From NCBI RefSeq assembly GCF_009392895.1, contig NZ_CP045491.1:124001-188000 (forward strand): DNA of 64,000 bases, read 5' to 3'. The notes beneath the pieces were generated by a model. It had not been told where the DNA came from. It ran no database searches and saw only the letters and a list, made by a program, of their open reading frames with translations. Below are positions 1 through 64,000 of the stretch, piece after piece. The position numbers and the translations under genes were made by a program. The number at the start of each line of letters is the position of its first letter. The stretch's first letter is position 1. The DNA comes from Natronorubrum aibiense. GTDB taxonomy: Archaea; Halobacteriota; Halobacteria; Halobacteriales; Natrialbaceae.

Positions 1-677
1 TCCTCGTATGGTTCGGCGGCCTCGATTGGATCGATGTCGGTATCCCACGTGTCGTGTGCCTGTTGAATGTAGCCGACGGTCTCGATTTTGTCGGCGTGCT
101 CGCCCTCGATCTGGATTTCGCCGTATTCGACGGTTCCGTCCTCGGGCAGGCCGTGCAGTTCGATGCAGTGGCTGTCCATGTAGCCGTTCCCCTGTGGAAG
201 GTCGTCGGTCGTTCCGAACTGGTCGGCATCGAGTGGTCGGTCGTAGTTCTCAGTCAGCGGGTAGGTGACGGTCATCGGGTCGGCGTGGCTGTGCCACGAC
301 GTCGAATCACCAGTTGGGAGCGTCACTGTCGTGTTCGGGACGGTCTCACCGACGATGGGGTCACCCGCCTCGTTGAGGAGTGTGACACAGATCTTCGCGG
401 ACCCATCACCGAGATACGGCTCTCGGTACTCGTCGCGTGGGTTGACGTAACTGACCCAGTTGCCGTCACTGGCTTCGTAGTATTCGTCGTCCGGACCTGG
501 CGCTTCTTCGACGTATGCGTCTTCGGAGACGTTCAGTTCGGTATCCGAATCGGGAGGTGTGAGGGCCGGATTCGTCGCCGAATCGGCGCTTGCGCCACCG
601 ATCGCAACGAACCCGGCGAATGCGATGCAGACCACGGCGAACAGACCGGCCGCGACGACCGTTCGCGATCGAGTCAT
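1..677 (-). CDS. Exported protein of unknown function (3' end cut by window edge)
   Basis: An open frame of 225 codons reads leftward from ATG at 677 and runs off the window with no stop. The N-terminus starts MTRSRTVVAAGLFAVV, a charged start followed by a hydrophobic stretch to about residue 30, which looks like a Sec signal peptide or an N-terminal membrane anchor. The rest is acidic and extracellular-looking, with an immunoglobulin/CNA-like stretch around residues 80-125 (KICVTLLNEAGDPIVGETV) that resembles surface adhesin repeats. I do not recognise the family. The opposite-strand open frame at 54-878 is rich in Arg/Ser/Val and looks like its shadow. Confidence 0.72.
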   Translation of the reverse strand, partial: MTRSRTVVAAGLFAVVCIAFAGFVAIGGASADSATNPALTPPDSDTELNVSEDAYVEEAPGPDDEYYEASDGNWVSYVNPRDEYREPYLGDGSAKICVTLLNEAGDPIVGETVPNTTVTLPTGDSTSWHSHADPMTVTYPLTENYDRPLDADQFGTTDDLPQGNGYMDSHCIELHGLPEDGTVEYGEIQIEGEHADKIETVGYIQQAHDTWDTDIDPIEAAEPYE

Positions 678-928
678 ACTCAGACGTCACCTCGCGTCAG
701 CGTCCAGTTCGACCGAGTACGCCGGAGACAGTGTCGCTCAAGGCAATCGTCAGGTCGTCTTACGGACACCGACTGCTGCATATGTGGTAATCGATGTGTC
801 ATCGGAGATGACTTTCATACATTAGTTTGTAACTATGGACTGTCTACTAGAAAACAACACACTATTACGGTGCAGTAATCAGTGATTATTGTATCCTAAA
901 GACGGACTCTCTGATACTCGCGTCGCAA

Positions 929-1420
929 TCAATCGAGGTCCGACGTGGTCTCGATGAGTGTCTCCAACTCGAAGTCGTTGAGCGGATGTGGCTCGTTCTT
1001 TACCGTTTCGACGACGAACTGCGAACTCGTTCGGACGACCTCGTTGATGCTTTCGTAGTCGCTGATGAGCCGGTGGACCATTTCACGACCGGCGAGGTGT
1101 GCGATCACGACGAAGTCGGTCTCACCCATCGTGAAGTAGACCTGATTGACACCCTCAATTTCGGCGAGTTTGTCGCCGACTTGCGTGTGGTACTGTTCAT
1201 CGTACTCCGCGATGACCTCCGTGATGACCGTAATCTCGAGGCCGAGTTTCTCGAGATCGATAGTGAACAGGTCGTCTAGCACGATCCCCTCTTCTTTGAG
1301 TTTCGTGATCCGATAGTGGACCGTCGACTTCGGGATTCCGGTGTGTGCCGAGATTTCGTCCGGGCTCCCGGTGCCGAGTGTGGCGATCGCCTGGAGAATG
1401 CGAATGCTACGCTCGTCCAT
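929..1420 (-). CDS. Lrp/AsnC-family transcriptional regulator
   Basis: A 163-aa protein with the compact Lrp/AsnC layout. Residues 1-45 form a winged helix-turn-helix (ILQAIATLGTGSPDEIS, then GIPKSTVHYRITKLKEEG). The rest is a RAM-type ligand/oligomerisation domain (VITEVIAEYDEQYHTQVGDK, GVNQVYFTMGETDFVV). It is divergent from the biotin-carboxylase gene, so it is a natural candidate to control it; palindromes between them are candidate operators. The repeated block described below begins 9 nt upstream of this ATG, so the regulator itself is not duplicated but its upstream region is. The effector is not predictable from sequence. Confidence 0.9.
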   Translation of the reverse strand: MDERSIRILQAIATLGTGSPDEISAHTGIPKSTVHYRITKLKEEGIVLDDLFTIDLEKLGLEITVITEVIAEYDEQYHTQVGDKLAEIEGVNQVYFTMGETDFVVIAHLAGREMVHRLISDYESINEVVRTSSQFVVETVKNEPHPLNDFELETLIETTSDLD

Positions 1421-1428
1421 ACGTCACG

Positions 1429-1987
1429 AAAGGCGGCGACTGGATAAACACTATTCGAACGAACGGCAGATATCCGAACGGAAATCGAATCGAGCGAGAA
1501 ATCTCGTCACATGGGTCGTTACGTTCGGTTCGACGATCACGTTTTGATATGAATTGTGTTCAACACAATCTGATAAGTTAGACTTATCTGCCAATAGTTC
1601 CCAAACCACTATATTGTGTTCGAAAAGGTGCTGATCGCGAACCGCGACGAGATCGCCGTTCGAGTCATCCAGGCGTGTTCGGAACTCGGTGTCGAAGCGG
1701 TGGCCGTGTACAGCGATGCCGACGAAGACGCCAAACACGTCCGGTTAGCCGACGAGGCCTACCACATCGGCAACTCGAAGGCCAAAGAGAGTTACCTCGA
1801 TCAGGATGCCCTCCTCGAGGCTGCACGCGCCGCTGACGCCGACGCGATCCATCCGGGCTACGGCTTTCTCGCCGAAAGCGAGTCGTTCGCTGCGACCGTC
1901 GAAGCGAGCGAGTTCGAGTGGATCGGGCCACCGAGCGACGTGATGGCCGACTTCGGTGAGAAGACCAAAGCCCGAAAAATCATGGAG
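1429..1987 (+). repeat. Inverted triplication, arm A (559 bp, direct orientation)
   Basis: First of three apparently identical 559-bp arms. It holds the upstream region of lrp/accC and the first ~124 codons of accC. It is mirrored in arm B around the single base 1988 and repeated directly in arm C at an offset of 1120 bp. I found no mismatch where I compared by eye, and identical peptides are predicted from the arms. Confidence 0.95.
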
Positions 1988-1996
1988 GCTCCATGA
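1616..1996 (+). pseudogene. Truncated accC 5' fragment in arm A
   Basis: Starts with GTG exactly as the intact gene does and encodes the same first ~124 residues ([20 protein letters not shown] onward, the biotin-carboxylase N-terminal domain). It then hits the mirror point at 1988 and stops at TGA 1994-1996. It lacks the ATP-grasp and C-terminal domains and cannot be an active carboxylase. Its promoter region is intact, so it could be transcribed. Confidence 0.85.
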
Positions 1997-2360
1997 TTTT
2001 TCGGGCTTTGGTCTTCTCACCGAAGTCGGCCATCACGTCGCTCGGTGGCCCGATCCACTCGAACTCGCTCGCTTCGACGGTCGCAGCGAACGACTCGCTT
2101 TCGGCGAGAAAGCCGTAGCCCGGATGGATCGCGTCGGCGTCAGCGGCGCGTGCAGCCTCGAGGAGGGCATCCTGATCGAGGTAACTCTCTTTGGCCTTCG
2201 AGTTGCCGATGTGGTAGGCCTCGTCGGCTAACCGGACGTGTTTGGCGTCTTCGTCGGCATCGCTGTACACGGCCACCGCTTCGACACCGAGTTCCGAACA
2301 CGCCTGGATGACTCGAACGGCGATCTCGTCGCGGTTCGCGATCAGCACCTTTTCGAACAC
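1980..2360 (-). pseudogene. Truncated accC 5' fragment in arm B
   Basis: Mirror copy of the fragment in arm A, reading leftward from 2360 and ending in the palindrome centre. The two fragments converge tail-to-tail and overlap by 17 bp. Only the N-terminal biotin-carboxylase domain is encoded. Confidence 0.85.
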
Positions 2361-2547
2361 AATATAGTGGTTTGGGAACTATTGGCAGATAAGTCTAACT
2401 TATCAGATTGTGTTGAACACAATTCATATCAAAACGTGATCGTCGAACCGAACGTAACGACCCATGTGACGAGATTTCTCGCTCGATTCGATTTCCGTTC
2501 GGATATCTGCCGTTCGTTCGAATAGTGTTTATCCAGTCGCCGCCTTT
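1989..2547 (-). repeat. Inverted triplication, arm B (559 bp, inverted orientation)
   Basis: Middle arm, the reverse complement of arms A and C. The mirror points are single bases at 1988 and 2548, so the A/B and B/C junctions form two huge, nearly perfect palindromes with essentially no spacer. Confidence 0.95.
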
Positions 2548-2548
2548 C

Positions 2549-3107
2549 AAAGGCGGCGACTGGATAAACACTATTCGAACGAACGGCAGATATCCGAACG
2601 GAAATCGAATCGAGCGAGAAATCTCGTCACATGGGTCGTTACGTTCGGTTCGACGATCACGTTTTGATATGAATTGTGTTCAACACAATCTGATAAGTTA
2701 GACTTATCTGCCAATAGTTCCCAAACCACTATATTGTGTTCGAAAAGGTGCTGATCGCGAACCGCGACGAGATCGCCGTTCGAGTCATCCAGGCGTGTTC
2801 GGAACTCGGTGTCGAAGCGGTGGCCGTGTACAGCGATGCCGACGAAGACGCCAAACACGTCCGGTTAGCCGACGAGGCCTACCACATCGGCAACTCGAAG
2901 GCCAAAGAGAGTTACCTCGATCAGGATGCCCTCCTCGAGGCTGCACGCGCCGCTGACGCCGACGCGATCCATCCGGGCTACGGCTTTCTCGCCGAAAGCG
3001 AGTCGTTCGCTGCGACCGTCGAAGCGAGCGAGTTCGAGTGGATCGGGCCACCGAGCGACGTGATGGCCGACTTCGGTGAGAAGACCAAAGCCCGAAAAAT
3101 CATGGAG
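2549..3107 (+). repeat. Inverted triplication, arm C (559 bp, leads into intact accC)
   Basis: Third arm, which continues without a break into the complete accC gene and is therefore the functional copy. In the unrearranged order both arm ends carry the same heptamer AGGCGGC (1431-1437 and 3106-3112), a possible microhomology for the rearrangement. Confidence 0.95.
2673..2708. promoter_or_regulatory. Operator-like palindromes upstream of accC (also at 1553-1588 and 2388-2423)
   Basis: Positions 2673-2689 read ATTGTGTTCAACACAAT, a perfect 8-bp inverted repeat around one base. Positions 2692-2708 read GATAAGTTAGACTTATC, a 6-bp inverted repeat around 5 nt. The half-site ATTGTGTTC recurs over the GTG start codon (2733-2741). 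The placement between divergent lrp and accC suggests binding sites for the Lrp-like regulator, but that link is inference. All sites exist three times because of the triplication. Confidence 0.5.
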
Positions 3108-4079
3108 GCGGCTGACGTTCCGATCGTTCCCGGCACGACCGAACCGGTGACGTCACCGGACGAAGTCGAAGCGTTCGGCGAGGAACACGGCTACCCGATC
3201 GCGATCAAAGCCGACGGCGGTGGCGGTGGCCGCGGGCTCAAGATCGCCTACGGCCCCGACGAGATAGAATCGAAACTGCAGGAGGCGATCCGCGAGGGTG
3301 ACGCCTACTTCGACAACCCCAGCGTCTACCTCGAGCGATTCCTCGAGGACCCCCGTCACATCGAGGTCCAGATCATCGCCGACGAACACGGCAACGTTCG
3401 CCACCTCGGCGAGCGCGACTGCAGCATTCAGCGACGCCAGCAGAAACTCGTCGAGGAGTCGCCCTCGCCGGTGTTAGACGAGGAAACTCGCGCGGAACTC
3501 TGTGACGCCGCCTGCCGTGGCGCTGCCTCGGCCGATTACGTCAACGCCGGAACGGTCGAGTTTCTCTACGAGGGCGGCGAGTTCTACTTTATCGAGGTCA
3601 ACGCCCGCATTCAGGTCGAACACACCGTCACCGAACAGCTCACCGGGATCGATCTCGTCAAATGGCAACTTCGCGTTGCCGCTGGCGAGGAACTCACCTT
3701 TTCACAGGACGACATCGAACCGCGCGGTGCGGCGATCGAGTTCCGAATTAACGCCGAAGACCCCGATAACGATTTCATCCCGCTGCCCGGCACACTCTCG
3801 ACGTATCGGCCAGCACGTGGGATCGGGGTTCGTGTCGACGACGGCGTCGACGAGGGCGATTCGATCGCGCCGTTCTACGACTCGATGTTCGCGAAACTGG
3901 TCGTCACCGGCGAGGACAGGGCCGAGGCGATCGCTCGCGGCAAACGCGCACTCGAGGAAACCACCATCGACGGCGTCCCGACGACGATCCCGTTCCACAA
4001 GCTGTTGCTCGAGGACGAGGGATTCGTCGCGAACGAACACACGACGACGTACGTCGAGAACGACCTGCTCGAGAGGTAA
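2736..4079 (+). CDS. accC: Biotin carboxylase (acyl-CoA / urea-carboxylase-like, AccC family)
   Basis: This 447-aa protein is the usual length of a biotin-carboxylase subunit, which uses ATP and bicarbonate to carboxylate biotin on a carrier protein. The N-terminal domain starts [16 protein letters not shown]. The ATP-grasp glycine loop [10 protein letters not shown] lies near residues 163-172. The biotin-carboxylase signature [18 protein letters not shown] is near 288-305, followed by the C-terminal domain. The start is GTG at 2736, supported by family N-termini. It is convergent (61 nt) with pxpA, and a dedicated carrier protein lies in that opposite operon. Whether the partner is a propionyl/acetyl-CoA carboxyltransferase elsewhere or the adjacent PxpB/PxpC pair is undecided. 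Confidence 0.93.
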
Positions 4080-4140
4080 CTATCCGCGCCGTTTTCACGG
4101 ATCGGGAACGCCGTTTCAGCAGCTTGGATTCGTCGACTAG

Positions 4141-4902
4141 TTAGACGATTTCGGGCAGCGATACGAGGTCGATCTCGTGTTTCTCGACGCGGTCGTGAAT
4201 CGCCTCGAGCACCGCGACGGCGTTCGGGTTGTCGCCGTGGATACAGATACTGTCTGCGGGGATCGAAATCTCCTCCCCGTTTGCGGCCTCGACAACGCCC
4301 TCGGTCGCGATCGAGACGAATCGGTCGGCGACCAGTTCGGGGTCGCGATCCTCGAGCGTCTGTTCGACGATCAGCGAGCGGTCGGCCCGGTAATCGAGGT
4401 CGACGTATCCCTCGAAGACGGCTCGAAGGCCGTCGACGTCCTGTGCGACCTCGTAGATATTCATATCGGTCGCGAGATAGATGAGGTCGTCGTCGACCTC
4501 GAGCATGCCCTCCATAACTGCACGGGCGTGTTCCGGACTCTCCGAGAGCATCGAGTACATCGCCCCGTGTGGTTTAACGTGCTGGACGGTCGCGCCGTGG
4601 CGACGTGCAAACGCCGTCAGTGCGCCGAGTTGGTAGACGACGTAATCGCGGACCTCCTCGGGACTGGCGTCGATCTTTCGGCGGCCGAAGCCCATCTTGT
4701 CCGGGAGACCGGGGTGAACGCCGATGCCAACGTCGTGTTCGGCGGCCAGTTCGACCGTCTCGCGCATGATGTGTGGGTCGCCCGCGTGATAGCCGCCGGC
4801 AATGTTCGCGGACGTGATGTAGGGCATGACGGCCTCGTCGTTGCCCATCTGCCAGTTGCCGAAACTCTCTCCCATATCGCAGTTGATATCGATCGCTGCC
4901 AT
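4141..4902 (-). CDS. pxpA: 5-oxoprolinase subunit A (LamB/YcsF family)
   Basis: A 253-aa LamB/YcsF protein. Recognised motifs are IDINCDMGESFGNWQMGND at the N-terminus, SANIAGGYHAGDPHIMRETV, GIGVHPGLPDKMGFGRR and the C-terminal SICIHGDNPNAV. In bacteria PxpABC together hydrolyse 5-oxoproline to glutamate with ATP. The ATG at 4902 is preferred over upstream codons because family proteins begin at this IDIN block, and an AT-rich TATA-like stretch (4927-4934) sits about 28 nt before it, as in leaderless haloarchaeal genes. It is the last gene of the leftward pxpB-pxpC-BCCP-pxpA set, separated from the carrier gene by 240 nt. Confidence 0.92.
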   Translation of the reverse strand: MAAIDINCDMGESFGNWQMGNDEAVMPYITSANIAGGYHAGDPHIMRETVELAAEHDVGIGVHPGLPDKMGFGRRKIDASPEEVRDYVVYQLGALTAFARRHGATVQHVKPHGAMYSMLSESPEHARAVMEGMLEVDDDLIYLATDMNIYEVAQDVDGLRAVFEGYVDLDYRADRSLIVEQTLEDRDPELVADRFVSIATEGVVEAANGEEISIPADSICIHGDNPNAVAVLEAIHDRVEKHEIDLVSLPEIV

Positions 4903-5142
4903 GGGTGTAATTCTATCACAACCGCGCATATATCTTCCGTCAGTTCACTCGTCGGGGGCCGATCCGTGACTCCTCATTCAGAAAACTGGCGCCGACTTGT
5001 ATATAATTCAAGTATTTTCTCGCCTGTTGGATTCGACCCCCTCATGGCGGGTCGACTGTATCCTGATGAGCTGAACGAATCATGACAGGCCGATCGTGGC
5101 CGTTCGGCTCCCAACTCCGTAGCGAGCGGTCGTTCGAGGCCG

Positions 5143-5385
5143 TTACTCGATCGTAACGAGTTCCTGATCGGCTTCGATCTCGGCTTCCTCGTCGACGAGG
5201 AACTCGCCGATCGTGCCTTCGGTGTCTGCTTCGATCTCGTGGAAGTTCTTCATGACTTCGACGAGACCGATCGTCTCGCCTTCTTCGACGGTGTCGCCTT
5301 CTTCGACAAACGGTGGGTCTTCGGGGTCTGGTCGCCGATAGAAGACGCCGGGCATCGGAGAGTTGACGGTCGTTTTTTCGGACAT
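5143..5385 (-). CDS. Biotin carboxyl carrier protein (biotin/lipoyl attachment domain)
   Basis: An 80-aa single-domain biotinyl protein. The attachment hairpin is VEVMKNFHEIEAD, with Lys46 as the predicted biotinylated residue (Val replaces the common Ala of EAMKM). The family hallmarks SPMPGVFYRRP and VEEGDTVEEGETIGLVEVM surround it. ATG at 5385 is chosen because the reading frame upstream (to 5835) is Arg/Ser-rich antisense of pxpC and not protein-like. It lies between pxpC and pxpA, 83 nt downstream of pxpC, and is the obvious substrate of the AccC-type biotin carboxylase at 2736-4079. Confidence 0.9.
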   Translation of the reverse strand: MSEKTTVNSPMPGVFYRRPDPEDPPFVEEGDTVEEGETIGLVEVMKNFHEIEADTEGTIGEFLVDEEAEIEADQELVTIE

Positions 5386-5468
5386 AGTGGTGTGTTCTAT
5401 ATTGAACTCGGTCTGGATTAGCTTCTTTCCTTCGGCTTTCGTTCGAGTGCGGTTTGGATCGTTGGACC

Positions 5469-6446
5469 TCAGTTTGTCGATTCGATTTCGGCTCGAATCG
5501 TCTCGAGGCGATCGTCGCGTGCCTCGCGGGCGGCGATCGCTTCGTCGACGTCGACGGCTTCGAAGTACACTGACTTGTGGGTTTGGCGCTGTGCGAGCAG
5601 GCCACGGTCGGCGCTGATGACGGTGCCGACGGTCGAGTAGCCGCCGCCGGTGACCGCATCCTGCATGAGGACGATCGGTTTCTGTGGCACCTGAATCGAT
5701 CCAATCGGATAGCCGAGGTCGACGACGTTCGACGGGTCGGTGCCCGCGCCAAACGGCTGTTCGCGTTCTTTGAACTCGAGTTCTGGCCCCTCGAGTCGGT
5801 AGCCGGTTCGATCCGCTTCCGCCGAGACCTTCCACTCGGCCTCACAGAGGCGTTCTTTGCTCTCGTCGGTCAGCCGATAGCTCGTGAGCCCGATGACGAT
5901 GCGGACGGTGTCTTCGTCCGCGTACGATGGAACGTACTCGTCGTCGAGTTGTGTGTCGACCAGCTCGGACGGAGTGCCGTCGGCCTCGCCGATCGGGAGT
6001 TCGTCACCCTCCTCGAGTCCGCGTCCTTCGTGGCCGCCGATTCCAACGAGGGTGTACGTCGAGCGACTGCCCATCACTTCGGGGACGTCGACGCCACCGG
6101 CGACGGCGAGATATGCGCGCGCGCCCTCGGTCGCGAACGCCAACTCGAGTTCGTCGCCAGCGTCGACGGCGACGGTTTCCCACGTGCCGATCGACTCGCC
6201 GTTGAGCGTTGGCGACATGTCGGCTCCGGTGATGGCGATGACGGCGTCTTCGTCGAACGTTGCCGTGATTCCCTGATAGGTCATCTCGATCGTCGCGGCG
6301 TCGGCGTTGTTGCCGACGAGGTAGTTCGCGACCGTGTGGGCGTACTTGTCCATCGCGCCCGATGGCGGCATGCCGATGTGGTAGTGGCCAAAACGGCCGC
6401 GGTCCTGTACCGTACTCGCGATCCCGCCTTCCTGAATGGTGATCAT
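5469..6446 (-). CDS. pxpC: 5-oxoprolinase subunit C / biotin-dependent carboxyltransferase family (KipA)
   Basis: A 325-aa protein of the PxpC/KipA family, homologous to the carboxyltransferase half of urea carboxylase. Motifs include GIASTVQDRGRFGHYHIGMP at the N-terminus, GAMDKYAHTVANYLVGN, EMTYQGITATF, and LMQDAVTGGGYSTVGTVISA near residues 270-290. Its start codon overlaps the stop of pxpB by 4 nt, so the two subunits are translationally coupled. Its role is either as a 5-oxoprolinase subunit (experimentally known in E. coli and B. subtilis) or, given the AccC and carrier genes nearby, as part of a biotin carboxylase; sequence alone does not decide. Confidence 0.92.
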   Translation of the reverse strand: MITIQEGGIASTVQDRGRFGHYHIGMPPSGAMDKYAHTVANYLVGNNADAATIEMTYQGITATFDEDAVIAITGADMSPTLNGESIGTWETVAVDAGDELELAFATEGARAYLAVAGGVDVPEVMGSRSTYTLVGIGGHEGRGLEEGDELPIGEADGTPSELVDTQLDDEYVPSYADEDTVRIVIGLTSYRLTDESKERLCEAEWKVSAEADRTGYRLEGPELEFKEREQPFGAGTDPSNVVDLGYPIGSIQVPQKPIVLMQDAVTGGGYSTVGTVISADRGLLAQRQTHKSVYFEAVDVDEAIAAREARDDRLETIRAEIESTN

Positions 6447-7342
6447 GCTAGGTCCTCCGTGAGTTGGTCGTTGTACTCGAGTGGCGATTCGAAGAACTCC
6501 TCGGTCGAGAAGTTCACGCGCTTGTAGGTGTACTCGTACGTTCCGTCCTCGACCTCCTCGCGGATCGCGTCGTACTCCTCGCGGTCGATCGGTCTGTAGT
6601 TCAGGATGTCGCCGGGGTTCGGGAAGACCATCGAGTCGCTGAAATCAGCCAACTCCTGGTCGACGTCGAGCACTTCGACAGGGGTTCGGCCGTAGAGTTG
6701 GTAGCCGCCGGCGCCCTGTACCGGGTAGATAACCGAGAACGCACCGCCGAAACCGACTGCGCGACTGGGCGTGTCGGTTCGTGGCTCGACGTATTTGGGT
6801 ACCTCGAGTTGCTGGTCTCGAGGCACCATCTGGAAACACCACGGCAGGCCCGGCACGAATCCAACCATCGTGACCATGTGCGGGGCCGAGACGAACGCCT
6901 CGAGGAAGGAGTCGACGTCGTCGAATCCGTTGAGCTCGGCCGAATACTCGAGGTCGGTCCCGTCCGGATCTTGGTGGCGGTCGCGGAACTCCATGAGCGT
7001 CTCGTGGGTCCACGGATCTTCGAACAGGACGGGGATGTCGATGACGCGAGTTTCCCACTCGTAGTTCTCGACGTCGAGTTCCGCTTCGATCTCTTTGAGT
7101 TCCGCGATCACGTCGTCCGGATGGATAACGCCCGGGTCGATACGGAGCATGTAAGAGGCGTTTGCCGGACAGTTCTCGATGATCCCGTCGATATCGCGCT
7201 CGGCGACCTGCTGGGTGATCGCCATCGCCTTAAAATTGGCAGTGAAACTCATCTCTTCCGCGAGCTCGACGAATACGTGGTCGTCAGCCCCGTACTCGTA
7301 TCGTGGCTCCGGAAGGTCTTTCGGTGTAATCTCGTTTGCCAT
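6443..7342 (-). CDS. pxpB: 5-oxoprolinase subunit B (KipI family)
   Basis: A 299-aa protein of the PxpB/KipI (allophanate hydrolase subunit 1-like) family. Seen motifs are YGADDHVFVELAEEMSFTAN at the N-terminus, IPVLFEDPWTHETLMEF, FLEAFVSAPHMVTMVGFVPG, EVPKYVEPRTDTPSRAVGFG and GAGGYQLYGRTPVEVLD. It is longer than the ~220-240 aa of many bacterial KipI proteins, mainly in the N-terminal half. The ATG at 7342 (MANEITPKDLPEP) is preferred over one 9 codons upstream. It is the first gene of the leftward cluster and overlaps pxpC by 4 nt. Confidence 0.92.
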   Translation of the reverse strand: MANEITPKDLPEPRYEYGADDHVFVELAEEMSFTANFKAMAITQQVAERDIDGIIENCPANASYMLRIDPGVIHPDDVIAELKEIEAELDVENYEWETRVIDIPVLFEDPWTHETLMEFRDRHQDPDGTDLEYSAELNGFDDVDSFLEAFVSAPHMVTMVGFVPGLPWCFQMVPRDQQLEVPKYVEPRTDTPSRAVGFGGAFSVIYPVQGAGGYQLYGRTPVEVLDVDQELADFSDSMVFPNPGDILNYRPIDREEYDAIREEVEDGTYEYTYKRVNFSTEEFFESPLEYNDQLTEDLA

Positions 7343-7576
7343 GCTGTACGATGACAATTCAGAGTACACGCTTGAATAGATATTGGTCGGTGATTAACAT
7401 TCTCACGTGATCTCGAACCAAATTCAACGAGGTGATGTTCAGGGAAATAGGGTACAACCCCGGTTGCTCGTAGCCGTGACTGTCGCCACCATTTCTGGGT
7501 CGCGTTCCACTCGACGCACTCGAGTGTCTCTTGAGTCGGACCATCGACTCATTGCGGTCGGCCACCACGAGCGTAT
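7343..7576. other. Intergenic, no gene recognised
   Basis: This stretch upstream of pxpB shows only short spurious frames. It leads into an 800-nt gene-free interval (7343-8144) filled by mobile-element debris described separately. Confidence 0.5.
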
Positions 7577-7622
7577 CGTAATAACTGAACCGATTCACAC
7601 ACTGACGTTCAGTGGCTACTAT
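7577..7622. repeat. MITE-like element, internally deleted copy
   Basis: Forty-six bp carrying both ends of the element seen in full at 23934-24015: left end TAATAACTGAACCG, right end TTCAGTGGCTACTAT. The central GC-rich hairpin is missing. Best explained as an internal-deletion derivative. Confidence 0.6.
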
Positions 7623-7627
7623 CTTTC

Positions 7628-8065
7628 TGCGAGGAGAGAATCCCGTCGTTTACGGCGTTGACGAGAGCGGAGCTCTCGTTCGCACATCAGAACGCGAAGC
7701 GTTCTGAGGACGGGAGTGAATCTGACAACGCCAACACAACCACCGTTCAGCAGCAATACGGATATCTAAGTGGAATCGCTCCGTAGCATGACGTACACCG
7801 AGGCGGTCACACCGCCACTCAAATGCACAATATCGGGACTCCGAGACCCAGAACGTTCGAGACACCCTGTTGAACCGCTGTGGTGTCTCGGTCAACAAGA
7901 TAACTCCGAGTCCTCATGCCGAGGATAGGAGTAACGGCGGTGTGGCCCCGCCAGCGGCCTGTCATGCCGACAGGTCGTAAACCAGCAAATATCCCAACCC
8001 AGCGGTGCGGTGCCGTGGGAAGCCTCGCCGTTTACGGCGAGGAGGAGGCCACAGAGCCCCCAACG
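7628..8065 (+). mobile_element. Remnants of IS200/IS605 (IS1341-type) tnpB 3' ends with omega-RNA-like hairpins
   Basis: No intact transposase is present. At 8031-8056 the sequence GAAGCCTCGCCGTTTACGGC plus flanks forms the hairpin typical of haloarchaeal IS1341 right ends (the omega-RNA scaffold region). A second, similar motif (GAATCCCGTCGTTTACGGCG) sits at 7636-7655. Just before the first hairpin, 7841-7966 reads in one frame as NVRDTLLNRCGVSVN and onward, resembling a TnpB C-terminal tail, but it has no start and no catalytic region. The assignment rests on my memory of such tails and ends; an alignment to IS1341 elements would decide it. Confidence 0.45.
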
Positions 8066-8144
8066 CACTTTTGCGCCGACGTGGAACCCATTCGTGATGC
8101 GCATTCCCACACGTCTTCAGAGCGGAGCGATATCGGCGGTACCT

Positions 8145-8768
8145 ATGGGGTCGGTAGATGAGTCTTCCTCCGGTAGTCGTCTTGGCAGATACGTTCTGGT
8201 AACGGCCGGCGTTCTCATCGTCGTCTACCTCGTGACCCGAGTGTTTGGCTCGAGCGACGACGCTGTCGACGAAATACAGGAGCGAGCGATGGACGCGGTC
8301 CTCGATGAACCGACCCGGCCCGTTTCCGAGGCTCAGGACCGAGCCAGCGACCTCGTCACGATTCCGATCGACGAAGTTGACGGAGATGCTGTCGAATCCG
8401 ACGTCGATTCGCCTACGGATGCGGGCGAACGGATCGACGACGAGCTCGACGAGGCAGGGCCAAAGGCCGAGGACACCGACGACGAGCTCGACGAGGCAGG
8501 GCCAAAGGCCGAGGACACCGACGACGAGCTCGACGAGGCAGGGCCAAAGGCCGAGGACACCGACGACGAGCTCGACGACGAAATCGCCGAGCGCGCGGAA
8601 TCGGACGTCCAGACGGAGCAGACCGAACCGGGCGAGATGACGGTCGACGAGGACGTCGTGGAGGAGCTCATCGACGATGGTGACGCCGGCTCCGAGTCCA
8701 AACCCGAGAGCGAGCGGACCGAAGACGACGAAAGTGACGATGCCGAGGACGAAGACACTGCCCAGTGA
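8145..8768 (+). CDS. Membrane-anchored acidic protein with tandem 14-residue repeats
   Basis: A 207-aa protein of unknown function. One membrane helix (about residues 14-35, RYVLVTAGVLIVVYLVTRVF) is followed by a very acidic, Asp/Glu-rich tail that should be disordered. The tail contains three perfect copies of DDELDEAGPKAEDT and part of a fourth. ATG at 8145 is chosen because it gives a short polar head before the helix; the frame upstream is IS debris. No catalytic motif is visible. It lies 149 nt upstream of the helicase gene on the same strand. Confidence 0.7.
   Translation: MGSVDESSSGSRLGRYVLVTAGVLIVVYLVTRVFGSSDDAVDEIQERAMDAVLDEPTRPVSEAQDRASDLVTIPIDEVDGDAVESDVDSPTDAGERIDDELDEAGPKAEDTDDELDEAGPKAEDTDDELDEAGPKAEDTDDELDDEIAERAESDVQTEQTEPGEMTVDEDVVEELIDDGDAGSESKPESERTEDDESDDAEDEDTAQ
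8436..8582 (+). repeat. 42-bp in-frame tandem repeat, 3.5 copies
   Basis: Units 8436-8477, 8478-8519 and 8520-8561 are identical; a partial fourth follows to 8582. The unit is a multiple of three and keeps the frame of the acidic membrane protein. Identity at all codon positions points to recent slippage or unequal exchange. Confidence 0.92.
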
Positions 8769-8917
8769 GCGGCTGTCGATGCGAATTACGGCGTCTCGCA
8801 TCCAGTCGCTGCTGTGCTGTCTCGGTCCCGGTGTCTCGTCTGCCGCGTCCGTCCATGCAGGTACTCGAGTCGACCGGAGCGTGGCGCTTATCCGCCGTTC
8901 GCCCCTACCCCGGGGCG

Positions 8918-11752
8918 ATGACTGACGGGGACGTCGCAGCGTTTACGCATCTCGGGTCGACGGTTCGCGGGGCGCTCTCCGAACGCGGTTTCTCGAGGCC
9001 GACGCCGCCGCAACAGCTGGCGATTCCGCCGTTGTCTGCCGGCCAGCATACGCTCGTGATCGCACCGACGGGTAGCGGCAAGACCGAGACGGCGATGTTG
9101 CCCGTCTTCGATCACCTGCTGGACGACCCACCCGAGGGGTTCGGCGCGCTTTACGTCACCCCGCTGCGGGCACTCAACCGCGACATGCGCGAACGCCTCG
9201 AGTGGTGGGGCGACTATCTCGACCTCGCGGTCGACGTTCGCCACGGTGATACGACCCAGTACCAGCGCGGGAAGCAAGCGGAGAACCCACCGGACGTGCT
9301 GGTGACGACGCCCGAAACCCTGCAGGCGATGCTCACCGGCGAGCGGCTGCGGGAGGCCCTCCGAGACGTTTCCCACGTCGTGATCGACGAGGTTCACGAA
9401 CTCGCGGCGTCGAAACGCGGCGCCCAACTCGCGGTTGGCCTCGAGCGACTACAGGACCTCTCAGGGCAAATCCAGCGAATCGGCTTGTCGGCGACGGTCG
9501 GCGATCCTGCCGAGGTCGGGCAGTTCCTGACCGGCGGCCGACCCTGTGAGATCCGAGAGATCGACGTCGGAAGCAACGTCGACGTCACCGTTCGCGAACC
9601 CGAGATCACCGACGAAGACGAACGGCTGGCAGGCGAACTGATGACCGAAGCCGACACGGCCAGCCACGTTCGCCTGATTCGGGACCTCGTCGCCAAACAC
9701 GAGTCGACACTGATCTTCGTCAACACGCGACAGACGGCCGAGGCGCTGGGCTCGCGGTTCACCGAACTCAACCTTCCCATCGGCGTCCACCACGGCTCGC
9801 TCTCGAAGGAGGCCCGGATCGACGTCGAGGATCGGTTCAAAGCCGGCGAACTGGACGGCCTGCTCTGTACGTCCTCGATGGAATTGGGGATCGACGTCGG
9901 CCGCGTCGATCACGTGATCCAGTACAAAAGCCCCCGGCAGGTGACGCGACTGCTACAGCGGATCGGGCGTGCGGGCCACCGCCAAGACGCGGTCTCGAGC
10001 GGTACGATCGTCACGACCCGGCCCGACGACACGCTCGAGGCGGTCGCGATCGCCCGCCGAGCGCGCGACGGGGAGGTCGAACCGACGGCGATCCACGACG
10101 GGAGTCTCGATGTGGTCGCAAACCAGATCCCGGGCTTCGTTCAGAGCCGTGGCTCGACACCGCTACGCGAGGCCTACGAGACCGTCTCGCGCGCGTATCC
10201 GTTCCGCGACCTTCCCGAGGAGACGTTCCGCGAGGTCGTCTCGGAACTGCATCGCAACCGAATCGTCTGGTTCGACGAGGGTGAGGATCGCCTCGAGACG
10301 ACCGGCGGCACCTGGCAGTACGTCTACGCGAACCTCTCGATGATCCCCGACGAGGAGACCTACGAGGTCCACGACATCGCCTCGAGCACTCAGATCGGGA
10401 CGTTAGACGAGCGGTTCGTGGTCAACTTCGCCCAGCCCGGCGAGGTGTTCATCCAGCGCGGCGAGATGTGGCGCATCGCCGAGATCGACGACGAGGAGGC
10501 GCGAGTGAAGGTCAGCCCGATCGAAGACCCCGCGGGTGAGGTGCCGTCGTGGACCGGTCAGGAGATTCCCGTTCCCGCTGCGGTTGCCGGTGAGGTCGGC
10601 GAGATCCGAGCCGTCGCCGAACCACAGCTGTCGGCTGGTGCGGATGCTGGGGCCGTTTCGCGAGACCTCATCCAGCGCTATCCGGCTGACGAGGAGACGC
10701 TTACGCGTGCCTGCGAACAACTCGAGCGTCAGGTCGCGGCCGAGGCCCCGATGCCGACGGCGGATCGGCTCGTCCTCGAGCGGCAGGGTCGAACGCTCGT
10801 CTTGAACGCACCGTTTGGCCACATGATCAACGAAACGCTCGGTCGCGTGCTCTCCTCGTTGCTCGGCCAGCAGGCCGGCTCGTCCGTGGGCCTCGAGACG
10901 GACCCCTACCGGATCGAACTCGAGGTGCCGAGTTCGGTGGCGACCAGCGATGTGCTGGCGGTGCTCGAGGATACCGATCCCGACCACGTCGAGGCGATCA
11001 TCGAACTCGGCCTCAAGCGCTCGGATGCACTCGCCTTCCGGCTCGCACAGGTCTCTGCCAAGTTCGGCGCGCTCAAACGCTGGCAGCACAGCGGTTCCGG
11101 ACGACTCTCGAGCGACCGGCTGTTGGCAGCGCTCGAGGACACGCCGATGTACGACGAGGCGATCCGGGAGGTGTTCCACGAGGATCTGGACGTCGACCGG
11201 GCGAGTGTGGTCCTCGAGCGGCTCCAGTCGGGCGAACTGGAACTCGTTACCCACCGAGGGCGGACGCCGGTTGGACAGGGCGGCCGCTCGGCCGGTGGAA
11301 AGGAGTTGCTAGCACCCGAGAACGCCGACGCGAGCGTGATCAAGACGGTCAAAGAGCGCCTGCAGAACGACCGCATCATCCTGCTCTGTACCCACTGCAA
11401 GGAGTGGAAAGCCACGACGAAAGTCAGGCGTGTCGCCGACCAGCCCGAGTGTCCCGAGTGTGGCTCGACGCGAATCGCGTCGCTGAACCCGTGGGCCGAC
11501 GAGGTCGTGCAGGCGGTCCGCGCCGAGGAGAAAGACGACGAACAGGCGTCGATGACCGAACGCGCCTATCGGAGCGCCAGCCTCGTTCAGAGCCACGGCA
11601 AACAGGCCGTGATCGCGATGGCTGCCCGCGGCGTCGGGCCACACAACGCCGCCCGGATCATCAACAACCTTCGGGAAGACGAAACCGAGTTCTATCGTGA
11701 CATCCTCTCGAAAGAACGTGAGTACGCGCGCACGCAATCGTTCTGGAATTAG
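8918..11752 (+). CDS. Lhr-type DEAD/DEAH superfamily 2 helicase
   Basis: A 944-aa ATP-dependent helicase of the archaeal large helicase-related (Lhr) group, linked to DNA repair and nucleic-acid remodelling. Walker A is APTGSGKTETA (residues ~47-57), motif II is IDEVHE, motif III is LSATVGD, and motif VI is QRIGRAGHR. After the two RecA-like domains come winged-helix and Lhr core regions. Near the C-terminus a zinc-finger-like set CTHCKEW...CPECGS is present (residues ~826-850). The ATG at 8918 (MTDGDVAAFTHLGSTVRGAL) is preferred; the frame continues upstream to 8765 without helicase features. No sign of truncation. Confidence 0.9.
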   Translation: MTDGDVAAFTHLGSTVRGALSERGFSRPTPPQQLAIPPLSAGQHTLVIAPTGSGKTETAMLPVFDHLLDDPPEGFGALYVTPLRALNRDMRERLEWWGDYLDLAVDVRHGDTTQYQRGKQAENPPDVLVTTPETLQAMLTGERLREALRDVSHVVIDEVHELAASKRGAQLAVGLERLQDLSGQIQRIGLSATVGDPAEVGQFLTGGRPCEIREIDVGSNVDVTVREPEITDEDERLAGELMTEADTASHVRLIRDLVAKHESTLIFVNTRQTAEALGSRFTELNLPIGVHHGSLSKEARIDVEDRFKAGELDGLLCTSSMELGIDVGRVDHVIQYKSPRQVTRLLQRIGRAGHRQDAVSSGTIVTTRPDDTLEAVAIARRARDGEVEPTAIHDGSLDVVANQIPGFVQSRGSTPLREAYETVSRAYPFRDLPEETFREVVSELHRNRIVWFDEGEDRLETTGGTWQYVYANLSMIPDEETYEVHDIASSTQIGTLDERFVVNFAQPGEVFIQRGEMWRIAEIDDEEARVKVSPIEDPAGEVPSWTGQEIPVPAAVAGEVGEIRAVAEPQLSAGADAGAVSRDLIQRYPADEETLTRACEQLERQVAAEAPMPTADRLVLERQGRTLVLNAPFGHMINETLGRVLSSLLGQQAGSSVGLETDPYRIELEVPSSVATSDVLAVLEDTDPDHVEAIIELGLKRSDALAFRLAQVSAKFGALKRWQHSGSGRLSSDRLLAALEDTPMYDEAIREVFHEDLDVDRASVVLERLQSGELELVTHRGRTPVGQGGRSAGGKELLAPENADASVIKTVKERLQNDRIILLCTHCKEWKATTKVRRVADQPECPECGSTRIASLNPWADEVVQAVRAEEKDDEQASMTERAYRSASLVQSHGKQAVIAMAARGVGPHNAARIINNLREDETEFYRDILSKEREYARTQSFWN

Positions 11753-11850
11753 GGACGTTGGATTAGAGCGGTAGAAGAGCGGCTCTCGTCGCCATTGACT
11801 AGGTATCTCCCCGCCGACGGAGACCGCATACAATAATAAACCCAGTTCTT

Positions 11851-13929
<2,079 letters not shown>

Positions 13930-14023
13930 ATCGGTGGTCCCATTCGGCCTTCGTTCACCGTTACACCGACCGGCTCTGCCCACCATCGTAACGGCCATAC
14001 GACCTGATTGCGTGTGTTCGGGC

Positions 14024-14728
14024 ATGAACTTCGCGCCGGGGGCCTGGAAGTACGCCGTTCTTCCTCTGCTTGCTGCACCGTTCGCGCTCGTGTTCAGCGT
14101 GACGGCGAGTCTCCTTGCACTCGCCGCCAGTGTCGGGACACTCGCCTTTTTCCGCGACCCTGAGCGGACGCCGCCGCCGACTGGCGTCGTCTCACCGGCC
14201 GATGGGAACGTCTCCGTGCTCCGCGAGGAGGGCAACCGCGTTCGACTGGGCGTCTTCATGAACGTCTGGCACGTCCACGTCATCCGCGCGCCGTTCGACG
14301 CCGCCGTGACGGACGTCGAACACGTCTCCGGTGCGAACCGCCCGGCGTTTTCGAAGGAGTCGGATCGCAACGAGCGCGTGCACGTTCGATGTGAGACGGA
14401 CTCTCCGAACCTCCCTGCAGCCGAGGGATCGGCGACGGGGGCGACTCGAGACGCCGATGCGCCGGATTCGGACGCGAGCGACGCCGAAGTCACGTTCATC
14501 GCCGGCGCGTTCGCCCGTCGCATTCACCCCTACGTCGAACGCGGCGACGACGTCGCCCGCGGCGACCGACTCGGCCACATCGCCTTCGGTAGCCGCGTCG
14601 ACCTGCTCTTTCCCCCTACGGTGGACCTCGAGGACATCGCTGTCGACGTGGGTGATTCGATGACTGCCGGGGAGACGGTGGTACTCGAGACGGCCGCGGA
14701 AATGGATTTCGACGTCGGCATCGAGTGA
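14024..14728 (+). CDS. Phosphatidylserine decarboxylase proenzyme (archaeal type)
   Basis: A 234-aa enzyme predicted to convert archaetidylserine to archaetidylethanolamine. Two hydrophobic segments lie at residues 8-45, followed by VSPADGNV, the core motif MNVWHVHVIRAPFDA and the self-processing site GHIAFGSRVDLLFP near residues 186-199. Cleavage before the Ser of FGS would make the pyruvoyl group. Length and layout match the short (Psd-D-like) archaeal/Bacillus form. A low-complexity acidic insert (TGATRDADAPDSDASDAE) splits the catalytic region around residues 138-155. ATG at 14024 puts the hydrophobic segment at the N-terminus. Confidence 0.9.
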   Translation: MNFAPGAWKYAVLPLLAAPFALVFSVTASLLALAASVGTLAFFRDPERTPPPTGVVSPADGNVSVLREEGNRVRLGVFMNVWHVHVIRAPFDAAVTDVEHVSGANRPAFSKESDRNERVHVRCETDSPNLPAAEGSATGATRDADAPDSDASDAEVTFIAGAFARRIHPYVERGDDVARGDRLGHIAFGSRVDLLFPPTVDLEDIAVDVGDSMTAGETVVLETAAEMDFDVGIE

Positions 14729-14859
14729 GATCAGCGCCGGGCTCGAAAGTCGTAAACTGGCTGCGGACGTGCGTTCAGTTTCCCAATAGTCACGAATGAC
14801 AGTCACCCGTGCCTGAACTATTGCCCACCTATATTTCGCTGGCCATCGTTCGAGTGGGT

Positions 14860-15036
14860 ATGTACCGTGCAATCCTGCCAGAAGGACAGATCGCCTGCGA
14901 GCGGTACGAACACACGGATAAAGGACTCGAGTTGTACGACAAAGACGACGAGTTCCTCGCGTTCGTTCCGTACGCGAACCTCCATGCACTGGCTGACGAC
15001 GAGATCTACGCGGCCGACGAACGATCGATCATGTAA
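14860..15036 (+). CDS. Small conserved-type haloarchaeal protein, unknown function
   Basis: A 58-aa acidic protein starting MYRAILPEGQIACERYEHTD. It has alternating strands (GLELYDKDDEFLAFVPYANL) compatible with a small beta fold and no membrane helix. ATG at 14860 is preferred over 14809, whose extra residues look unlike the rest. Its stop abuts the stop of the convergent TFB gene with no spacer. I recognise its look from haloarchaeal genomes but know no function. Confidence 0.7.
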   Translation: MYRAILPEGQIACERYEHTDKGLELYDKDDEFLAFVPYANLHALADDEIYAADERSIM

Positions 15037-15987
15037 TCAGGCCGGGGCTTGATCGATGGCCTCGAGTTGTTCGCGATATCGATTGCGAACGGTGACGACG
15101 GTCGTCTGTGCGGTATCGGCGACTGCCCGCTGGGGAATCGTCTCGTCACAGAGCAAGCCGGCAGCGTAGATGGCTGCGGCGGCGAAGCCGGTCGGTGATT
15201 TCCCCGAATGGAGCCCCTGCTGGGTCGTTTCGTCGATGATCTCGACGGCTTTCGTTTCGACGTCTTTGTCGACATCGAGCTCGGAACAGAACCGGGGGAC
15301 GAACTGGCGTGGATTCGTCGGCTCCAAGTTGATGTCGAGTTCGTCCGCGATGTATCGATAGGTCCGACCGATCTCGCGCTGGTCGACTCGGGAGACGGAG
15401 GTTACTTCCTCGAGACTGCGTGGAATGTCCTCCTTTCGACAGGCAGTGTAGAGTGCGCTGGTTGCAACGCCTTCGATCGACCGGCCCCGGATGAGGTCTT
15501 GCTCGAGTGCCTGTCGGTAAATGACGCTTGCCGTCTCCTTGACGGGTTTCGGAACACCGAGAGCACTGACCATGCGGTCGATCTCCGAGAGAGCGTACTT
15601 GAGGTTTCGTTCGCCGGCGTTTTTGGTTCGAATGCGTTCCTGCCAAACCCGGAGCCGGTGGAGCTGGCCGTGTTTGTCGGCCGACATCGAGTGGCCGTTG
15701 GCGTCTTTGTTACGCCAGTCGATCGTCGTCGTCAGCCCCCGGTCGTGCATCGACTGGGTGAGTGGCGCACCGACACGGGAGAGTTCGTCGTGTTCCTGGG
15801 CGTTGAACGCACGCCATTCCGGACCGTAGTCGATCGGATCTTCGGTCAGGACGAGGCCGCACTCCTTACAGACTCGTTCGCCGCGGTCCGGATCGTGTAC
15901 GATCGTATCCGTTTCGCAGTCCGGACACAGCCCAGGCTCTGTCTTCGTTGATTCTGTCTTCGTGTGATCGATGAGGGACCGCGTCAT
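15037..15987 (-). CDS. tfb: Transcription initiation factor IIB (TFB)
   Basis: A 316-aa TFB that recruits RNA polymerase to TATA-TBP complexes. The N-terminal zinc ribbon is CPDCETDTIV...CKECGLVL. The B-reader region WRAFNAQEHDELSRVGAPLT follows, then two cyclin-like repeats (about residues 115-205 and 212-305; GRSIEGVATSALYTACRK in the first, KSPTGFAAAAIYAAGLL in the second). Haloarchaea carry several TFB paralogues; which one this is cannot be told here. The ATG at 15987 (MTRSLIDHTKTES) is preferred; an in-frame ATG at 16014 is possible. Confidence 0.95.
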   Translation of the reverse strand: MTRSLIDHTKTESTKTEPGLCPDCETDTIVHDPDRGERVCKECGLVLTEDPIDYGPEWRAFNAQEHDELSRVGAPLTQSMHDRGLTTTIDWRNKDANGHSMSADKHGQLHRLRVWQERIRTKNAGERNLKYALSEIDRMVSALGVPKPVKETASVIYRQALEQDLIRGRSIEGVATSALYTACRKEDIPRSLEEVTSVSRVDQREIGRTYRYIADELDINLEPTNPRQFVPRFCSELDVDKDVETKAVEIIDETTQQGLHSGKSPTGFAAAAIYAAGLLCDETIPQRAVADTAQTTVVTVRNRYREQLEAIDQAPA

Positions 15988-16738
15988 CAGTGACAAATGA
16001 ATCCGTGCAGGCATTGTAAGGGTGTAACATGGTTTCGCGAGAAACCCCGACTTACTGGGTCGGTCGATAATGCCCGAAGAGGAGAAGAGAAAGCAGCGAC
16101 ATACTGTCGCTGTGCCCGACTAAGGCGATCGACTGATTCGTGCCGAAACCGTGTCCCATCGGTCCGCTACGGGCGAAGCGCCGTGATGGCGTCCTCGCCC
16201 TGTCGTGTAGGATGTGGACATAGCACATGAAACGTGGGCATAGTTTCGACGATCCAGCGCCGTAAATCACGTATTCATTCTGTAAATCTGCCTTTCTGAT
16301 CCGAACTGTCGTTTGTCTTTATGTCGCAAGCGACAAACGTTCAGTACCAGTGTCGTGTCCCAGCTCTCCGAATCGGGCCCCATCCATGCTTCGCTGTCCA
16401 CACAATCGTCTCCTTCGTACGCGAACAATAAACAGCCTCAAGTACGCGATACTGACCACCGCTGTTCGAACCCGCAAGCGAGCGTTATTTCGCCGCTCCG
16501 ACCGACCGCGACTGCGGCTGCGAAGTCGACCCGTACCTGCTTTGCAGCCGGTGCGAAACGTGGCTGTGCTTAAGAGTGTCAGTATTGGTGTACAACTTGG
16601 TGTGTCAATCGTGACTGCGACTTGCCGAATAGGACCGGTGCGGTTTCCGTCGTCCCGATGCGATGGACGTTGTTTCGCTTCCCGTAACTCGTCGGAATCG
16701 GATTCGAACGGGGGTCTAACGCCCGGAGGCCAAGACTA
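15988..16738. other. Intergenic, 750 nt, no gene supported
   Basis: Short frames here lack protein-like composition. One stretch near 16501-16570 reads as a Cys-rich peptide (DCGCEVDPYLLCSRCETW) resembling a small zinc finger, but it has no usable start and a stop just upstream. It could be a decayed mini zinc-finger gene. Confidence 0.4.
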
Positions 16739-17335
16739 ATGTCGTCTATCGATACCTCGCTTCCAGACGAGATCGCGTCGGTGACCGAGTCGGGCGAAGA
16801 GCAACGGCTTTCGAAAGACGTCATCTTCGAACTGCTGAAAAACCGCCGCCGACGGGAAGTACTCGCCTATTTACTCGAGGCGGACGAGACGGTGACGCTC
16901 GGTGAACTCGCCGAGCAGATCGCCGCCTGGGAGAACGATACTGACGTGAGCGCGCTGAGCTCCGATCAGCGAAAGCGCGTGTACGTTGCGCTTTATTAAA
17001 CACATCTCCCGAAAATGGACGATGCTGGAATCGTCGAGTACGATCAGGACCGTGGCCTGATCTCGCTTGCGGATAACGCCGATCTGTTGATGATGTATCT
17101 CGATACGGATACGCATCGCCAGGATCGGTGGGATCGATGGTATGCCGCGCTCAGTGCCGTTGGTGCAGCGCTCGTTACCGGGACGTTTCTCGGCCTGCCA
17201 CCGCTGTCGGCCATTCCAACGCTCGGTATCGCTGGGCTCGTCGTCGTCGCGTTTTTCGTGCTGTCGGCTGCACACGTCGTTACGAACCGCCAACAGGAAC
17301 GGAACGTCGACGGCAAACTCTCACGAATCGAGTAG
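16739..17335 (+). pseudogene. DUF7344-family membrane regulator interrupted by an in-frame TAA
   Basis: Positions 16739-16996 encode a DUF7344 helix-turn-helix domain (LSKDVIFELLKNRRRREVLA, VTLGELAEQIAAWEND, SSDQRKRVYVALY). The codon at 16997-16999 is TAA. The same frame then continues without shift through THLPKMDDAGIVEYDQDRGL to two membrane helices and stops at 17335. Family members usually have Gln at this point, so a single CAA to TAA change explains the break. The distal part has ATG at 17015 and could in principle be restarted. The full frame would be 198 residues. It may be a nonsense allele or a sequencing error. Confidence 0.85.
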
Positions 17336-17724
17336 CGCCGGCGACTCGAGCGACGATGTTGTCGGATTTGGGTCGTCGACTATGACTCGGATCCGACGGC
17401 TGTAGTGACATCGCTCGAGCGATGCATTGAGCTGACCTGCCCGTGTGAGCGTCGGACGGACTCTCACGTACTCCTGTTCGTGAGGGTAAGAAGGACTTTT
17501 ATTCACGGCTCCCGAACAGACGACTGGCTCCCGACGACCGTCATCCAGTACCGGAGCAGTTCGCGTGCCAGCATCTGTTCCCGTTCAGGCGCGGGGGCCA
17601 CCTTTACTCTCGACTTGCTCTCCACTGTGATCGGCAGGATAGTTCGAACTGAATCGCGTCCACATTCAGCGCGTCGTATGGTCGAATAGCCGGTGCCGGT
17701 GACAGTCGATGACTACTATCGATG
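17336..17724. other. Intergenic, 389 nt, nothing recognised
   Basis: Lies between the broken DUF7344 gene and the stop of the leftward beta-helix gene. Only short, unconvincing frames are present; no repeat or RNA signature was seen. Confidence 0.4.
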
Positions 17725-19560
17725 CTACTGCTCTCGGACGTTGTACTGAACGTCGACGGCGGCCTTGCCACAGAGGGTGAAATCTTCGATGTCGCCGTCG
17801 AACCAGTAGGCGTCGAGCCAGTTGCCCACTGCACCGCGGACAGCTTTGCCTTCGATGACGTCTTCGTCGTCGATCGAGGCATCCTGATACTCGGATTTGA
17901 CGACGGAACCGCTGGCTTTGAACGAGTAGGTACTCGGCTCGTCGGCGTCGGTGCCGTCGATCACGAGTGCGTGTGGAAGCAGTTCGTGGTCGCCGTAGTC
18001 GGCCGGATCGATCTGGTCGCCGTCGAGCGAGACGGTCGCCTCACCGTCGATAACCGTAACGTCGGTCAGCGCACCGGAAAATCGGAACGTCTGGCTGTCG
18101 TCGGTGACCGAACTCTGGACGGTCGAACCGGATATCGTCGTCGCCTCGTCTTCCGGATCGTCCTCACTGGCGATGTCGATCGTCCCTTCGACGGTGATCT
18201 CAAAACTCGTCGGCGATCCTTGCCCTTCGACCTCCAGCACGTGGGGGAGTTCCTCTCCGTAGTCGGCCGGATCGACCTCGTCACCGTTGACCAGTACCGT
18301 TCCCGGCCCGTCGACCGTGAGCTGCTCGAGGTCGCCGCTGAAGCGGAAGGCGTCCTTCCAGTTCGCGACGACACCGCTTGCGAGCGCCCCGTCGATCTCG
18401 AGTGCGTCGTCGATCGTCGCCCCCTCGTCGTTCGACGGCTCGAGTTCGCCGTCGACGTTGAACTCGTAGCGGGTGACGTCCGAATCGTCGCCGTCGACGA
18501 GGAGCACGTTCTCGAGGCCGTCGTCGCTGTCATCGTCGTCGCTGTCGTCCTCGACCGGCTCCGCGCTGCTCGAGGCGGTGCCGGTGCTCGCGGCCCCCGA
18601 CGCGGCTGCCTCAGCGGACGTCGGAACGCCGTCTGGGATCGAGAGGTCCGGGTTAGTCGAGACGTCGTCGCCGATGGAGACCGTCGACCCGCTCGCACGC
18701 TGAATGTTGCCGCGGTAGCCACCGCTCTTGAAGGTGACGCTGCCGGGCGAGCCGTTGGCGCCGGCGACGAGTGCGTAGGGGTACGGCCCGTCGGCGAAAT
18801 TCGAGTCTCGAATCGTGACGGTGCCGCCGTTCCAGACCCACACGGGGCGGCCGTTGGTCTCGGTGTAGCCGCCGTAGCCGGGGCCGTAGTCGGTGTTGTC
18901 GTTGTACGCGACACAGTTTTCGATCACGTCGTCACCGCTTGCACAGCGGAACGTCGTGACGCCGTTGTTCTTTCCGAAACAGGTATCGAAGTGGACACTG
19001 CTCGGTCCAGAAGCGGTGTTAGAACAGTAAAAGCCGTTGTTCGGGAAGCCCTGCACGTTACAGCGACGGAACGTCAGATTCGCCTTGCTGCCGCGGTGCA
19101 TGAAGACTGCACCGGGACCGTGGACGAAACTCGAGCCTTCCTTGGTCGCCCCGTCACCCATATAGATATTTTCGAAGAGAATGTCGCCGCGGCCGGCATT
19201 GATCGAGATCAGGAACTGATCCCCGCGATAGAGCCCTTTGAACCCGATGTTTCGAATCACCGAGTTCGCGCCCGTGACGTTCAGGAGGATGCTGTTGCCC
19301 GTCGAAACGTCGATGAGTTTGTTCTCGAACGTCTCTCCGCGACCGATGTTGATCACTTGCCCGCGTGCGCGGATGACGTCATAGTCGCTGCTGTCGGCGC
19401 TCGCGCTCGTCCCGAACGCCGTAGCAACTGCAGTCGTCGCGCCAGCGAGTTTCATGTACGACCGTCGATGGAGTAATTTCGAATTACCGTTCTCGGGTGC
19501 CGACTGGTCCATGCCGTCGGCGAATCGATCTGTGTCCAGTTCCGAAGGTTCGCGTGCCAT
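17725..19560 (-). CDS. Tat-exported right-handed beta-helix protein with three C-terminal repeats
   Basis: A 611-aa secreted protein. The Tat signal is RRSYMKLAGATTAVATAFG (residues ~32-55). Residues ~60-320 have the short Asn/Gly-rich rungs of a pectate-lyase-like parallel beta-helix (VIRNIGFKG, ILFENIYMGDG, LTFRRCNVQGF). An acidic Ser/Asp linker follows (~325-350). Then come three tandem ~88-residue modules, each with LPHxLxVxG at the start and F.FSG/FDG..DLTV..G near the end. No lyase catalytic residues can be assigned. Paralogues lie at 19989-20933 and 35929-37746. The function is probably binding or processing of surface polysaccharide (inference from fold and locus). Confidence 0.85.
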   Translation of the reverse strand: MAREPSELDTDRFADGMDQSAPENGNSKLLHRRSYMKLAGATTAVATAFGTSASADSSDYDVIRARGQVINIGRGETFENKLIDVSTGNSILLNVTGANSVIRNIGFKGLYRGDQFLISINAGRGDILFENIYMGDGATKEGSSFVHGPGAVFMHRGSKANLTFRRCNVQGFPNNGFYCSNTASGPSSVHFDTCFGKNNGVTTFRCASGDDVIENCVAYNDNTDYGPGYGGYTETNGRPVWVWNGGTVTIRDSNFADGPYPYALVAGANGSPGSVTFKSGGYRGNIQRASGSTVSIGDDVSTNPDLSIPDGVPTSAEAAASGAASTGTASSSAEPVEDDSDDDDSDDGLENVLLVDGDDSDVTRYEFNVDGELEPSNDEGATIDDALEIDGALASGVVANWKDAFRFSGDLEQLTVDGPGTVLVNGDEVDPADYGEELPHVLEVEGQGSPTSFEITVEGTIDIASEDDPEDEATTISGSTVQSSVTDDSQTFRFSGALTDVTVIDGEATVSLDGDQIDPADYGDHELLPHALVIDGTDADEPSTYSFKASGSVVKSEYQDASIDDEDVIEGKAVRGAVGNWLDAYWFDGDIEDFTLCGKAAVDVQYNVREQ

Positions 19561-19585
19561 GCAATCGGGTAATACAATACTACTA

Positions 19586-19621
19586 CCATAAACTTTCCCT
19601 TCTATTTTACCTAAAATTTAC
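19586..19621 (-). promoter_or_regulatory. BRE/TATA and upstream element of the 611-aa beta-helix gene
   Basis: On the minus strand AAAGTTTATGG (19586-19596) is centred about 30 nt before ATG 19560, the distance expected for a leaderless transcript. A second motif GTAAATTTTA (19612-19621) lies 15 nt further upstream. Both motifs recur with almost the same spacing before the 314-aa paralogue. Confidence 0.65.
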
Positions 19622-19988
19622 AGACTCTAGATTCTATCTGAGTGTTTTGGGAAGAAATACTCGAATTTATCTATTGGTATTTTATATATCTCTCTCAGCT
19701 ACTGGTCCGACGGGTAATCCCATATTACGACTCGTTCGTGGCCAAGCCGCCGGCTCACTCGATGGGTAATACGAATTTACCGACCACTTCAGTCAGTTTT
19801 CGATCGACCACACGTCACCAGCGGGCCGTCTCGAGAGATGGGGCCCTGATGAACAGGGCAGGTGGACGACGAACGAGCAGCGAAACGGATGGAGGGAAAA
19901 TTGGAATCGCGTCAGCGGGGAGGAGGTTGCGTCAGCAGGGTGGAGGAAGCGTCAGCGAGGGTCTCGCGTTGTACCGATACGTTCGCCG
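19622..19988. other. Intergenic between two beta-helix genes
   Basis: AT-rich proximal half, then a GC-rich part with loosely repeated GCGTCAGC units near 19908-19966. No gene is supported. Confidence 0.4.
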
Positions 19989-20933
19989 TTAGTTACTGCC
20001 AGTCGCGGCCTCTTCGGGGGTTGTCGGCGTGCCCTTCGGGACGAATGCCTCGGGATCGGTACCCGAGTCGCCCTCGAGCTGGACGGTCGAGCCGGCGTGT
20101 TCGGCGATACCGGCCTGATCGTCGTAGTCGGTATCGCGGAGGACGACGTTCGTTCCCTGGCCGTTCGCACCGGCGTCGATGGCGGTGTTGTGTCCGTTCA
20201 TTTCGATCTGGCAGCCCTCGACTTCGACCGTGCCGGGCGACCAGGCCCAGATCCCACGGCCGACGTACCCGTCGTCGTCGACATAGACACTGGAGTTCGT
20301 CACCTTGCTGCCTTCCGTTGCGAGTCGGAAGTGCGAGACGTAACAATTGGCAGCGAAACAGCTGTCGATGTGGATCGTCCCGCCGCCTTTGTTCCCGGGC
20401 GCGGAGCCGTAGATCGCGTTGTCCGCGAAGCCCTGAATGTTGACGTTCTTGAAGTCGATGTGGCCGGAGTGATCGGGGGCAACCCAGAAGGCAGTCTGTC
20501 CGTGCCCGTTGGGGTTGCCGTTGCCAGTACTCGAGCCATCGCCGAGGTAGACGTTTTCGATGGTACAGCTCCCACCGGCGGTATCGGAGATACCGAACGT
20601 TGCGGAGCCAGTCCCGGACGTGTTCTCACCTTTGAAACCGATGTTGCGGATCGTCCAATCACTGCTGTGGGCAGTGATGACGATATCTTGACCGGTTGTC
20701 ATGTCGATGAGTTTGTTCTCCCAGGTTTCACCGTCGCCGATGGTGATGGTCTGGCCGGTGGCTTCGATCTCCTCGTAGTCGTCCTCGGCGGTCGTCGTGC
20801 CGGCCGCACCGAGCGTGGTGGCCGCGGTCGCTACTGCTGCGAGCGAGCGCACGTAGCTGCGGCGGCTTAATCCACTGTTACGGGTTGCGTTCGGCGTAGT
20901 GTCCGTCTCGGACGTACGGGGGTTCTGCGCCAT
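19989..20933 (-). CDS. Tat-exported right-handed beta-helix protein (short form)
   Basis: A 314-aa paralogue of the 611-aa protein that ends right after the beta-helix (TPTTPEEAATGSN), where the longer relatives continue into their C-terminal repeats. The Tat motif is SRRSYVRSLAAVATAATTLG (residues ~23-42). Rungs such as DWTIRNIGFKGENTSG, CTIENVYLGDG, IDFKNVNIQGF and VVLRDTDYDD repeat at 22-25 residue intervals. Shared phrases (WENKLIDMTTG, RNIGFKG, YLGDGS) show common descent with 17725-19560 and 35929-37746. Probably secreted and cell-surface acting; no enzymatic residues identified. Confidence 0.85.
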   Translation of the reverse strand: MAQNPRTSETDTTPNATRNSGLSRRSYVRSLAAVATAATTLGAAGTTTAEDDYEEIEATGQTITIGDGETWENKLIDMTTGQDIVITAHSSDWTIRNIGFKGENTSGTGSATFGISDTAGGSCTIENVYLGDGSSTGNGNPNGHGQTAFWVAPDHSGHIDFKNVNIQGFADNAIYGSAPGNKGGGTIHIDSCFAANCYVSHFRLATEGSKVTNSSVYVDDDGYVGRGIWAWSPGTVEVEGCQIEMNGHNTAIDAGANGQGTNVVLRDTDYDDQAGIAEHAGSTVQLEGDSGTDPEAFVPKGTPTTPEEAATGSN

Positions 20934-20958
20934 ACATCTTCGTAACCTGGCCTTACAG

Positions 20959-20995
20959 CCATAAACTTTTCTTTGTCGAGGAAGGTAAAATTTAC
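20959..20995 (-). promoter_or_regulatory. BRE/TATA and upstream element of the 314-aa beta-helix gene
   Basis: Minus-strand AAAGTTTATGG (20959-20969) is about 30 nt before ATG 20933, and GTAAATTTTA (20986-20995) lies 16 nt beyond. Identical motif pair to that before 19560, while the sequence between and around differs. Confidence 0.65.
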
Positions 20996-21941
20996 AGAAT
21001 ATATTGCTAACACTGCATAATACGACACAATCTGTGACTATTCGTTCACGAAATTATGATGAACTACCCACCGAACCTGGCCTCGAGTAACCCGGCTTTG
21101 TGGCATAAATATCGGCTTACTTTGGGAGTGAGGGTTTCTACCGGTCGATCCGTTCCTAGTCCCGTTGACGCTACGACATCGACTCGGCTGTCGCTCGAGG
21201 TCGATCTGGTGGGTACCAGTCCGGCATTACTCGGTCGAAACTGACGGGAACCGACTGCGGATGGCGTTCACTCGGCACCTGTTATTCGATGGTGTGCCGC
21301 TGGCTGGGCAGTGTCGCCTCGAGCGGCTGACTGGGGCTCGCGAGTGCAACAACCGTTGTACCCGTCGGGTACTCGTTCCAGCCGTGGTCGTCGCTCGGCG
21401 ATCGTACGGTGAGTCACGATGGTGAACACCGACGCTGTGACGGGTTCCGACGGCGACCGGTGTGGCAGACGATCACCGGCTATGCAAGGGCGCACTGCTC
21501 GTCGAGGCAGTTCGGTCGGTCGGATGCCTTGCGGACCGGTCCACTGTCATCGCAGCTGCGGTCGCGGTACGTATCCGACTGCAGTAGCACTGCAATCTCG
21601 TGCAGTCGCGTGCATCTGCAGTCACGTGTGACTGTTGTCGTGCAGCCGCGCCAGCGCGTTACAGTCGCATATCACGTCGTGTCGCTCACTGTGAGCCGAA
21701 CGCGTACACGCGCGAAAGTAAACTTACTAATTGATTCTCTCGAAGACTGCTCCCCGGGAGCGATTCCAACCGCGAACGACTCGAGAGCCCCCGTCGCGAT
21801 CCGGTAGTCAGTGTGCTTTCGATCGCGTCACCGACAGCAGGTCGCGCTCGAGAACGGAGATCCCGCGGCGTCCAACAACTGTGATCGCCCGTCGAGTACG
21901 GGTCCACAGGGCGACAGTACGACCGTTCTGCCCGCGGCGCG
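20996..21941. other. Long intergenic region with a TGCAGT motif cluster
   Basis: About 950 nt without a convincing gene; candidate frames are Arg/Ser-rich shadows. Between 21578 and 21622 the hexamer TGCAGT or its complement occurs several times within 45 bp, the only local structure I noticed. Confidence 0.4.
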
Positions 21942-23732
21942 TCACTCCGTGCTCGAGACGACGTACATTCGGAACTCGTCGTTCGAGATCACCTTGTTCG
22001 CTTCGGGGGATCGTTCGAACTCCTCGAGGGTGTCCTCGCTGTAGTAGAGCTCCTGATAGACGCCGAGTTCGCGGGTAATATCGTATTGTGTCATGATGAA
22101 GTAGTAGTCGATGCCGTTGTAGGCGTCCGCGTAGTCGCCGTCTTCGAACGCCTCGGAATCGACGGTTCCGCTGTCGACCGTCGCGCCGCTCAGCGTCCCG
22201 TCACCTTCGACGCCGTTGAGCCCGTGGTCGTATCGGTAGGGATCGTAGCCCATCCCCGCGTGGGGGAGGTCCTCGTCTGCGTGTTCAAACCCTGACTCGT
22301 AGCCGCTGAACTTCTGATCGGTGACGTGCTGTCCCGGATCGTAGATCATGGGTGAGGCAAACACCGTCATCAGGCCGAGAACGAGACAGATACTGAGGCC
22401 GAGCGCTGCGATGGCCGTCCCGCCTGGTCTCGAGACGTAGTTCGAAAGCGTGCCGACGCCACGTGAGATGGCAACACCAGCGAGAATTGTCAGGAGCACG
22501 GCAATGAAGCCGAGTTGACGGAACGCCATCGTCGGGGTTCCGACGAAGTAGACCACGAACATTCCGGTCAGCGGGACCATCGAAATCGCGAGATAGTTGA
22601 CCAGCGACTTCGCTTCGGGGGCGAGTCGTGTCCGGCCGAGCCACACCAACAGAACGAACACGCCGACGATGAGCGAGATAATCGCCGACTCGAGGAACAT
22701 GGTCACGAACAGTTCGCCGAGACTGCCGCCGATTTCTGTGAGCGAGGAACCACGCTGGTCGACCTCGGCGCCGCTCCCGACGTCTTCAGTCAGGAGCCCG
22801 ACGACCAGGATGAGGAGCGCGTCTCTGAACCGCTCGTTGCTCAATGCCCAGAGCCCGAACACCACGCCGAGGACGATCGTGTGTGCGTACATCGTCGGGT
22901 GATCGAGGATTGGATGGTCGTCGGAGCGCCGGCGGACGATGTACTGGACGCTGCTGATCGCCCCGAGCAGGACGACGATGTTGACCATCTGCTGAGGGTG
23001 GATTAACAGGAGTCCGATGCCGGACAGGACGACGAGGAGGCTAAACGGTGAGAGTCCGAGCGGGAGTCGCTCGATGGTTGCCCGCCGGCGGAGATACGCG
23101 AACACTGCGAAGATGACGACGGGGGCTAGAAAGAGCGCGTTCGAGTTCGTGTGGACGCCCATGTGTGTCGCGATGTTGTTGATCGGCAATACCATCCACG
23201 AGACGATCGCGGCGGCACCGATCGCCATACTGGGTCCAGTTAGCTCTCGCACGACCAGTGGCACGAAGATCAGAAACGGCACGAACGTGATGACCATGCT
23301 AAACAGCAGGGCGCGCTCGATCGGGATGCCACCGGCGTAATGAAAGACGGATGCGATCGAGTGAATCGCCGGATAGAACAGTTCGTGGGGTGCCAACTCG
23401 CCGGCGACGATGTCTCGCGTCCAGCCCAGATGGGTGAGCGCGTCACCCATTCCGGCGAACCGATAGTTTCTGATCACCGGCAGGCTGACGATGCCGGTCA
23501 CCGTGATCGCACCGAGACCGATTCCCAACGCCTGTTCGCGTCCGCGACAGGTCAGTGCCATCCCGACGGCGATCGCCAACGCGACGGCGAACGTGACCCA
23601 CGTTATCATCGGCGTGCCCGTGTAGATCGACGGCTCGTAGGTCGTCGCGGGGTTCGACCGCGCGACAAGTAGTCCGATCGCAACTGCGAGATATCCGACA
23701 ACGAACGTGACGTCGACTGTCGATCGGTTCAT
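21942..23732 (-). CDS. Polytopic membrane protein, GT-C glycosyltransferase-like
   Basis: A 596-aa protein with about 12 hydrophobic segments and a soluble C-terminal region (~residues 465-596). Between early helices it has GDALTHLGWTRDIVAGEL, followed by FYPAIHSIASVFHY. An acidic residue in an early extracytoplasmic loop is the position of the catalytic acid in GT-C enzymes such as oligosaccharyltransferases and PMTs. Its paralogue at 33372-35198 has the same HDALTHLGWA block. I infer a lipid-sugar-using transferase or polymerase of the polysaccharide; a transporter is the alternative. Confidence 0.75.
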   Translation of the reverse strand: MNRSTVDVTFVVGYLAVAIGLLVARSNPATTYEPSIYTGTPMITWVTFAVALAIAVGMALTCRGREQALGIGLGAITVTGIVSLPVIRNYRFAGMGDALTHLGWTRDIVAGELAPHELFYPAIHSIASVFHYAGGIPIERALLFSMVITFVPFLIFVPLVVRELTGPSMAIGAAAIVSWMVLPINNIATHMGVHTNSNALFLAPVVIFAVFAYLRRRATIERLPLGLSPFSLLVVLSGIGLLLIHPQQMVNIVVLLGAISSVQYIVRRRSDDHPILDHPTMYAHTIVLGVVFGLWALSNERFRDALLILVVGLLTEDVGSGAEVDQRGSSLTEIGGSLGELFVTMFLESAIISLIVGVFVLLVWLGRTRLAPEAKSLVNYLAISMVPLTGMFVVYFVGTPTMAFRQLGFIAVLLTILAGVAISRGVGTLSNYVSRPGGTAIAALGLSICLVLGLMTVFASPMIYDPGQHVTDQKFSGYESGFEHADEDLPHAGMGYDPYRYDHGLNGVEGDGTLSGATVDSGTVDSEAFEDGDYADAYNGIDYYFIMTQYDITRELGVYQELYYSEDTLEEFERSPEANKVISNDEFRMYVVSSTE

Positions 23733-23933
23733 GTGCTCTCGAGGTGATCGCTATCCGTTCCGATGTCGATACGCATGTCTTGCTACCGAATCGTCGAGCC
23801 AGCGGTTTGTTATCCGGCTCCTATCCTGTCGGTCCCAGTTCGGATCCGTGTGTCCGTGACACACGGCTCAGTGTCACCGCTACCAGCCGTTCGTACTCCG
23901 TCGGTTGTGGCTCGTGGTCGGTGGCGGGCAGCT

Positions 23934-24015
23934 ATAGTAACAACTGAAACGGTTTACACACCGATCGCACAGCCGTCGTGCGATCGGGTATGCACTGACT
24001 TTCAGTGGCTACTAT
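23934..24015. repeat. MITE-like palindromic element, complete copy
   Basis: An 82-bp element with 16-bp terminal inverted repeats, ATAGTAACAACTGAAA and (reverse) ATAGTAGCCACTGAAA, two mismatches. The centre is a strong hairpin CGATCGCACAGCCGTCGTGC plus CGATCG. No coding capacity. Related copies at 7577-7622, 52353-52436 and 55111-55193. Confidence 0.75.
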
Positions 24016-24259
24016 CACAGAACCACCGGCAGGCGTCGGTCTTGAGGCACGGGATTCTCACCGACCGTGTCGGCCTAGAAGCGTCGCGGCGTAGACGGCG
24101 AGGTGTATGCAACCCTTATCGATTGTGAACTGACGTGTACGGGTTGCGTTTTCGGGATCCGAACGATCAACGGTTCTGATGGTTTTTGTACCCGTTCGTG
24201 CTCCATCGGGGTGACAGCGAACAGTGGGCGTGCCACTGAGCAGTCAGTTCCGATTCACT

Positions 24260-25567
24260 ATGTCATCCATCGTTATCGACCACGTCAGCGCCGACGGTAC
24301 GACCCTCGAGTGTGACGTTCGAACGTCACCAGCCCTCGAGCGGTTTTTTACGGACGAATCGTTTCGAACCGACTACGACGTCCCGATCGAGGACGTTCCC
24401 GAAGGTGTCCTCTCGATTCCAGTCCTCGCGCAGGTCTGTCCCGTCGCGTGGGCGAACGGGGCGGACGTCTACGTCGACGAGGTCGACGCGACGTTCGCGA
24501 GCGCCCTCGAGGCGGTCAAGGAAACGCTGTGTTCGATGCACGACTTCCTCGAGGGCGGGACGCTATATGCAAAGCGAACGACCGACGCCGAACCCGAAAC
24601 TGGCGGTGAGAGCGGCCTGCTCTTTACCGGCGGCGTCGACTCGACGTGTTCGTACGTCCGCCACCGCGAGGAGTCACCGACGCTCATCAGCATTCGGGGC
24701 TGGACGATCACGCCCGATCCGGCCGACGACGACGACTGGGACCACCTCCGCTCGCGCGTCTCGTCGTTCGCCACGGATCACGACCTCGAGACGGCGTTCG
24801 TCGAGTCGAACATGCTCTCCTTTCTCGCCCATCCGATGTTGCTGGCCCACTACAAACGCTACGTCGACGGCGCGTGGTACAGCTCCGTCGGCCACGGACT
24901 CGGCCTGCTCGGCCTCTGTGCGCCGATGGCCTACGCTCGCGGTATCGAGGACCTCTACGTCGCCGCGACCCACTGGGAGGGAATCGACCTCGAGTGGGGC
25001 TCGCGGCCCGACATCGACGACCACGTACGCTGGGCTGGAACGCAGTGTCATCACGACGCCTACGACCTGACTCGCCAGGAACGACTCGACCGCATCGCCG
25101 ACTACGTCCGCAATGAGGACCCGACGCTCGAACTCCAGACCTGTAACGTCCGAATGGACGGCAACTGCGGCGAGTGCGAAAAGTGCTATCGAACTGCTGT
25201 TGGTCTTCGACTTGCCGGCCTCGAGCCGACAGCACACGGCTACCCGTTCTCGGATGCGGACTACCGTGAGATCCGGACCGCACTCGAGGAGGGGAGGTGG
25301 GTCCTCGGGCAGGACGAACGCTACATGTGGGAAGATATCCGTGAGCGCGCTCGCGAAACGGAGCCGAATTCGGATGCCGAAGCGGCGTTCTTCGAGTGGC
25401 TCGACGCGGCCGATCTCGACGACCTCGTCTCCGACTCCGAGCCGCCGCTGTCACACCGACTGCTCCGTGCGGGCGCGAGAAACGCGCCGGCTCCGGTCTA
25501 CAACACCGTCTATCCCGCTTGGACGTCCGCGAAGTCGGGACTGCGCCGCGTTCGATCCGACCGGTAA
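24260..25567 (+). CDS. PP-loop ATP pyrophosphatase, QueC-like
   Basis: A 435-aa enzyme with the PP-loop LLFTGGVDSTCSY (residues ~121-133), which binds ATP to adenylate a carboxylate or carbonyl. A zinc site CNVRMDGNCGECEKC near residues 296-310 has the Cx7CxxCxxC pattern of QueC (7-cyano-7-deazaguanine synthase). It is much longer than QueC (~220-240 aa), with extra N- and C-terminal regions, and sits among glycan genes rather than queuosine or archaeosine genes. So it probably forms an amide or nitrile on another substrate (inference). ATG at 24260 (MSSIVIDHVSADG) is preferred to 24224. Confidence 0.8.
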   Translation: MSSIVIDHVSADGTTLECDVRTSPALERFFTDESFRTDYDVPIEDVPEGVLSIPVLAQVCPVAWANGADVYVDEVDATFASALEAVKETLCSMHDFLEGGTLYAKRTTDAEPETGGESGLLFTGGVDSTCSYVRHREESPTLISIRGWTITPDPADDDDWDHLRSRVSSFATDHDLETAFVESNMLSFLAHPMLLAHYKRYVDGAWYSSVGHGLGLLGLCAPMAYARGIEDLYVAATHWEGIDLEWGSRPDIDDHVRWAGTQCHHDAYDLTRQERLDRIADYVRNEDPTLELQTCNVRMDGNCGECEKCYRTAVGLRLAGLEPTAHGYPFSDADYREIRTALEEGRWVLGQDERYMWEDIRERARETEPNSDAEAAFFEWLDAADLDDLVSDSEPPLSHRLLRAGARNAPAPVYNTVYPAWTSAKSGLRRVRSDR

Positions 25568-25684
25568 CCGCAGGCGTTGCAGTCGTCTGGTTTGGCGGTA
25601 CCGTCGATCCGACGTCACTCGGCCGCGTCGCTGCGCGTTTGGTGACTTCAACCGCAAAACTGCGTTCACCCCGACTCGTCCGAG

Positions 25685-26014
25685 TTACCGTTCCGGAACG
25701 CCGTAATCGACGTGCACGTCCGGAACGCTCGCGGATTCGGGTGCCTCGACGCCGTTCCAGTCGACGACGCGGACGTTCGTCACCTGTCCGGCGAAGCGGA
25801 ACCGTTGAACGCCGACGTCGATCGCACCTTCCGCGACGCTTCCCGAGACGACCGTTCCCTCGGCGACCGGGTCGTGCGCGTCCATCTCGATCTCACCGTC
25901 GACGGTGATCTCGAAACTCGAGGGGACGCCGCGGCCGACGATCGTCACGAGGTTCGGAAGCTGGTCTGCATCAGTCGTGGCAACTTGGTTCTGTACCGGT
26001 GTGTCGCGTGCCAT
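25685..26014 (-). CDS. Stand-alone copy of the beta-helix family's C-terminal module
   Basis: A 109-aa protein, mostly one copy of the ~88-residue module found three times in the large beta-helix proteins: LPNLVTIVGRGVPSSFEITV, then VVSGSVAEGAIDVGVQRFRF, then VDYGVPER. It has no signal peptide; it starts MARDTPVQNQ, resembling the MARDT start of the 605-aa protein. ATG at 26014 is chosen because an AAGGCTTATG-type TATA box lies 28 nt upstream, as in its relatives. How it leaves the cell, if it does, is unclear. Confidence 0.75.
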   Translation of the reverse strand: MARDTPVQNQVATTDADQLPNLVTIVGRGVPSSFEITVDGEIEMDAHDPVAEGTVVSGSVAEGAIDVGVQRFRFAGQVTNVRVVDWNGVEAPESASVPDVHVDYGVPER

Positions 26015-26036
26015 ACTTCGGTAAGTCTGTCTCTGC

Positions 26037-26047
26037 GGCATAAGCCT
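26037..26047 (-). promoter_or_regulatory. TATA box of the stand-alone module gene
   Basis: Minus-strand AAGGCTTATGC is centred 28 nt before ATG 26014 and matches the AAAGYTTAT box of the three beta-helix genes. Confidence 0.55.
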
Positions 26048-26207
26048 TCTTGTCGACTCATCGGTAACTGTTCGAGAAATATTGGCACTCAGATACAGCA
26101 CGACGAATGAATAGTCACCTTAGATATGACGAAAGATGGATACGAAACCCGGTCAGCGACGGTGAGGGAACGGCTCCCGTCACCACGCCGTCCGTCGAAT
26201 CGATCGA

Positions 26208-27410
26208 CTACCGAAGCGTCGCGAACGTGTTCAGGAGATCGCGAACGAAGGGACGCGGATCGTCACGACTGAGATAGTCGAACCGTGGCTCCTCGTAGAG
26301 CGTTCGTGCCACCTCTCGTATCGCATCCGTCATCGGCGGCTTCTCCACGAGGTCGATGTCCTTTCTGAGTATCGAGTGGAGATACAACAACTCACCCCGA
26401 AGCAGGTGGCCGCCGATCCCCGGCTGGTAGCTGTGGTCGATTCGGTCCCGTGCGCCGGTTGCCAGCAGCCAGTAGTAGTACGGGAAATCCGCACCGGTTT
26501 GGACCGAGAAGGGAAGCGACGACCAGAATCGCGGGTTGACTTCCATGAGTTTGAACTCGCCGGTCTCCTCGTCACGCAGGAACTCGACCATCGCGAGCCC
26601 GTGCCACTCCAGTTCGTCGAGCAGCGCCAGCCCGGATTCCTCGAGGGCCGGGATGTCGACTGATTCGCGAAACGCGCTGGGACCGCCCGCGTAGCTGTAA
26701 CCGCGGCGTTGACGGTGCTGGAAGGTCGCCACCGGTTCGCCCTCGTCGTAGAGCGCAAAGAAGCCGTACTCCTCGGTCGTCGAGACGTACTCCTGTACCA
26801 GCGGCACGTGGTGCATCTCCGTCCTGAACTCTTCGGCCGTGGCGGCTCGAGTCGACTCGAGATACTGTGTCGACGGCGGGGCGACGCAGGTTTCGGGCGT
26901 GTACTCCTCGACGTACTCGTCGCCGAGGATCGTGTACCGCGGCTTGATAATCCACTTGCGCCCTTCCTCGGGTGCGGTAGTAAACAGCGCCGTCTCCGGC
27001 GCGGCGACACCCGCCGTGTCGGCGGCCTCGAACAGTCGCATTCGATCCTGCGCTCGCGCTAACGTGTCGAACGTCGGCCACGGCGTGGCCACGTGCTCGG
27101 CGAACTCGTCTCTGTACTTCGACAACACGTAGATATCCGGCTCCCGAACGGGAATGATCGTCCGCACGTCCGGGCGCATCGCAAGCGAGCGCAACGCGTC
27201 TTTGTACGCCACGAGATCCTCGTGTGGCGACGGCACGCGCACGGCCTCGTCACAGTACTTCGACTGAAATGCCGGGGTCGTTTCATCACTCGAGACGACG
27301 ATCGTTCGGATGCCGCGTCGGCCGAGCGATCTCGCACAGGCGACCGTACTCGGTGCGGCGATCCCCGGAACGACGACTGACTCGTTCCCGTTCCAGGCGG
27401 AGTTGTCCAT
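26208..27410 (-). CDS. ATP-grasp carboxylate-amine ligase
   Basis: A 400-aa ATP-grasp enzyme. The N-terminal pre-ATP-grasp domain begins SVVVPGIAAPSTVACARSLG (a Rossmann-like strand-loop). The ATP-binding lobe has KWIIKPRYTILGDEYVEEY. The metal-binding end reads FKLMEVNPRFWSSLPF. Such enzymes join a carboxylate to an amine through an acyl-phosphate. It is followed 29 nt earlier on the map by a GNAT gene on the same strand. Probable role: attaching an amino acid or amine to a glycan precursor (inference from class and locus). Confidence 0.87.
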   Translation of the reverse strand: MDNSAWNGNESVVVPGIAAPSTVACARSLGRRGIRTIVVSSDETTPAFQSKYCDEAVRVPSPHEDLVAYKDALRSLAMRPDVRTIIPVREPDIYVLSKYRDEFAEHVATPWPTFDTLARAQDRMRLFEAADTAGVAAPETALFTTAPEEGRKWIIKPRYTILGDEYVEEYTPETCVAPPSTQYLESTRAATAEEFRTEMHHVPLVQEYVSTTEEYGFFALYDEGEPVATFQHRQRRGYSYAGGPSAFRESVDIPALEESGLALLDELEWHGLAMVEFLRDEETGEFKLMEVNPRFWSSLPFSVQTGADFPYYYWLLATGARDRIDHSYQPGIGGHLLRGELLYLHSILRKDIDLVEKPPMTDAIREVARTLYEEPRFDYLSRDDPRPFVRDLLNTFATLR

Positions 27411-27438
27411 ACGGGCACTCCAATACGGTGTAGAAATG

Positions 27439-28659
27439 TTATGTTGTGTCTAAATCGAGCCTCGAGAGGGCCCAGTCGTCGACTACGGTGTCCTCGAGCC
27501 CGGTTCCGTCGTTGAGATCACGAGCGAGAAGCGTCCTCGACGTCGGCTGCACAAGCGTCGAGAGCGGAAACCGTGTGTCGGGATAAAACCGGTACCGAAT
27601 GGGTGTTGGGAGCGTTTCTCCGAACGCCGTAACGTAGTTTCGATCGGGATACTCGCCGAGCGCTGTCACAAGCAATTGATTGATTGCCCCCTGTTCGGTG
27701 TCGACCGTCCGCGGAAGGGTCTCGATGATCCGAAGGTGGTCATCGACCTGCGAGAGTACGAGCGCTGCGACCGGCGTCTCGCCGTCCCGTGTCGCGACGT
27801 AAGTCGTGTAGCGCTGTGCCGGATTCTCGAAGCGCCACCGGTAGAATGCCGCGGTCCGATTCGTGTGGATCCCATCGGGAATCGCCCGTCGATACACCGA
27901 CTCGAGGAGGGCCGCGGGCGGCGTCTCGAAGCGTACGACGTCGAGTTCCGAATCGGACTGAGTGACCAGTCGATCGCCCGCCTGTTGTGAACTCGTTATC
28001 ACGCCGGACAGTGCGTGTGTTACTCCACTGGCGGTGTCATCGACTGTATCGTCGCGGTGCGTGCGTTCGTCGATTCCGCCGTCAGTGTCGTCTACACCGA
28101 TGTTCTCGGCACCTGTGCCGGAGCCGTCGATAGCGTCAGCATCGCTGGTCTCGTCGTCACCGCCGCGTGCCAACTCCCGGACGCTCCCGACGGGGTCCTG
28201 TGGTCGATAGTACACCGGGAACGTGCCGATCTCTTGCCACCCATGCTTGAGATTCCCCGGCTTGGACTGCTCGTTTGGAAAATTGAAGCAGAACGACGGC
28301 GACCGATCGGCGTATCGCTCGAGTGCGTGTTCGTTCATTCGGCTGAACAGCCCTTGCTCTCGATACGCTGGGTGAACCATCGTATCACAGGGCTGGAACG
28401 CGATCCGTACGGCGTCGCCGATCCGCATCTCCTGGGCGAAAAACGCTCGACAGCCCACGAGTCTGCCGTCGGCTTCGGCGACGATGATCGGGACGTGATC
28501 CACGTAGGGGTTGTCTACGAACTTCCAGCGGAACCACTCGCTGCTCCGGTCGCGGCCGAACACCGTCTCGTACAGCGACAGCAGTTCCGGGCGGTCGCCT
28601 GCTTCGAACGGTCGGATCGTACACGACGGCTGCGTGGATGTCGATGTGGGACTTTTCAT
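27439..28659 (-). CDS. GNAT-family acyltransferase with internal low-complexity linker
   Basis: A 406-aa protein with two GNAT-like halves. The first has IRPFEAGDRPELLSLYETVF and the acetyl-CoA loop region VHPAYREQGLFSRMNEHALE (R/Q-x-x-G-x pattern). The second half contains TAAFYRWRFENPAQRYTTYV. Between them lies an acidic insert (about residues 165-215) of a kind common in haloarchaea. ATG at 28659 (MKSPTSTSTQ) is chosen; another at 28713 gives an unlikely head. Same strand as the phosphodiesterase upstream at 28875 and the ATP-grasp downstream, so probably one transcription unit. Confidence 0.82.
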   Translation of the reverse strand: MKSPTSTSTQPSCTIRPFEAGDRPELLSLYETVFGRDRSSEWFRWKFVDNPYVDHVPIIVAEADGRLVGCRAFFAQEMRIGDAVRIAFQPCDTMVHPAYREQGLFSRMNEHALERYADRSPSFCFNFPNEQSKPGNLKHGWQEIGTFPVYYRPQDPVGSVRELARGGDDETSDADAIDGSGTGAENIGVDDTDGGIDERTHRDDTVDDTASGVTHALSGVITSSQQAGDRLVTQSDSELDVVRFETPPAALLESVYRRAIPDGIHTNRTAAFYRWRFENPAQRYTTYVATRDGETPVAALVLSQVDDHLRIIETLPRTVDTEQGAINQLLVTALGEYPDRNYVTAFGETLPTPIRYRFYPDTRFPLSTLVQPTSRTLLARDLNDGTGLEDTVVDDWALSRLDLDTT

Positions 28660-28874
28660 GGAGAGCGGTGGTGCTGAGGCGACTCGGTGTCTGTTTCGCG
28701 GTGCGCTCGTCACTCGCCACTTCAGCCTGTATATGAAAAGGGATTGAGCCTGAATACGCTACAATCAACGGATAAACGATCTATATACGGTTTCTGTCAC
28801 ACGACTGTATCGGTCGTGTCGTCATCACAGACTGGTTCCGAGACGAACGTGAGCGTCGAGTGTCCGCTGAACGG

Positions 28875-30488
28875 TCACTCGAGGTAGCCGAGATCCGCGA
28901 GTCGTTTCTCGACGTCGTCGTCGGCTGTCTCGACCGACCGTGCGCCGTCGAACCGCGGATACTTCTCCGTGCCGGCCGCGTCGACACACGGCAGCGGCGT
29001 GCCGTCCATCCGCTCGTCGAACGGAATCCCGAACGTCGAGAGGACCGTCGGAGCGATATCGAAGAGGTGGGCATCCCCGACGCCCGCTGTGGGATCGATC
29101 TCGTCGCCTCGAGCTGCGACCGTTCCCTCGAGCTTGTGGTTCCACGGCTCGCTCGGTGGGCCGAACTGCTCGTCTCGCAGCGTCGCCGACAGGAAGTGCT
29201 CGAAATCGGCGGGGACGGTCACGATGTCGACCGCATCCTCGCTCTCGGGCCCGTGGAAGTACTCCTCTCTGGGCCGGACGGCCTCGAAGACGGGCTCCCC
29301 GTCGGGCGTCCGCACCGACCGCAGGGCGTCGATGAGTTGGGTTCGAACTTCCTCGTACGCGTCCGGCGGGACGACGCCATCCGGCTCGCGGCCCTCGAGG
29401 TTGATCCGCACACCGAGTTCGATTCGCGAGCGCACGTACGCGGTCGATTCGGAGAAGTCGACCTGCGTCGCCCCCGCGTTGACGACACCAGTAGGCGCGT
29501 ACGCCGCAACGAACTCGTCGAGTCCCAGTCGCTCGAGAACGGCCCCGATCCGCTGGCTCGTCAGCCCGAATCCGGCGGCGGTCGCCATCGCTCGCTCGGC
29601 GACGCCGGCTTCGTGGCGCGTCGTGTCGTCACCTTCTTTGAGATTGCCGTCCCGAACTGTCGCCCAGTTCGGCATCCCCTGGCCGCCGCTTGCGGTCGTC
29701 ACGAATCCTTCCTCGCGGAGGTAGTCGTTGACGCGGAACTCCAGTCCGTCGTACGGCCCCATCCCGTGGTCGCTCGCGACGATCACGTTCGCCGGCTCCG
29801 TTGCCTCGAGGATCTCGCCCAGCTGTCGGTCGACTTCGCGGTAGATCGACCGAATCGCGTCGTCGTCGTCGGGCCGCTCGTGGAAGATTGAATCCGTCGC
29901 CTGGAACTCGACGAATCCGAACTCGGGCTCGTACTCCGCGGCGAGATAGCGAAACGCCTCCCCTCGCATACGCACGCAATCAGTGTACGCCTGTCCGAGG
30001 TCGGCCGCGTCCTCGTCGGGGTAGACGCGGTACTCGCCGATCGCCGCTCGAACCTCCTCGAGCAGCCCCGCGGGATGACAGTCGGGATCTTCTGGGGCGG
30101 TGTAGCCCGGGATCAGCGCACCGTCGAACTCCCGTGGCGGATGCGTCACGGGGACGTTGACGACCGCGCTCGTGATCCCGTGGCGGTCGAGCAGCTCCCA
30201 CAGCGTTCGCTCGTGAACGTCGGTCGCGTTGACCACGTCCCAGTCGTAGCCGTCGAAATTGAGAAAGCCGTAGACACCGTGTTTGCCGGGGTTCATGCCC
30301 GTATACAGTGACGGCCACGCCGAGGCCGTCCACGGCGGGATCTGGGACTCGAGCGGGCCATTCGTCCCCTCTCGGTAAATCGACTCGAGGGTCGGTAGCT
30401 CACCGTCGTCGAACAGTGGCTCGAGGATCCGATCACAGGCGGCATCGATCCCGACGAGCAGTGTCCGGAGCGAAGAGTCGTCGTTCAT
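28875..30488 (-). CDS. Alkaline-phosphatase-superfamily phosphodiesterase (paralogue 1)
   Basis: A 537-aa type I phosphodiesterase/nucleotide pyrophosphatase-like enzyme. An N-terminal metal Asp sits in LLVGIDAACDRILEPL. The nucleophile region is PPWTASAWPSLYTGMNPGKH. Metal ligands are in VIVASDHGMGPYDG. No signal peptide is present, so it would act in the cytoplasm unless exported unconventionally. It ends VEKRLADLGYLE, a tail shared with the other two paralogues (40233-41822, 55317-56909). ATG at 30488 (MNDDSS) is preferred. Substrate unknown; phospho- or sulfo-ester groups of glycan intermediates are plausible. Confidence 0.87.
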   Translation of the reverse strand: MNDDSSLRTLLVGIDAACDRILEPLFDDGELPTLESIYREGTNGPLESQIPPWTASAWPSLYTGMNPGKHGVYGFLNFDGYDWDVVNATDVHERTLWELLDRHGITSAVVNVPVTHPPREFDGALIPGYTAPEDPDCHPAGLLEEVRAAIGEYRVYPDEDAADLGQAYTDCVRMRGEAFRYLAAEYEPEFGFVEFQATDSIFHERPDDDDAIRSIYREVDRQLGEILEATEPANVIVASDHGMGPYDGLEFRVNDYLREEGFVTTASGGQGMPNWATVRDGNLKEGDDTTRHEAGVAERAMATAAGFGLTSQRIGAVLERLGLDEFVAAYAPTGVVNAGATQVDFSESTAYVRSRIELGVRINLEGREPDGVVPPDAYEEVRTQLIDALRSVRTPDGEPVFEAVRPREEYFHGPESEDAVDIVTVPADFEHFLSATLRDEQFGPPSEPWNHKLEGTVAARGDEIDPTAGVGDAHLFDIAPTVLSTFGIPFDERMDGTPLPCVDAAGTEKYPRFDGARSVETADDDVEKRLADLGYLE

Positions 30489-30649
30489 CGCCGACTCCTC
30501 CACCACACTGACCTTTCGTTATGGGCTAAATTACGCGCATATTATGTGTCTCGCGGACGGGGCTGTGGCTTACGCTCACGAGCTGATCTCCGAGTAACGT
30601 CGAAAAACGGCCCGTAAACCACTCCCTACCGTCTCCTTGATCGGATTCC

Positions 30650-31660
30650 CTACTTGACGCTGTCGTACAGCGACGCGATCGTCCGCATCCCCCACGAGCC
30701 GTACTCGAGGCTGTAGTACGTCTCCAGTTCGGGGTTGAACTTCGCTTTGTACCGGTTGATCCGGCGCGTGTCGGCCCCGACGAGATCGTACGTCTCGAGG
30801 CCGTTCTCGAGGCCGTCTTTCATGATTCCCCAGTCGAGCAGGTCGTTCGTCGGCACGTCGACGTCGGCGTCGGTCCGCACCCCGCCCATCCACCGACCCG
30901 TGGTGCCGTCGTACTCGAGGGCCAATATGCCGCCGACGAACTCGTCGTCCACGCGAAGGGTGTACGGCCGCACGTGGCCGTTCTCGGTTCGGTCGGCGAG
31001 CTCGAGGACAAACTCGACTGGCACGCCGAAGCTGATATCCTGCGATTCGTACCGGTGTTTCACCTGCTCGTGGATCAGACGAATCTCCTCGGGGCCGCCG
31101 ACTGTGACCTCGTAGGCGTCGTCGTCGGTGTTCCGGATGTTGCTTCGGGCGTCGCTGCTGAACGACATCAGGAGGTCGTCTTCTCCGACGGTGAGGTCGA
31201 CGGCGTAGGTGTACTCCGGCGTCACGTCGTAGGCGTTCCACTTGAACGGCCGCGAATCCTCGAACGCCGTCGCCGTCCGGATGTGGCCGTACTTCGGATT
31301 CAGCTCCGACTCGATCCACTCGAAACAGCCGTCCATGAACCGCTGGCGGCGACGCTCGCGCTTTCGCTGCTTCAGCTTCCCCATGTTCAGAAACGCCGGC
31401 CCGAGATACGGTACGCGGAGGTGTGGGGGCGGAGAAAACGCCGTCGTGACGAACTGCTTTCTGATCTTGAAGACGGGAAACAGCCCGACCGGCTCCTGGC
31501 CTTTGAACCCGATCAACGGGTGGACCAGCGCGTCGGCGTGTTCAGCCTGCACCCGCAGCGCCTCGAGTTCGTGACACAGCGTTCCCTGTGGCGACTGTGC
31601 GACGTAGCTGTTCCATCGCTCTAAGTCGTCGTCGGTCGCGACGCGAACCTCGATGCTCAT
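30650..31660 (-). CDS. FemAB/GNAT-type acyltransferase (paralogue 1)
   Basis: A 336-aa protein of the FemAB-like GNAT superfamily that in bacteria transfers aminoacyl groups from tRNA to peptidoglycan precursors. It reads SIEVRVATDDDLERWNSYVA at the N-terminus. A substrate-loop region is FSPPPHLRVPYLGPAF, and the second GNAT core is GGILALEYDGTTGRWMGGV, then YDLVGADTRRINRYKAKFNP. The last motif is shared with 42045-43073 (YDLVGANTERLCEYKGKFNG). Start ATG 31660 (MSIEVRV). Since haloarchaea are not known to make peptidoglycan, an alternative acceptor on the surface glycan is likely (inference). Confidence 0.83.
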   Translation of the reverse strand: MSIEVRVATDDDLERWNSYVAQSPQGTLCHELEALRVQAEHADALVHPLIGFKGQEPVGLFPVFKIRKQFVTTAFSPPPHLRVPYLGPAFLNMGKLKQRKRERRRQRFMDGCFEWIESELNPKYGHIRTATAFEDSRPFKWNAYDVTPEYTYAVDLTVGEDDLLMSFSSDARSNIRNTDDDAYEVTVGGPEEIRLIHEQVKHRYESQDISFGVPVEFVLELADRTENGHVRPYTLRVDDEFVGGILALEYDGTTGRWMGGVRTDADVDVPTNDLLDWGIMKDGLENGLETYDLVGADTRRINRYKAKFNPELETYYSLEYGSWGMRTIASLYDSVK

Positions 31661-32045
31661 CTGTTCGACCACCCGGAGACGGACGCTCGAGCGGTATCGT
31701 CGATCGGTCGGTATCTCATATGCGATCGATCGCTTCACGAGCACTTTGTAAGCAACTTGTTTCCGTCTTCAACGACGGTCTGTCACGATCGCTGTCATGT
31801 ACTGCGATTGCGATCGACGGGCTATGCACCTCCTACGACCACGCCGCCGTGTGAGTCTCGCAACTCTCGATCGTCGACACCCGTGGTGTCGAGTCTGCCT
31901 TGCGCGCTACACACGAACTCCCGATGGGCGCACACCGATCCTCTGACGAACCTGTGGTGATGGATGGCCACTCGAGCCATCGCATCGACAGATCGGCGAC
32001 AGAACCTGTCGATTCGGAGGACGGTCGGTTATGCGACTAGTAACA
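31661..32045. other. Intergenic between divergent genes
   Basis: About 385 nt between divergent FemAB-like and DUF1616 genes; must hold both promoters. No repeat or extra gene was recognised. Confidence 0.4.
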
Positions 32046-33122
32046 ATGTCTGGATCGGTCGAGTTACGGATAACTGACGGATATATGAAAGACCTCTTGA
32101 TCAGAACGTTTCGACCGTTTGCGGCCGTTGGCCTCGGAACCAGGGATCTCGTCGGTCGACTGCCGATCGATCTGGTCGGTGTTACCGGATTCGTCGCCGT
32201 TGCGACCGTCCTGCTGGCAGTCGTCGATGTCGCTTCGCCGATCGTGCGAGGGGCAGTCGGATTCCCGCTGCTGTTTCTCGCACCGGGATACGTGACGGTC
32301 TCAATCCTCTTTCCGCGCGCGTCGCCGGTCGACACGCTGGAGTCGACCCCGCTGCTCGGACAGACACGAGACGTAACTGACGTCGAACGCGCAGCGCTCG
32401 CGTTCGGACTGAGTGTTGCGATCCTGCCGCTTCTCGGACTCGCGATTGCCGCTCTCTCGTGGGGCTTTACCACATCGACCGTGGTCGGAACCGTAAGCGG
32501 CTTCGCCATCGTCGGTGTCGCCGTCGCCGCGTTCAGACGGTTTCGAGTGGCCCCGCGGGATCGGTACCGGTTCCGGCTCGGTCGAAAACTCGGTGCCGTT
32601 CGCGCGGCTCTCTTCGGATCGGGGTCGGCTGCACACACTGCCGTCAACGTCGTTCTCGTCGTCAGTCTGCTGCTCGCGCTGACGAGCGTCGGCTACGCGC
32701 TCGTCTCCCCACAGCAGGGCGAACAGTACACGTCGCTGCAGTTACTCACCGAAGACGAGTCGGGTGACCTCGTCGCCGGCGGCACGCCGTCGGCCGTCGA
32801 ACCCGGCGGCTCGATCGCGTTTACCACCGGAATCGAGAATCAGGAAGGCCACGAGCAGGAGTACACCGTGGTCATTCAGGAACAGTGGCTCGAGGACGGC
32901 GAAGTCTTCGATCGTACGGAGTTACAACGAACCGAACACAGCGTCAGCGACGGCGAGACGCTCACCGTCGATCGGGACGTGACGCCGACAGCCGAAAGCG
33001 GCACCGTTCGGATCGCGGTCTTGCTGTACGACGGCGAGGTGCCCGACGTCCCGACCGCCGACAACGCCTACCGACACGGCTACTTCTGGACCGACGTCGG
33101 CGAGGATCTCGAAGACGAGTAA
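32046..33122 (+). CDS. DUF1616 membrane protein
   Basis: A 358-aa protein. Four hydrophobic segments cover about residues 35-155 (LVGVTGFVAVATVLLAVVDV, AVGFPLLFLAPGYVTVSILF, FGLSVAILPLLGLAIAALSW). One more helix is near 200-220, followed by an extracellular Ig-like domain (VEPGGSIAFTTGIENQEGHE) typical of DUF1616. The family is common in archaeal polysaccharide loci and its biochemical role is unknown. Starts at 32031, 32046 and 32085 are all possible; the first helix is kept by all. It lies 249 nt upstream of the GT-C-like gene on the same strand. Confidence 0.82.
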   Translation: MSGSVELRITDGYMKDLLIRTFRPFAAVGLGTRDLVGRLPIDLVGVTGFVAVATVLLAVVDVASPIVRGAVGFPLLFLAPGYVTVSILFPRASPVDTLESTPLLGQTRDVTDVERAALAFGLSVAILPLLGLAIAALSWGFTTSTVVGTVSGFAIVGVAVAAFRRFRVAPRDRYRFRLGRKLGAVRAALFGSGSAAHTAVNVVLVVSLLLALTSVGYALVSPQQGEQYTSLQLLTEDESGDLVAGGTPSAVEPGGSIAFTTGIENQEGHEQEYTVVIQEQWLEDGEVFDRTELQRTEHSVSDGETLTVDRDVTPTAESGTVRIAVLLYDGEVPDVPTADNAYRHGYFWTDVGEDLEDE

Positions 33123-33371
33123 GCCTCCACGTCGGTCTCCGCTGGCGGTATCGTTCGGTCGATCGACCTCGTTTCGGTTCTTCGTTGCGACCTCGTCTTC
33201 AAGCGGGTGTTTTCGGACCGTCGCCGGCTGCTGTTTGATTTATGGCGCGCGTGTGTTCGTCTGCTATCAGCGGCCATCGACTCGCGTTCGATAGCAACCG
33301 TTGCTACCAGTACATGTACGGAAACCGGTGAATAACAAGGACTGTTATCAGCAACTGTCCCGACAGTTCGA

Positions 33372-35198
33372 ATGTCTACTCAGTCAGCCGTCGATGACGA
33401 CCTGTTTCGAAAGGTGGCACTCGTAGTCGGATTCCTCGCGATCGCAGGCAGTGCACTCGCCGCCCGCGCCAACCCTGCAACCGGGTACGAGCTCTCACTA
33501 TACACGATGACGTCCCCGTTCGTCTGGGCGGGACTGGTGGTTGCACTCGCCGTTGCGCTTGCCGTCGCCTTTGTCCCGTCTTCGGGGACGAGTCACACTC
33601 GAGGCACGCAAGCGCTCGCGCTCGTCCTCGGCGGCGTCGTGATGGTCGTCTTCGCTGGCCTCCCGATCATCCGTGGCTATCGGTTTTACGGCCATCACGA
33701 CGCGTTGACCCACCTGGGCTGGGCTCGAGCGATCAGTGAGGGAACGATCGTCCCGTTCGACCTGTTCTATCCCGGGATTCACACGGTGACGGTGCTCATC
33801 AACTCGGCGCTTGGCATCCCGCTGTCTCGATCGTTGCTCTTCGTCGTGCTCATCTCCGTGCTCGTGTTCTGTGTCTTCGTGCCCCTGTGTGTGGGAACGA
33901 TCACACAGAGCCAGCAGGCCGCCGCTATCGCCGCCTTTTCGGCGTTCTTGTTGTTGCCGATTACGACAATTTCGATGTATCTGCAGGCACACGCGATGTC
34001 GCAGGCGGTGCTGTTCTCGGCGCTGCTGTTCTATCTCTTCGTCAAATACCTCCGCGTCGATCGGACGTCCGCGTCGGTGTCCGCCATCGGCGTCCTCTTC
34101 GCACTCACCGCGACCGCGACTGTCGTCTATCACCCCCAACTCGTTGCCCACCTGATTGCCGTCTTCATCGGCATCTCCGTCGTGCAGTACGTTGCCAGAC
34201 GGTTCTGGAGTCGCGGTCGGATCGCCGGCCAGACACCGATGTACAGCGTGACGCTGTTTTTCATCGCGTTGTTCCTCGTCTGGACGGCTAATCATGGCTT
34301 TTTCAGCGGCATGCTCGAGTACTTCTTCGAGTCCGTGATCGAGTACTTCTTCGAGCGTGGAAGCGGCGGTGAGGAGACCATCGCGACACAAGGTACGTCA
34401 CTCGCGTCGCTCGGTGGTGGCCTGCTCGAGATCTTTCTCAAGCTGTTCTTCCCGCAGCTGATGTTCAGTCTCCTCGCTGGAGGGCTCGCCCTTGCCGCGG
34501 TGGTCTTTCGACGCTCTCCGTACGTTTCCAGTATTCGTGCCGAGACGACGTACTTCGTTACCGCGCTCGTCGCGCTCGTCCCGCTCTTCCTGATATATTT
34601 CGCCGCGTCGGGCGCAACGATGTACTTCCGGGTGATGGGGCTGATGATGGTGTTCGTCACGATTCTCGGCTCACTCGTGATCTACGGGCTCTCGACCCGG
34701 TACGCGAACCGACGACAGCAGTCGCCGTCGACCAGTCGACCGCTGCTCGCCGCTGGGTTCGCCGTGTTGCTGACGCTGTCGCTCGTCGCTATCTTCCCCT
34801 CGCCGTACATTTACAACGCGTCTCCCCACGTTAGCGACGCGCAGATGGACGGGTATGGAACTGCGTTCGAGACACAGGCCGACGATGTCGGGTTTATTGG
34901 ACTGCGGGATGGACCGAACCGTTTCGACGACGCGATCAACGGGAACGCTGAACGAATGCACCTTCACGAAGGGCCACCGGAGGAAGGGCTCAACTCGAGA
35001 CTTGCCGAACAGTACGACGGTGATCGCTACCTCGTCCTCACACAGGCGGATCGAGAGCGAGAGACGATCGCGTATGGCGAACTTCGCTACTCCGAAGCCG
35101 AGTTTGATTCAATCGCGACACAGCCTCGAGTGGATCGCGTCCAGTCCAATGGCGAGTTCGAACTGTACTGGATTCGGGGCAACGACAATCGTAACTGA
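33372..35198 (+). CDS. Polytopic membrane protein, GT-C glycosyltransferase-like (paralogue)
   Basis: A 608-aa paralogue of 21942-23732. About 12 membrane segments are followed by a soluble C-terminal domain from about residue 475. The shared loop motif is HHDALTHLGWARAISEGTIV, then FYPGIHTVTVLIN. Other shared features are YHPQLVAHLIAVF after the fifth or sixth helix and SPYIYNASPHVSDAQMDGY near the membrane-soluble boundary. It ends with EFELYWIRGND, matching EFRMYVVSSTE of the paralogue. Likely glycan assembly or transfer outside the membrane (inference). Confidence 0.78.
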   Translation: MSTQSAVDDDLFRKVALVVGFLAIAGSALAARANPATGYELSLYTMTSPFVWAGLVVALAVALAVAFVPSSGTSHTRGTQALALVLGGVVMVVFAGLPIIRGYRFYGHHDALTHLGWARAISEGTIVPFDLFYPGIHTVTVLINSALGIPLSRSLLFVVLISVLVFCVFVPLCVGTITQSQQAAAIAAFSAFLLLPITTISMYLQAHAMSQAVLFSALLFYLFVKYLRVDRTSASVSAIGVLFALTATATVVYHPQLVAHLIAVFIGISVVQYVARRFWSRGRIAGQTPMYSVTLFFIALFLVWTANHGFFSGMLEYFFESVIEYFFERGSGGEETIATQGTSLASLGGGLLEIFLKLFFPQLMFSLLAGGLALAAVVFRRSPYVSSIRAETTYFVTALVALVPLFLIYFAASGATMYFRVMGLMMVFVTILGSLVIYGLSTRYANRRQQSPSTSRPLLAAGFAVLLTLSLVAIFPSPYIYNASPHVSDAQMDGYGTAFETQADDVGFIGLRDGPNRFDDAINGNAERMHLHEGPPEEGLNSRLAEQYDGDRYLVLTQADRERETIAYGELRYSEAEFDSIATQPRVDRVQSNGEFELYWIRGNDNRN

Positions 35199-35892
35199 CT
35201 CAAGTCGACTGCGACCAATTGTCCCTTCCTACTAGAGCGTCTCTTTCGCACATCGCGTCAAACCTGATAGGAGGATACACCGTCACTGGTGACAACCGAC
35301 ATTTTAAGGCGAATCTAGCGGACGTTCGATGTCTACCGGTACGCTCCTCAAGTGCTGGCGTACTCGATAGATTCGAGAGGCATTCCGGCGCCAGACCATC
35401 GTCGATGCGGACAAAACTTCGCCGAGGTGCTTCGACTGATGTTCTCTCCCCTGATCGTTCATCGCAACCAAGGACTGACTGATACTGTACGATTGAAGAC
35501 ACGGTTGGCTACGACCGTGTCTCCCGGAATAGTGACGATCGCGACCGAACGAGTACCACTGTTGGTTTCCACTGATCGAATATATGAGTCATCTTTTAGT
35601 TCGAACCGTACCACTCGCTGTTGCCTTGTAAGACGACATCTCCATTGTTTCCTATCGGTTTAATTCCAATATGAACGGTCTTACCCGCAGCGGGTCGGTA
35701 GTAATCCTATATTATTCTTACTGTATTGGTTCTCGAGGATCAATAGTACCGAGTAATTGTATATTACAAGCGGATTCTGAGAGAGTCGTCTAGAATATAC
35801 AGTCACAACAATTGTATAATAACTACAGTATATTTTTCACATTCTATATCAAATCTAATTAGTATCGGAAGCATCTGTACTACACGATAGGA
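35199..35892. other. AT-rich intergenic region, no gene recognised
   Basis: About 690 nt, unusually AT-rich toward the right side compared with the genes around it. It precedes the promoter of the 605-aa beta-helix gene and may contain regulatory sites, but I could not define any. Confidence 0.45.
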
Positions 35893-35910
35893 AAAGCTTA
35901 TAATCTTATA
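35893..35910 (+). promoter_or_regulatory. BRE/TATA box of the 605-aa beta-helix gene
   Basis: AAAGCTTATAATC (35893-35905) is centred about 29 nt before ATG 35929. It matches the AAAGYTTAT box of the other family members, implying a leaderless transcript. Confidence 0.6.
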
Positions 35911-35928
35911 ATACTCCGTTTCGGTCAC

Positions 35929-37746
35929 ATGGCACGCGACACGACGGTATTGGATGACGATTCGAGCAGTAACAATTCGGCTAATAGAAGCGATACGACC
36001 GACAGTAATCCTGGATTACTGGATCGACGATCCTACTTGGGGCTAGCTGGTGTTTCCACCGCGGCCGCCCTCGGCGCAGTGACGACCGTCACTGGCCAAA
36101 CTGACGGCGACTACGACGTCATCGAGGTCGGTGCTGGTGAAAAGTTCACCAAGCAACTCGAGGAAGGCGAAGTCTGGGAGAACAAACTCATCGACATCAC
36201 AGCTAGCGGCGCCGAATATCAGATTCACACGCAGGGGAACAACTGCACGATCCGCAACATCGGTATCCGCGGTGAGTGGGACGGTGCTTTGAACCAAGAG
36301 CCGTTTCTCGCATACACTACCGACCCGAACGGCTCGGTGCTCGTCGAGAATATCTACCTTGGCGACGGCCACATCGCGACCACCTATCCCGACGGTAGCT
36401 CCGGCATCTTCGTCCCCGCATCGCATGCGGGGACGCTCACAGTTCGGAACCTCTACTATGCCGACAATCCCAGCAACGCCGTGTATGGCTCCTCGCCCGG
36501 GAACCCGTCGGAACATCCGAACCCCGGCGCGGGTGGCGACGTGATCATCGAGAATTCGTACTCGGAGAATCATTCGTCGGCGGCGTTCCGCGTCGGTACT
36601 GACGGCTCTCGTGTCGAAAACTGCGTGTCCGTCGGCGGTAACCGCGGTGGCTGGGCCTACTTCAACAACCCAACGTACCGCAACTGCGACTTCTCCGGTG
36701 CCAACATCAGTGACGTCTACGGTGGAAACGGCTCGTGGTCGGTTGACGGCACCGCAACTCTCGAGAACGTCTACGGCGATACCGCCAGCGGCAACGTCGA
36801 TGGCGAACTCGCTGGCTCGGCTCGATACACCAGCCCCGAAGACGTCGACGGCGTTCCGACGACGCCAGAGGAGGCTGCCGCGGGCGGTGGTAGTGACTCG
36901 AGCGCCTCGAGTGACACGAAAAGTGCGCAGTCGAGCGACGATGAGGACGACCAGTTGCCAAACGTTTTGCTCGTTAACGGGAGTTCGGACGACGTGACCC
37001 GCTACGAGTTCGAAGTCGGCGGTGAGGTCGTGCCGTCGAACGAAGAGGGCGCGACGATCGACGACGAAGATACGATCGACGGTGCTGCCGTGCAAGGGAG
37101 TGTCGCAGACTGGAAGGATGCCTTCCGTTTCAGCGGCGACCTCGAGCAGCTCACGGTCGACGGGCCTGGAACGGTACTGGTCAACGATGACGAGGTCGAC
37201 CCGGCCGACTACGGCGAGGACCTGCCCCACGCCCTCGAGATCGAAGGGCAAGGATCGCCGACGAGTTTCGAGATCACCGTCGAAGGGACGATCGACCTCG
37301 CTGATGGCGCCGACCCGGACGGCGAGGCGACGACGATTTCCGGCTCGACTGTCCAGAGTTCGGTCACCGACGGCAGCCAGACGTTCCGCTTCTCGGGTGC
37401 GCTGACCGACGTCACGATCATCGACGGCGAGGCGACCGTCTCGATCGACGGCGACCAGATCGATCCGGCCGACTACGGCGACAACGAGCTACTCCCTCAC
37501 GCACTCGTCATCGACGGCACTGATGCCGACGAGCCGAGTACCTACGCTTTCGAGGCCAGTGGTGCCGTCGTCAAAGCCACCTATCGGGATGCCTCGATCG
37601 ACGACGAAGACGTTATCGAAGGCAAAGCCGTCCGCGGTGCAGTGGGCAACTGGCTCGACGCCTACTGGTTCGACGGCGACATCGAGGACTTCCGCCTCCG
37701 TGGTGGGGCTGCTATCGACGTCCAGTACAACGTTCGCGATCGGTGA
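35929..37746 (+). CDS. Tat-exported right-handed beta-helix protein with three C-terminal repeats (paralogue)
   Basis: A 605-aa protein with the same architecture as 17725-19560. The Tat signal is DRRSYLGLAGVSTAAALGAV (residues ~32-51). The beta-helix occupies ~70-310 (CTIRNIGIRGEWDG, LVENIYLGDGHIA, LTVRNLYYADN), then TPEEAAAGGG, an acidic Ser-rich linker, and three ~88-residue modules. The modules are nearly identical to those of the 611-aa protein (FRFSGDLEQLTVDGPGTVLV occurs in both), whereas the helices are much less alike, which suggests exchange of the 3' part. Probably secreted, glycan-associated. Confidence 0.87.
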   Translation: MARDTTVLDDDSSSNNSANRSDTTDSNPGLLDRRSYLGLAGVSTAAALGAVTTVTGQTDGDYDVIEVGAGEKFTKQLEEGEVWENKLIDITASGAEYQIHTQGNNCTIRNIGIRGEWDGALNQEPFLAYTTDPNGSVLVENIYLGDGHIATTYPDGSSGIFVPASHAGTLTVRNLYYADNPSNAVYGSSPGNPSEHPNPGAGGDVIIENSYSENHSSAAFRVGTDGSRVENCVSVGGNRGGWAYFNNPTYRNCDFSGANISDVYGGNGSWSVDGTATLENVYGDTASGNVDGELAGSARYTSPEDVDGVPTTPEEAAAGGGSDSSASSDTKSAQSSDDEDDQLPNVLLVNGSSDDVTRYEFEVGGEVVPSNEEGATIDDEDTIDGAAVQGSVADWKDAFRFSGDLEQLTVDGPGTVLVNDDEVDPADYGEDLPHALEIEGQGSPTSFEITVEGTIDLADGADPDGEATTISGSTVQSSVTDGSQTFRFSGALTDVTIIDGEATVSIDGDQIDPADYGDNELLPHALVIDGTDADEPSTYAFEASGAVVKATYRDASIDDEDVIEGKAVRGAVGNWLDAYWFDGDIEDFRLRGGAAIDVQYNVRDR

Positions 37747-37947
37747 TCGGTAGGACTCGAGTCGGGTAACACGCTTTCATCCCACTCGACATATTCGCGT
37801 CGTTCGGTGTCGAACGTCCGGGCTACGGACCTGACCGACACGACGACGATCACTGATTGCTGACAGTCCCTGGTTTGCAGTACAGTGATCCCTTCACACT
37901 CTCCGAAGGTTCGACCGCCACTATTTTCACTGTCGTCTGCCGTTTTG

Positions 37948-39783
37948 CTACGATGGCACCGCCTCGAGCGCTAACTCTCGGCTGGCGAATGCCGTCTCCT
38001 GTTCTGCGAGCATGATCGCAGCGCTCACCGTGAGGAGGTTGTAGATCTGGTGTTGACCACAAGAACTGGTGTCGTTTGCGAACGTTCGGATCGTGTCGAC
38101 GTCCAGATACTGATCGAGAGCCGGTGACTGGGTGGTGTACTCGGTGAGCAGTCGAGCGATATTCGGATGATACTCCGAACTGACCTCGCCGCGGTAAATC
38201 ACGCGGGCGACGTCCTCGAGCGATGGATGTCGGCCGAGAAACGAGAGTCCGTACTGAACGACTTTGTACCGGGGCGAGGACATCGGCGTGCCGAAGTCGG
38301 CGTCGTCGAATTCGATCGCCTGCGGCCACAGCTCCCGGAGGAACTCCCGGTACAAGCGGTTGTGTTCTTTCTGCTCGTCCGGCACGTTCATCGCGTATCT
38401 GAAGAACTCAACCGAATAAAACGGCGACGTACTCCAGAAGAAGTACCGGTTCCGATCCTCGCCCTCGAACAGCCAGCTAAAGCCGCGCTCGTGGGTGAGG
38501 AAGTGGACGTACTTCCGCTCGAGGTTCGTCTCTGGGTACGCGTCCAGCGTCGCAGCCACCTCGGCGACGATCTCGCTTTTCTCGAGGCCGGTGATACTCG
38601 CAACCTCGTCGAGCGACAACAGGCTGTTTTTGGCGATCGTGTACGACACCAACTCCTCGCGCGTGGACAGTGACTTCGCGGGACTCAGATCGGGGAGCGT
38701 TTTATCGCCGCCGTCGCCAGTGTAGTAGGTGCTGTTTGCCCCGTAGGTGGCTTGCAGCTGCTCGAAGAAGTCGATCAAGAACGACAGACCCAGATGATTG
38801 AGTCCTCGCTTGATCGTGAGCAGTGTCTCCGCGTTCGAGGTCTTGACGGGATCGACGGGGAACAGTTGCCAGTCGAACTCGAGCGTTTGACTGATGTCGC
38901 GTGCGATAGAGGCGTCGGCGCTCGTCTCTCGCGTCGTTTTGAGAAACGTCGCCGCGGAGCACGGCTGGTCTAGGGAGTGGAAGGCGGCTGCGATCGACCG
39001 GGAGTCGTGGCCGCCGCTGAGTGAGAGTACGTTCTTTCGGCTCACGTCGCTTCGAACGGCACAGGACGTGCGGAACTTCTCGGCGAGGGCGCTCGCATTT
39101 TCCTCGAGGGATTTGTCCGCGTGATGAGGTGTGTCGAAATCGAATTCGGCAACGGACCGAAACGAGGTGGTGCCGTCGGACTGAACCGTCACCTGCGTTC
39201 CCGGCGGCACCGTCTTGATGTTCTCCCAGAGCGTTCGATCTCGTAGAATATATCCGAAGAGGAGATACTGGGCGATTCCGTGCCGGTCGAACTCGAGATC
39301 TCCAAGCGGTGATTCGAAGAAGAACCCGATTTCGCGGGTCAATACGGGGCCGTGTTCTGTATCCGAATAGTAGACGGGGAGTCGGCCAAAGATATCGTTG
39401 AGAAGCACGAGTGTGTCAGTTGCCTTCTCGACAGCGTACAGCACGAACTCGCCGTCGGTCTCCGACAGCCAGGTCTGCAGTTCCTGCTGTGGCTCCGTCC
39501 CTGTTGATTCGAAGAGCTTCGGCACGATCGCCTCGAGCGTTTCGGAAAGCGAGGCGCCGGTTCCGGTCTCGTAAATCTCTCCTTCGAGACAGATCCAGTA
39601 CTCGTCAGTTTCGAACTCGACGATCGGATAGGAGGGATAGCTCGTGGAGCCGATCGTCCACGGCTGCCCCCGTCGATGTATCGTCCGTGTATAGTTATCG
39701 AAATAGCATAACTCCTCGAGCGTTCGGTCGAACCCGTCCGCTCGATCCGTAGATTGCGCGTATTGAATGCTGACTCCGGGCAT
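37948..39783 (-). CDS. Asparagine-synthetase-like enzyme lacking the glutaminase cysteine
   Basis: A 611-aa AsnB-superfamily protein. The N-terminal Ntn-like domain is recognisable (LSETDGEFVLYAVEKAT, LLNDIFGRLPVYYSD), but the start reads MPGVSIQ (or MNMPGV), so the N-terminal Cys required to hydrolyse glutamine is absent. The synthetase domain has the PP-loop LSLSGGHDSRSIAAAF near residues 260-275 and YYTGDGGDKTL further on. It should adenylate a carboxylate and use ammonia or another amine, as beta-lactam synthetases do. In this locus amidation of a sugar acid is possible (inference). ATG 39783 or 39789. Confidence 0.83.
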   Translation of the reverse strand: MPGVSIQYAQSTDRADGFDRTLEELCYFDNYTRTIHRRGQPWTIGSTSYPSYPIVEFETDEYWICLEGEIYETGTGASLSETLEAIVPKLFESTGTEPQQELQTWLSETDGEFVLYAVEKATDTLVLLNDIFGRLPVYYSDTEHGPVLTREIGFFFESPLGDLEFDRHGIAQYLLFGYILRDRTLWENIKTVPPGTQVTVQSDGTTSFRSVAEFDFDTPHHADKSLEENASALAEKFRTSCAVRSDVSRKNVLSLSGGHDSRSIAAAFHSLDQPCSAATFLKTTRETSADASIARDISQTLEFDWQLFPVDPVKTSNAETLLTIKRGLNHLGLSFLIDFFEQLQATYGANSTYYTGDGGDKTLPDLSPAKSLSTREELVSYTIAKNSLLSLDEVASITGLEKSEIVAEVAATLDAYPETNLERKYVHFLTHERGFSWLFEGEDRNRYFFWSTSPFYSVEFFRYAMNVPDEQKEHNRLYREFLRELWPQAIEFDDADFGTPMSSPRYKVVQYGLSFLGRHPSLEDVARVIYRGEVSSEYHPNIARLLTEYTTQSPALDQYLDVDTIRTFANDTSSCGQHQIYNLLTVSAAIMLAEQETAFASRELALEAVPS

Positions 39784-40232
39784 ATTCATACACGCTTTCA
39801 TATATGGCTTTGTTATTCACGAATTAGAATATCTGATTTTGATGCCTACTAGAACGTAGGGTACAATTGGCGTTCTGGCGTTCTGACATGGTTGATTGTT
39901 AATTTTTCTTCGAGGGAGTGACTGCTCGCGATGATCGATATCGCTTCGCTCGTCGTTGCTGATCTCGTCGGTGGCTTCGATTCCAATGACGTTGTCATCT
40001 TCAACCTGATGGGGAACGGTATCGATGTGCCGTTCCCGTCGCTTCGACGTGGATTCCAGAACCGGACGGAAAGTTTCCCACCAACCGCCTATGACTCCGC
40101 GATTGCGATATGCTGTTGCGAACGGAAAACGACTCGAATTCAGCCGCGACGTCGGAGACGTCGCTGATCAATGGGTAACTCGGACATAACAATTGAGCGG
40201 ACTAGGTTGGACACAAACGACACTATCGCCAC
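39784..40232. other. Intergenic, ~450 nt, divergent promoters
   Basis: AT-rich near 39790-39910. A short frame at 39931-40167 ends in a run of Arg and does not look like a protein. Nothing else recognised. Confidence 0.4.
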
Positions 40233-41822
40233 ATGACTCTCAACTCCGATACCATCGATAGAGCGTTTGTTCTCGGAATCGACGGCGTCCCCTGGGATCT
40301 CATTCACGAGTGGATCGCGGCCGGTGAACTGCCGAATTTCGGTACGCTTCTCGGGGAAGGGGTCGGTGCCCCGCTCGAGAGTACGACGCCACCGACGACG
40401 CCGTTGGCGTGGCCGTCGATCGCGACGGGCGTCTGGCCGGACAAACATGGTATCTACGGCTTCAAACGCGTCGAGTCGGATTATACGCAGGAGATGTATA
40501 CGAGTGCCGCGCTCGACCGGCCGCCGCTGTGGGAGTTGCTGTCACCGGCGACCGTCGGGAACGTCCCGATGACGTATCCGGCCAGCGAACTCGACGGCAC
40601 CATGGTTTCTGGCATGATTTCGCCGTCAATGAACTACCGTTTTACGCATCCGCCCGAGTTTGTCGACGAGCTCACAGGCCGGATTCCGGAGTACCAGATC
40701 GGCCTGAATTGGTACGACTACGCCGACGAGAAAGACGCGTTCACGGAGGATCTCGCCTCGCTCGTCGCTGCCCGACGGTCGCTGATGGACCAACTCATGG
40801 AGATCGACGACTGGCGGCTGTTCTTTTTCGTCTACACGGCCCCAGACCGGCTCCAGCACCTCATCTGGGAAGAAGACGTCATCCTCGAGCACTACAAACA
40901 ACTCGACGATATCCTCGGCGATGTCCTGGAGTACGTCGACCGCCACGAGGCGAATCTGTTCGTCGTCTCCGATCACGGTTTCGGCTTGATCTCGAAGTTC
41001 GTCCATCTCAACACTGTGTTGGCGAACGAGGGGTATCTCACCAGAAAAGGGGCGCGTGGCACGCGCAACTCCCTCGAACGACTCGGAATTACGAAGTCGA
41101 CGCTCCACGAGACGTTCCAGCGGCTCGGAATCGACGACAAGCGACTCGCCAAACATCTCCCGAAGCAACTCGTTGATGGCGTCGCAAAGCAGGTTCCCGG
41201 CGATCACAGCCTCTATGACGTCGATTTCTCCGAGACCGTCGCGTTCGCGTATGGACCGAGCTACGTCTACATCAACGACACCGAACGGTTCGACCAGGGA
41301 ATCGTCTCGCCGTCCGACATTCCGTCGATCAAACGAGACCTGCAGGCGCTCTTTTCGAACGTAACCGATCCCGACACTGGCGAGCGGGCGCTGGACGTAC
41401 ACGACGGCGACGACGTCTTCCCGACGGACGAGGCCAGTCCCGATCTGGTCGTCGTCGGCAAAGACGGCTACGAGGAGAAGATGACGATCGATACGGATGT
41501 CTTCGCGCCCGCCGGTGCCAAAGCGGCCAGTCACCGGAAACACGGTGTGTTCTTCGCCCGCGGTCCCGATATCCGCGCACGCGATTCCATCGACGGCTTG
41601 TCGGTCGTCGATGTTGCGCCGACGGTGCTTCACAGCGTTGGCGAAGCGATTCCCGACGACGTTGACGGCGAGGTCCAAACCGAGATCGTCGCCTCGGATG
41701 CGGAGCCGTCTGTCCGCAAGGCCGAGTCCGCGAGACAGTCCGGCTCAGCAACTGACGAGACTGTCGATGAGGACTTCGGCGACGTCGAGGATCGGCTTCG
41801 TGGACTCGGCTACATGGAGTGA
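40233..41822 (+). CDS. Alkaline-phosphatase-superfamily phosphodiesterase (paralogue 2)
   Basis: A 529-aa enzyme. Metal Asp in AFVLGIDGVPWDLI; nucleophile region STTPPTTPLAWPSIATG; then VWPDKHGIYGF; metal site LFVVSDHGFGLI; and ASHRKHGVFFARGPDI toward the end. It ends DVEDRLRGLGYME. It is very close to paralogue 3 (55317-56909), which shares TPLAWPSIATGVWPDKHGIY, and more distant from paralogue 1. No signal peptide. Convergent with the FemAB-like gene at 42045-43073. Confidence 0.88.
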   Translation: MTLNSDTIDRAFVLGIDGVPWDLIHEWIAAGELPNFGTLLGEGVGAPLESTTPPTTPLAWPSIATGVWPDKHGIYGFKRVESDYTQEMYTSAALDRPPLWELLSPATVGNVPMTYPASELDGTMVSGMISPSMNYRFTHPPEFVDELTGRIPEYQIGLNWYDYADEKDAFTEDLASLVAARRSLMDQLMEIDDWRLFFFVYTAPDRLQHLIWEEDVILEHYKQLDDILGDVLEYVDRHEANLFVVSDHGFGLISKFVHLNTVLANEGYLTRKGARGTRNSLERLGITKSTLHETFQRLGIDDKRLAKHLPKQLVDGVAKQVPGDHSLYDVDFSETVAFAYGPSYVYINDTERFDQGIVSPSDIPSIKRDLQALFSNVTDPDTGERALDVHDGDDVFPTDEASPDLVVVGKDGYEEKMTIDTDVFAPAGAKAASHRKHGVFFARGPDIRARDSIDGLSVVDVAPTVLHSVGEAIPDDVDGEVQTEIVASDAEPSVRKAESARQSGSATDETVDEDFGDVEDRLRGLGYME

Positions 41823-42044
41823 TGGCGTCGAGATCGACATGTAATCACGGCTGAGCCTGTGAGTGTTCGATCACCGCTGCTGTCTTCTCGAGGCTGTGTC
41901 TCTCGACTTTTTGACTGTTCGCTACTCAGCTGTTATCTGTGGTGACTTATGATTGTCTGTTACAAACGACGACGATAATAAACTCGTTTCAGCACTCGAG
42001 CCGACGATCCGGTGCTACGGTCAGGTCAACTGCGGTCAGAACAG

Positions 42045-43073
42045 TTACTTTAGCGAACCTGAGAGCTTCTGATACGCCGACTTCGCCAGCGTCATCTCGA
42101 GCCCCTCCGACTCCACGACGTAGTACGGCCGCAACTCGCCGTTGAACTTTCCTTTGTACTCACAGAGTCGTTCGGTGTTGGCCCCGACGAGGTCGTAGCC
42201 CGTCACCGACTCGAGGGCGGGATCGGTGACGATGTCCTCAAGGATGGCGCGGTGGAGGAGGTTGTTGACGCTGACGTGTTCGTAGGAGGCGGTGACGCCG
42301 CCTTGCCAGTAGTAGGCCAAGTCGGGCGAAACCAGCGTGATGATTCCGCTTTTATACGTCCCGTCGGGGGTTCGGGCCGCGTACACGCGCCACCGATCGT
42401 CGTCCAGACTCGAGAGCAGGTCGCGCAGGAACGGGCGGGTCATCGGGGCGGTATCGTCGTACTCCTCGTACTGGTCGACGACGTCGTCGTAGACCCGGAG
42501 GGCGGTGTCGATCCCCTCGGTGTCGATCGTCAGATCGAGTTCGTCGTAGCGGCGCATCTCGTTTCGGAGGCTCTTGCTGAATCCCGACATCGCATCCTCG
42601 AGGTCGGCACAATCCTCGAGGTCGACGACGTACGTAAATTCGGGCTCCATCGAGAACTCGTTCCAGCCGTACGGCCGGGGGTCGGCATACTCGAGCGGGC
42701 AGGTCATCCGGAACAGCGTCGACCGTTTGTCGGTCTCGAGATCGTCGGCGACCGCGTCGGCCAACTCGCTGTTGATTCGTTCCCACTTGCGGCGTTTCGG
42801 GCTGTTGGGGTTGATGATCGGGCCCAGCCGAGGGACGCCGAGCGAGAGCGGCGGCGAGAACACCGTTCGGCCGACCGATTTCTCGTCGACGAACACCGGT
42901 AACAGGCCGACGATCTGTTGGCCCTTGGCCGTCCCGTAGAGTCGCAATTCGGCGTCGACGTGGGCGTCGAGCACGGCGAGTGCGTCCGGATCGTGAAACA
43001 CTTCGTATCCCGACCGCGGTAACGCCTCGCCCCACTCTTCGAGCGTCAGTCGTTCAGTCTCCATGTGGGTCAT
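42045..43073 (-). CDS. FemAB/GNAT-type acyltransferase (paralogue 2)
   Basis: A 342-aa FemAB-like protein related to 30650-31660. Shared traits are GLLPVFVDEK with FSPPLSLGVPRLGPI in the first half, SLRNEMRRYDELDLTI in the middle, and the terminal YDLVGANTERLCEYKGKFNG. The acyl donor is presumably aminoacyl-tRNA or acyl-CoA; neither can be told from sequence. ATG at 43073 or 43064 (METERLTLEEW). Leftward orientation, 117 nt downstream of the GT4 gene stop, so it may be the last gene of the 45696-42045 unit. Confidence 0.83.
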   Translation of the reverse strand: MTHMETERLTLEEWGEALPRSGYEVFHDPDALAVLDAHVDAELRLYGTAKGQQIVGLLPVFVDEKSVGRTVFSPPLSLGVPRLGPIINPNSPKRRKWERINSELADAVADDLETDKRSTLFRMTCPLEYADPRPYGWNEFSMEPEFTYVVDLEDCADLEDAMSGFSKSLRNEMRRYDELDLTIDTEGIDTALRVYDDVVDQYEEYDDTAPMTRPFLRDLLSSLDDDRWRVYAARTPDGTYKSGIITLVSPDLAYYWQGGVTASYEHVSVNNLLHRAILEDIVTDPALESVTGYDLVGANTERLCEYKGKFNGELRPYYVVESEGLEMTLAKSAYQKLSGSLK

Positions 43074-43189
43074 CGTGTGGTGACTATTCGTTTTGTTATC
43101 GCGTTGTTACCGCGTGTAACGGCGGCTGTAACCGCGTGTCGATGGCAACCGAGACACACATAACCGGCCGCCGGACCTTCTGGGGCTGG

Positions 43190-44392
43190 TCACGCCTCGA
43201 GCGTCATCAGAATGCGACGCCAATCCTCGCCTGCTCGAGCCAGCGAGAACGAGGCCCGAACGTCGGTCGCGTTCGCCGCGAGCGCGTCGCGCTCGTCGGG
43301 CTCGTCCAGACACCGAGCCATCGCGGCCGCGAACGTCGCTGGCTCTCGGTCGTCGACGACGAGGCCGTTGTGGCCGTCGTCGACGACGTCCGGAATCGAC
43401 CCGACCGGCGGCACCACGGGCGCGAGCCCAGTCGCCATCGCCTCGAGCATCACCAGCGGCAACGCGTCACGACTCGAGGTGAGGACGAACATGTCTGAGC
43501 GATGGTAGTGGGTGAGTGGATCGTCGACCCAGCCGACGAGGTCGATCCGGTCGCTAACCCCCAGCCGATCGATCTCTGCGACGACGTCGTCTCGAAGTGC
43601 GCCGTCACCGACCATCGCTGCCCGGAACTCCCGGCCGGTTGCATCGAGTTCGGCGACCGCGTGGACGAACCGTATCGGATCTTTCTCCTCGCTGAAGCGG
43701 CCGACCCAGACGAATTCGTAGTCGGAGTCGACGTCGTCCGCGGGCGGTCGGTAGGTCTCGACGTCGATCGCATTGGTCAGGATCTCGACGCGGCCCGGAG
43801 CGACGCCACACCCGACGAGGCGCTCGACGTGATCCGTTCCGGGGACGGAAACCGCGTCGAACTGCCTGAACGCCCATCGGGGGCCAGCACCGTACCACTC
43901 TCGTGCGTGATGGTCGAGGTCGATACCGATGATGCCGAGGTGGGCCGGATAGCCGTAGAGCGCTTTCAGGAGCAGCGCGTAGATCCCATAGGGAACGAGC
44001 GAGATCGACGCGACCGCGTCGTACTCGTTGCGATAGCCTTCGTAAAGGGCGAGGAAAAACAGGAGGACGATCCGAACGATCCGTGGGCCGACGTCCGGCA
44101 CCGGCACGGCGGTCGCGCCGTCGATGTCGGTGTCCGGATCGAGACACACGAGCGTCGTCTCGCCGGCAACGTCCGCGAGCGGCCCGTAGTGGCGCTCGTT
44201 TTTGTGTGCCAGTCCCGTGATGACGAGGACGCGCATTTCCTCGGGACTGGTACCAGTCGCGGTGTGTGTTCCCTGGTGCTGGTCTCGGTCGGCAGTCGCT
44301 CGAGAGTGCGGCCCCTCACCGTCGCTAGTCGATGCTGGCTCGAGAGTGGTCGCGTCGTTCGTCGCCGTCGATCCGGGTGCGGGCCGGCTCAT
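43190..44392 (-). CDS. GT4-family glycosyltransferase
   Basis: A GT-B fold glycosyltransferase. The core begins MRVLVITGLAHKNERHYGP. The acceptor half has LGIIGIDLDHHAREWYGAG. The donor half has FVWVGRFSEEKDPIRFVHAV and the EX7E-type region FVLTSSRDALPLVMLEAMAT. ATG 44392 overlaps the previous gene's stop by 4 nt (ATGA), which supports it, but it adds a 52-residue polar head; ATG 44236 would start directly at the fold. Cytoplasmic sugar transfer to a lipid-linked glycan is the usual role. Confidence 0.88.
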   Translation of the reverse strand: MSRPAPGSTATNDATTLEPASTSDGEGPHSRATADRDQHQGTHTATGTSPEEMRVLVITGLAHKNERHYGPLADVAGETTLVCLDPDTDIDGATAVPVPDVGPRIVRIVLLFFLALYEGYRNEYDAVASISLVPYGIYALLLKALYGYPAHLGIIGIDLDHHAREWYGAGPRWAFRQFDAVSVPGTDHVERLVGCGVAPGRVEILTNAIDVETYRPPADDVDSDYEFVWVGRFSEEKDPIRFVHAVAELDATGREFRAAMVGDGALRDDVVAEIDRLGVSDRIDLVGWVDDPLTHYHRSDMFVLTSSRDALPLVMLEAMATGLAPVVPPVGSIPDVVDDGHNGLVVDDREPATFAAAMARCLDEPDERDALAANATDVRASFSLARAGEDWRRILMTLEA

Positions 44393-45696
44393 GAGCGCAG
44401 CGACACCCGTTCGCGTTCAGTCTCCACGCTCGACTGTTCGTCTGCTCGATCGTGGATCGCCAGCAGGAACGTCGACAGCGCGTACGACATCCACCCCTGA
44501 CACCACCGCATCAGCGTCACTCGCTTCGTGTGGTGGCGATACTTCCGGTAGTAAAACTGCCCCTCCTCGACTTGGAGGTTCGCGAGCACCCACCGAAGGA
44601 TTCGTTCGGCAAACTCGAGGTCGCCCTCGCGCGCGAAAACTAACATTCCTTGCGTGCTGGCGTGGATGTCGCGTGGATAGGCGTTCGCTTCGTCGAAGTT
44701 CGGCGCGCCGTCGAGTTCGAACAGGTCGGTTCGGTAGAACTCGAGCGCGTCCGCGAGTGTCTCGGCGTATCGGTCCGCATCGACGACGTCGCGGTAGCGC
44801 TGGAACGCCTCGATCACGAACCCGTTGTGGTGACTGTCCATCGAGAGGTGTGACGCCGATGCGGGCAGCCGGTACGGCCAGCCGCCCACGTCGGTCTGGT
44901 TGGCTGCGATGTGATCGAGGATCTTCGTCGCCCGCTCGTGGAGTTCCTCGTCGCCGAAGTGCTCGTAGAGGTCGATGAGCATCCCGGCCCCCAGTGCGGC
45001 CGCGTTGACCGTGTAGGAGTCCTCGGGATGGTTCATGTGGTAGTCGATCTTCGCCCCCTCCTCGACTTCCCGGTAGTTCAGATCCTCGACCAGAAACGCC
45101 GTCGCCGTGCGGGCGATGTCGGCGTACTCGTCGCCGAGGCCGTGCTCCGTGGCCCGCAAGAGCGCTTTGACCGCGTACGCCGTCGAGACGATATCCGGAT
45201 CGCTCGGCATGCCTTTCGTGTGGAAGTGTTGGATTTCGTGTCGGTGACCGCCACAGAAGCCGCTGTATCCCGTGATCTGTTTCTCGAGGAGCCATTTGGC
45301 GAGTCGGTCGGCTTCGGCGACTGGATCGAACGCGAGGTCGTCGACCTCGCCGCGGTGACTCGCGAAGTCGTAGTAGTTGAGATTAGCCATCGCGAACAGC
45401 GCCGCTCCCTTGTAGTTTCGCCGGTGCTCGACGCGTAACAGCGGTCTGACGTCGACCGGCGTGCGTTTGACGACTTCCTGGACGACCAGATTGAGCACGC
45501 GATTTTCGAACGGCAATGCCTGCAGGAGCTGGCTACTCATTCCGTCTCCGTAATCCGGACCTGTGTAGTCCCGACGACGGGCGTACGCGAGGGTCGAATC
45601 GAGAACCGAAACGTAGTGCTCGATATCTCGAGGATACCAGGATGACGCGGCCTGTCCGTCCGACTCGGGAGACGTTTGCGACTGCATTGCTCGCAT
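44389..45696 (-). CDS. Alpha/alpha-toroid-like protein of polysaccharide loci
   Basis: A 435-aa helical protein without membrane segments. Repeating helical pairs with conserved Trp/Tyr/Gly (FAMANLNYYDFASHRG, AKWLLEKQITGYSGFCGGHR, TKILDHIAANQTDVGGWPYR, MDSHHNGFVIEAFQRYRD, MRWCQGWMSYALSTFLLAIH) look like an (alpha/alpha)6 toroid, as in glycan hydrolases, lyases or epimerases. A specific activity cannot be assigned. It is coupled by a 4-nt overlap to the GT4 gene, so both probably act on the same glycan. Start 45696 or 45687. Confidence 0.72.
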   Translation of the reverse strand: MRAMQSQTSPESDGQAASSWYPRDIEHYVSVLDSTLAYARRRDYTGPDYGDGMSSQLLQALPFENRVLNLVVQEVVKRTPVDVRPLLRVEHRRNYKGAALFAMANLNYYDFASHRGEVDDLAFDPVAEADRLAKWLLEKQITGYSGFCGGHRHEIQHFHTKGMPSDPDIVSTAYAVKALLRATEHGLGDEYADIARTATAFLVEDLNYREVEEGAKIDYHMNHPEDSYTVNAAALGAGMLIDLYEHFGDEELHERATKILDHIAANQTDVGGWPYRLPASASHLSMDSHHNGFVIEAFQRYRDVVDADRYAETLADALEFYRTDLFELDGAPNFDEANAYPRDIHASTQGMLVFAREGDLEFAERILRWVLANLQVEEGQFYYRKYRHHTKRVTLMRWCQGWMSYALSTFLLAIHDRADEQSSVETERERVSLRS

Positions 45697-45855
45697 TCTC
45701 AGAACATATTCACATTATTATACGCTCGCTACCGCCCTCGCCTGCGAGACAGGGATCGACTGTCATCGTTCCGGGTTGCCGTTACATTCTGTACGAGCTA
45801 GATAACAATCCCACTTGATAGGAAACCTGTCTCTCATGCGAGGGTGCTATTCAGC

Positions 45856-46974
45856 ATGAACTACCTGTTTTTCACGAACACCCCGGCACACGTCCACCTG
45901 TACAAACACGCGGTTCGACGGCTGCGCGACCGCGGCCACGAAGTCCTCGTTCTCGCTCGAGATTACACCTGCACGGTCGACTTGCTCGAGTGGTACGATC
46001 TGCCCTACGTGGTCTACGGTGTCTGTGGAACGTCGAAAGGCTCGTTGTTGAGTCGCCTGCCGGCCCACTACGCTCGGGCGATCACGCACGCTCGACGATT
46101 CGATCCGGACCTCGTCTTCGGCATGGGCGGGTACGCAGCACATACCGGCGCGGTAACGCGAACGCCGACGGTGTTGTTGATCGATTCCGAGCCTGCGTCG
46201 TTCGATCACACGATTTCGACGCCCTTCGCGCGTACTATCCTCACACCGAATACGTTCCGGAAGGATCTGGGCGAGAACCACTACGTGTTCACCGGGTTCA
46301 AAGAGTGTGCGTACCTCCACCCGGAAACCTACGAGTCCGATTCGTCGGTTCGAGAGCGACTCGGTCTCGAGGCCGACGAGCCCTACGCCCTTCTCCGGCT
46401 CAACGCCTTCGGCTCGCAACACGACGTCGGGAAACGGGGGCTCACGGACGAGGACTGTCGACGGCTTGTCGACCGCATCGGCGACGACGTGACGGTGCTC
46501 GTCTCTGACGAGGGCGGCGACGCCGACCTCGAGGGACTTTCGGCTCGCTCCTTCGACCTCCACCCCGCGTTGATGCACGACGCGCTCGCCGAGGCCGACC
46601 TGCTCGTTGCCGATACGCAGACGATGGTTACCGAAGCAGCGCTGCTCGGCACGCCGGCGATTCGGTCGAACTCTTTCGTCGGCGACGACGACATGGGGAA
46701 CTTCGTCGAACTCGAGAACCGGGGCCTGATTCACAACGTCGCGTCGGCCGACGCGATCCTCGATCGGGCCGTGCCGCTGCTCGAGGCCGACGATACTGCC
46801 CAGACGTGGCAGCGACGGCGCAACGCCTTGCTCGCCGAGAAGGTCAATCTCACCGACGTCATCGTCGACGTTGCGCTCAATCTGGGTGCCGTCGACGACC
46901 TTGAGCGACTTGAGCAGTTCGGGCAGACGCCGGAATCCGAGCCGGCGACGTCGGTCGGTGTTGGCGGCGACTGA
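45856..46974 (+). CDS. DUF354 family protein, GT-B-like (paralogue 1)
   Basis: A 372-aa DUF354 protein with the outline of UDP-GlcNAc 2-epimerase/GT-B enzymes. It begins MNYLFFTNTPAHVHLYKHAV, has DPDLVFGMGGYAAHTGAVTR and the family block YVFTGFKECAYLHPETY, then LVSDEGGDADLEGLSARSFD and a donor-half end ADTQTMVTEAALLGTPAIRS. The paralogue at 62644-63759 shares all these blocks. Function unproven; modification or transfer of an activated sugar is likely. ATG 45856 is chosen over 45844. Divergent from the toroid/GT4 operon. Confidence 0.85.
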   Translation: MNYLFFTNTPAHVHLYKHAVRRLRDRGHEVLVLARDYTCTVDLLEWYDLPYVVYGVCGTSKGSLLSRLPAHYARAITHARRFDPDLVFGMGGYAAHTGAVTRTPTVLLIDSEPASFDHTISTPFARTILTPNTFRKDLGENHYVFTGFKECAYLHPETYESDSSVRERLGLEADEPYALLRLNAFGSQHDVGKRGLTDEDCRRLVDRIGDDVTVLVSDEGGDADLEGLSARSFDLHPALMHDALAEADLLVADTQTMVTEAALLGTPAIRSNSFVGDDDMGNFVELENRGLIHNVASADAILDRAVPLLEADDTAQTWQRRRNALLAEKVNLTDVIVDVALNLGAVDDLERLEQFGQTPESEPATSVGVGGD

Positions 46975-47192
46975 CGTCACTGGTCAACAGCCACTATCTT
47001 CGTTCTCGGGCAGCGATCACCGAGTGTCTCTTCCGTTTTTACGAACGGTTCTCGAACGTATCGGACCGAATCGTGTTGTGCCGTCTTCAGACGCCGATGA
47101 CCATTCGATTCTCGTGATCACAATCGATAGCAGACGGTCACCCGAGCCCTGAATGGCCGTTTTTGTTGTGTCCGGATGTACGCCCGATAGAC

Positions 47193-47738
47193 ATGAGAGA
47201 CGACAGCAATTCGATGCGAGGGCGGATCGATCGACGATCGCTACTTACTGCCGGGACCACTACACTGGCAGGCGTGGGAACGCTGTCGTCGGCAGCGACG
47301 GCACAAAACGAACGGGACGGGACTGCCGATAGCGCCGACGAGAAGCGACTGGCACAGCAGGACCCGGCGCTGCTGCAAGGGCCAGGGGAGCTCGAGTCGG
47401 GTGAGACGGTCGACGGCGAGTTTACCGGCGGTGAGGTCGGCCACATCTACACGTTCGAGGCCACTGCGGGCGACCAATTGAGCGCGGAGGTGTCGCGAAC
47501 CGGCGGGCAGGGCCAATTGGCGTTTTATTTAGCCGACTCGATCGATGGCGGACCGGGATACACGTTGGATTCCGTCAGCGTCGAAGTCGACAACACCGAT
47601 TCCTTCACCGGACAACAGGGACCGTTCGTCCTCTCGGGCGTGGCGCAGGTGACGGGGACGCACTCGATTATCATCATTCCCAGCCCCTATCCGGAGGGTA
47701 TCGGTCAGTACACGATAACGTACGTCAATGATGGGTAA
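47193..47738 (+). CDS. Tat-exported small protein with a PPC-like beta domain
   Basis: A 181-aa protein. Tat motif DRRSLLTAGTTTLAGVGTL at residues ~13-31 with a cleavage region SSAATAQ. The mature part has VDGEFTGGEVGHIYTFEATA, DQLSAEVSRTGGQGQLAFYL and HSIIIIPSPYPEGIGQYTIT. These resemble pre-peptidase C-terminal (PPC)-type beta-sandwich domains that bind surfaces or polysaccharide. ATG 47193 is chosen (MRDDSNSMRGRID). Convergent with the PGF-CTERM gene. No enzyme motif. Confidence 0.78.
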   Translation: MRDDSNSMRGRIDRRSLLTAGTTTLAGVGTLSSAATAQNERDGTADSADEKRLAQQDPALLQGPGELESGETVDGEFTGGEVGHIYTFEATAGDQLSAEVSRTGGQGQLAFYLADSIDGGPGYTLDSVSVEVDNTDSFTGQQGPFVLSGVAQVTGTHSIIIIPSPYPEGIGQYTITYVNDG

Positions 47739-47767
47739 TAGTCCCGAATTGGCTGCCGCCTCGTCGC

Positions 47768-49090
47768 TTAGCGTTCGCGATTGCGCACCGCCCACAGCGT
47801 GGTGAGTAACGCGATCGCCGCGACGGCGACGCCGATCTCGAAGCCGGGGATCGACGATTCGGACCCCGTCGACTGCTGTTGGGCCACGGTGACGGACTCG
47901 AGCGAGTCGACCTCGGCTGTGAACTGGTACGTCGTGCCGGATTCGTCGCTCAGCGTCGTCTCGGTTTCGACCCACTCACCGTCCTCGGCCGCGTAGAGTG
48001 CGACGTCCGCAGGATCGAGTCCCTGTTCCTCGAGGAGATCCGCGTCGACGCTGAACGTCACTGTCGCCGAGGCTGTTGACACGGCGTCGCCGGTTATCGT
48101 CAGGTGTGACAGCGAATCGACCCCGGCGGGCGAGTCCGGAAGCCCCTCGGGCTGGCTGTTCTCGAACGTCACCGTGGTGCTCCCCTCGACTCCGGTCAGT
48201 TCGACCGTCTCGAAGGTGACGCCGTCTTCCGTACCGGCCGTCGATTGCAGTGGAAGCTGGTCGTCAGCCGACGCGCCTTCGATGCTCGCTGTCGTGCTGT
48301 CATCGGTTCGGTCGTACGTGACCGATGGGCTGTCACACGTTCCGGTCCGGATCGTTACTGGCTCCTCGAGCGACTCGAGCGTCGTTCGATCAGGATCGTC
48401 GGCGTCGCCGGAGAGGACCTCCCACTCTTCGATCGTTCCGTTGCCGTGGAACTCGGGATCGTACAGGTCCTCGTTGTCGTAGTGTTCTGCGTCCTCGTTG
48501 AACGCCGGATGAATCGTCACGGCGAACTGATCGTTGAGACCGCCCTGAATCGCCCCACCGTCAGTTCTGGATTCGCTCCAGATCCAGGATGCAGCGGCCC
48601 AGCCGTCACCGTTGTCCCACTCGGCCATGTTCGATTCGCCGTCGTAGAGATCGTCCTGGACGACCCACTCAGCCTCGGCTGGCAGGCCAACGATATCGAA
48701 CGTGGCGGCGCCACCCTCGGTGTCGCCCTCGAGTCGATCGTTGACCATGACGAGGCTCATTCCGTCGGTTCCCTCGTGCAAGAAGAGCAGACTCGTATCG
48801 TCTTCCTGTAAGTGCTGGGTGCCGTACGAACTGTACATTCGATCCTCGTCCTCGGAGTGTGTTTCGTGATTCCGGTAGTCGTAGAACGACTCGACCGTGC
48901 CGTTGCTCGACAGCGGTTCGATCGGCTGACAGGAATCACCCTGTTCGACGACGTAGCTGTCTGCCGGTTGGAGACTCGCCTGTGCGGCACTCGTCCCCGT
49001 ATTTGCGGCAGAGAGCTGTACGATCCCTCCGATGCCGCCGACCACCAGCAGCGCGGCGACGGCGACGGCAGCCAGCGCGTTCGCCCTCAT
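47768..49090 (-). CDS. Secreted PGF-CTERM surface protein
   Basis: A 440-aa exported protein. The signal peptide is ALAAVAVAALLVVGGIGGIV. The C-terminus reads IPGFEIGVAVAAIALL and ends in RNRER, the PGF-CTERM tripartite sorting signal (PGF, hydrophobic helix, basic end) recognised by archaeosortase ArtA for lipid attachment. The mature part is Ser/Thr/Asp-rich with beta-domains (TTVTFENSQPEGLPDSPAGV). Its start overlaps the stop of the upstream deacetylase gene by 4 nt, so the two are co-translated. It could be a surface anchor for the polysaccharide (inference). Confidence 0.83.
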   Translation of the reverse strand: MRANALAAVAVAALLVVGGIGGIVQLSAANTGTSAAQASLQPADSYVVEQGDSCQPIEPLSSNGTVESFYDYRNHETHSEDEDRMYSSYGTQHLQEDDTSLLFLHEGTDGMSLVMVNDRLEGDTEGGAATFDIVGLPAEAEWVVQDDLYDGESNMAEWDNGDGWAAASWIWSESRTDGGAIQGGLNDQFAVTIHPAFNEDAEHYDNEDLYDPEFHGNGTIEEWEVLSGDADDPDRTTLESLEEPVTIRTGTCDSPSVTYDRTDDSTTASIEGASADDQLPLQSTAGTEDGVTFETVELTGVEGSTTVTFENSQPEGLPDSPAGVDSLSHLTITGDAVSTASATVTFSVDADLLEEQGLDPADVALYAAEDGEWVETETTLSDESGTTYQFTAEVDSLESVTVAQQQSTGSESSIPGFEIGVAVAAIALLTTLWAVRNRER

Positions 49091-50181
49091 GGCCGATCCC
49101 TCACGTTGGCTCGAGGAGCCGTCGGTGACGTCCCGTCGACCGAGTTACCAGCTGACTGTGTTTCAGTCGGTTGCGTGTCGTCCGCGCCGTCGATGTCGAC
49201 GGCCTCGCGGAACGCGCCGGGCGAGCCGATCCACGCGCCGAGTTCCTGTGCCCGCTCGAGGAGCCAGCGATACAGCGTGCGGTGGCCGGGGAACTCCTGT
49301 TCGTTGAAGTATCGAGGGTGCCAGAGCACCGTCATGACGGCGTCGTTGGCTGCAGCCTCCGTCAGCAGTCGCTCGCAGACTCGACGGGCAGCCTCGAAGC
49401 TCGTTCCGGGGTCCGGCAGCGCTTGATCCATGATCGTCAGCGGGAAGACGACAAACCCGTCGTCGAACGGTCTGAGCGGCTGATAGCAGCCGTGAAAGCC
49501 ACACTCCGTCGTCGAACCGAGGCTCGCGTCGTACTCGAGGCCGATCTCCCGGTGGTGGTGCCACGTCTCGGGCACGCTCAGCCGGAGGTGGTGCTGGCGG
49601 CCACCGGTGACCGACTCGCCGAGGACGGCCTCGAGTTCGCGTTTCTCGTCCCGCAACCGATCCCGATCGGTTGGCGAGTGATAGGAGCCGTGGAGACCGA
49701 CTTCCCAGCCGCCGGCGTCGAGCGCCTGGATGACGGCGCTGATCTCGTTGCTGGTGATGTCGTACCGACCGAGGTGTTGCACCCAGTTCGACGGCGAGAC
49801 CCACTCGCTGACCGGCCGGTCCGCGAGGAGGTGCTGCTCGTCCAGGAAGTAAAACGCCGATCGAACGCCTAACTCGTCCTCGAGTTGCATGAGTTCGCCG
49901 AACTGCCAGTACGGGTTCGACGACGACAGTGCCGTTCGGAGGTGATAACGGGGGCGTTCCTGTGTCGCGTAGTACAGCGACCGAATGCCTTTGTACGGCC
50001 GATCGACGTCGTGAGTCAGACAGAGCGCGAACTCGGCGTCGTCGGGGAGGGCGTCGACACGCGAGAGCTGTCCGTCCGCGGATCCGTCACCGGACGGCAG
50101 CCGTATCCGTCGGCCACGCCCGTCGACGACCGGACTCGAGTCCTGACTCGCTGGACTCGACCGGTCGGCGTCGCTGCTCAT
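49087..50181 (-). CDS. Polysaccharide deacetylase family (CE4-like)
   Basis: A 364-aa NodB-fold protein. Motif 1 is LCLTHDVDRPYKGIRSLYYA (Asp metal/base residues). Motif 2 is VGLHGSYHSPTDRDRLRDEK (HxxxH zinc ligands), and motif 3 is near HHLRLSVPETWHHHREIGLE. No signal peptide is visible, so it probably acts on intracellular intermediates. The head (residues 1-45) is low complexity. ATG 50181 (MSSDADRSS) is favoured; 50265 would add a basic tail of doubtful value. Its 3' end overlaps the PGF-CTERM gene by 4 nt. Confidence 0.85.
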   Translation of the reverse strand: MSSDADRSSPASQDSSPVVDGRGRRIRLPSGDGSADGQLSRVDALPDDAEFALCLTHDVDRPYKGIRSLYYATQERPRYHLRTALSSSNPYWQFGELMQLEDELGVRSAFYFLDEQHLLADRPVSEWVSPSNWVQHLGRYDITSNEISAVIQALDAGGWEVGLHGSYHSPTDRDRLRDEKRELEAVLGESVTGGRQHHLRLSVPETWHHHREIGLEYDASLGSTTECGFHGCYQPLRPFDDGFVVFPLTIMDQALPDPGTSFEAARRVCERLLTEAAANDAVMTVLWHPRYFNEQEFPGHRTLYRWLLERAQELGAWIGSPGAFREAVDIDGADDTQPTETQSAGNSVDGTSPTAPRANVRDRP

Positions 50182-50825
50182 TCGCTCACCCACCGGGCGA
50201 TCCCGGTCAGACGAGCTACAGCGTACTCGACGGCGGAACCGTGTGACGTCGCCCGTCGTCGCCACGGCGTCGCGAACGGTCCCGGTGGATTTCGTCTGTC
50301 GTCTCTCAAGAGACGATCGGTCCGGATCGTTTCGCTCATTACAGTGTTACTATCACCGGAACCAATAGGATAGTAAACGACGACATTACCGTCGTATTGG
50401 ATGTCCATAACGAACGGATCGATTGTTCTGCAGCGATGAACAGTACCGTCCAGAGATACAACGTCGCTCCCTGTTCGAAAGATGGCTACTATATTCGACA
50501 GAGTTTGGATGGCGATTTGGAGTCACGCACAGGTCAGGGTCTGTAGCTGTCTCGATGACGTAAGTCATTGTATTGTCGAGTAACGCCAGAAGTTCGAGAA
50601 ATCGATAACTACGGAGCTTCGATCCATCTCCGGAATTTTCGGTGTGACAGGAGACCGGTAACGAGTCTGTATCGATGGAACAGTACCCATAACAAAACTT
50701 CATACAATTGTGGATTTCGGATGCCACGATGACACAACACTTCCGCCGACATTCTTGTGATCGTTGTACACCTATCGACGGTCGCTTCACGTCTGCTCTT
50801 GCTGATGCCCACGTTCTGATATTCA
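50182..50825. other. Intergenic, ~640 nt, no gene recognised
   Basis: AT-richer than average, like the flippase gene that follows. Includes several short frames with no family resemblance. Probably contains the divergent promoters of the deacetylase and flippase genes. Confidence 0.45.
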
Positions 50826-52295
50826 ATGTCTGTCACTGAGAAAATCGTTCACGGGGTGAAGGTGACATTCGTCTCCCGCGCCGTGAACATGACTGCCAAC
50901 GGACTTCTCATTTACCTCCTTTCCAGCGTGTTGCTGGATCCAAACGGCTATGGACTCCTGTTTCTGACGATTTCGATTATCGGTGTCGTTCAACTGTTCG
51001 GCGATCTCGGGCTCGCAGGGTCTGCGGCGCGGTATATCGCCGAATTCAAGGAATCGGATCCGAGCCAGGTCCCCCACGTCCTGTCGATTGCGTTGCGGTA
51101 TCGGCTTCTGTTGATCACTGGGACCGTTTTGGCGGTCGTGCTTACGCGAGATATTGTCGTGACTGTCCTCGACGAACCTGGACTCGAGTTGTTATTGCTT
51201 GCCGGGGCAGGATTACTCGCGTTCCGATCGTTATTAACTTTCAGCTCTTTGACTTTTCAAGGTTTCAATGCACTCAAACTGAGTGCCGTTATCAACATCG
51301 TGAACAACCTCGGGCGACTTGCACTCGTTGTCGGCTTCGTGACACTCGGATGGGGCGTCGTTGGTGCGCTTTTGGGATACGTAGTTGGGGCGGCCGTCGC
51401 CGCTGTTCTCGGTCTCGGTCTCCTTTACGTTCGGTACTATCGCTCGTACAATATCGCCGATGCGCCCGAGCCAGGACTCCGGCGCCGCATTCTCGAATAC
51501 AGTATCCCGCTAACGGTCTCGCGAAGTGCAGGTGCTATCTCCGCGCAGATCGATATCATTCTGATCGGATTCTTCATGAATCCCGTAGCTGTGGGGTTCT
51601 ACACGCTCGGTAAGCAAATCTCAGAATTCGTACTGGCACCTGCACAGTCGATTGGGTTCGCCATCTCTCCAACATTCGGAGAAGATAAAGCAAACAGTAA
51701 GCTGGATCGTGCCGCTAGACTCTACGAATCGACCGTCCAGTACGTGCTCCTCTTGTACGTCCCTATGACGATTGGTGTCTTCGCGACTGCGGAACCAATG
51801 ATATTACTGGTGTTCGGGCAGGAGTACGCTGGCGCGGTTCCTGTGATCCAGGTACTCAGTCTCTTTATTCTTGTGCAGTCGCTCACGCTTGTTACGACTG
51901 ATGTACTCGATTTCCTTGGGCGAGCTCGGATGCGGGCGATCGCGAAGGGAGTCAGTGCAGTCGCCAATCTAGGACTAAATATTCTTCTTATCCCAGTGTA
52001 TGGCGTCGTCGGTGCGGCCGTAGCAACGGTGGTTACCTACAGCGTGTATACGATGGCAAATCTCTATATTGTCCATTCTGAACTTGACCTGCGGGTAGCG
52101 TACTTGGGAGGGGTGGCAATCAGGACTACTGCGATCTCATCGGTGATGGGGCTGAGCGTCATGATGCTTGCTCCACATATCGCCGGTATTGTCTCACTGG
52201 CCAGTGTGATTCTGCTGGGTGCCGCAATCTGGGCAATCCTGGCGACGGCTAGCGGCCTGTTCGATCCCAAAGAAACTTTCGCATTATTGACGTGA
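50826..52295 (+). CDS. Oligosaccharide flippase (Wzx/MATE-like)
   Basis: A 489-aa protein with about 12-14 hydrophobic segments from residue 10 to the end, for example NGLLIYLLSSVLLDPNGYGL and LLAGAGLLAFRSLLTFSSLT. Typical loops are GLFD-like ends and a positively charged cytoplasmic stretch RYYRSYNIADAPEPGLRRRI. Family members move lipid-linked oligosaccharides across the membrane. Codon use is more AT-leaning (many TTG, ATT, GGA, AAA) than in its neighbours, suggesting a different history or horizontal acquisition. Isolated upstream (640 nt) and downstream (MITE-like element). Confidence 0.87.
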   Translation: MSVTEKIVHGVKVTFVSRAVNMTANGLLIYLLSSVLLDPNGYGLLFLTISIIGVVQLFGDLGLAGSAARYIAEFKESDPSQVPHVLSIALRYRLLLITGTVLAVVLTRDIVVTVLDEPGLELLLLAGAGLLAFRSLLTFSSLTFQGFNALKLSAVINIVNNLGRLALVVGFVTLGWGVVGALLGYVVGAAVAAVLGLGLLYVRYYRSYNIADAPEPGLRRRILEYSIPLTVSRSAGAISAQIDIILIGFFMNPVAVGFYTLGKQISEFVLAPAQSIGFAISPTFGEDKANSKLDRAARLYESTVQYVLLLYVPMTIGVFATAEPMILLVFGQEYAGAVPVIQVLSLFILVQSLTLVTTDVLDFLGRARMRAIAKGVSAVANLGLNILLIPVYGVVGAAVATVVTYSVYTMANLYIVHSELDLRVAYLGGVAIRTTAISSVMGLSVMMLAPHIAGIVSLASVILLGAAIWAILATASGLFDPKETFALLT

Positions 52296-52352
52296 GTGGG
52301 AGACAGAATTATTTGTAGTGAATCCGACCGTGCGGCTACAGTTTCCTAAACT

Positions 52353-52436
52353 ATAGTAGCCACCGACCGTCACTGCTCACCGCGTCGTACGACAGCTGTG
52401 AGATGTGTGTTACCTCGTTTCATTCATCATCATTAT
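52353..52436. repeat. MITE-like palindromic element, divergent copy
   Basis: An 84-bp element in inverted orientation to the copy at 23934-24015. Left end ATAGTAGCCACCGACCG; centre CGTCGTACGACAGCTGTGAG; right end degenerates to CATCATCATTAT. More diverged than the other copies. Sits 58 nt after the flippase stop and 14 nt from the stop of the DUF457 gene. Confidence 0.6.
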
Positions 52437-52449
52437 AACCTGTCAGACA

Positions 52450-53079
52450 CTATTTCCGTTGATTGGATGGTCTCTCAGACCGACTGTTGCTGGGAATCCG
52501 ACTCACGACGAACCGTTTTCCACCGAGGAAACACTCTCGCAAAACGGGGGCTCCGTCCGCGAGCCAGACGAGCGCTGCGAGCGCTGCCAGCCCGAGTTGC
52601 AGCCAGATGTACGTCGATAGCTCGCCCGCCAGTAGGTCCTGCTGGTACTGGCCGAACAGCCGCGAAAACTGCTCGAGAAAGCCCTGACTGTGGTCGTTCG
52701 TGCTGACCGTCTCGACGGGCCAGAGCATCAGTTCGGGATACGCGTGCCCGCCTCGGAGGTAGCCGTCGAGCACGTCCGATGGCAAGTGCAACAGATAGCC
52801 GAGCCCGAACGCGATCCCAGCGGGTGTCCGCCCGGCTGCTCGAGCCAGCACGCCGACGACGATCGCGAGCGGAATCGCGAAGAAAATCGAGTGCCCAAGC
52901 GCATACCCCGCTTGAAACACGCCGAACTCCCAGGCCAGCGGCTTATCGATGAGATCCGGGAGAACCGACGCGAACACGGCCGCAAACGCCGCGAGCCCGG
53001 TCGGCGACTCTCGGTAGTAGAGCCGACTGAACAGTGAGTAGGCGAGATAGCCGACGATCGCGTGCTCCCATGGCCACAT
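52450..53079 (-). CDS. Membrane metal-dependent hydrolase (DUF457/YdjM type)
   Basis: A 209-aa integral membrane protein. Starts MWPWEHAIVGYLAYSLFSRL; then SVLPDLIDKPLAWEFGVF, GHSIFFAIPLAIVVGVLARA and GYLLHLPSDVLDGYLRGGH. The conserved His and Asp residues inside the membrane segments (His6, Asp44 region, His at GHS, His/Asp at HLPSD) match DUF457 proteins, predicted zinc-dependent phosphatase-like hydrolases. The long loop (110-150) and basic tail are variable. Substrate unknown; lipid-linked glycan precursors are possible given the locus. Confidence 0.83.
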   Translation of the reverse strand: MWPWEHAIVGYLAYSLFSRLYYRESPTGLAAFAAVFASVLPDLIDKPLAWEFGVFQAGYALGHSIFFAIPLAIVVGVLARAAGRTPAGIAFGLGYLLHLPSDVLDGYLRGGHAYPELMLWPVETVSTNDHSQGFLEQFSRLFGQYQQDLLAGELSTYIWLQLGLAALAALVWLADGAPVLRECFLGGKRFVVSRIPSNSRSERPSNQRK

Positions 53080-53226
53080 CAGGGAAACGCAGCCGCCTCG
53101 AGTGGTTAGTTATGGGCGCGGTAATGGCTGCCTGTAGCGATGCGAGCCGGTTTAGGATCGGTCGGCGGTCAATCTTCAATCGGCCCTGCGGTGTCGCTCG
53201 AGGTCGACTCTGTCGCTCGAAGCCGC

Positions 53227-54294
53227 TTACGACTCGACCTGTTGCTCGAGGTGGCGGACGATTCGCGTCGCCGCGTTGCCACTGCCGTAGAGGTCGGGCT
53301 TTGCCGGTGGATCGGCGGCGGCGCGGACGGCGTCGACGATCTGTGTCGTGTTCGCGCCGACGAGTGCGTTCCACCCGGCGTCGACGGTTTCCATCCACTC
53401 CGTCGTCTCACGAAGGGTCACACAGGGCGTGTCCAGGTAGAACGCCTCCTTCTGGACGCCGCCGGAGTCCGTCGCGACGCAGTTGGCTCCCTCGACGAGC
53501 GTGATGAACCGACCGTAGTTGACAGGGTCGATGACGTCGGTCGCGGTCGTCGCACGGTCCCAGAGCCCGTATTCGTGCAGTGCGGCGACCGTCCGCGGGT
53601 GGGCGGGGAAGACTACCGGGGTGTCGAGTCGGTCGAACGCGTCGATGATCGCCTCGAGTCGATCCCGGTTGTCCGTGTTCTTGGCGCGGTGGACCGTCGC
53701 GAGGACGTACTCGTCGGGAACGTCGCCCGCGTCGACCCCGTTCGTGTGGAGTTCGTCGCGAATCTGGAGGAGCGTATCGTACATCACGTCGCCCGTGATG
53801 AACACGCCGTCGGTAATTCCCTCCTGCTCGAGGGTCGCTTTCGCGTGGGGTCCGGGGGTAAACAGCAGATCGGAGCAGTGATCGGTGAGCCGTCGATTCA
53901 CCTCCTCAGGCATCGACCAGTCGTGGGATCGCAAGCCGGCTTCGACGTGGGCGAGCACCGGGGACGACGGCGATTTCGCCGCCACGAGCGCGCCCGCGAG
54001 CGTCGAGTTGGTGTCGCCGTACACGAGGATTACGTCGGGCAATTCGTCGTCGACGATCCGTTCTAACTCGGTCATCATCGCGGCGGTCTGGCGGGCGTGA
54101 GAGTCGGAGCCGACACCGAGGTGAAACTCCGGCTCCGGCAGGGCGAGTTCGTCGAAAAACACCTCGGAGAGTTCGGCATCGTAGTGTTGGCCGGTGTGAA
54201 CGAGCAGTTCGTCGTGCTCGCCTCGCAACTGCTGTGAGACGGCCGCTGCCTTGACGAACTGCGGTCTGGCACCGACGATCGACAGGATGTCCAT
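53227..54294 (-). CDS. wecB: UDP-N-acetylglucosamine 2-epimerase (non-hydrolysing)
   Basis: A 355-aa enzyme that converts UDP-GlcNAc to UDP-ManNAc. Motifs: MDILSIVGARPQFVKAAAVS, LLVHTGQHYDAELSEVFF, LVYGDTNSTLAGALVAAK, HVEAGLRSHDWSMPEEVNRR, VLATVHRAKNTDNRDRL, and CVATDSGGVQKEAFYLDTPC. ATG 54294 matches the family start; the frame open to 54531 is Arg-rich and not homologous. No UDP-ManNAc dehydrogenase is visible in the window. Provides a donor sugar for the surface glycan. Confidence 0.93.
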   Translation of the reverse strand: MDILSIVGARPQFVKAAAVSQQLRGEHDELLVHTGQHYDAELSEVFFDELALPEPEFHLGVGSDSHARQTAAMMTELERIVDDELPDVILVYGDTNSTLAGALVAAKSPSSPVLAHVEAGLRSHDWSMPEEVNRRLTDHCSDLLFTPGPHAKATLEQEGITDGVFITGDVMYDTLLQIRDELHTNGVDAGDVPDEYVLATVHRAKNTDNRDRLEAIIDAFDRLDTPVVFPAHPRTVAALHEYGLWDRATTATDVIDPVNYGRFITLVEGANCVATDSGGVQKEAFYLDTPCVTLRETTEWMETVDAGWNALVGANTTQIVDAVRAAADPPAKPDLYGSGNAATRIVRHLEQQVES

Positions 54295-54591
54295 CAGCGT
54301 CCCACCTCGTTCGATCGGTCGCCCCCGATGCTCATTGGGTGTGCGTCGGCGTCTGAGGCGCCGCTCGAGTCTCCCTCGAGCGGTTTGCCGGCATCCGCTG
54401 GCACGATCTGCCGACGGCTGTGTCGGTTGTACTCGGTCGAATAGTCGCTCCATTGCCCTCGAATCATACTCTGGTTGACCATCTGTCACCGCGACAGACA
54501 CGGGCTTAGTAAATAGTCGGATAACGGACACTCAGTTTTGGCGGAGAGAATCTCGGCCTGACACGTTCGCGATCGAGTCGTTGGCTAGGAC

Positions 54592-54846
54592 TTACGGTGT
54601 CCGGAATATCGGATCGAGATACCGGGCCGGTAGGCCCTCGAGCCGATTCCACAGTCGGTGTGGCCATGGTCGAACGGTCGCGGCGTCCCCTTCGGACTCG
54701 AGTCGGACGGTCGTTGCTGGTTCCGACGTGCGTTCGAATCGGTCGCGTGTGTCCGAGCGTGCGCCCGCTGTGACCACGGAGCCGACGAACGTGACGACGC
54801 TGACCGCTGCAGTTGCGATGCCAAACAGTGTCTTGTACCGGGTCAT
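54592..54846 (-). CDS. Small protein with one N-terminal membrane helix, unknown
   Basis: An 84-aa frame starting MTRYKTLFGIATAAVSVVTF, a plausible single membrane helix or signal peptide (residues 4-28). It continues into a mixed-charge tail. Genes are absent on both sides nearby, and codon periodicity looks reasonable but the protein is short. I do not recognise a family. Overlapping frames in the same place look like shadows. It lies upstream of wecB on the same strand, about 300 nt from it. Confidence 0.45.
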   Translation of the reverse strand: MTRYKTLFGIATAAVSVVTFVGSVVTAGARSDTRDRFERTSEPATTVRLESEGDAATVRPWPHRLWNRLEGLPARYLDPIFRTP

Positions 54847-55110
54847 TGGTCTCACTTGGTGTTCCGTATGGTCGAGCCACCGCCGTCGACCGCCGCCCGC
54901 TGCGTTCGGTCAGGGTTGGCGTCTCGGCATACGGTTCTCAACTGAACATCATTGGGTCGCTTAATTATAGACGTAGTTATGTGTCACACGGGTACCCTAC
55001 CGGCCTTTCTCCCCGTTGAAGCGGTCGTCTCACGCGCCAATCGAACATCGAGTGAGTATGCCACAGGTACCAATTTCGACGGCGGACTCGACCAACCACT
55101 GACCGTACGG
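54847..55110. other. Intergenic upstream of a MITE copy
   Basis: No gene recognised; together with the repeat and 55194-55316 it forms a ~470-nt gene-free gap. Confidence 0.4.
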
Positions 55111-55193
55111 TATCGGAGCCACTGAACGTCATTGCACACCGCATCGCACGACGGCTGTGCGATCCGTGTGTCACTCGGTTCAGTCGTTACTAT
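55111..55193. repeat. MITE-like palindromic element, copy
   Basis: An 83-bp element in inverted orientation to 23934-24015. Ends: CGGAGCCACTGAACGTCA and, reversed, ATAGTAACGACTGAACCG. The centre CATCGCACGACGGCTGTGCG is the complement of the other copy's hairpin. The ends keep the ACTGAA core but one terminal base run is degraded. Confidence 0.7.
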
Positions 55194-55316
55194 CGGCGTA
55201 GTTTCCACATACTGCGAGTAGCGGCACTCTACAGTCGGCCGCACTGGTCGTCTGATGCGGTCAACCCTGCTCGAGTGACGCCAGTACCGCGACAGTGCTG
55301 TCTCCGTTCACCCCGG

Positions 55317-56909
55317 TCACTCCATGTAGCCGAGTCCTTTCAGCCGGTCCTCGACGTCGGTAAAGTCGTCGTCGACGTCTTCACCGTGTTCGGTTTTCGA
55401 GACACCCGTTCGCTCGACTTTGGTCGCTGCGGGCGTACTCTCCTCGTCGAACGCGTCGAACAGCACACGTCCGTCTGCGTTTTTCGGGACGGGTTCGCCG
55501 ATGCCGTGTAGCAGGGTCGGGGCGATGTCGACGACGCGTGCACCGCGAAGCGTTGCGCCGGCCTCGACTGATGGTCCACGACAGAGGACGATTCCCTCTT
55601 TGCGGTGACTTGCTGCGTACGTCCCGGTGTCGCCGGTCGGCTCGCCAGTCAGTGCATTGCGAGCCTCGTAGACCCCTCGCCCGTTGACGATCAGATCCGG
55701 CGACCCGTCGTCGGTCGGGAACAGGTCGTCGCCGTCGAAGACGTCGAGCATCCGCGCGCCGCTGTCGTCCGTCACCGACTCGAACAGATCGGTTAGTTCG
55801 GCTTTGATCGCCGGAATCTGATCGGGATCGACGACACCGTTTTCGAACCGTCCAGTGTCGTTTACATAACAGTTGCCGGAACCGTGGACGAACGCGACCG
55901 TCTGATCGTAGTCGACGTCGTACAGCGCGTGATCGCCCGGAATCTGTTCGGCAACCGAGTCGACGAGCGCCCGGGGAAGCGTCGAGACGATCATCTCCTC
56001 GGAGATGCCGAGGCGATCGAGCGCGCCCGTGATGCGGTCTCTCGAGATGCCGAGACTCGCGAGTGCGCCGCGAGCGCCGTCGTCTTCTTCCCGGAACAGA
56101 TAGCCTTCCCGCTCGAGGAAGTGATTGACGTAGACCAGTTCCTCGATCGGGCCGAACCCGTGGTCGGAGACGACGTAGAGGTCGGCGCCATGGCGATCCG
56201 TATACGCCATCACCTCGCCTAAGATCTCGTCGAGTTTCTTGTAGTGGGCGAGAAGCCGATCCATGTCCCAGATGAGGTGCTGGAAGCGGTCTGGGGCCGT
56301 GTAGACGAAAAAGAACAGCCGCCAGTCGTCGCCGGCCTCGTCCATCTGCAACTGCATGAGTTCGCGGCGGTTCGCGAGCATGTCGTCGACGGCGAGCTCG
56401 AACTCGTCGAGCCTGTCAGCGTAGTCGGGGTAATCGAGACTGATCTCGTAGTCGGGGATTCGCGACTCGATTTCGGACTTGAGTTCCGGCGGATGTGTGT
56501 ACGCTTTGTCCGTCGACGGGGTCATCATCCCCGTCACCATCGTGCCATCGATCTCTCGGGCTGGATAGGTCATCGGGACGTTGCCGACGTGGGCCGGCGA
56601 CACCTGTTCCCAGAGCGCCGGTTGTTGGAGATCGTGGCTCGTGTACATCTCGTGGGAGTAGCCCGACGAGAGATTTTGGAACCCGTAGATGCCGTGTTTG
56701 TCTGGCCAGACTCCAGTTGCGATCGACGGCCACGCGAGTGGCGTCGTCGCGGGCTGTGTGCTCTCGAGGGTCCCCGAGGCGCCGTCGTCGCGCATTCGGG
56801 CGAAGTTCGGGAGTTCACCCTCGTCGCTCCACTGTTCGATAAGATTCCACGGTACGCCGTCGAAACCGAGCACGAACGCTCGCTCGGCTGTCGAAGAGGA
56901 CCTGCTCAT
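55317..56909 (-). CDS. Alkaline-phosphatase-superfamily phosphodiesterase (paralogue 3)
   Basis: A 530-aa paralogue of 40233-41822. Motifs: AFVLGFDGVPWNLIEQWSDE, then STQPATTPLAWPSIATGV (nucleophile Thr region), LYVVSDHGFGPIEELVYV (metal ligands) and ASHRKEGIVLCRGPSV. The tail is DVEDRLKGLGYME. No signal peptide. The ATG at 56909 (MSRSSSTAERAF) is chosen; the frame to 56987 gives a poor N-terminal head. Divergent from the deacetylase operon at 57184. Substrate unknown. Confidence 0.88.
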   Translation of the reverse strand: MSRSSSTAERAFVLGFDGVPWNLIEQWSDEGELPNFARMRDDGASGTLESTQPATTPLAWPSIATGVWPDKHGIYGFQNLSSGYSHEMYTSHDLQQPALWEQVSPAHVGNVPMTYPAREIDGTMVTGMMTPSTDKAYTHPPELKSEIESRIPDYEISLDYPDYADRLDEFELAVDDMLANRRELMQLQMDEAGDDWRLFFFVYTAPDRFQHLIWDMDRLLAHYKKLDEILGEVMAYTDRHGADLYVVSDHGFGPIEELVYVNHFLEREGYLFREEDDGARGALASLGISRDRITGALDRLGISEEMIVSTLPRALVDSVAEQIPGDHALYDVDYDQTVAFVHGSGNCYVNDTGRFENGVVDPDQIPAIKAELTDLFESVTDDSGARMLDVFDGDDLFPTDDGSPDLIVNGRGVYEARNALTGEPTGDTGTYAASHRKEGIVLCRGPSVEAGATLRGARVVDIAPTLLHGIGEPVPKNADGRVLFDAFDEESTPAATKVERTGVSKTEHGEDVDDDFTDVEDRLKGLGYME

Positions 56910-57183
56910 GATTGGATATTGAGACGTTTGTGACGCCTGCTGTCCTGCAGATACCGAGATGACTGCTTTGTTATGGGGATATTTCACGCCACTTCCTCCA
57001 GTGAGTGGTCGATTTAGTCGTTCTACTGCCGAAATTCACCATATACTGTACGACGGTTTCATCGGCCGTACTGTCGCACTACATCGCCCGTTATCGAAGC
57101 TATCAACGCTGAAAGGTAACCCATAACAAAACCGTCCGTCGGACAGCATCGCTCTATGAATCACGTGCTATGGCTGTCTACTG

Positions 57184-58149
57184 GTGGTGGATCCCGTGGG
57201 TAGTGTCGTTCTCTCCCTGGATGCCGAGCTCGGCTGGGGGTTTCACGATCTCGCGGATCCACCGTCCGACCGCGTCGAGTCGGGCCGTCGTGGCTGGTCT
57301 GTGATGCTCGAGTTGCTCGAGGAGTTCGACGTCCCGGCGACGTGGGCCGTCGTCGGCCACCTCATGCTCGATTCCTGCGACGGCACTCACACTGAGCACC
57401 CGACCCCAGAGGGCTGGTTCGAACGCGAACGCGGCGAGTGGCAGGACCGTGAGGATCTGCGGTTCGGACGCGACCTCGTTACCGACCTTCTTGAATCCGA
57501 TGTCGACCACGAGTTCGCCAGTCACACGTTCTCGCACGTGCTGTTCGGCCACCCACAGACGGATCGCGAACTCGCCGCTGCTGAACTCAAGCGCAGCATC
57601 GAGGTCGCGACCGAGTGGGACTGTTCGTTCGAGTCGTTCATCTATCCGCGAAACGCCGTTGGGCACCGCGACGTCCTCGCCGAGTACGGCGTCTCCACCT
57701 ACCGTGGGTGGACGCCGAACCGTGAGGGGGCACGTGCCGTGTTCGATTCGATGGTTCGCGACCAGTCACTGCTCGTTGAACCCTATATCGACGACTACGG
57801 GCTGGTGAACGTGCCAGCGTCGCTGTTTCTGTTCGGCTTCGAGGGTCCGGCCCGGACCGTCGCGGAGTCGATTTGGGAGGACCCGATGGTCGCGCTGGCT
57901 CGCCGCGGTATCGACGAGGCTGCGGCCAACGACGGCACGTTCCACATGTGGCTCCACCCGAACAACCTGACGACCGAACGGGACGACCAGCGCATGCGGG
58001 CGATTCTCTCCTATCTCGAGCGCCGACGGGCGGAGGCCGACCTCGCCGTCGAAACGATGGCCGACGTGGCCCAGCGAGTTCGGCACTCACGCGGTGTCGA
58101 CGGCGTGTCAACACGGATCGATACGCAGGCCAAAGCGAGCTGGAACTGA
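57184..58149 (+). CDS. Polysaccharide deacetylase family (second CE4-like)
   Basis: A 321-aa NodB-fold protein. GTG at 57184 is the start (or 57187). Motif 1 is VVLSLDAELGWGFHD, with an Asp-Ala-Glu in place of the usual Asp-Asp. Motif 2 is HEFASHTFSHVLFGH, giving the HxxxH zinc ligands. The third motif region is SFIYPRNAVGHRDVLAEY. Downstream genes on the same strand (Gfo/Idh, DUF362, SDR) are close, so it is likely the first of a four-gene unit. Soluble; likely acts on a cytoplasmic or lipid-linked glycan intermediate. Confidence 0.83.
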   Translation: MVDPVGSVVLSLDAELGWGFHDLADPPSDRVESGRRGWSVMLELLEEFDVPATWAVVGHLMLDSCDGTHTEHPTPEGWFERERGEWQDREDLRFGRDLVTDLLESDVDHEFASHTFSHVLFGHPQTDRELAAAELKRSIEVATEWDCSFESFIYPRNAVGHRDVLAEYGVSTYRGWTPNREGARAVFDSMVRDQSLLVEPYIDDYGLVNVPASLFLFGFEGPARTVAESIWEDPMVALARRGIDEAAANDGTFHMWLHPNNLTTERDDQRMRAILSYLERRRAEADLAVETMADVAQRVRHSRGVDGVSTRIDTQAKASWN

Positions 58150-58252
58150 CCGCTTCCTTGCGAACGGCTTGCACGATGGCCTCGAAGGGGCGTACTACAC
58201 CTGTGGATATGAAAACGATAACAAAGCCCGCAGCGGGCCCGGTCTGGGGCAG

Positions 58253-59356
58253 ATGCCACCAACAGTTCTCGGCCGATGGACCGACTCGAGCGCGCTCTCT
58301 CTTGGCGTCCTCGGCGTCGGAAATATCGGCATGGTACACCTGAAATCGGCACTCGCGATGCCCGACGTTGACGTCGTCGCGGCTGCCGATGCGCTGCCGG
58401 CTAACCGCGACCGAGCCGAACGCGCCGGTGTGGCCCGCACGTACGACGACTATACGACGCTGCTCGACGCCGAAGACCTCGACGTGGCGGTCGTCGCTCT
58501 TCCACCGTTTCTCCACGCCGACGCCGTCGAGTGTGCCGCAGACGCTGGGGTCGACGTTTTCGTCGAGAAACCGCTCGCTCGCTCGACTGACGAGGCCGAC
58601 GAGCTGCTCGAGACGGCTCGCGAGGCGGGTATCGCTGTCGGCGTCGACCACACGCTTCGCTACCAGCCCGACATGGAAGGTGTCAAGGCCGACTACGACG
58701 ACGGCACCGTCGGGCACGTTCCCTACGCCTCGATCACGCGACTCAACGATCACCCGCTCGGTCGCCCACCCGCCGACGATGCGCCGCCGGAATGGCCGCT
58801 CGATCCCGACGCCGCCGGTGGCGGCTCGCTGATCGAACTCGGCGTTCACTGTTTCGACGTCCTCGAGTGGCTCTTCGGCGACCTCGAGGTTCGGGACGCG
58901 ACGATGGGCCAGAGCTTCGACATTCCCGCCGAAGACGCCGCGACAGTGTTGCTTCAGGCGCCGGAGACGGGAACGACGATCTCGCTCCACTGCGGGACCT
59001 ACCAGTGGGAGCAGCTTCCGGAGGTCAACACGCGCTTGCGACTCGAGGGGATCACGGGGTCGATCAGCAATCAGGACCACCTGCCCGAGAACTTCTACGC
59101 GAGCGCAGCGACGGCGGCACTCTCGAACGTCGCGAGCCGGTTCACGAACAGCGAGCCGGACGTCTTCGGACCGACGTTCTACCTGCAGGCCCACTACAAC
59201 GCGCTGGAAGATTTCTGTGACGCCATCCGGGACGGCGAGACGCCACCGGTCGACGGGGCCGACGGCCGGCGAACACTCGAACTCGCCGAGACTGCCTACG
59301 AACTCGCCCAGGAGGCCGACACTGAGTCACTCGAGATCCCGGAGGTGCTGTCGTGA
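58253..59356 (+). CDS. Gfo/Idh/MocA-family sugar oxidoreductase
   Basis: A 367-aa NAD(P)-dependent oxidoreductase. The Rossmann motif is LGVLGVGNIGMVHLKSALAM (residues ~16-35). The family EKP motif is DVFVEKPLARSTDEADELLE. The C-terminal substrate domain has GGGSLIELGVHCFDVLEWLF. Typical substrates are nucleotide-sugar or inositol derivatives. ATG 58253 is chosen; upstream frame to 58094 overlaps the deacetylase and is not homologous. It overlaps the next gene by 4 nt (GTGA). Confidence 0.87.
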   Translation: MPPTVLGRWTDSSALSLGVLGVGNIGMVHLKSALAMPDVDVVAAADALPANRDRAERAGVARTYDDYTTLLDAEDLDVAVVALPPFLHADAVECAADAGVDVFVEKPLARSTDEADELLETAREAGIAVGVDHTLRYQPDMEGVKADYDDGTVGHVPYASITRLNDHPLGRPPADDAPPEWPLDPDAAGGGSLIELGVHCFDVLEWLFGDLEVRDATMGQSFDIPAEDAATVLLQAPETGTTISLHCGTYQWEQLPEVNTRLRLEGITGSISNQDHLPENFYASAATAALSNVASRFTNSEPDVFGPTFYLQAHYNALEDFCDAIRDGETPPVDGADGRRTLELAETAYELAQEADTESLEIPEVLS

Positions 59357-60288
59357 GCGTTCACGTTGCCGCCGTCGATGCCTCCGAGCGACGAGGTGGG
59401 TGGACGACCGACATCGACCGGCGGCTGGCGATCCTCGAGTCGCCAGTTCGTGCCGTGCTCGAGCCCTACGCCGATGCACTTTCGGATGCCGACCGAATTA
59501 CACTCGTACCCGACGCTCACTACCCGTTCCATCCGTCGACGGGAATGGTCACCGATCCCGCCGTGCTCGGGACGATCGCCGCTGTGCTCGAGACACGAAC
59601 CGACGCCGACATCGCCGTCGCCGGGGCGACCGACGATCGCATCGCGTTCGACCGCGCCGCTGGCTATCTGGGCTATCCGTCTGTTCTCGAGCGGTTCGAC
59701 GCGACGCTGGTCGACCTCGCAGACGAACCCCGGCGGAATCGTGTCGTCTCGGTGCCGGACCAGCAGCTCTCGGTATCCGTCCCAGAACGACTTCTCGAGA
59801 GCGCCGTCGTCGCCGTTCCGTCGCTTCGTCCCACTCGAGACGGGCCCGTCGCCGGGGGAATGCGCACACTCGGGCGACTCGCCGCGAGTGTCGCCGACGC
59901 CGACCTGACTGCTATCGGCACGACACGGGCTATCGAGCCCGCATTCACCGTCCTGGATGCGACGACCGCCTACGGTGGTGATCCGATTGCGGCCGACACG
60001 CTGGTCGCGGGGCCGACACCGCAAGTCGACGCGATCGGTTCGTCGTTACTCGGCCGCTCGCTCGAGGACGATCCGGTGCTCAGACACACGCTCGATGCCG
60101 ACGAGCCGGCGATCACTGTCGAGAGCGCTGACGACGCCGCTGTCGATCTCGCGGCGCTTCGCCGCCGGTTGCCCGACGGCGAGTTGCCGCCGCCCGACGA
60201 CACCCATCCGGCCGTCTCGACTGCCTACCGACTGTACGCCGCGGTGGCCGGCGATGCCGTCCCGCCACAGCTGGAGCAACGCCGATGA
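59353..60288 (+). CDS. DUF362-family protein
   Basis: A 311-aa protein, GTG start at 59353 overlapping the preceding stop by 4 nt. It has DUF362-like segments: ITLVPDAHYPFHPSTGMVTD, ALSDADRIT, SAVVAVPSLRPTRDGPVAGG and LTAIGTTRAIEPAFTVLDAT. Unlike many DUF362 proteins it lacks a ferredoxin-type Cys cluster. Its own ATGA overlap with the SDR gene puts it inside a tight operon. Biochemical role unknown. Confidence 0.78.
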   Translation: MSVHVAAVDASERRGGWTTDIDRRLAILESPVRAVLEPYADALSDADRITLVPDAHYPFHPSTGMVTDPAVLGTIAAVLETRTDADIAVAGATDDRIAFDRAAGYLGYPSVLERFDATLVDLADEPRRNRVVSVPDQQLSVSVPERLLESAVVAVPSLRPTRDGPVAGGMRTLGRLAASVADADLTAIGTTRAIEPAFTVLDATTAYGGDPIAADTLVAGPTPQVDAIGSSLLGRSLEDDPVLRHTLDADEPAITVESADDAAVDLAALRRRLPDGELPPPDDTHPAVSTAYRLYAAVAGDAVPPQLEQRR

Positions 60289-61250
60289 CGGGCCAAACTG
60301 CGGCCGTCACCGGCGCGACGGGGTTTCTCGGCACGCGACTCTGTGATCTCCTGCTCGAGGCCGGGTGGGACGTTCGCGGCCTGAGCCGGCCGACGTCGGA
60401 TCGTGGCGACCTCGAGGGCGTCGATTGGCACGTCGGCGACCTGTTCGACGATGAGACGCTGCGAGCGCTGGTGGACGGCGCTGACGTTGTCTTCCACCTC
60501 GCCGGCGTTAGTCTCTGGAACGCAACTCCGGAGCAGGTCCACCGGGTCAACGTCGACGGGACCGAAAACGTCCTCGAGGCCTGTCGCGACGTCGATGCTG
60601 GACGACTCGTCTTTACTAGTACGGCCGGGACGCGCCGGCCGCCCGACGATCGACTGGTTGCGGACGAAACCGACGTCGCCGAACCCGTCGGAGCCTACCA
60701 ATCCTCGAAGGCACGGGCGGAACGGCTGGTCGATCAGTACGCCGAGACCGACGGTGAGGCCGTCACCGTCCATCCGACGTCCATCTTCGGCCCCGGCGAC
60801 GAGGCTTTTACCGCCCAGTTGCTTTCGATGGGCGTCGACCCGACGATGCCGGCCCATCTCCCCGGCGGACTGAGCATCGTCGGCGTCTCCGACGTCGTCG
60901 ACGGCATCGTCGCAGCCGCCGAACACGGTGTGAACGGCGAGCACTACCTCCTCGGCGGCGAGAACCTCACCTACAATCAGGCCGTCTCGAGGATCGCCAA
61001 CGCCGTCGACGGCTCTCCCGCTCGAATCCGCGTCCCGGCGACGGCGATCCACGCCGCCGGGCCGGTCGCCGAGGTCGCGAGTTCCGTCGCCGGTATCCGA
61101 ATGTTCCCGTTCGACCGGCAGATGGCCCAGCTCGCGACCAAGCGGCTGTTTTATTCCTCGAGCAAGGCCAGCGAGGAACTCGGCTACGACTACCGGCCGC
61201 TCGAGGCCCATCTGCCGGAGACGATGGCGTGGTACCGGTCCGAGTGCTAG
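60285..61250 (+). CDS. NAD-dependent epimerase/dehydratase (extended SDR)
   Basis: A 321-aa extended short-chain dehydrogenase. Nucleotide site AAVTGATGFLGTRLCDLLLE; catalytic YQSSKARAERLVDQYAET (YxxxK) near residues 142-146; and LVFTSTAGTRRPPDDRL ahead of it. The last third (AVSRIANAVDGSPARIRVPA) is the substrate domain. It shares the ATGA overlap with DUF362. Likely modifies a nucleotide sugar together with Gfo/Idh/MocA. Confidence 0.88.
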   Translation: MTGQTAAVTGATGFLGTRLCDLLLEAGWDVRGLSRPTSDRGDLEGVDWHVGDLFDDETLRALVDGADVVFHLAGVSLWNATPEQVHRVNVDGTENVLEACRDVDAGRLVFTSTAGTRRPPDDRLVADETDVAEPVGAYQSSKARAERLVDQYAETDGEAVTVHPTSIFGPGDEAFTAQLLSMGVDPTMPAHLPGGLSIVGVSDVVDGIVAAAEHGVNGEHYLLGGENLTYNQAVSRIANAVDGSPARIRVPATAIHAAGPVAEVASSVAGIRMFPFDRQMAQLATKRLFYSSSKASEELGYDYRPLEAHLPETMAWYRSEC

Positions 61251-61394
61251 CTGTCGGTCCGTGTTCACCCCGACGTCTAGCGAGATGGGTTCTGATCGAA
61301 ACCGTACCGCGAGGTCTCGAAACGTTCGAACGAGGGGTGTATTTCCGTCTAACTGTGCCACTCGAAAGCCGTGACACTACATGCTGATGACCCG

Positions 61395-62384
61395 TCAGTG
61401 GTGTCGCCGCGCGACCGCGTCGACGGCGGCCGTCACTCGTGGCCGAGTTCGTTTTTCCGTTCCGGCGACCTGCTCGTAGACCTCGAGCAACTGATCCGTG
61501 GTTCGGTCGATACTTACGTCACGGGCAGCCTCGCGGCCGTTCGAGCGCTCCTCGCGCTGCAGCACGTTGATCAGCCCGTCGATCAGTTCCTCGTCGGTCG
61601 TCGCGACGTGGGAGGGAGAGACCCCAGCCAGTCGCTCGCGGACGTCGCCGACGTCGAGGGCGACCACGGGCAGATTACAGGCCAGCGCCTCTTTGACCGA
61701 GTTCGGCGACCCCTCGCTGTCGGAGGTCAACAGCAGCGCGTCTGCGGCGTTCATGTAGTCGGCGACCGCGTCGTGGTCGACGCCGTGGACGACGCGGAGT
61801 TCGACCGGGCGCTCGAGCAGATTGTCGACCACCGAGACGATCCGTTTCGCTCGTGGGAGGTTCTTTACTTCGCGTTCGGGCGGGTACGGAAACAGCACCT
61901 GATAGGCGTCGCCGACGTCGTCCCAGCCGACGGCTTCGCGGGCCCGAGCCTGTGGTTTCGGCTGGAAGCGCTCTAAGTCGACGCCGTCGGGGATCACCCG
62001 GCAGTCCTGGCCCAGTTCCGAACGCATTCCTTCTGACATGACGATCACCTCGTCACACAGCGGCGCAGACGCGACGCTGATCGGCTTGACGGGACCGTGG
62101 ACGTCTGACCCCCACAGCGACAACACGACCGGCGTTTGCCGCTGTGCCAGCGCCATCGGGGCCGTCAGCCCGTAGTGGGCGTGGATCAGGTCGTACCCGT
62201 TTCCCGCCTCGCGGATGACTTTCGGGACGGTACGGAGGTAATCGGTCGGCCCCCGTGCGGTGTCGGCGCTGACCTCGCCGGCGACCGACACCGTCGAAAA
62301 CGAGACGCCGCGTTCCTCGAGGGCGGCCATCTGCTGGGTCATAAACGGCGCGTCGGCGTACGTCGTGAGCGTGAGGACGTGCAT
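61395..62384 (-). CDS. GT4-family glycosyltransferase (second)
   Basis: A 329-aa GT-B glycosyltransferase. Starts MHVLTLTTYADAPFMTQQMA. Acceptor half: LIHAHYGLTAPMALAQRQTP then VVLSLWGSDVHGPVKPI. Donor half: ALLLTSDSEGSPNSVKEALA and NLPVVALDVGDVRERLAGVS. Shorter than typical (~370 aa). Convergent with the SDR gene (144 nt) and divergent from the DUF354 gene at 62644. Confidence 0.88.
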   Translation of the reverse strand: MHVLTLTTYADAPFMTQQMAALEERGVSFSTVSVAGEVSADTARGPTDYLRTVPKVIREAGNGYDLIHAHYGLTAPMALAQRQTPVVLSLWGSDVHGPVKPISVASAPLCDEVIVMSEGMRSELGQDCRVIPDGVDLERFQPKPQARAREAVGWDDVGDAYQVLFPYPPEREVKNLPRAKRIVSVVDNLLERPVELRVVHGVDHDAVADYMNAADALLLTSDSEGSPNSVKEALACNLPVVALDVGDVRERLAGVSPSHVATTDEELIDGLINVLQREERSNGREAARDVSIDRTTDQLLEVYEQVAGTEKRTRPRVTAAVDAVARRHH

Positions 62385-62643
62385 CTCGAACTGCCGGAGA
62401 GAGGGCCCGGACCCGTTTTGTTATCTAGTCTGCAGCGTCGCTGACGGTGCAGTCAATGCCGGAATACGTACTGCAACGGTCTGCTCGCTGGTGCTCCCCA
62501 ATGTGGACTGAGACGGTCCGACGAGTTTTCTTCCCGTACACGCACATGTTCGAATCCGGCACTGTCCCGTCAGTTGCCGTATTCGGCCGCCTCGGGCCGT
62601 AGCAATACGATTACAAAGCACTGCTGGCGGCTATCCCGAGGCG

Positions 62644-63759
62644 ATGCGGATCCTCGTCTTTGCGAACACACCCGCGCACGTCCATCTGTATCGACACGCC
62701 GTCGATCGGCTCGAGGCCGCGGGCCACGACGTGCTGGTCTTGACTCGAGAGTACGCCTGTACGACGGACTTACTCGATTTCTTCGGGATGCCGTACCGGG
62801 TGTACGGCACGCACGGCACTGACAGCTATTCGAAACTCCGATTTGCCCGTGAACTCGGCGGTCAGTTCGTGACGATCGCCCGCGAAGCAGTCCGATTCGA
62901 TCCGGACGTCATCTTCGGTCGGGGACCCTACGCCGCCTACGCGGGAACGCTGACTCGAGCGCCGGTCGTCCTCGTCCTCGACGACGAGCCGGGCGATTTC
63001 AACCACACCGTCTCGCGGCCGTTCGCGGAGACGATCCTCTCGCCGGCGGTCACTCGCCGCGACCTCGGCGAGGACCACTACACGTTCGAGGGGTTCAAAG
63101 AGTGTGCGTATCTCCACCCCGACGTCTTCTCCCGCGACGAAAACGTCCGCGAGTTCCTCGGCGTCGACCCGGACGAACCCTACGTTATCGCTCGGTTCAA
63201 CGCACTCGATGCGCTTCACGACACCGACATCGAAGGCTTCAGTCCTCACCAGCGACGCGATCTGCTCGAGCGACTGAGCGAGCACGCGACCGTCTTCGTC
63301 TCGGACGAAGGCGGCGAGATGGATCTACGCGACCTCCCTGCCCGGCCGTACGATCTCCACCCTGCGTTGATCCACGATGCGATGGCCGAGGCCTCCCTGC
63401 TGGTCGCCGATACGGGCACGATGGCCACCGAAGCGGCGCTGCTTGGCACACCTGCGTTCCGCTATCGCGGGACGGACAGCCACGAGTACGGCGAGTTTCA
63501 GGAACTCGAGCGCGCGGGACTGGCCGAACAGTTCGACGAGTACGTCGACGTCCGAAAGCGCTCGCTCGAGATCCTCGCCGATGACGACGCGTCGGCTCGC
63601 TGGCAACGGCGGCGACAGGAATACATCGACGATATGATGAATTTGACCGAGTTGCTGGTTGCGGTTGCCGAAGCTCGCGGGTCGATCGACCGACTGAGCC
63701 CGGCGACACGGCAGACGGTCCAACCCGTCCGGCGGGAAACAGCGCGGCCGGAACAGTAG
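62644..63759 (+). CDS. DUF354 family protein, GT-B-like (paralogue 2)
   Basis: A 371-aa paralogue of 45856-46974. Starts MRILVFANTPAHVHLYRHAV. Shared blocks: DVIFGRGPYAAYAGTLTRAP, YTFEGFKECAYLHPDVFSRD, VFVSDEGGEMDLRDLPARPY, HPALIHDAMAEASLLVADTG and MATEAALLGTPAFRYRGTDS. The ATG at 62644 fits the family start. The two paralogues match throughout, so they probably handle different sugars of one glycan or two glycans. Confidence 0.87.
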   Translation: MRILVFANTPAHVHLYRHAVDRLEAAGHDVLVLTREYACTTDLLDFFGMPYRVYGTHGTDSYSKLRFARELGGQFVTIAREAVRFDPDVIFGRGPYAAYAGTLTRAPVVLVLDDEPGDFNHTVSRPFAETILSPAVTRRDLGEDHYTFEGFKECAYLHPDVFSRDENVREFLGVDPDEPYVIARFNALDALHDTDIEGFSPHQRRDLLERLSEHATVFVSDEGGEMDLRDLPARPYDLHPALIHDAMAEASLLVADTGTMATEAALLGTPAFRYRGTDSHEYGEFQELERAGLAEQFDEYVDVRKRSLEILADDDASARWQRRRQEYIDDMMNLTELLVAVAEARGSIDRLSPATRQTVQPVRRETARPEQ

Positions 63760-63850
63760 ATCGTAGCACGGTTTCTTTGTTCAGAACATCCCGTGTGACT
63801 CGTGTCACGTGCAGATGAAGCAATTAACGCCACGGCAATCAACATCTCCG

Positions 63851-64000
63851 TTAATTATCGTCTCGATTGCGGTTGCGTCGTGGTTGAGCCTTCCTGAATA
63901 GCGGCCTCGCAACTACCGACAACCCGATGAGTAAGATGACAAATGCGGCCCCCAGCCATGAAACTGGCAGTCCGAGGAGATATAATCCAGAGGTTCCGAT
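63851..64000 (-). CDS. C-terminus of a membrane protein, possibly a flippase (start beyond window)
   Basis: Fifty codons read in from the right edge to TAA at 63851-63853. They encode the segments GLYLLGLPVSWLGAAFVILL and GLSVVARPLFRK, a hydrophobic helix followed by a basic tail, as at the C-terminus of polysaccharide flippases or other transporters. The gene continues outside. A second flippase in the locus would be consistent with two glycans. Confidence 0.6.
   Translation of the reverse strand: MGTSGLYLLGLPVSWLGAAFVILLIGLSVVARPLFRKAQPRRNRNRDDN

Follow-up and report, generated by a model that had tools for sequence, protein, structure and literature searches.

We asked whether a group of amide-forming and acyl-transferring enzymes encoded on a 207-kb replicon of Natronorubrum (Natrialbaceae) acts in one pathway of surface glycan modification. 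The window, i.e., the whole stretch of DNA that was analysed, comprised 64,000 nucleotides. An earlier note had read about 19 kb of it (24260–43073) as a possible single pathway. All genes that it named were real, as intact open reading frames at or near the positions it gave. The enzyme classes, including the phosphodiesterases (PDEs), were also correct. A single pathway across the 19 kb was not supported: within 10 kb of the PP-loop gene, FemA1 was found in 11 of 48 Natrialbaceae loci, the ATP-grasp gene in 5, and the AsnB-like gene in 1.

Architecture of the island

The window is a mosaic surface-polysaccharide island combining three evolutionary layers: a family-core locus with the PP-loop gene, FemA modules, and variable add-on genes (Table 1). 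Its glycan context is well supported by the flippase, WecB, glycosyltransferases, and deacetylases, in agreement with the surface-polysaccharide setting proposed earlier for this archaeon. The family-core glycan locus consists of the GT-C protein, PP-loop enzyme, PDE3, deacetylase, Gfo, DUF362, SDR, and glycosyltransferases; its counts refer to genes within 10 kb of the PP-loop gene in 48 complete named Natrialbaceae loci. In the window, this locus is interrupted by a variable cassette of ~28 kb (26.2–54.3 kb) containing two FemA modules and the genes of the ATP-grasp ligase, GNAT, and Cys-less AsnB-like synthetase, the last three being variable add-ons.

The loci with the small gene g25685 belonged to Natronorubrum, Natronolimnohabitans, and Haloterrigena. 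RHBH3 and AsnB were conserved together in Natrinema thermotolerans. Orthologs of the NodB-like gene at 49087 carried the annotation polysaccharide deacetylase, and the window PDEs reached 125–150 bits with the PF01663 profile (cut-off 23). An Rfam search of 16–64 kb gave no matches.

Table 1. Genes of the island (window positions; loci, complete named Natrialbaceae loci).
Gene product	Position	Strand	Distribution and evidence
RHBH1, Tat-signal secreted, probably right-handed beta-helix (sequence-inferred fold)	17725..19560	-	core; 42/48 loci
RHBH2, Tat-signal secreted protein	19989..20933	-	core; 46/48 loci
Mem1, polytopic, GT-C-fold glycosyltransferase-like, divergent from PP-loop gene	21942..23732	-	core; 48/48 loci
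PP-loop, diverged QueC/QatC-fold ATP-dependent enzyme	24260..25567	+	core; 113/125 family genomes
g25685, small protein downstream of PP-loop	25685..26014	-	7/48 loci
ATP-grasp ligase	26208..27410	-	PylC-like_N, CPSase_L_D2 above Pfam cut-off
GNAT N-acyltransferase (Acetyltransf_9)	~27439..28659	-	PF13527 E=1.6e-18
PDE1, alkaline-phosphatase superfamily, FemA module I	28875..30506	-	PF01663 E=5e-36
FemA1, FemABX-like transferase, module I	30650..~31672	-	PF13480 E=5e-19
DUF1616 membrane protein, module I	32085..33122	+	PF07760 E=8e-95; in 10/11 FemA1 loci
Mem2, paralog of GT-C-fold Mem1	33372..35198	+	33% identity to Mem1
RHBH3, Tat-signal secreted RHBH1/2 paralog	35929..37746	+	sequence
AsnB-like amide synthetase without Cys2	37948..39801	-	GATase_7, Asn_synthase above cut-off (Pfam/NCBIfam); GC 0.57
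PDE2	40233..41822	+	PF01663 E=1.5e-43
FemA2, FemABX-like transferase, FemA module II	42045..43073	-	PF13480 E=7e-21
GT4-type glycosyltransferase	43190..44392	-	Pfam
alpha/alpha-toroid protein, module II	44389..45696	-	weak LANC/prenyltransferase toroid matches; recurrent FemA neighbour
DUF354 glycosyltransferase-like protein	45856..46974	+	PF04007
NodB-like polysaccharide deacetylase, module II	49087..50181	-	LTHDVDRP, LHGS, LWHPR motifs conserved
Wzx-type flippase	50826..52295	+	PF01943 E=3e-30
UDP-GlcNAc 2-epimerase (WecB-like), module II	53227..54294	-	PF02350 E=7e-96
PDE3, PF01663 enzyme	55317..56873	-	core; 34/48 loci
Polysaccharide deacetylase	57184..58149	+	core; PF01522; family deacetylase in 38/48 loci
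Gfo/Idh/MocA sugar dehydrogenase	58169..59356	+	core; PF01408; 30/48 loci
DUF362 protein	59353..60288	+	core; PF04015; 29/48 loci
SDR epimerase/dehydratase	60285..61250	+	core; PF01370; 30/48 loci
GT4-type glycosyltransferase	61395..62384	-	core; 27/48 loci
DUF354 glycosyltransferase-like protein	62644..63759	+	core; 20/48 loci

Three of the four PF13480 matches genome-wide lay inside 47 kb of the replicon contig (C4), and four of the six strongest PF01663 matches lay inside 50 kb of it; this clustering exceeds chance. Relevant genes also lie beyond 24260–43073, namely those of the WecB-like enzyme, the NodB-like proteins at 49087 and 57184, the flippase at 50826, and the GT-C protein at 21942, as well as a third FemA–PDE pair at 200.7 kb of C4.

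FemA-like transferases and their modules

The window carries both of the FemA modules that turn up repeatedly in different haloarchaeal families. Module I is FemA with a PF01663 phosphodiesterase; module II comprises WecB, a NodB-like deacetylase, the toroid protein, and FemA. Among 20 sampled loci outside Natrialbaceae, 12 had FemA beside a PDE on the same strand, and six of the remainder had a deacetylase within three genes of FemA. The deacetylase adjoined FemA or preceded it by up to three genes in Haloferax mediterranei, Hfx. gibbonsii, Halobaculum, Haloprofundus, and Salinigranum; the locus of Haloprofundus halobius also holds an ATP-grasp and an AsnB-like gene. In Hfx. mediterranei, pHME505 bears the deacetylase at 347.3–348.2 kb and two FemA genes at 343.3–345.6 kb. 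N. bangense JCM 10635 has both modules. A third pair of Natrialbaceae, FemA3–PDE4, lies near the PP-loop gene with GlmS and often GlmM/GlmU. A FemA gene was located within 60 kb of the PP-loop gene in 32 of 46 genomes, vs. ~5% by chance. The presence of FemA alone says little since it is so common in haloarchaea (155 of 243 genomes). The coupling of FemA genes to amino-sugar supply and deacetylation is supported by genomic context.

FemABX enzymes are known from peptidoglycan cross-bridge synthesis, and FemX and FemA use aminoacyl-tRNA. The FemABX-like proteins scored 69–77 bits (cut-off 22) with PF13480, which also includes proteins with donors other than aminoacyl-tRNA. Comparison of the FemA profile with solved structures revealed only FemX and lipid II:glycine glycyltransferase as plausible relatives, both weak (E~0.002). 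The invariant C-terminal stretch YDLxGA...YKxKF resembles the C-terminal motif of FemX, and its YKxKF may hold the counterpart of the catalytic FemX Lys305.

In a somewhat unlikely alternative, the FemA-like proteins would be N-acyltransferases of the ordinary kind, supplied by acyl-CoA or some other activated acid, and the glycan would bear N-acetyl, N-formyl, or longer N-acyl groups and no amino acids. Their PLSDB annotation is GNAT throughout, and the stretch from the ATP-grasp gene to PDE1 in N. bangense includes a deacetylase gene and one of the formyltransferase family. A bacterial FemA relative adjoins a phenylacetate-CoA ligase-family gene, as a CoA-type acyl donor would lead one to expect. 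However, the structural relatives of the profile are the aminoacyl-tRNA users FemX and FemA, and none of the recurrent neighbours of haloarchaeal FemA genes was recognised as an acyl-CoA ligase or ACP.

ATP-grasp and AsnB-like enzymes

The AsnB-like protein retained SGGHDS and lacked Cys2, as had been noticed earlier. Its relatives have LSGG[LH]DSR throughout. The Cys2 loss is family-wide since an MVG/MPG N-terminus replaced Cys2 in all 29 aligned proteins covering that position. Close orthologs (at least 69%) were present in only 2 of 125 genomes; 12 genomes had relatives within ~12.5 kb of the PP-loop gene, and these occupied two distinct positions. The ATP-grasp gene was found beside the PP-loop gene in Natronorubrum, Natronolimnohabitans, Halosimplex, and Halorientalis. 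This adjacency of PP-loop and ATP-grasp recurs in Haloarculaceae. The AsnB, GNAT, and ATP-grasp genes were not co-conserved with the rest.

This strong mosaicism (AsnB near the PP-loop gene in 1/48 named loci, ATP-grasp in 5/48), together with low-GC patches at 34–36, 38–40, and 50–52 kb of the window, speaks for polysaccharide genes that were exchanged independently of one another, lie in a common island, and have unrelated roles. We consider such an absence of any single modification system quite unlikely: the FemA–PDE and deacetylase–FemA linkages are recurrent across families, PP-loop–ATP-grasp adjacency is seen in two families, and in Halosimplex salinum the PP-loop, ATP-grasp, FemA, and PDE genes are contiguous.

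PP-loop enzyme and its GT-C neighbour

Roles described so far for the QueC superfamily are tRNA modification, phage defence, LarE, GMP synthase, and WbpG. As a diverged enzyme of the QueC/QatC fold, the PP-loop protein has kept the ATP loop and the four-Cys site and lost the deazaguanine-recognition motif. It contains LLFTGGVDST and CX7CX2CX2C; in its relatives, (S/T)GGVDS and CX7-8CX2CX2C are nearly invariant, vs. SGGxDS and the CX8CX2CX2C zinc site of QueC. The window protein had no match in Pfam, NCBIfam, or PADLOC, and the best score of QueC PF06508 among its relatives was 16.6 bits (E=0.006; cut-off 22). PDB sequence searches with the protein, its 44-row profile, and the ATP-grasp protein yielded nothing useful. 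With the predicted model (pLDDT 90.1), Foldseek retrieved the QueC fold 3bl5 (TMt 0.68–0.70) and QatC 9y02/9y01 (E 1e-5, ~430 columns aligned, TM only 0.37–0.39). The canonical QueC encoded elsewhere in this genome (L216) carries SGYPDCR, with the deazaguanine-recognition Tyr/Asp, and the PP-loop protein lacks it, the positional alignment being weak. The GT-C gene adjoins the PP-loop gene in 48/48 Natrialbaceae loci. For the moderate Mem1 model (pLDDT 72.5), the top ten Foldseek matches were all GT-C (AftA, STT3/OST, ArnT, DPY19).

Canonical QueC was rejected on the separate genomic QueC, the PF06508 profile miss, and the lost motif, and Qat/CBASS defence on the lack of a PADLOC match and of recognised partners. 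Although the QatC match is full-length and some PP-loop copies in other lineages lie outside glycan loci, e.g., by gyrase-like or DNA polymerase IV-like genes, a defence enzyme (QatC-/Cap9-like) or one of 7-deazaguanine metabolism, outside glycan synthesis, is highly improbable: PADLOC did not match the PP-loop proteins, no QatB-/QatD-like genes were recognised among their neighbours, SGYPDCR belongs to the canonical QueC, the gene is near-universal in Natrialbaceae with its GT-C neighbour in every complete locus, and distant bacterial homologs sit in polysaccharide loci.

Proposed glycan modification

The coat sugars of Natronorubrum may carry predicted amide-linked, possibly amino-acid, groups because FemA-type genes are repeatedly paired with deacetylase or phosphatase-like genes. 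We give about an even chance to a mosaic island in which HexNAc is N-deacetylated and re-acylated by FemA-like transferases and in which ATP-grasp, AsnB-like, and PP-loop enzymes add amides. UDP-GlcNAc-derived precursors would enter the glycan, and NodB-like deacetylases would expose amino groups of HexNAc residues. The freed amines would be re-acylated by the FemA-like transferases, most likely with aminoacyl groups from aminoacyl-tRNA, as with FemX. The ATP-grasp and AsnB-like enzymes would activate carboxylates with ATP and join them to amines, though not to ammonia released from glutamine. The PP-loop enzyme may catalyse a further ATP-dependent amide or nitrile-type reaction tied to the GT-C protein. 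We infer these substrates, acyl donors, and reactions, the order of steps, and the role of the PDEs. Poly-gamma-glutamate/glutaminylglycan, known in Natronococcus (PMC4243693), was set aside as the product; PGA-synthetase genes were not recognised among annotated window genes.

Archaea without peptidoglycan retain many FemABX homologs. If the deacetylase–FemA coupling reflects aminoacylated wall sugars, translation would be linked through aminoacyl-tRNA to archaeal envelope chemistry.

Comparison with known systems

The FemA-like proteins share the PF13480/FemAB fold family and the FemX-like C-terminal stretch with FemABX; they differ in a host without peptidoglycan and in genes tied to deacetylase, WecB, and PF01663 genes. 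The PP-loop protein resembles QueC, QatC, and Cap9 in its ATP pyrophosphatase fold, (S/T)GGVDS loop, four-Cys site, and length near that of QatC, but is below the Pfam QueC cut-off, lacks SGYPDCR and recognised Qat/CBASS partners, and occurs in glycan loci. Like the Wbp-type N-acetyl-sugar amidotransferases WbpG and PseA, it is a PP-loop enzyme within a surface-polysaccharide locus, and WbpG has been assigned to the QueC superfamily (PMC13329287); here, however, HisH/HisF-like ammonia partners were not recognised, and the Cys arrangement is unlike the described WbpG cluster.

The AsnB-like protein shares a degenerate Ntn domain and the SGGxDS adenylation domain with Cys-less synthetases (beta-lactam synthetase, lasso cyclases) but scored below the lasso-type models' cut-offs and has a glycan-locus setting. 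XrtA/PEP-CTERM exopolysaccharide loci also combine FemAB and AsnB-type genes; a PEP-CTERM/exosortase system was ruled out by scores far under cut-offs (TIGR03019, 22.9 vs. 260; TIGR03108, 53.4 vs. 817). In the Campylobacter capsule, the C-terminal ATP-grasp of Cj1438 amidates a capsule sugar (PMC11800379). The ATP-grasp ligase here is likewise predicted to form amides; that of Cj1438 is TupA-like, and the comparison is one of function.

The closest chemical precedent is the wall of Halococcus morrhuae, with its N-glycyl-glucosaminyl bridges (PMC4187196), in which a haloarchaeal polysaccharide carries an amino sugar that is aminoacylated. It is a precedent without known genes and from a family other than Natrialbaceae; the one FemA found in Halococcus is on a plasmid, outside a glycan locus. 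We tentatively suggest, as a fairly unlikely reading, that haloarchaeal FemA-type, aminoacyl-tRNA-dependent transferases, together with dedicated deacetylases, aminoacylate amino sugars of surface polysaccharides, that the modules are the missing genes for the N-glycyl-glucosamine reported in 1979, and that Natrialbaceae add a new QueC/QatC-fold amide-forming clade. If the deacetylase–FemA coupling does reflect aminoacylated wall sugars, the QueC superfamily would gain a glycan-linked branch, and the 45-year-old finding in Halococcus would become genetically testable in tractable Haloferax species.

Glycan island and its genomic setting

The window carries a genuine surface-glycan island, a mosaic that contains a family-core QueC/QatC-fold enzyme (PP-loop protein) and two recurrent modules with FemABX-like transferases (FemA, PF13480). 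Both modules are apparently undescribed so far, and no description of them was found in the open-access literature. The setting is typical of a polysaccharide locus, with genes for a flippase, UDP-GlcNAc 2-epimerase, two NodB-like deacetylases, several glycosyltransferases, and sugar dehydrogenases; genes in the initial 16 kb of the window have no relation to the island. All genes of the enzyme classes named in an earlier note were intact and belonged to the families stated there.

The genome is 4.35 Mb in size, and the window corresponds to C4:124001-188000 on the C4 replicon (207,310 bases). Close matches to plasmids of N. bangense and N. daqingense assign it to Natronorubrum (Natrialbaceae). 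In Natronorubrum and Haloterrigena, replicons of 160–225 kb carry the PP-loop locus, whereas many other Natrialbaceae have it on the main chromosome; thus, it has moved between replicons. A ~560-nt segment from the start of a biotin-carboxylase gene is present near the window start in three perfect copies (forward-reverse-forward, 0–1 nt between arms). It looks like an assembly fold-back artefact, with a true inversion as a possible alternative.

Positions of the main features (window coordinates unless marked C4)
Feature	Position	Remark
Triple repeat	1428-3107	
Core locus, first half	17.7-25.6 kb	
RHBH1, RHBH2	17725-20933	secreted paralogs
Module I	28.9-33.1 kb	
RHBH3	35929-37746	secreted paralog
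Module II	42.0-54.3 kb	
Core locus, second half	55.3-63.8 kb	
FemA3-PDE4 (third pair)	C4:200.7-203.4 kb	near GlmS

Distribution and neighbours of the PP-loop gene

The PP-loop gene was detected in 113 of 125 Natrialbaceae genomes, in most with 65–92% identity, and outside this family in only 11 genomes (class-wide sample, n = 391). Genes within 10 kb were counted in 48 named Natrialbaceae PP-loop loci. The most frequent neighbours were the GT-C protein (48), RHBH2 (46), RHBH1 (42), deacetylase (38), phosphodiesterase PDE3 (34), Gfo/Idh/MocA dehydrogenase (Gfo, 30), epimerase/dehydratase (SDR, 30), DUF362 (29), and the glycosyltransferase GT4b (27), which gives the typical core order RHBH1-RHBH2-GT-C / PP-loop / PDE3 / deacetylase-Gfo-DUF362-SDR / glycosyltransferases. 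PDE1 (12), FemA1 (11), DUF1616 (10), ATP-grasp (5), and AsnB (1) were less common, and the ~19 kb singled out in the earlier note do not form one co-conserved pathway. In the window, a 28-kb stretch of variable genes interrupts the core.

In Halorientalis litorea, a member of a different family, the PP-loop gene likewise comes with the Gfo-DUF362-SDR trio, and distant homologs (26–31%) occur in polysaccharide loci on Priestia and Pseudobutyrivibrio plasmids. Since certain copies in other lineages sit outside glycan loci, the tie to such loci is strong, not absolute. Halosimplex-type loci have PP-loop paralogs in tandem or pairs near the ATP-grasp gene.

The three RHBH proteins are beta-helix-like secreted paralogs with Tat signals and no significant Pfam match, possibly exported polysaccharide lyases or C5-epimerases. 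Two of them adjoin the PP-loop gene nearly always.

FemA modules

FemA-like genes are common in the order (155 of 243 sampled genomes), and every one of the 46 sampled Natrialbaceae has them; therefore, their presence by itself is uninformative, and the informative feature is genomic context. FemA lay within 60 kb of the PP-loop gene in 32 of 46 genomes, mostly at 17–29 kb (chance ~5%, relatedness not corrected). Module I, in which FemA adjoins a PF01663-type phosphodiesterase (PDE) gene on the same strand, was present in 12 of 20 sampled loci outside Natrialbaceae. Six others had module II, a NodB-like deacetylase gene within three genes of FemA, often with WecB and the toroid protein. Its order in Haloferax mediterranei and Hfx. 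gibbonsii is nucleotide-sugar dehydrogenase, WecB, deacetylase, hypothetical protein of toroid length, FemA, FemA; in Salinigranum, Haloprofundus, and Halobaculum, the deacetylase gene directly precedes FemA. FemA loci of Haloarcula pelagica and Halococcus dombrowskii did not contain module II. Next to FemA3-PDE4, other Natrialbaceae have GlmM and GlmU as well.

ATP-grasp and AsnB-like genes

The ATP-grasp gene is beside or almost beside the PP-loop gene in Natronorubrum, Natronolimnohabitans, Halosimplex, and Halorientalis; the PP-loop, ATP-grasp, FemA, and PDE genes of Halosimplex salinum are contiguous. The AsnB-like family lacks Cys2 throughout and keeps the synthetase motif, and the protein did not reach the cut-off of any model for glutamine-hydrolysing AsnB, PEP-CTERM amidotransferase, or lasso cyclases. 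Close orthologs were limited to two genomes. Including relatives of ~40% identity, such genes occur within 12.5 kb of the PP-loop gene in 12 genomes, mostly upstream and in two downstream, which suggests repeated recruitment into the locus. A 49-kb Haloprofundus plasmid combines AsnB-like and ATP-grasp genes with a deacetylase-FemA pair in a compact locus. N. bangense has deacetylase and formyltransferase-family genes between the ATP-grasp gene and PDE1, suggesting alternative N-acyl groups in related strains.

Fold and probable chemistry of the PP-loop protein

The AlphaFold2 model was confident (pLDDT 90). Its best solved matches were QatC and QueC. The QatC match spans the full length (E=1e-5), with a loose overall superposition (TM 0.37–0.39); TM to QueC was 0.68–0.70 (target length). 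The ATP loop is conserved, as is a four-Cys site like that of QueC, and the family scores under the QueC profile cut-off. QueC and Cap9 recognise deazaguanine by Tyr and Asp, both replaced in QatC (PMC13279940). Since the SGYPDCR stretch of the genome's own QueC is absent from the PP-loop protein, its sequence makes a substrate other than deazaguanine likely. A 2026 QueC-family survey includes the sugar amidotransferase WbpG in the superfamily, and selected terms retrieved from it no mention of the haloarchaeal glycan-linked group (PMC13329287). The adjacent membrane protein (Mem1) has a GT-C-type fold, predicted with moderate confidence.

Proposed glycan modification

Coupling of deacetylase and FemA genes suggests that N-acetyl groups of amino sugars would be removed by the deacetylase and the amine re-acylated by FemA. 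The structural match of FemA to FemX/FemA makes aminoacyl-tRNA a candidate donor under FemX-type chemistry, though PF13480 is diverse. Acyl-CoA is a possible alternative, as a phenylacetate-CoA ligase-family gene adjoins a bacterial FemA relative. Aminoacylation of the surface glycan is plausible. The walls of Halococcus morrhuae hold N-glycyl-glucosaminyl bridges (PMC4187196); thus, the predicted chemistry exists in haloarchaea. In Campylobacter, an ATP-grasp domain amidates a capsule sugar (PMC11800379). Plasmid pHME505 of Hfx. mediterranei encodes acyltransferase, DegT, Gfo, nucleotide-sugar dehydrogenase, and WecB, followed by deacetylase, a hypothetical protein, and two FemA; this gene set resembles a Wbp-type 2,3-diamino-uronic acid pathway.
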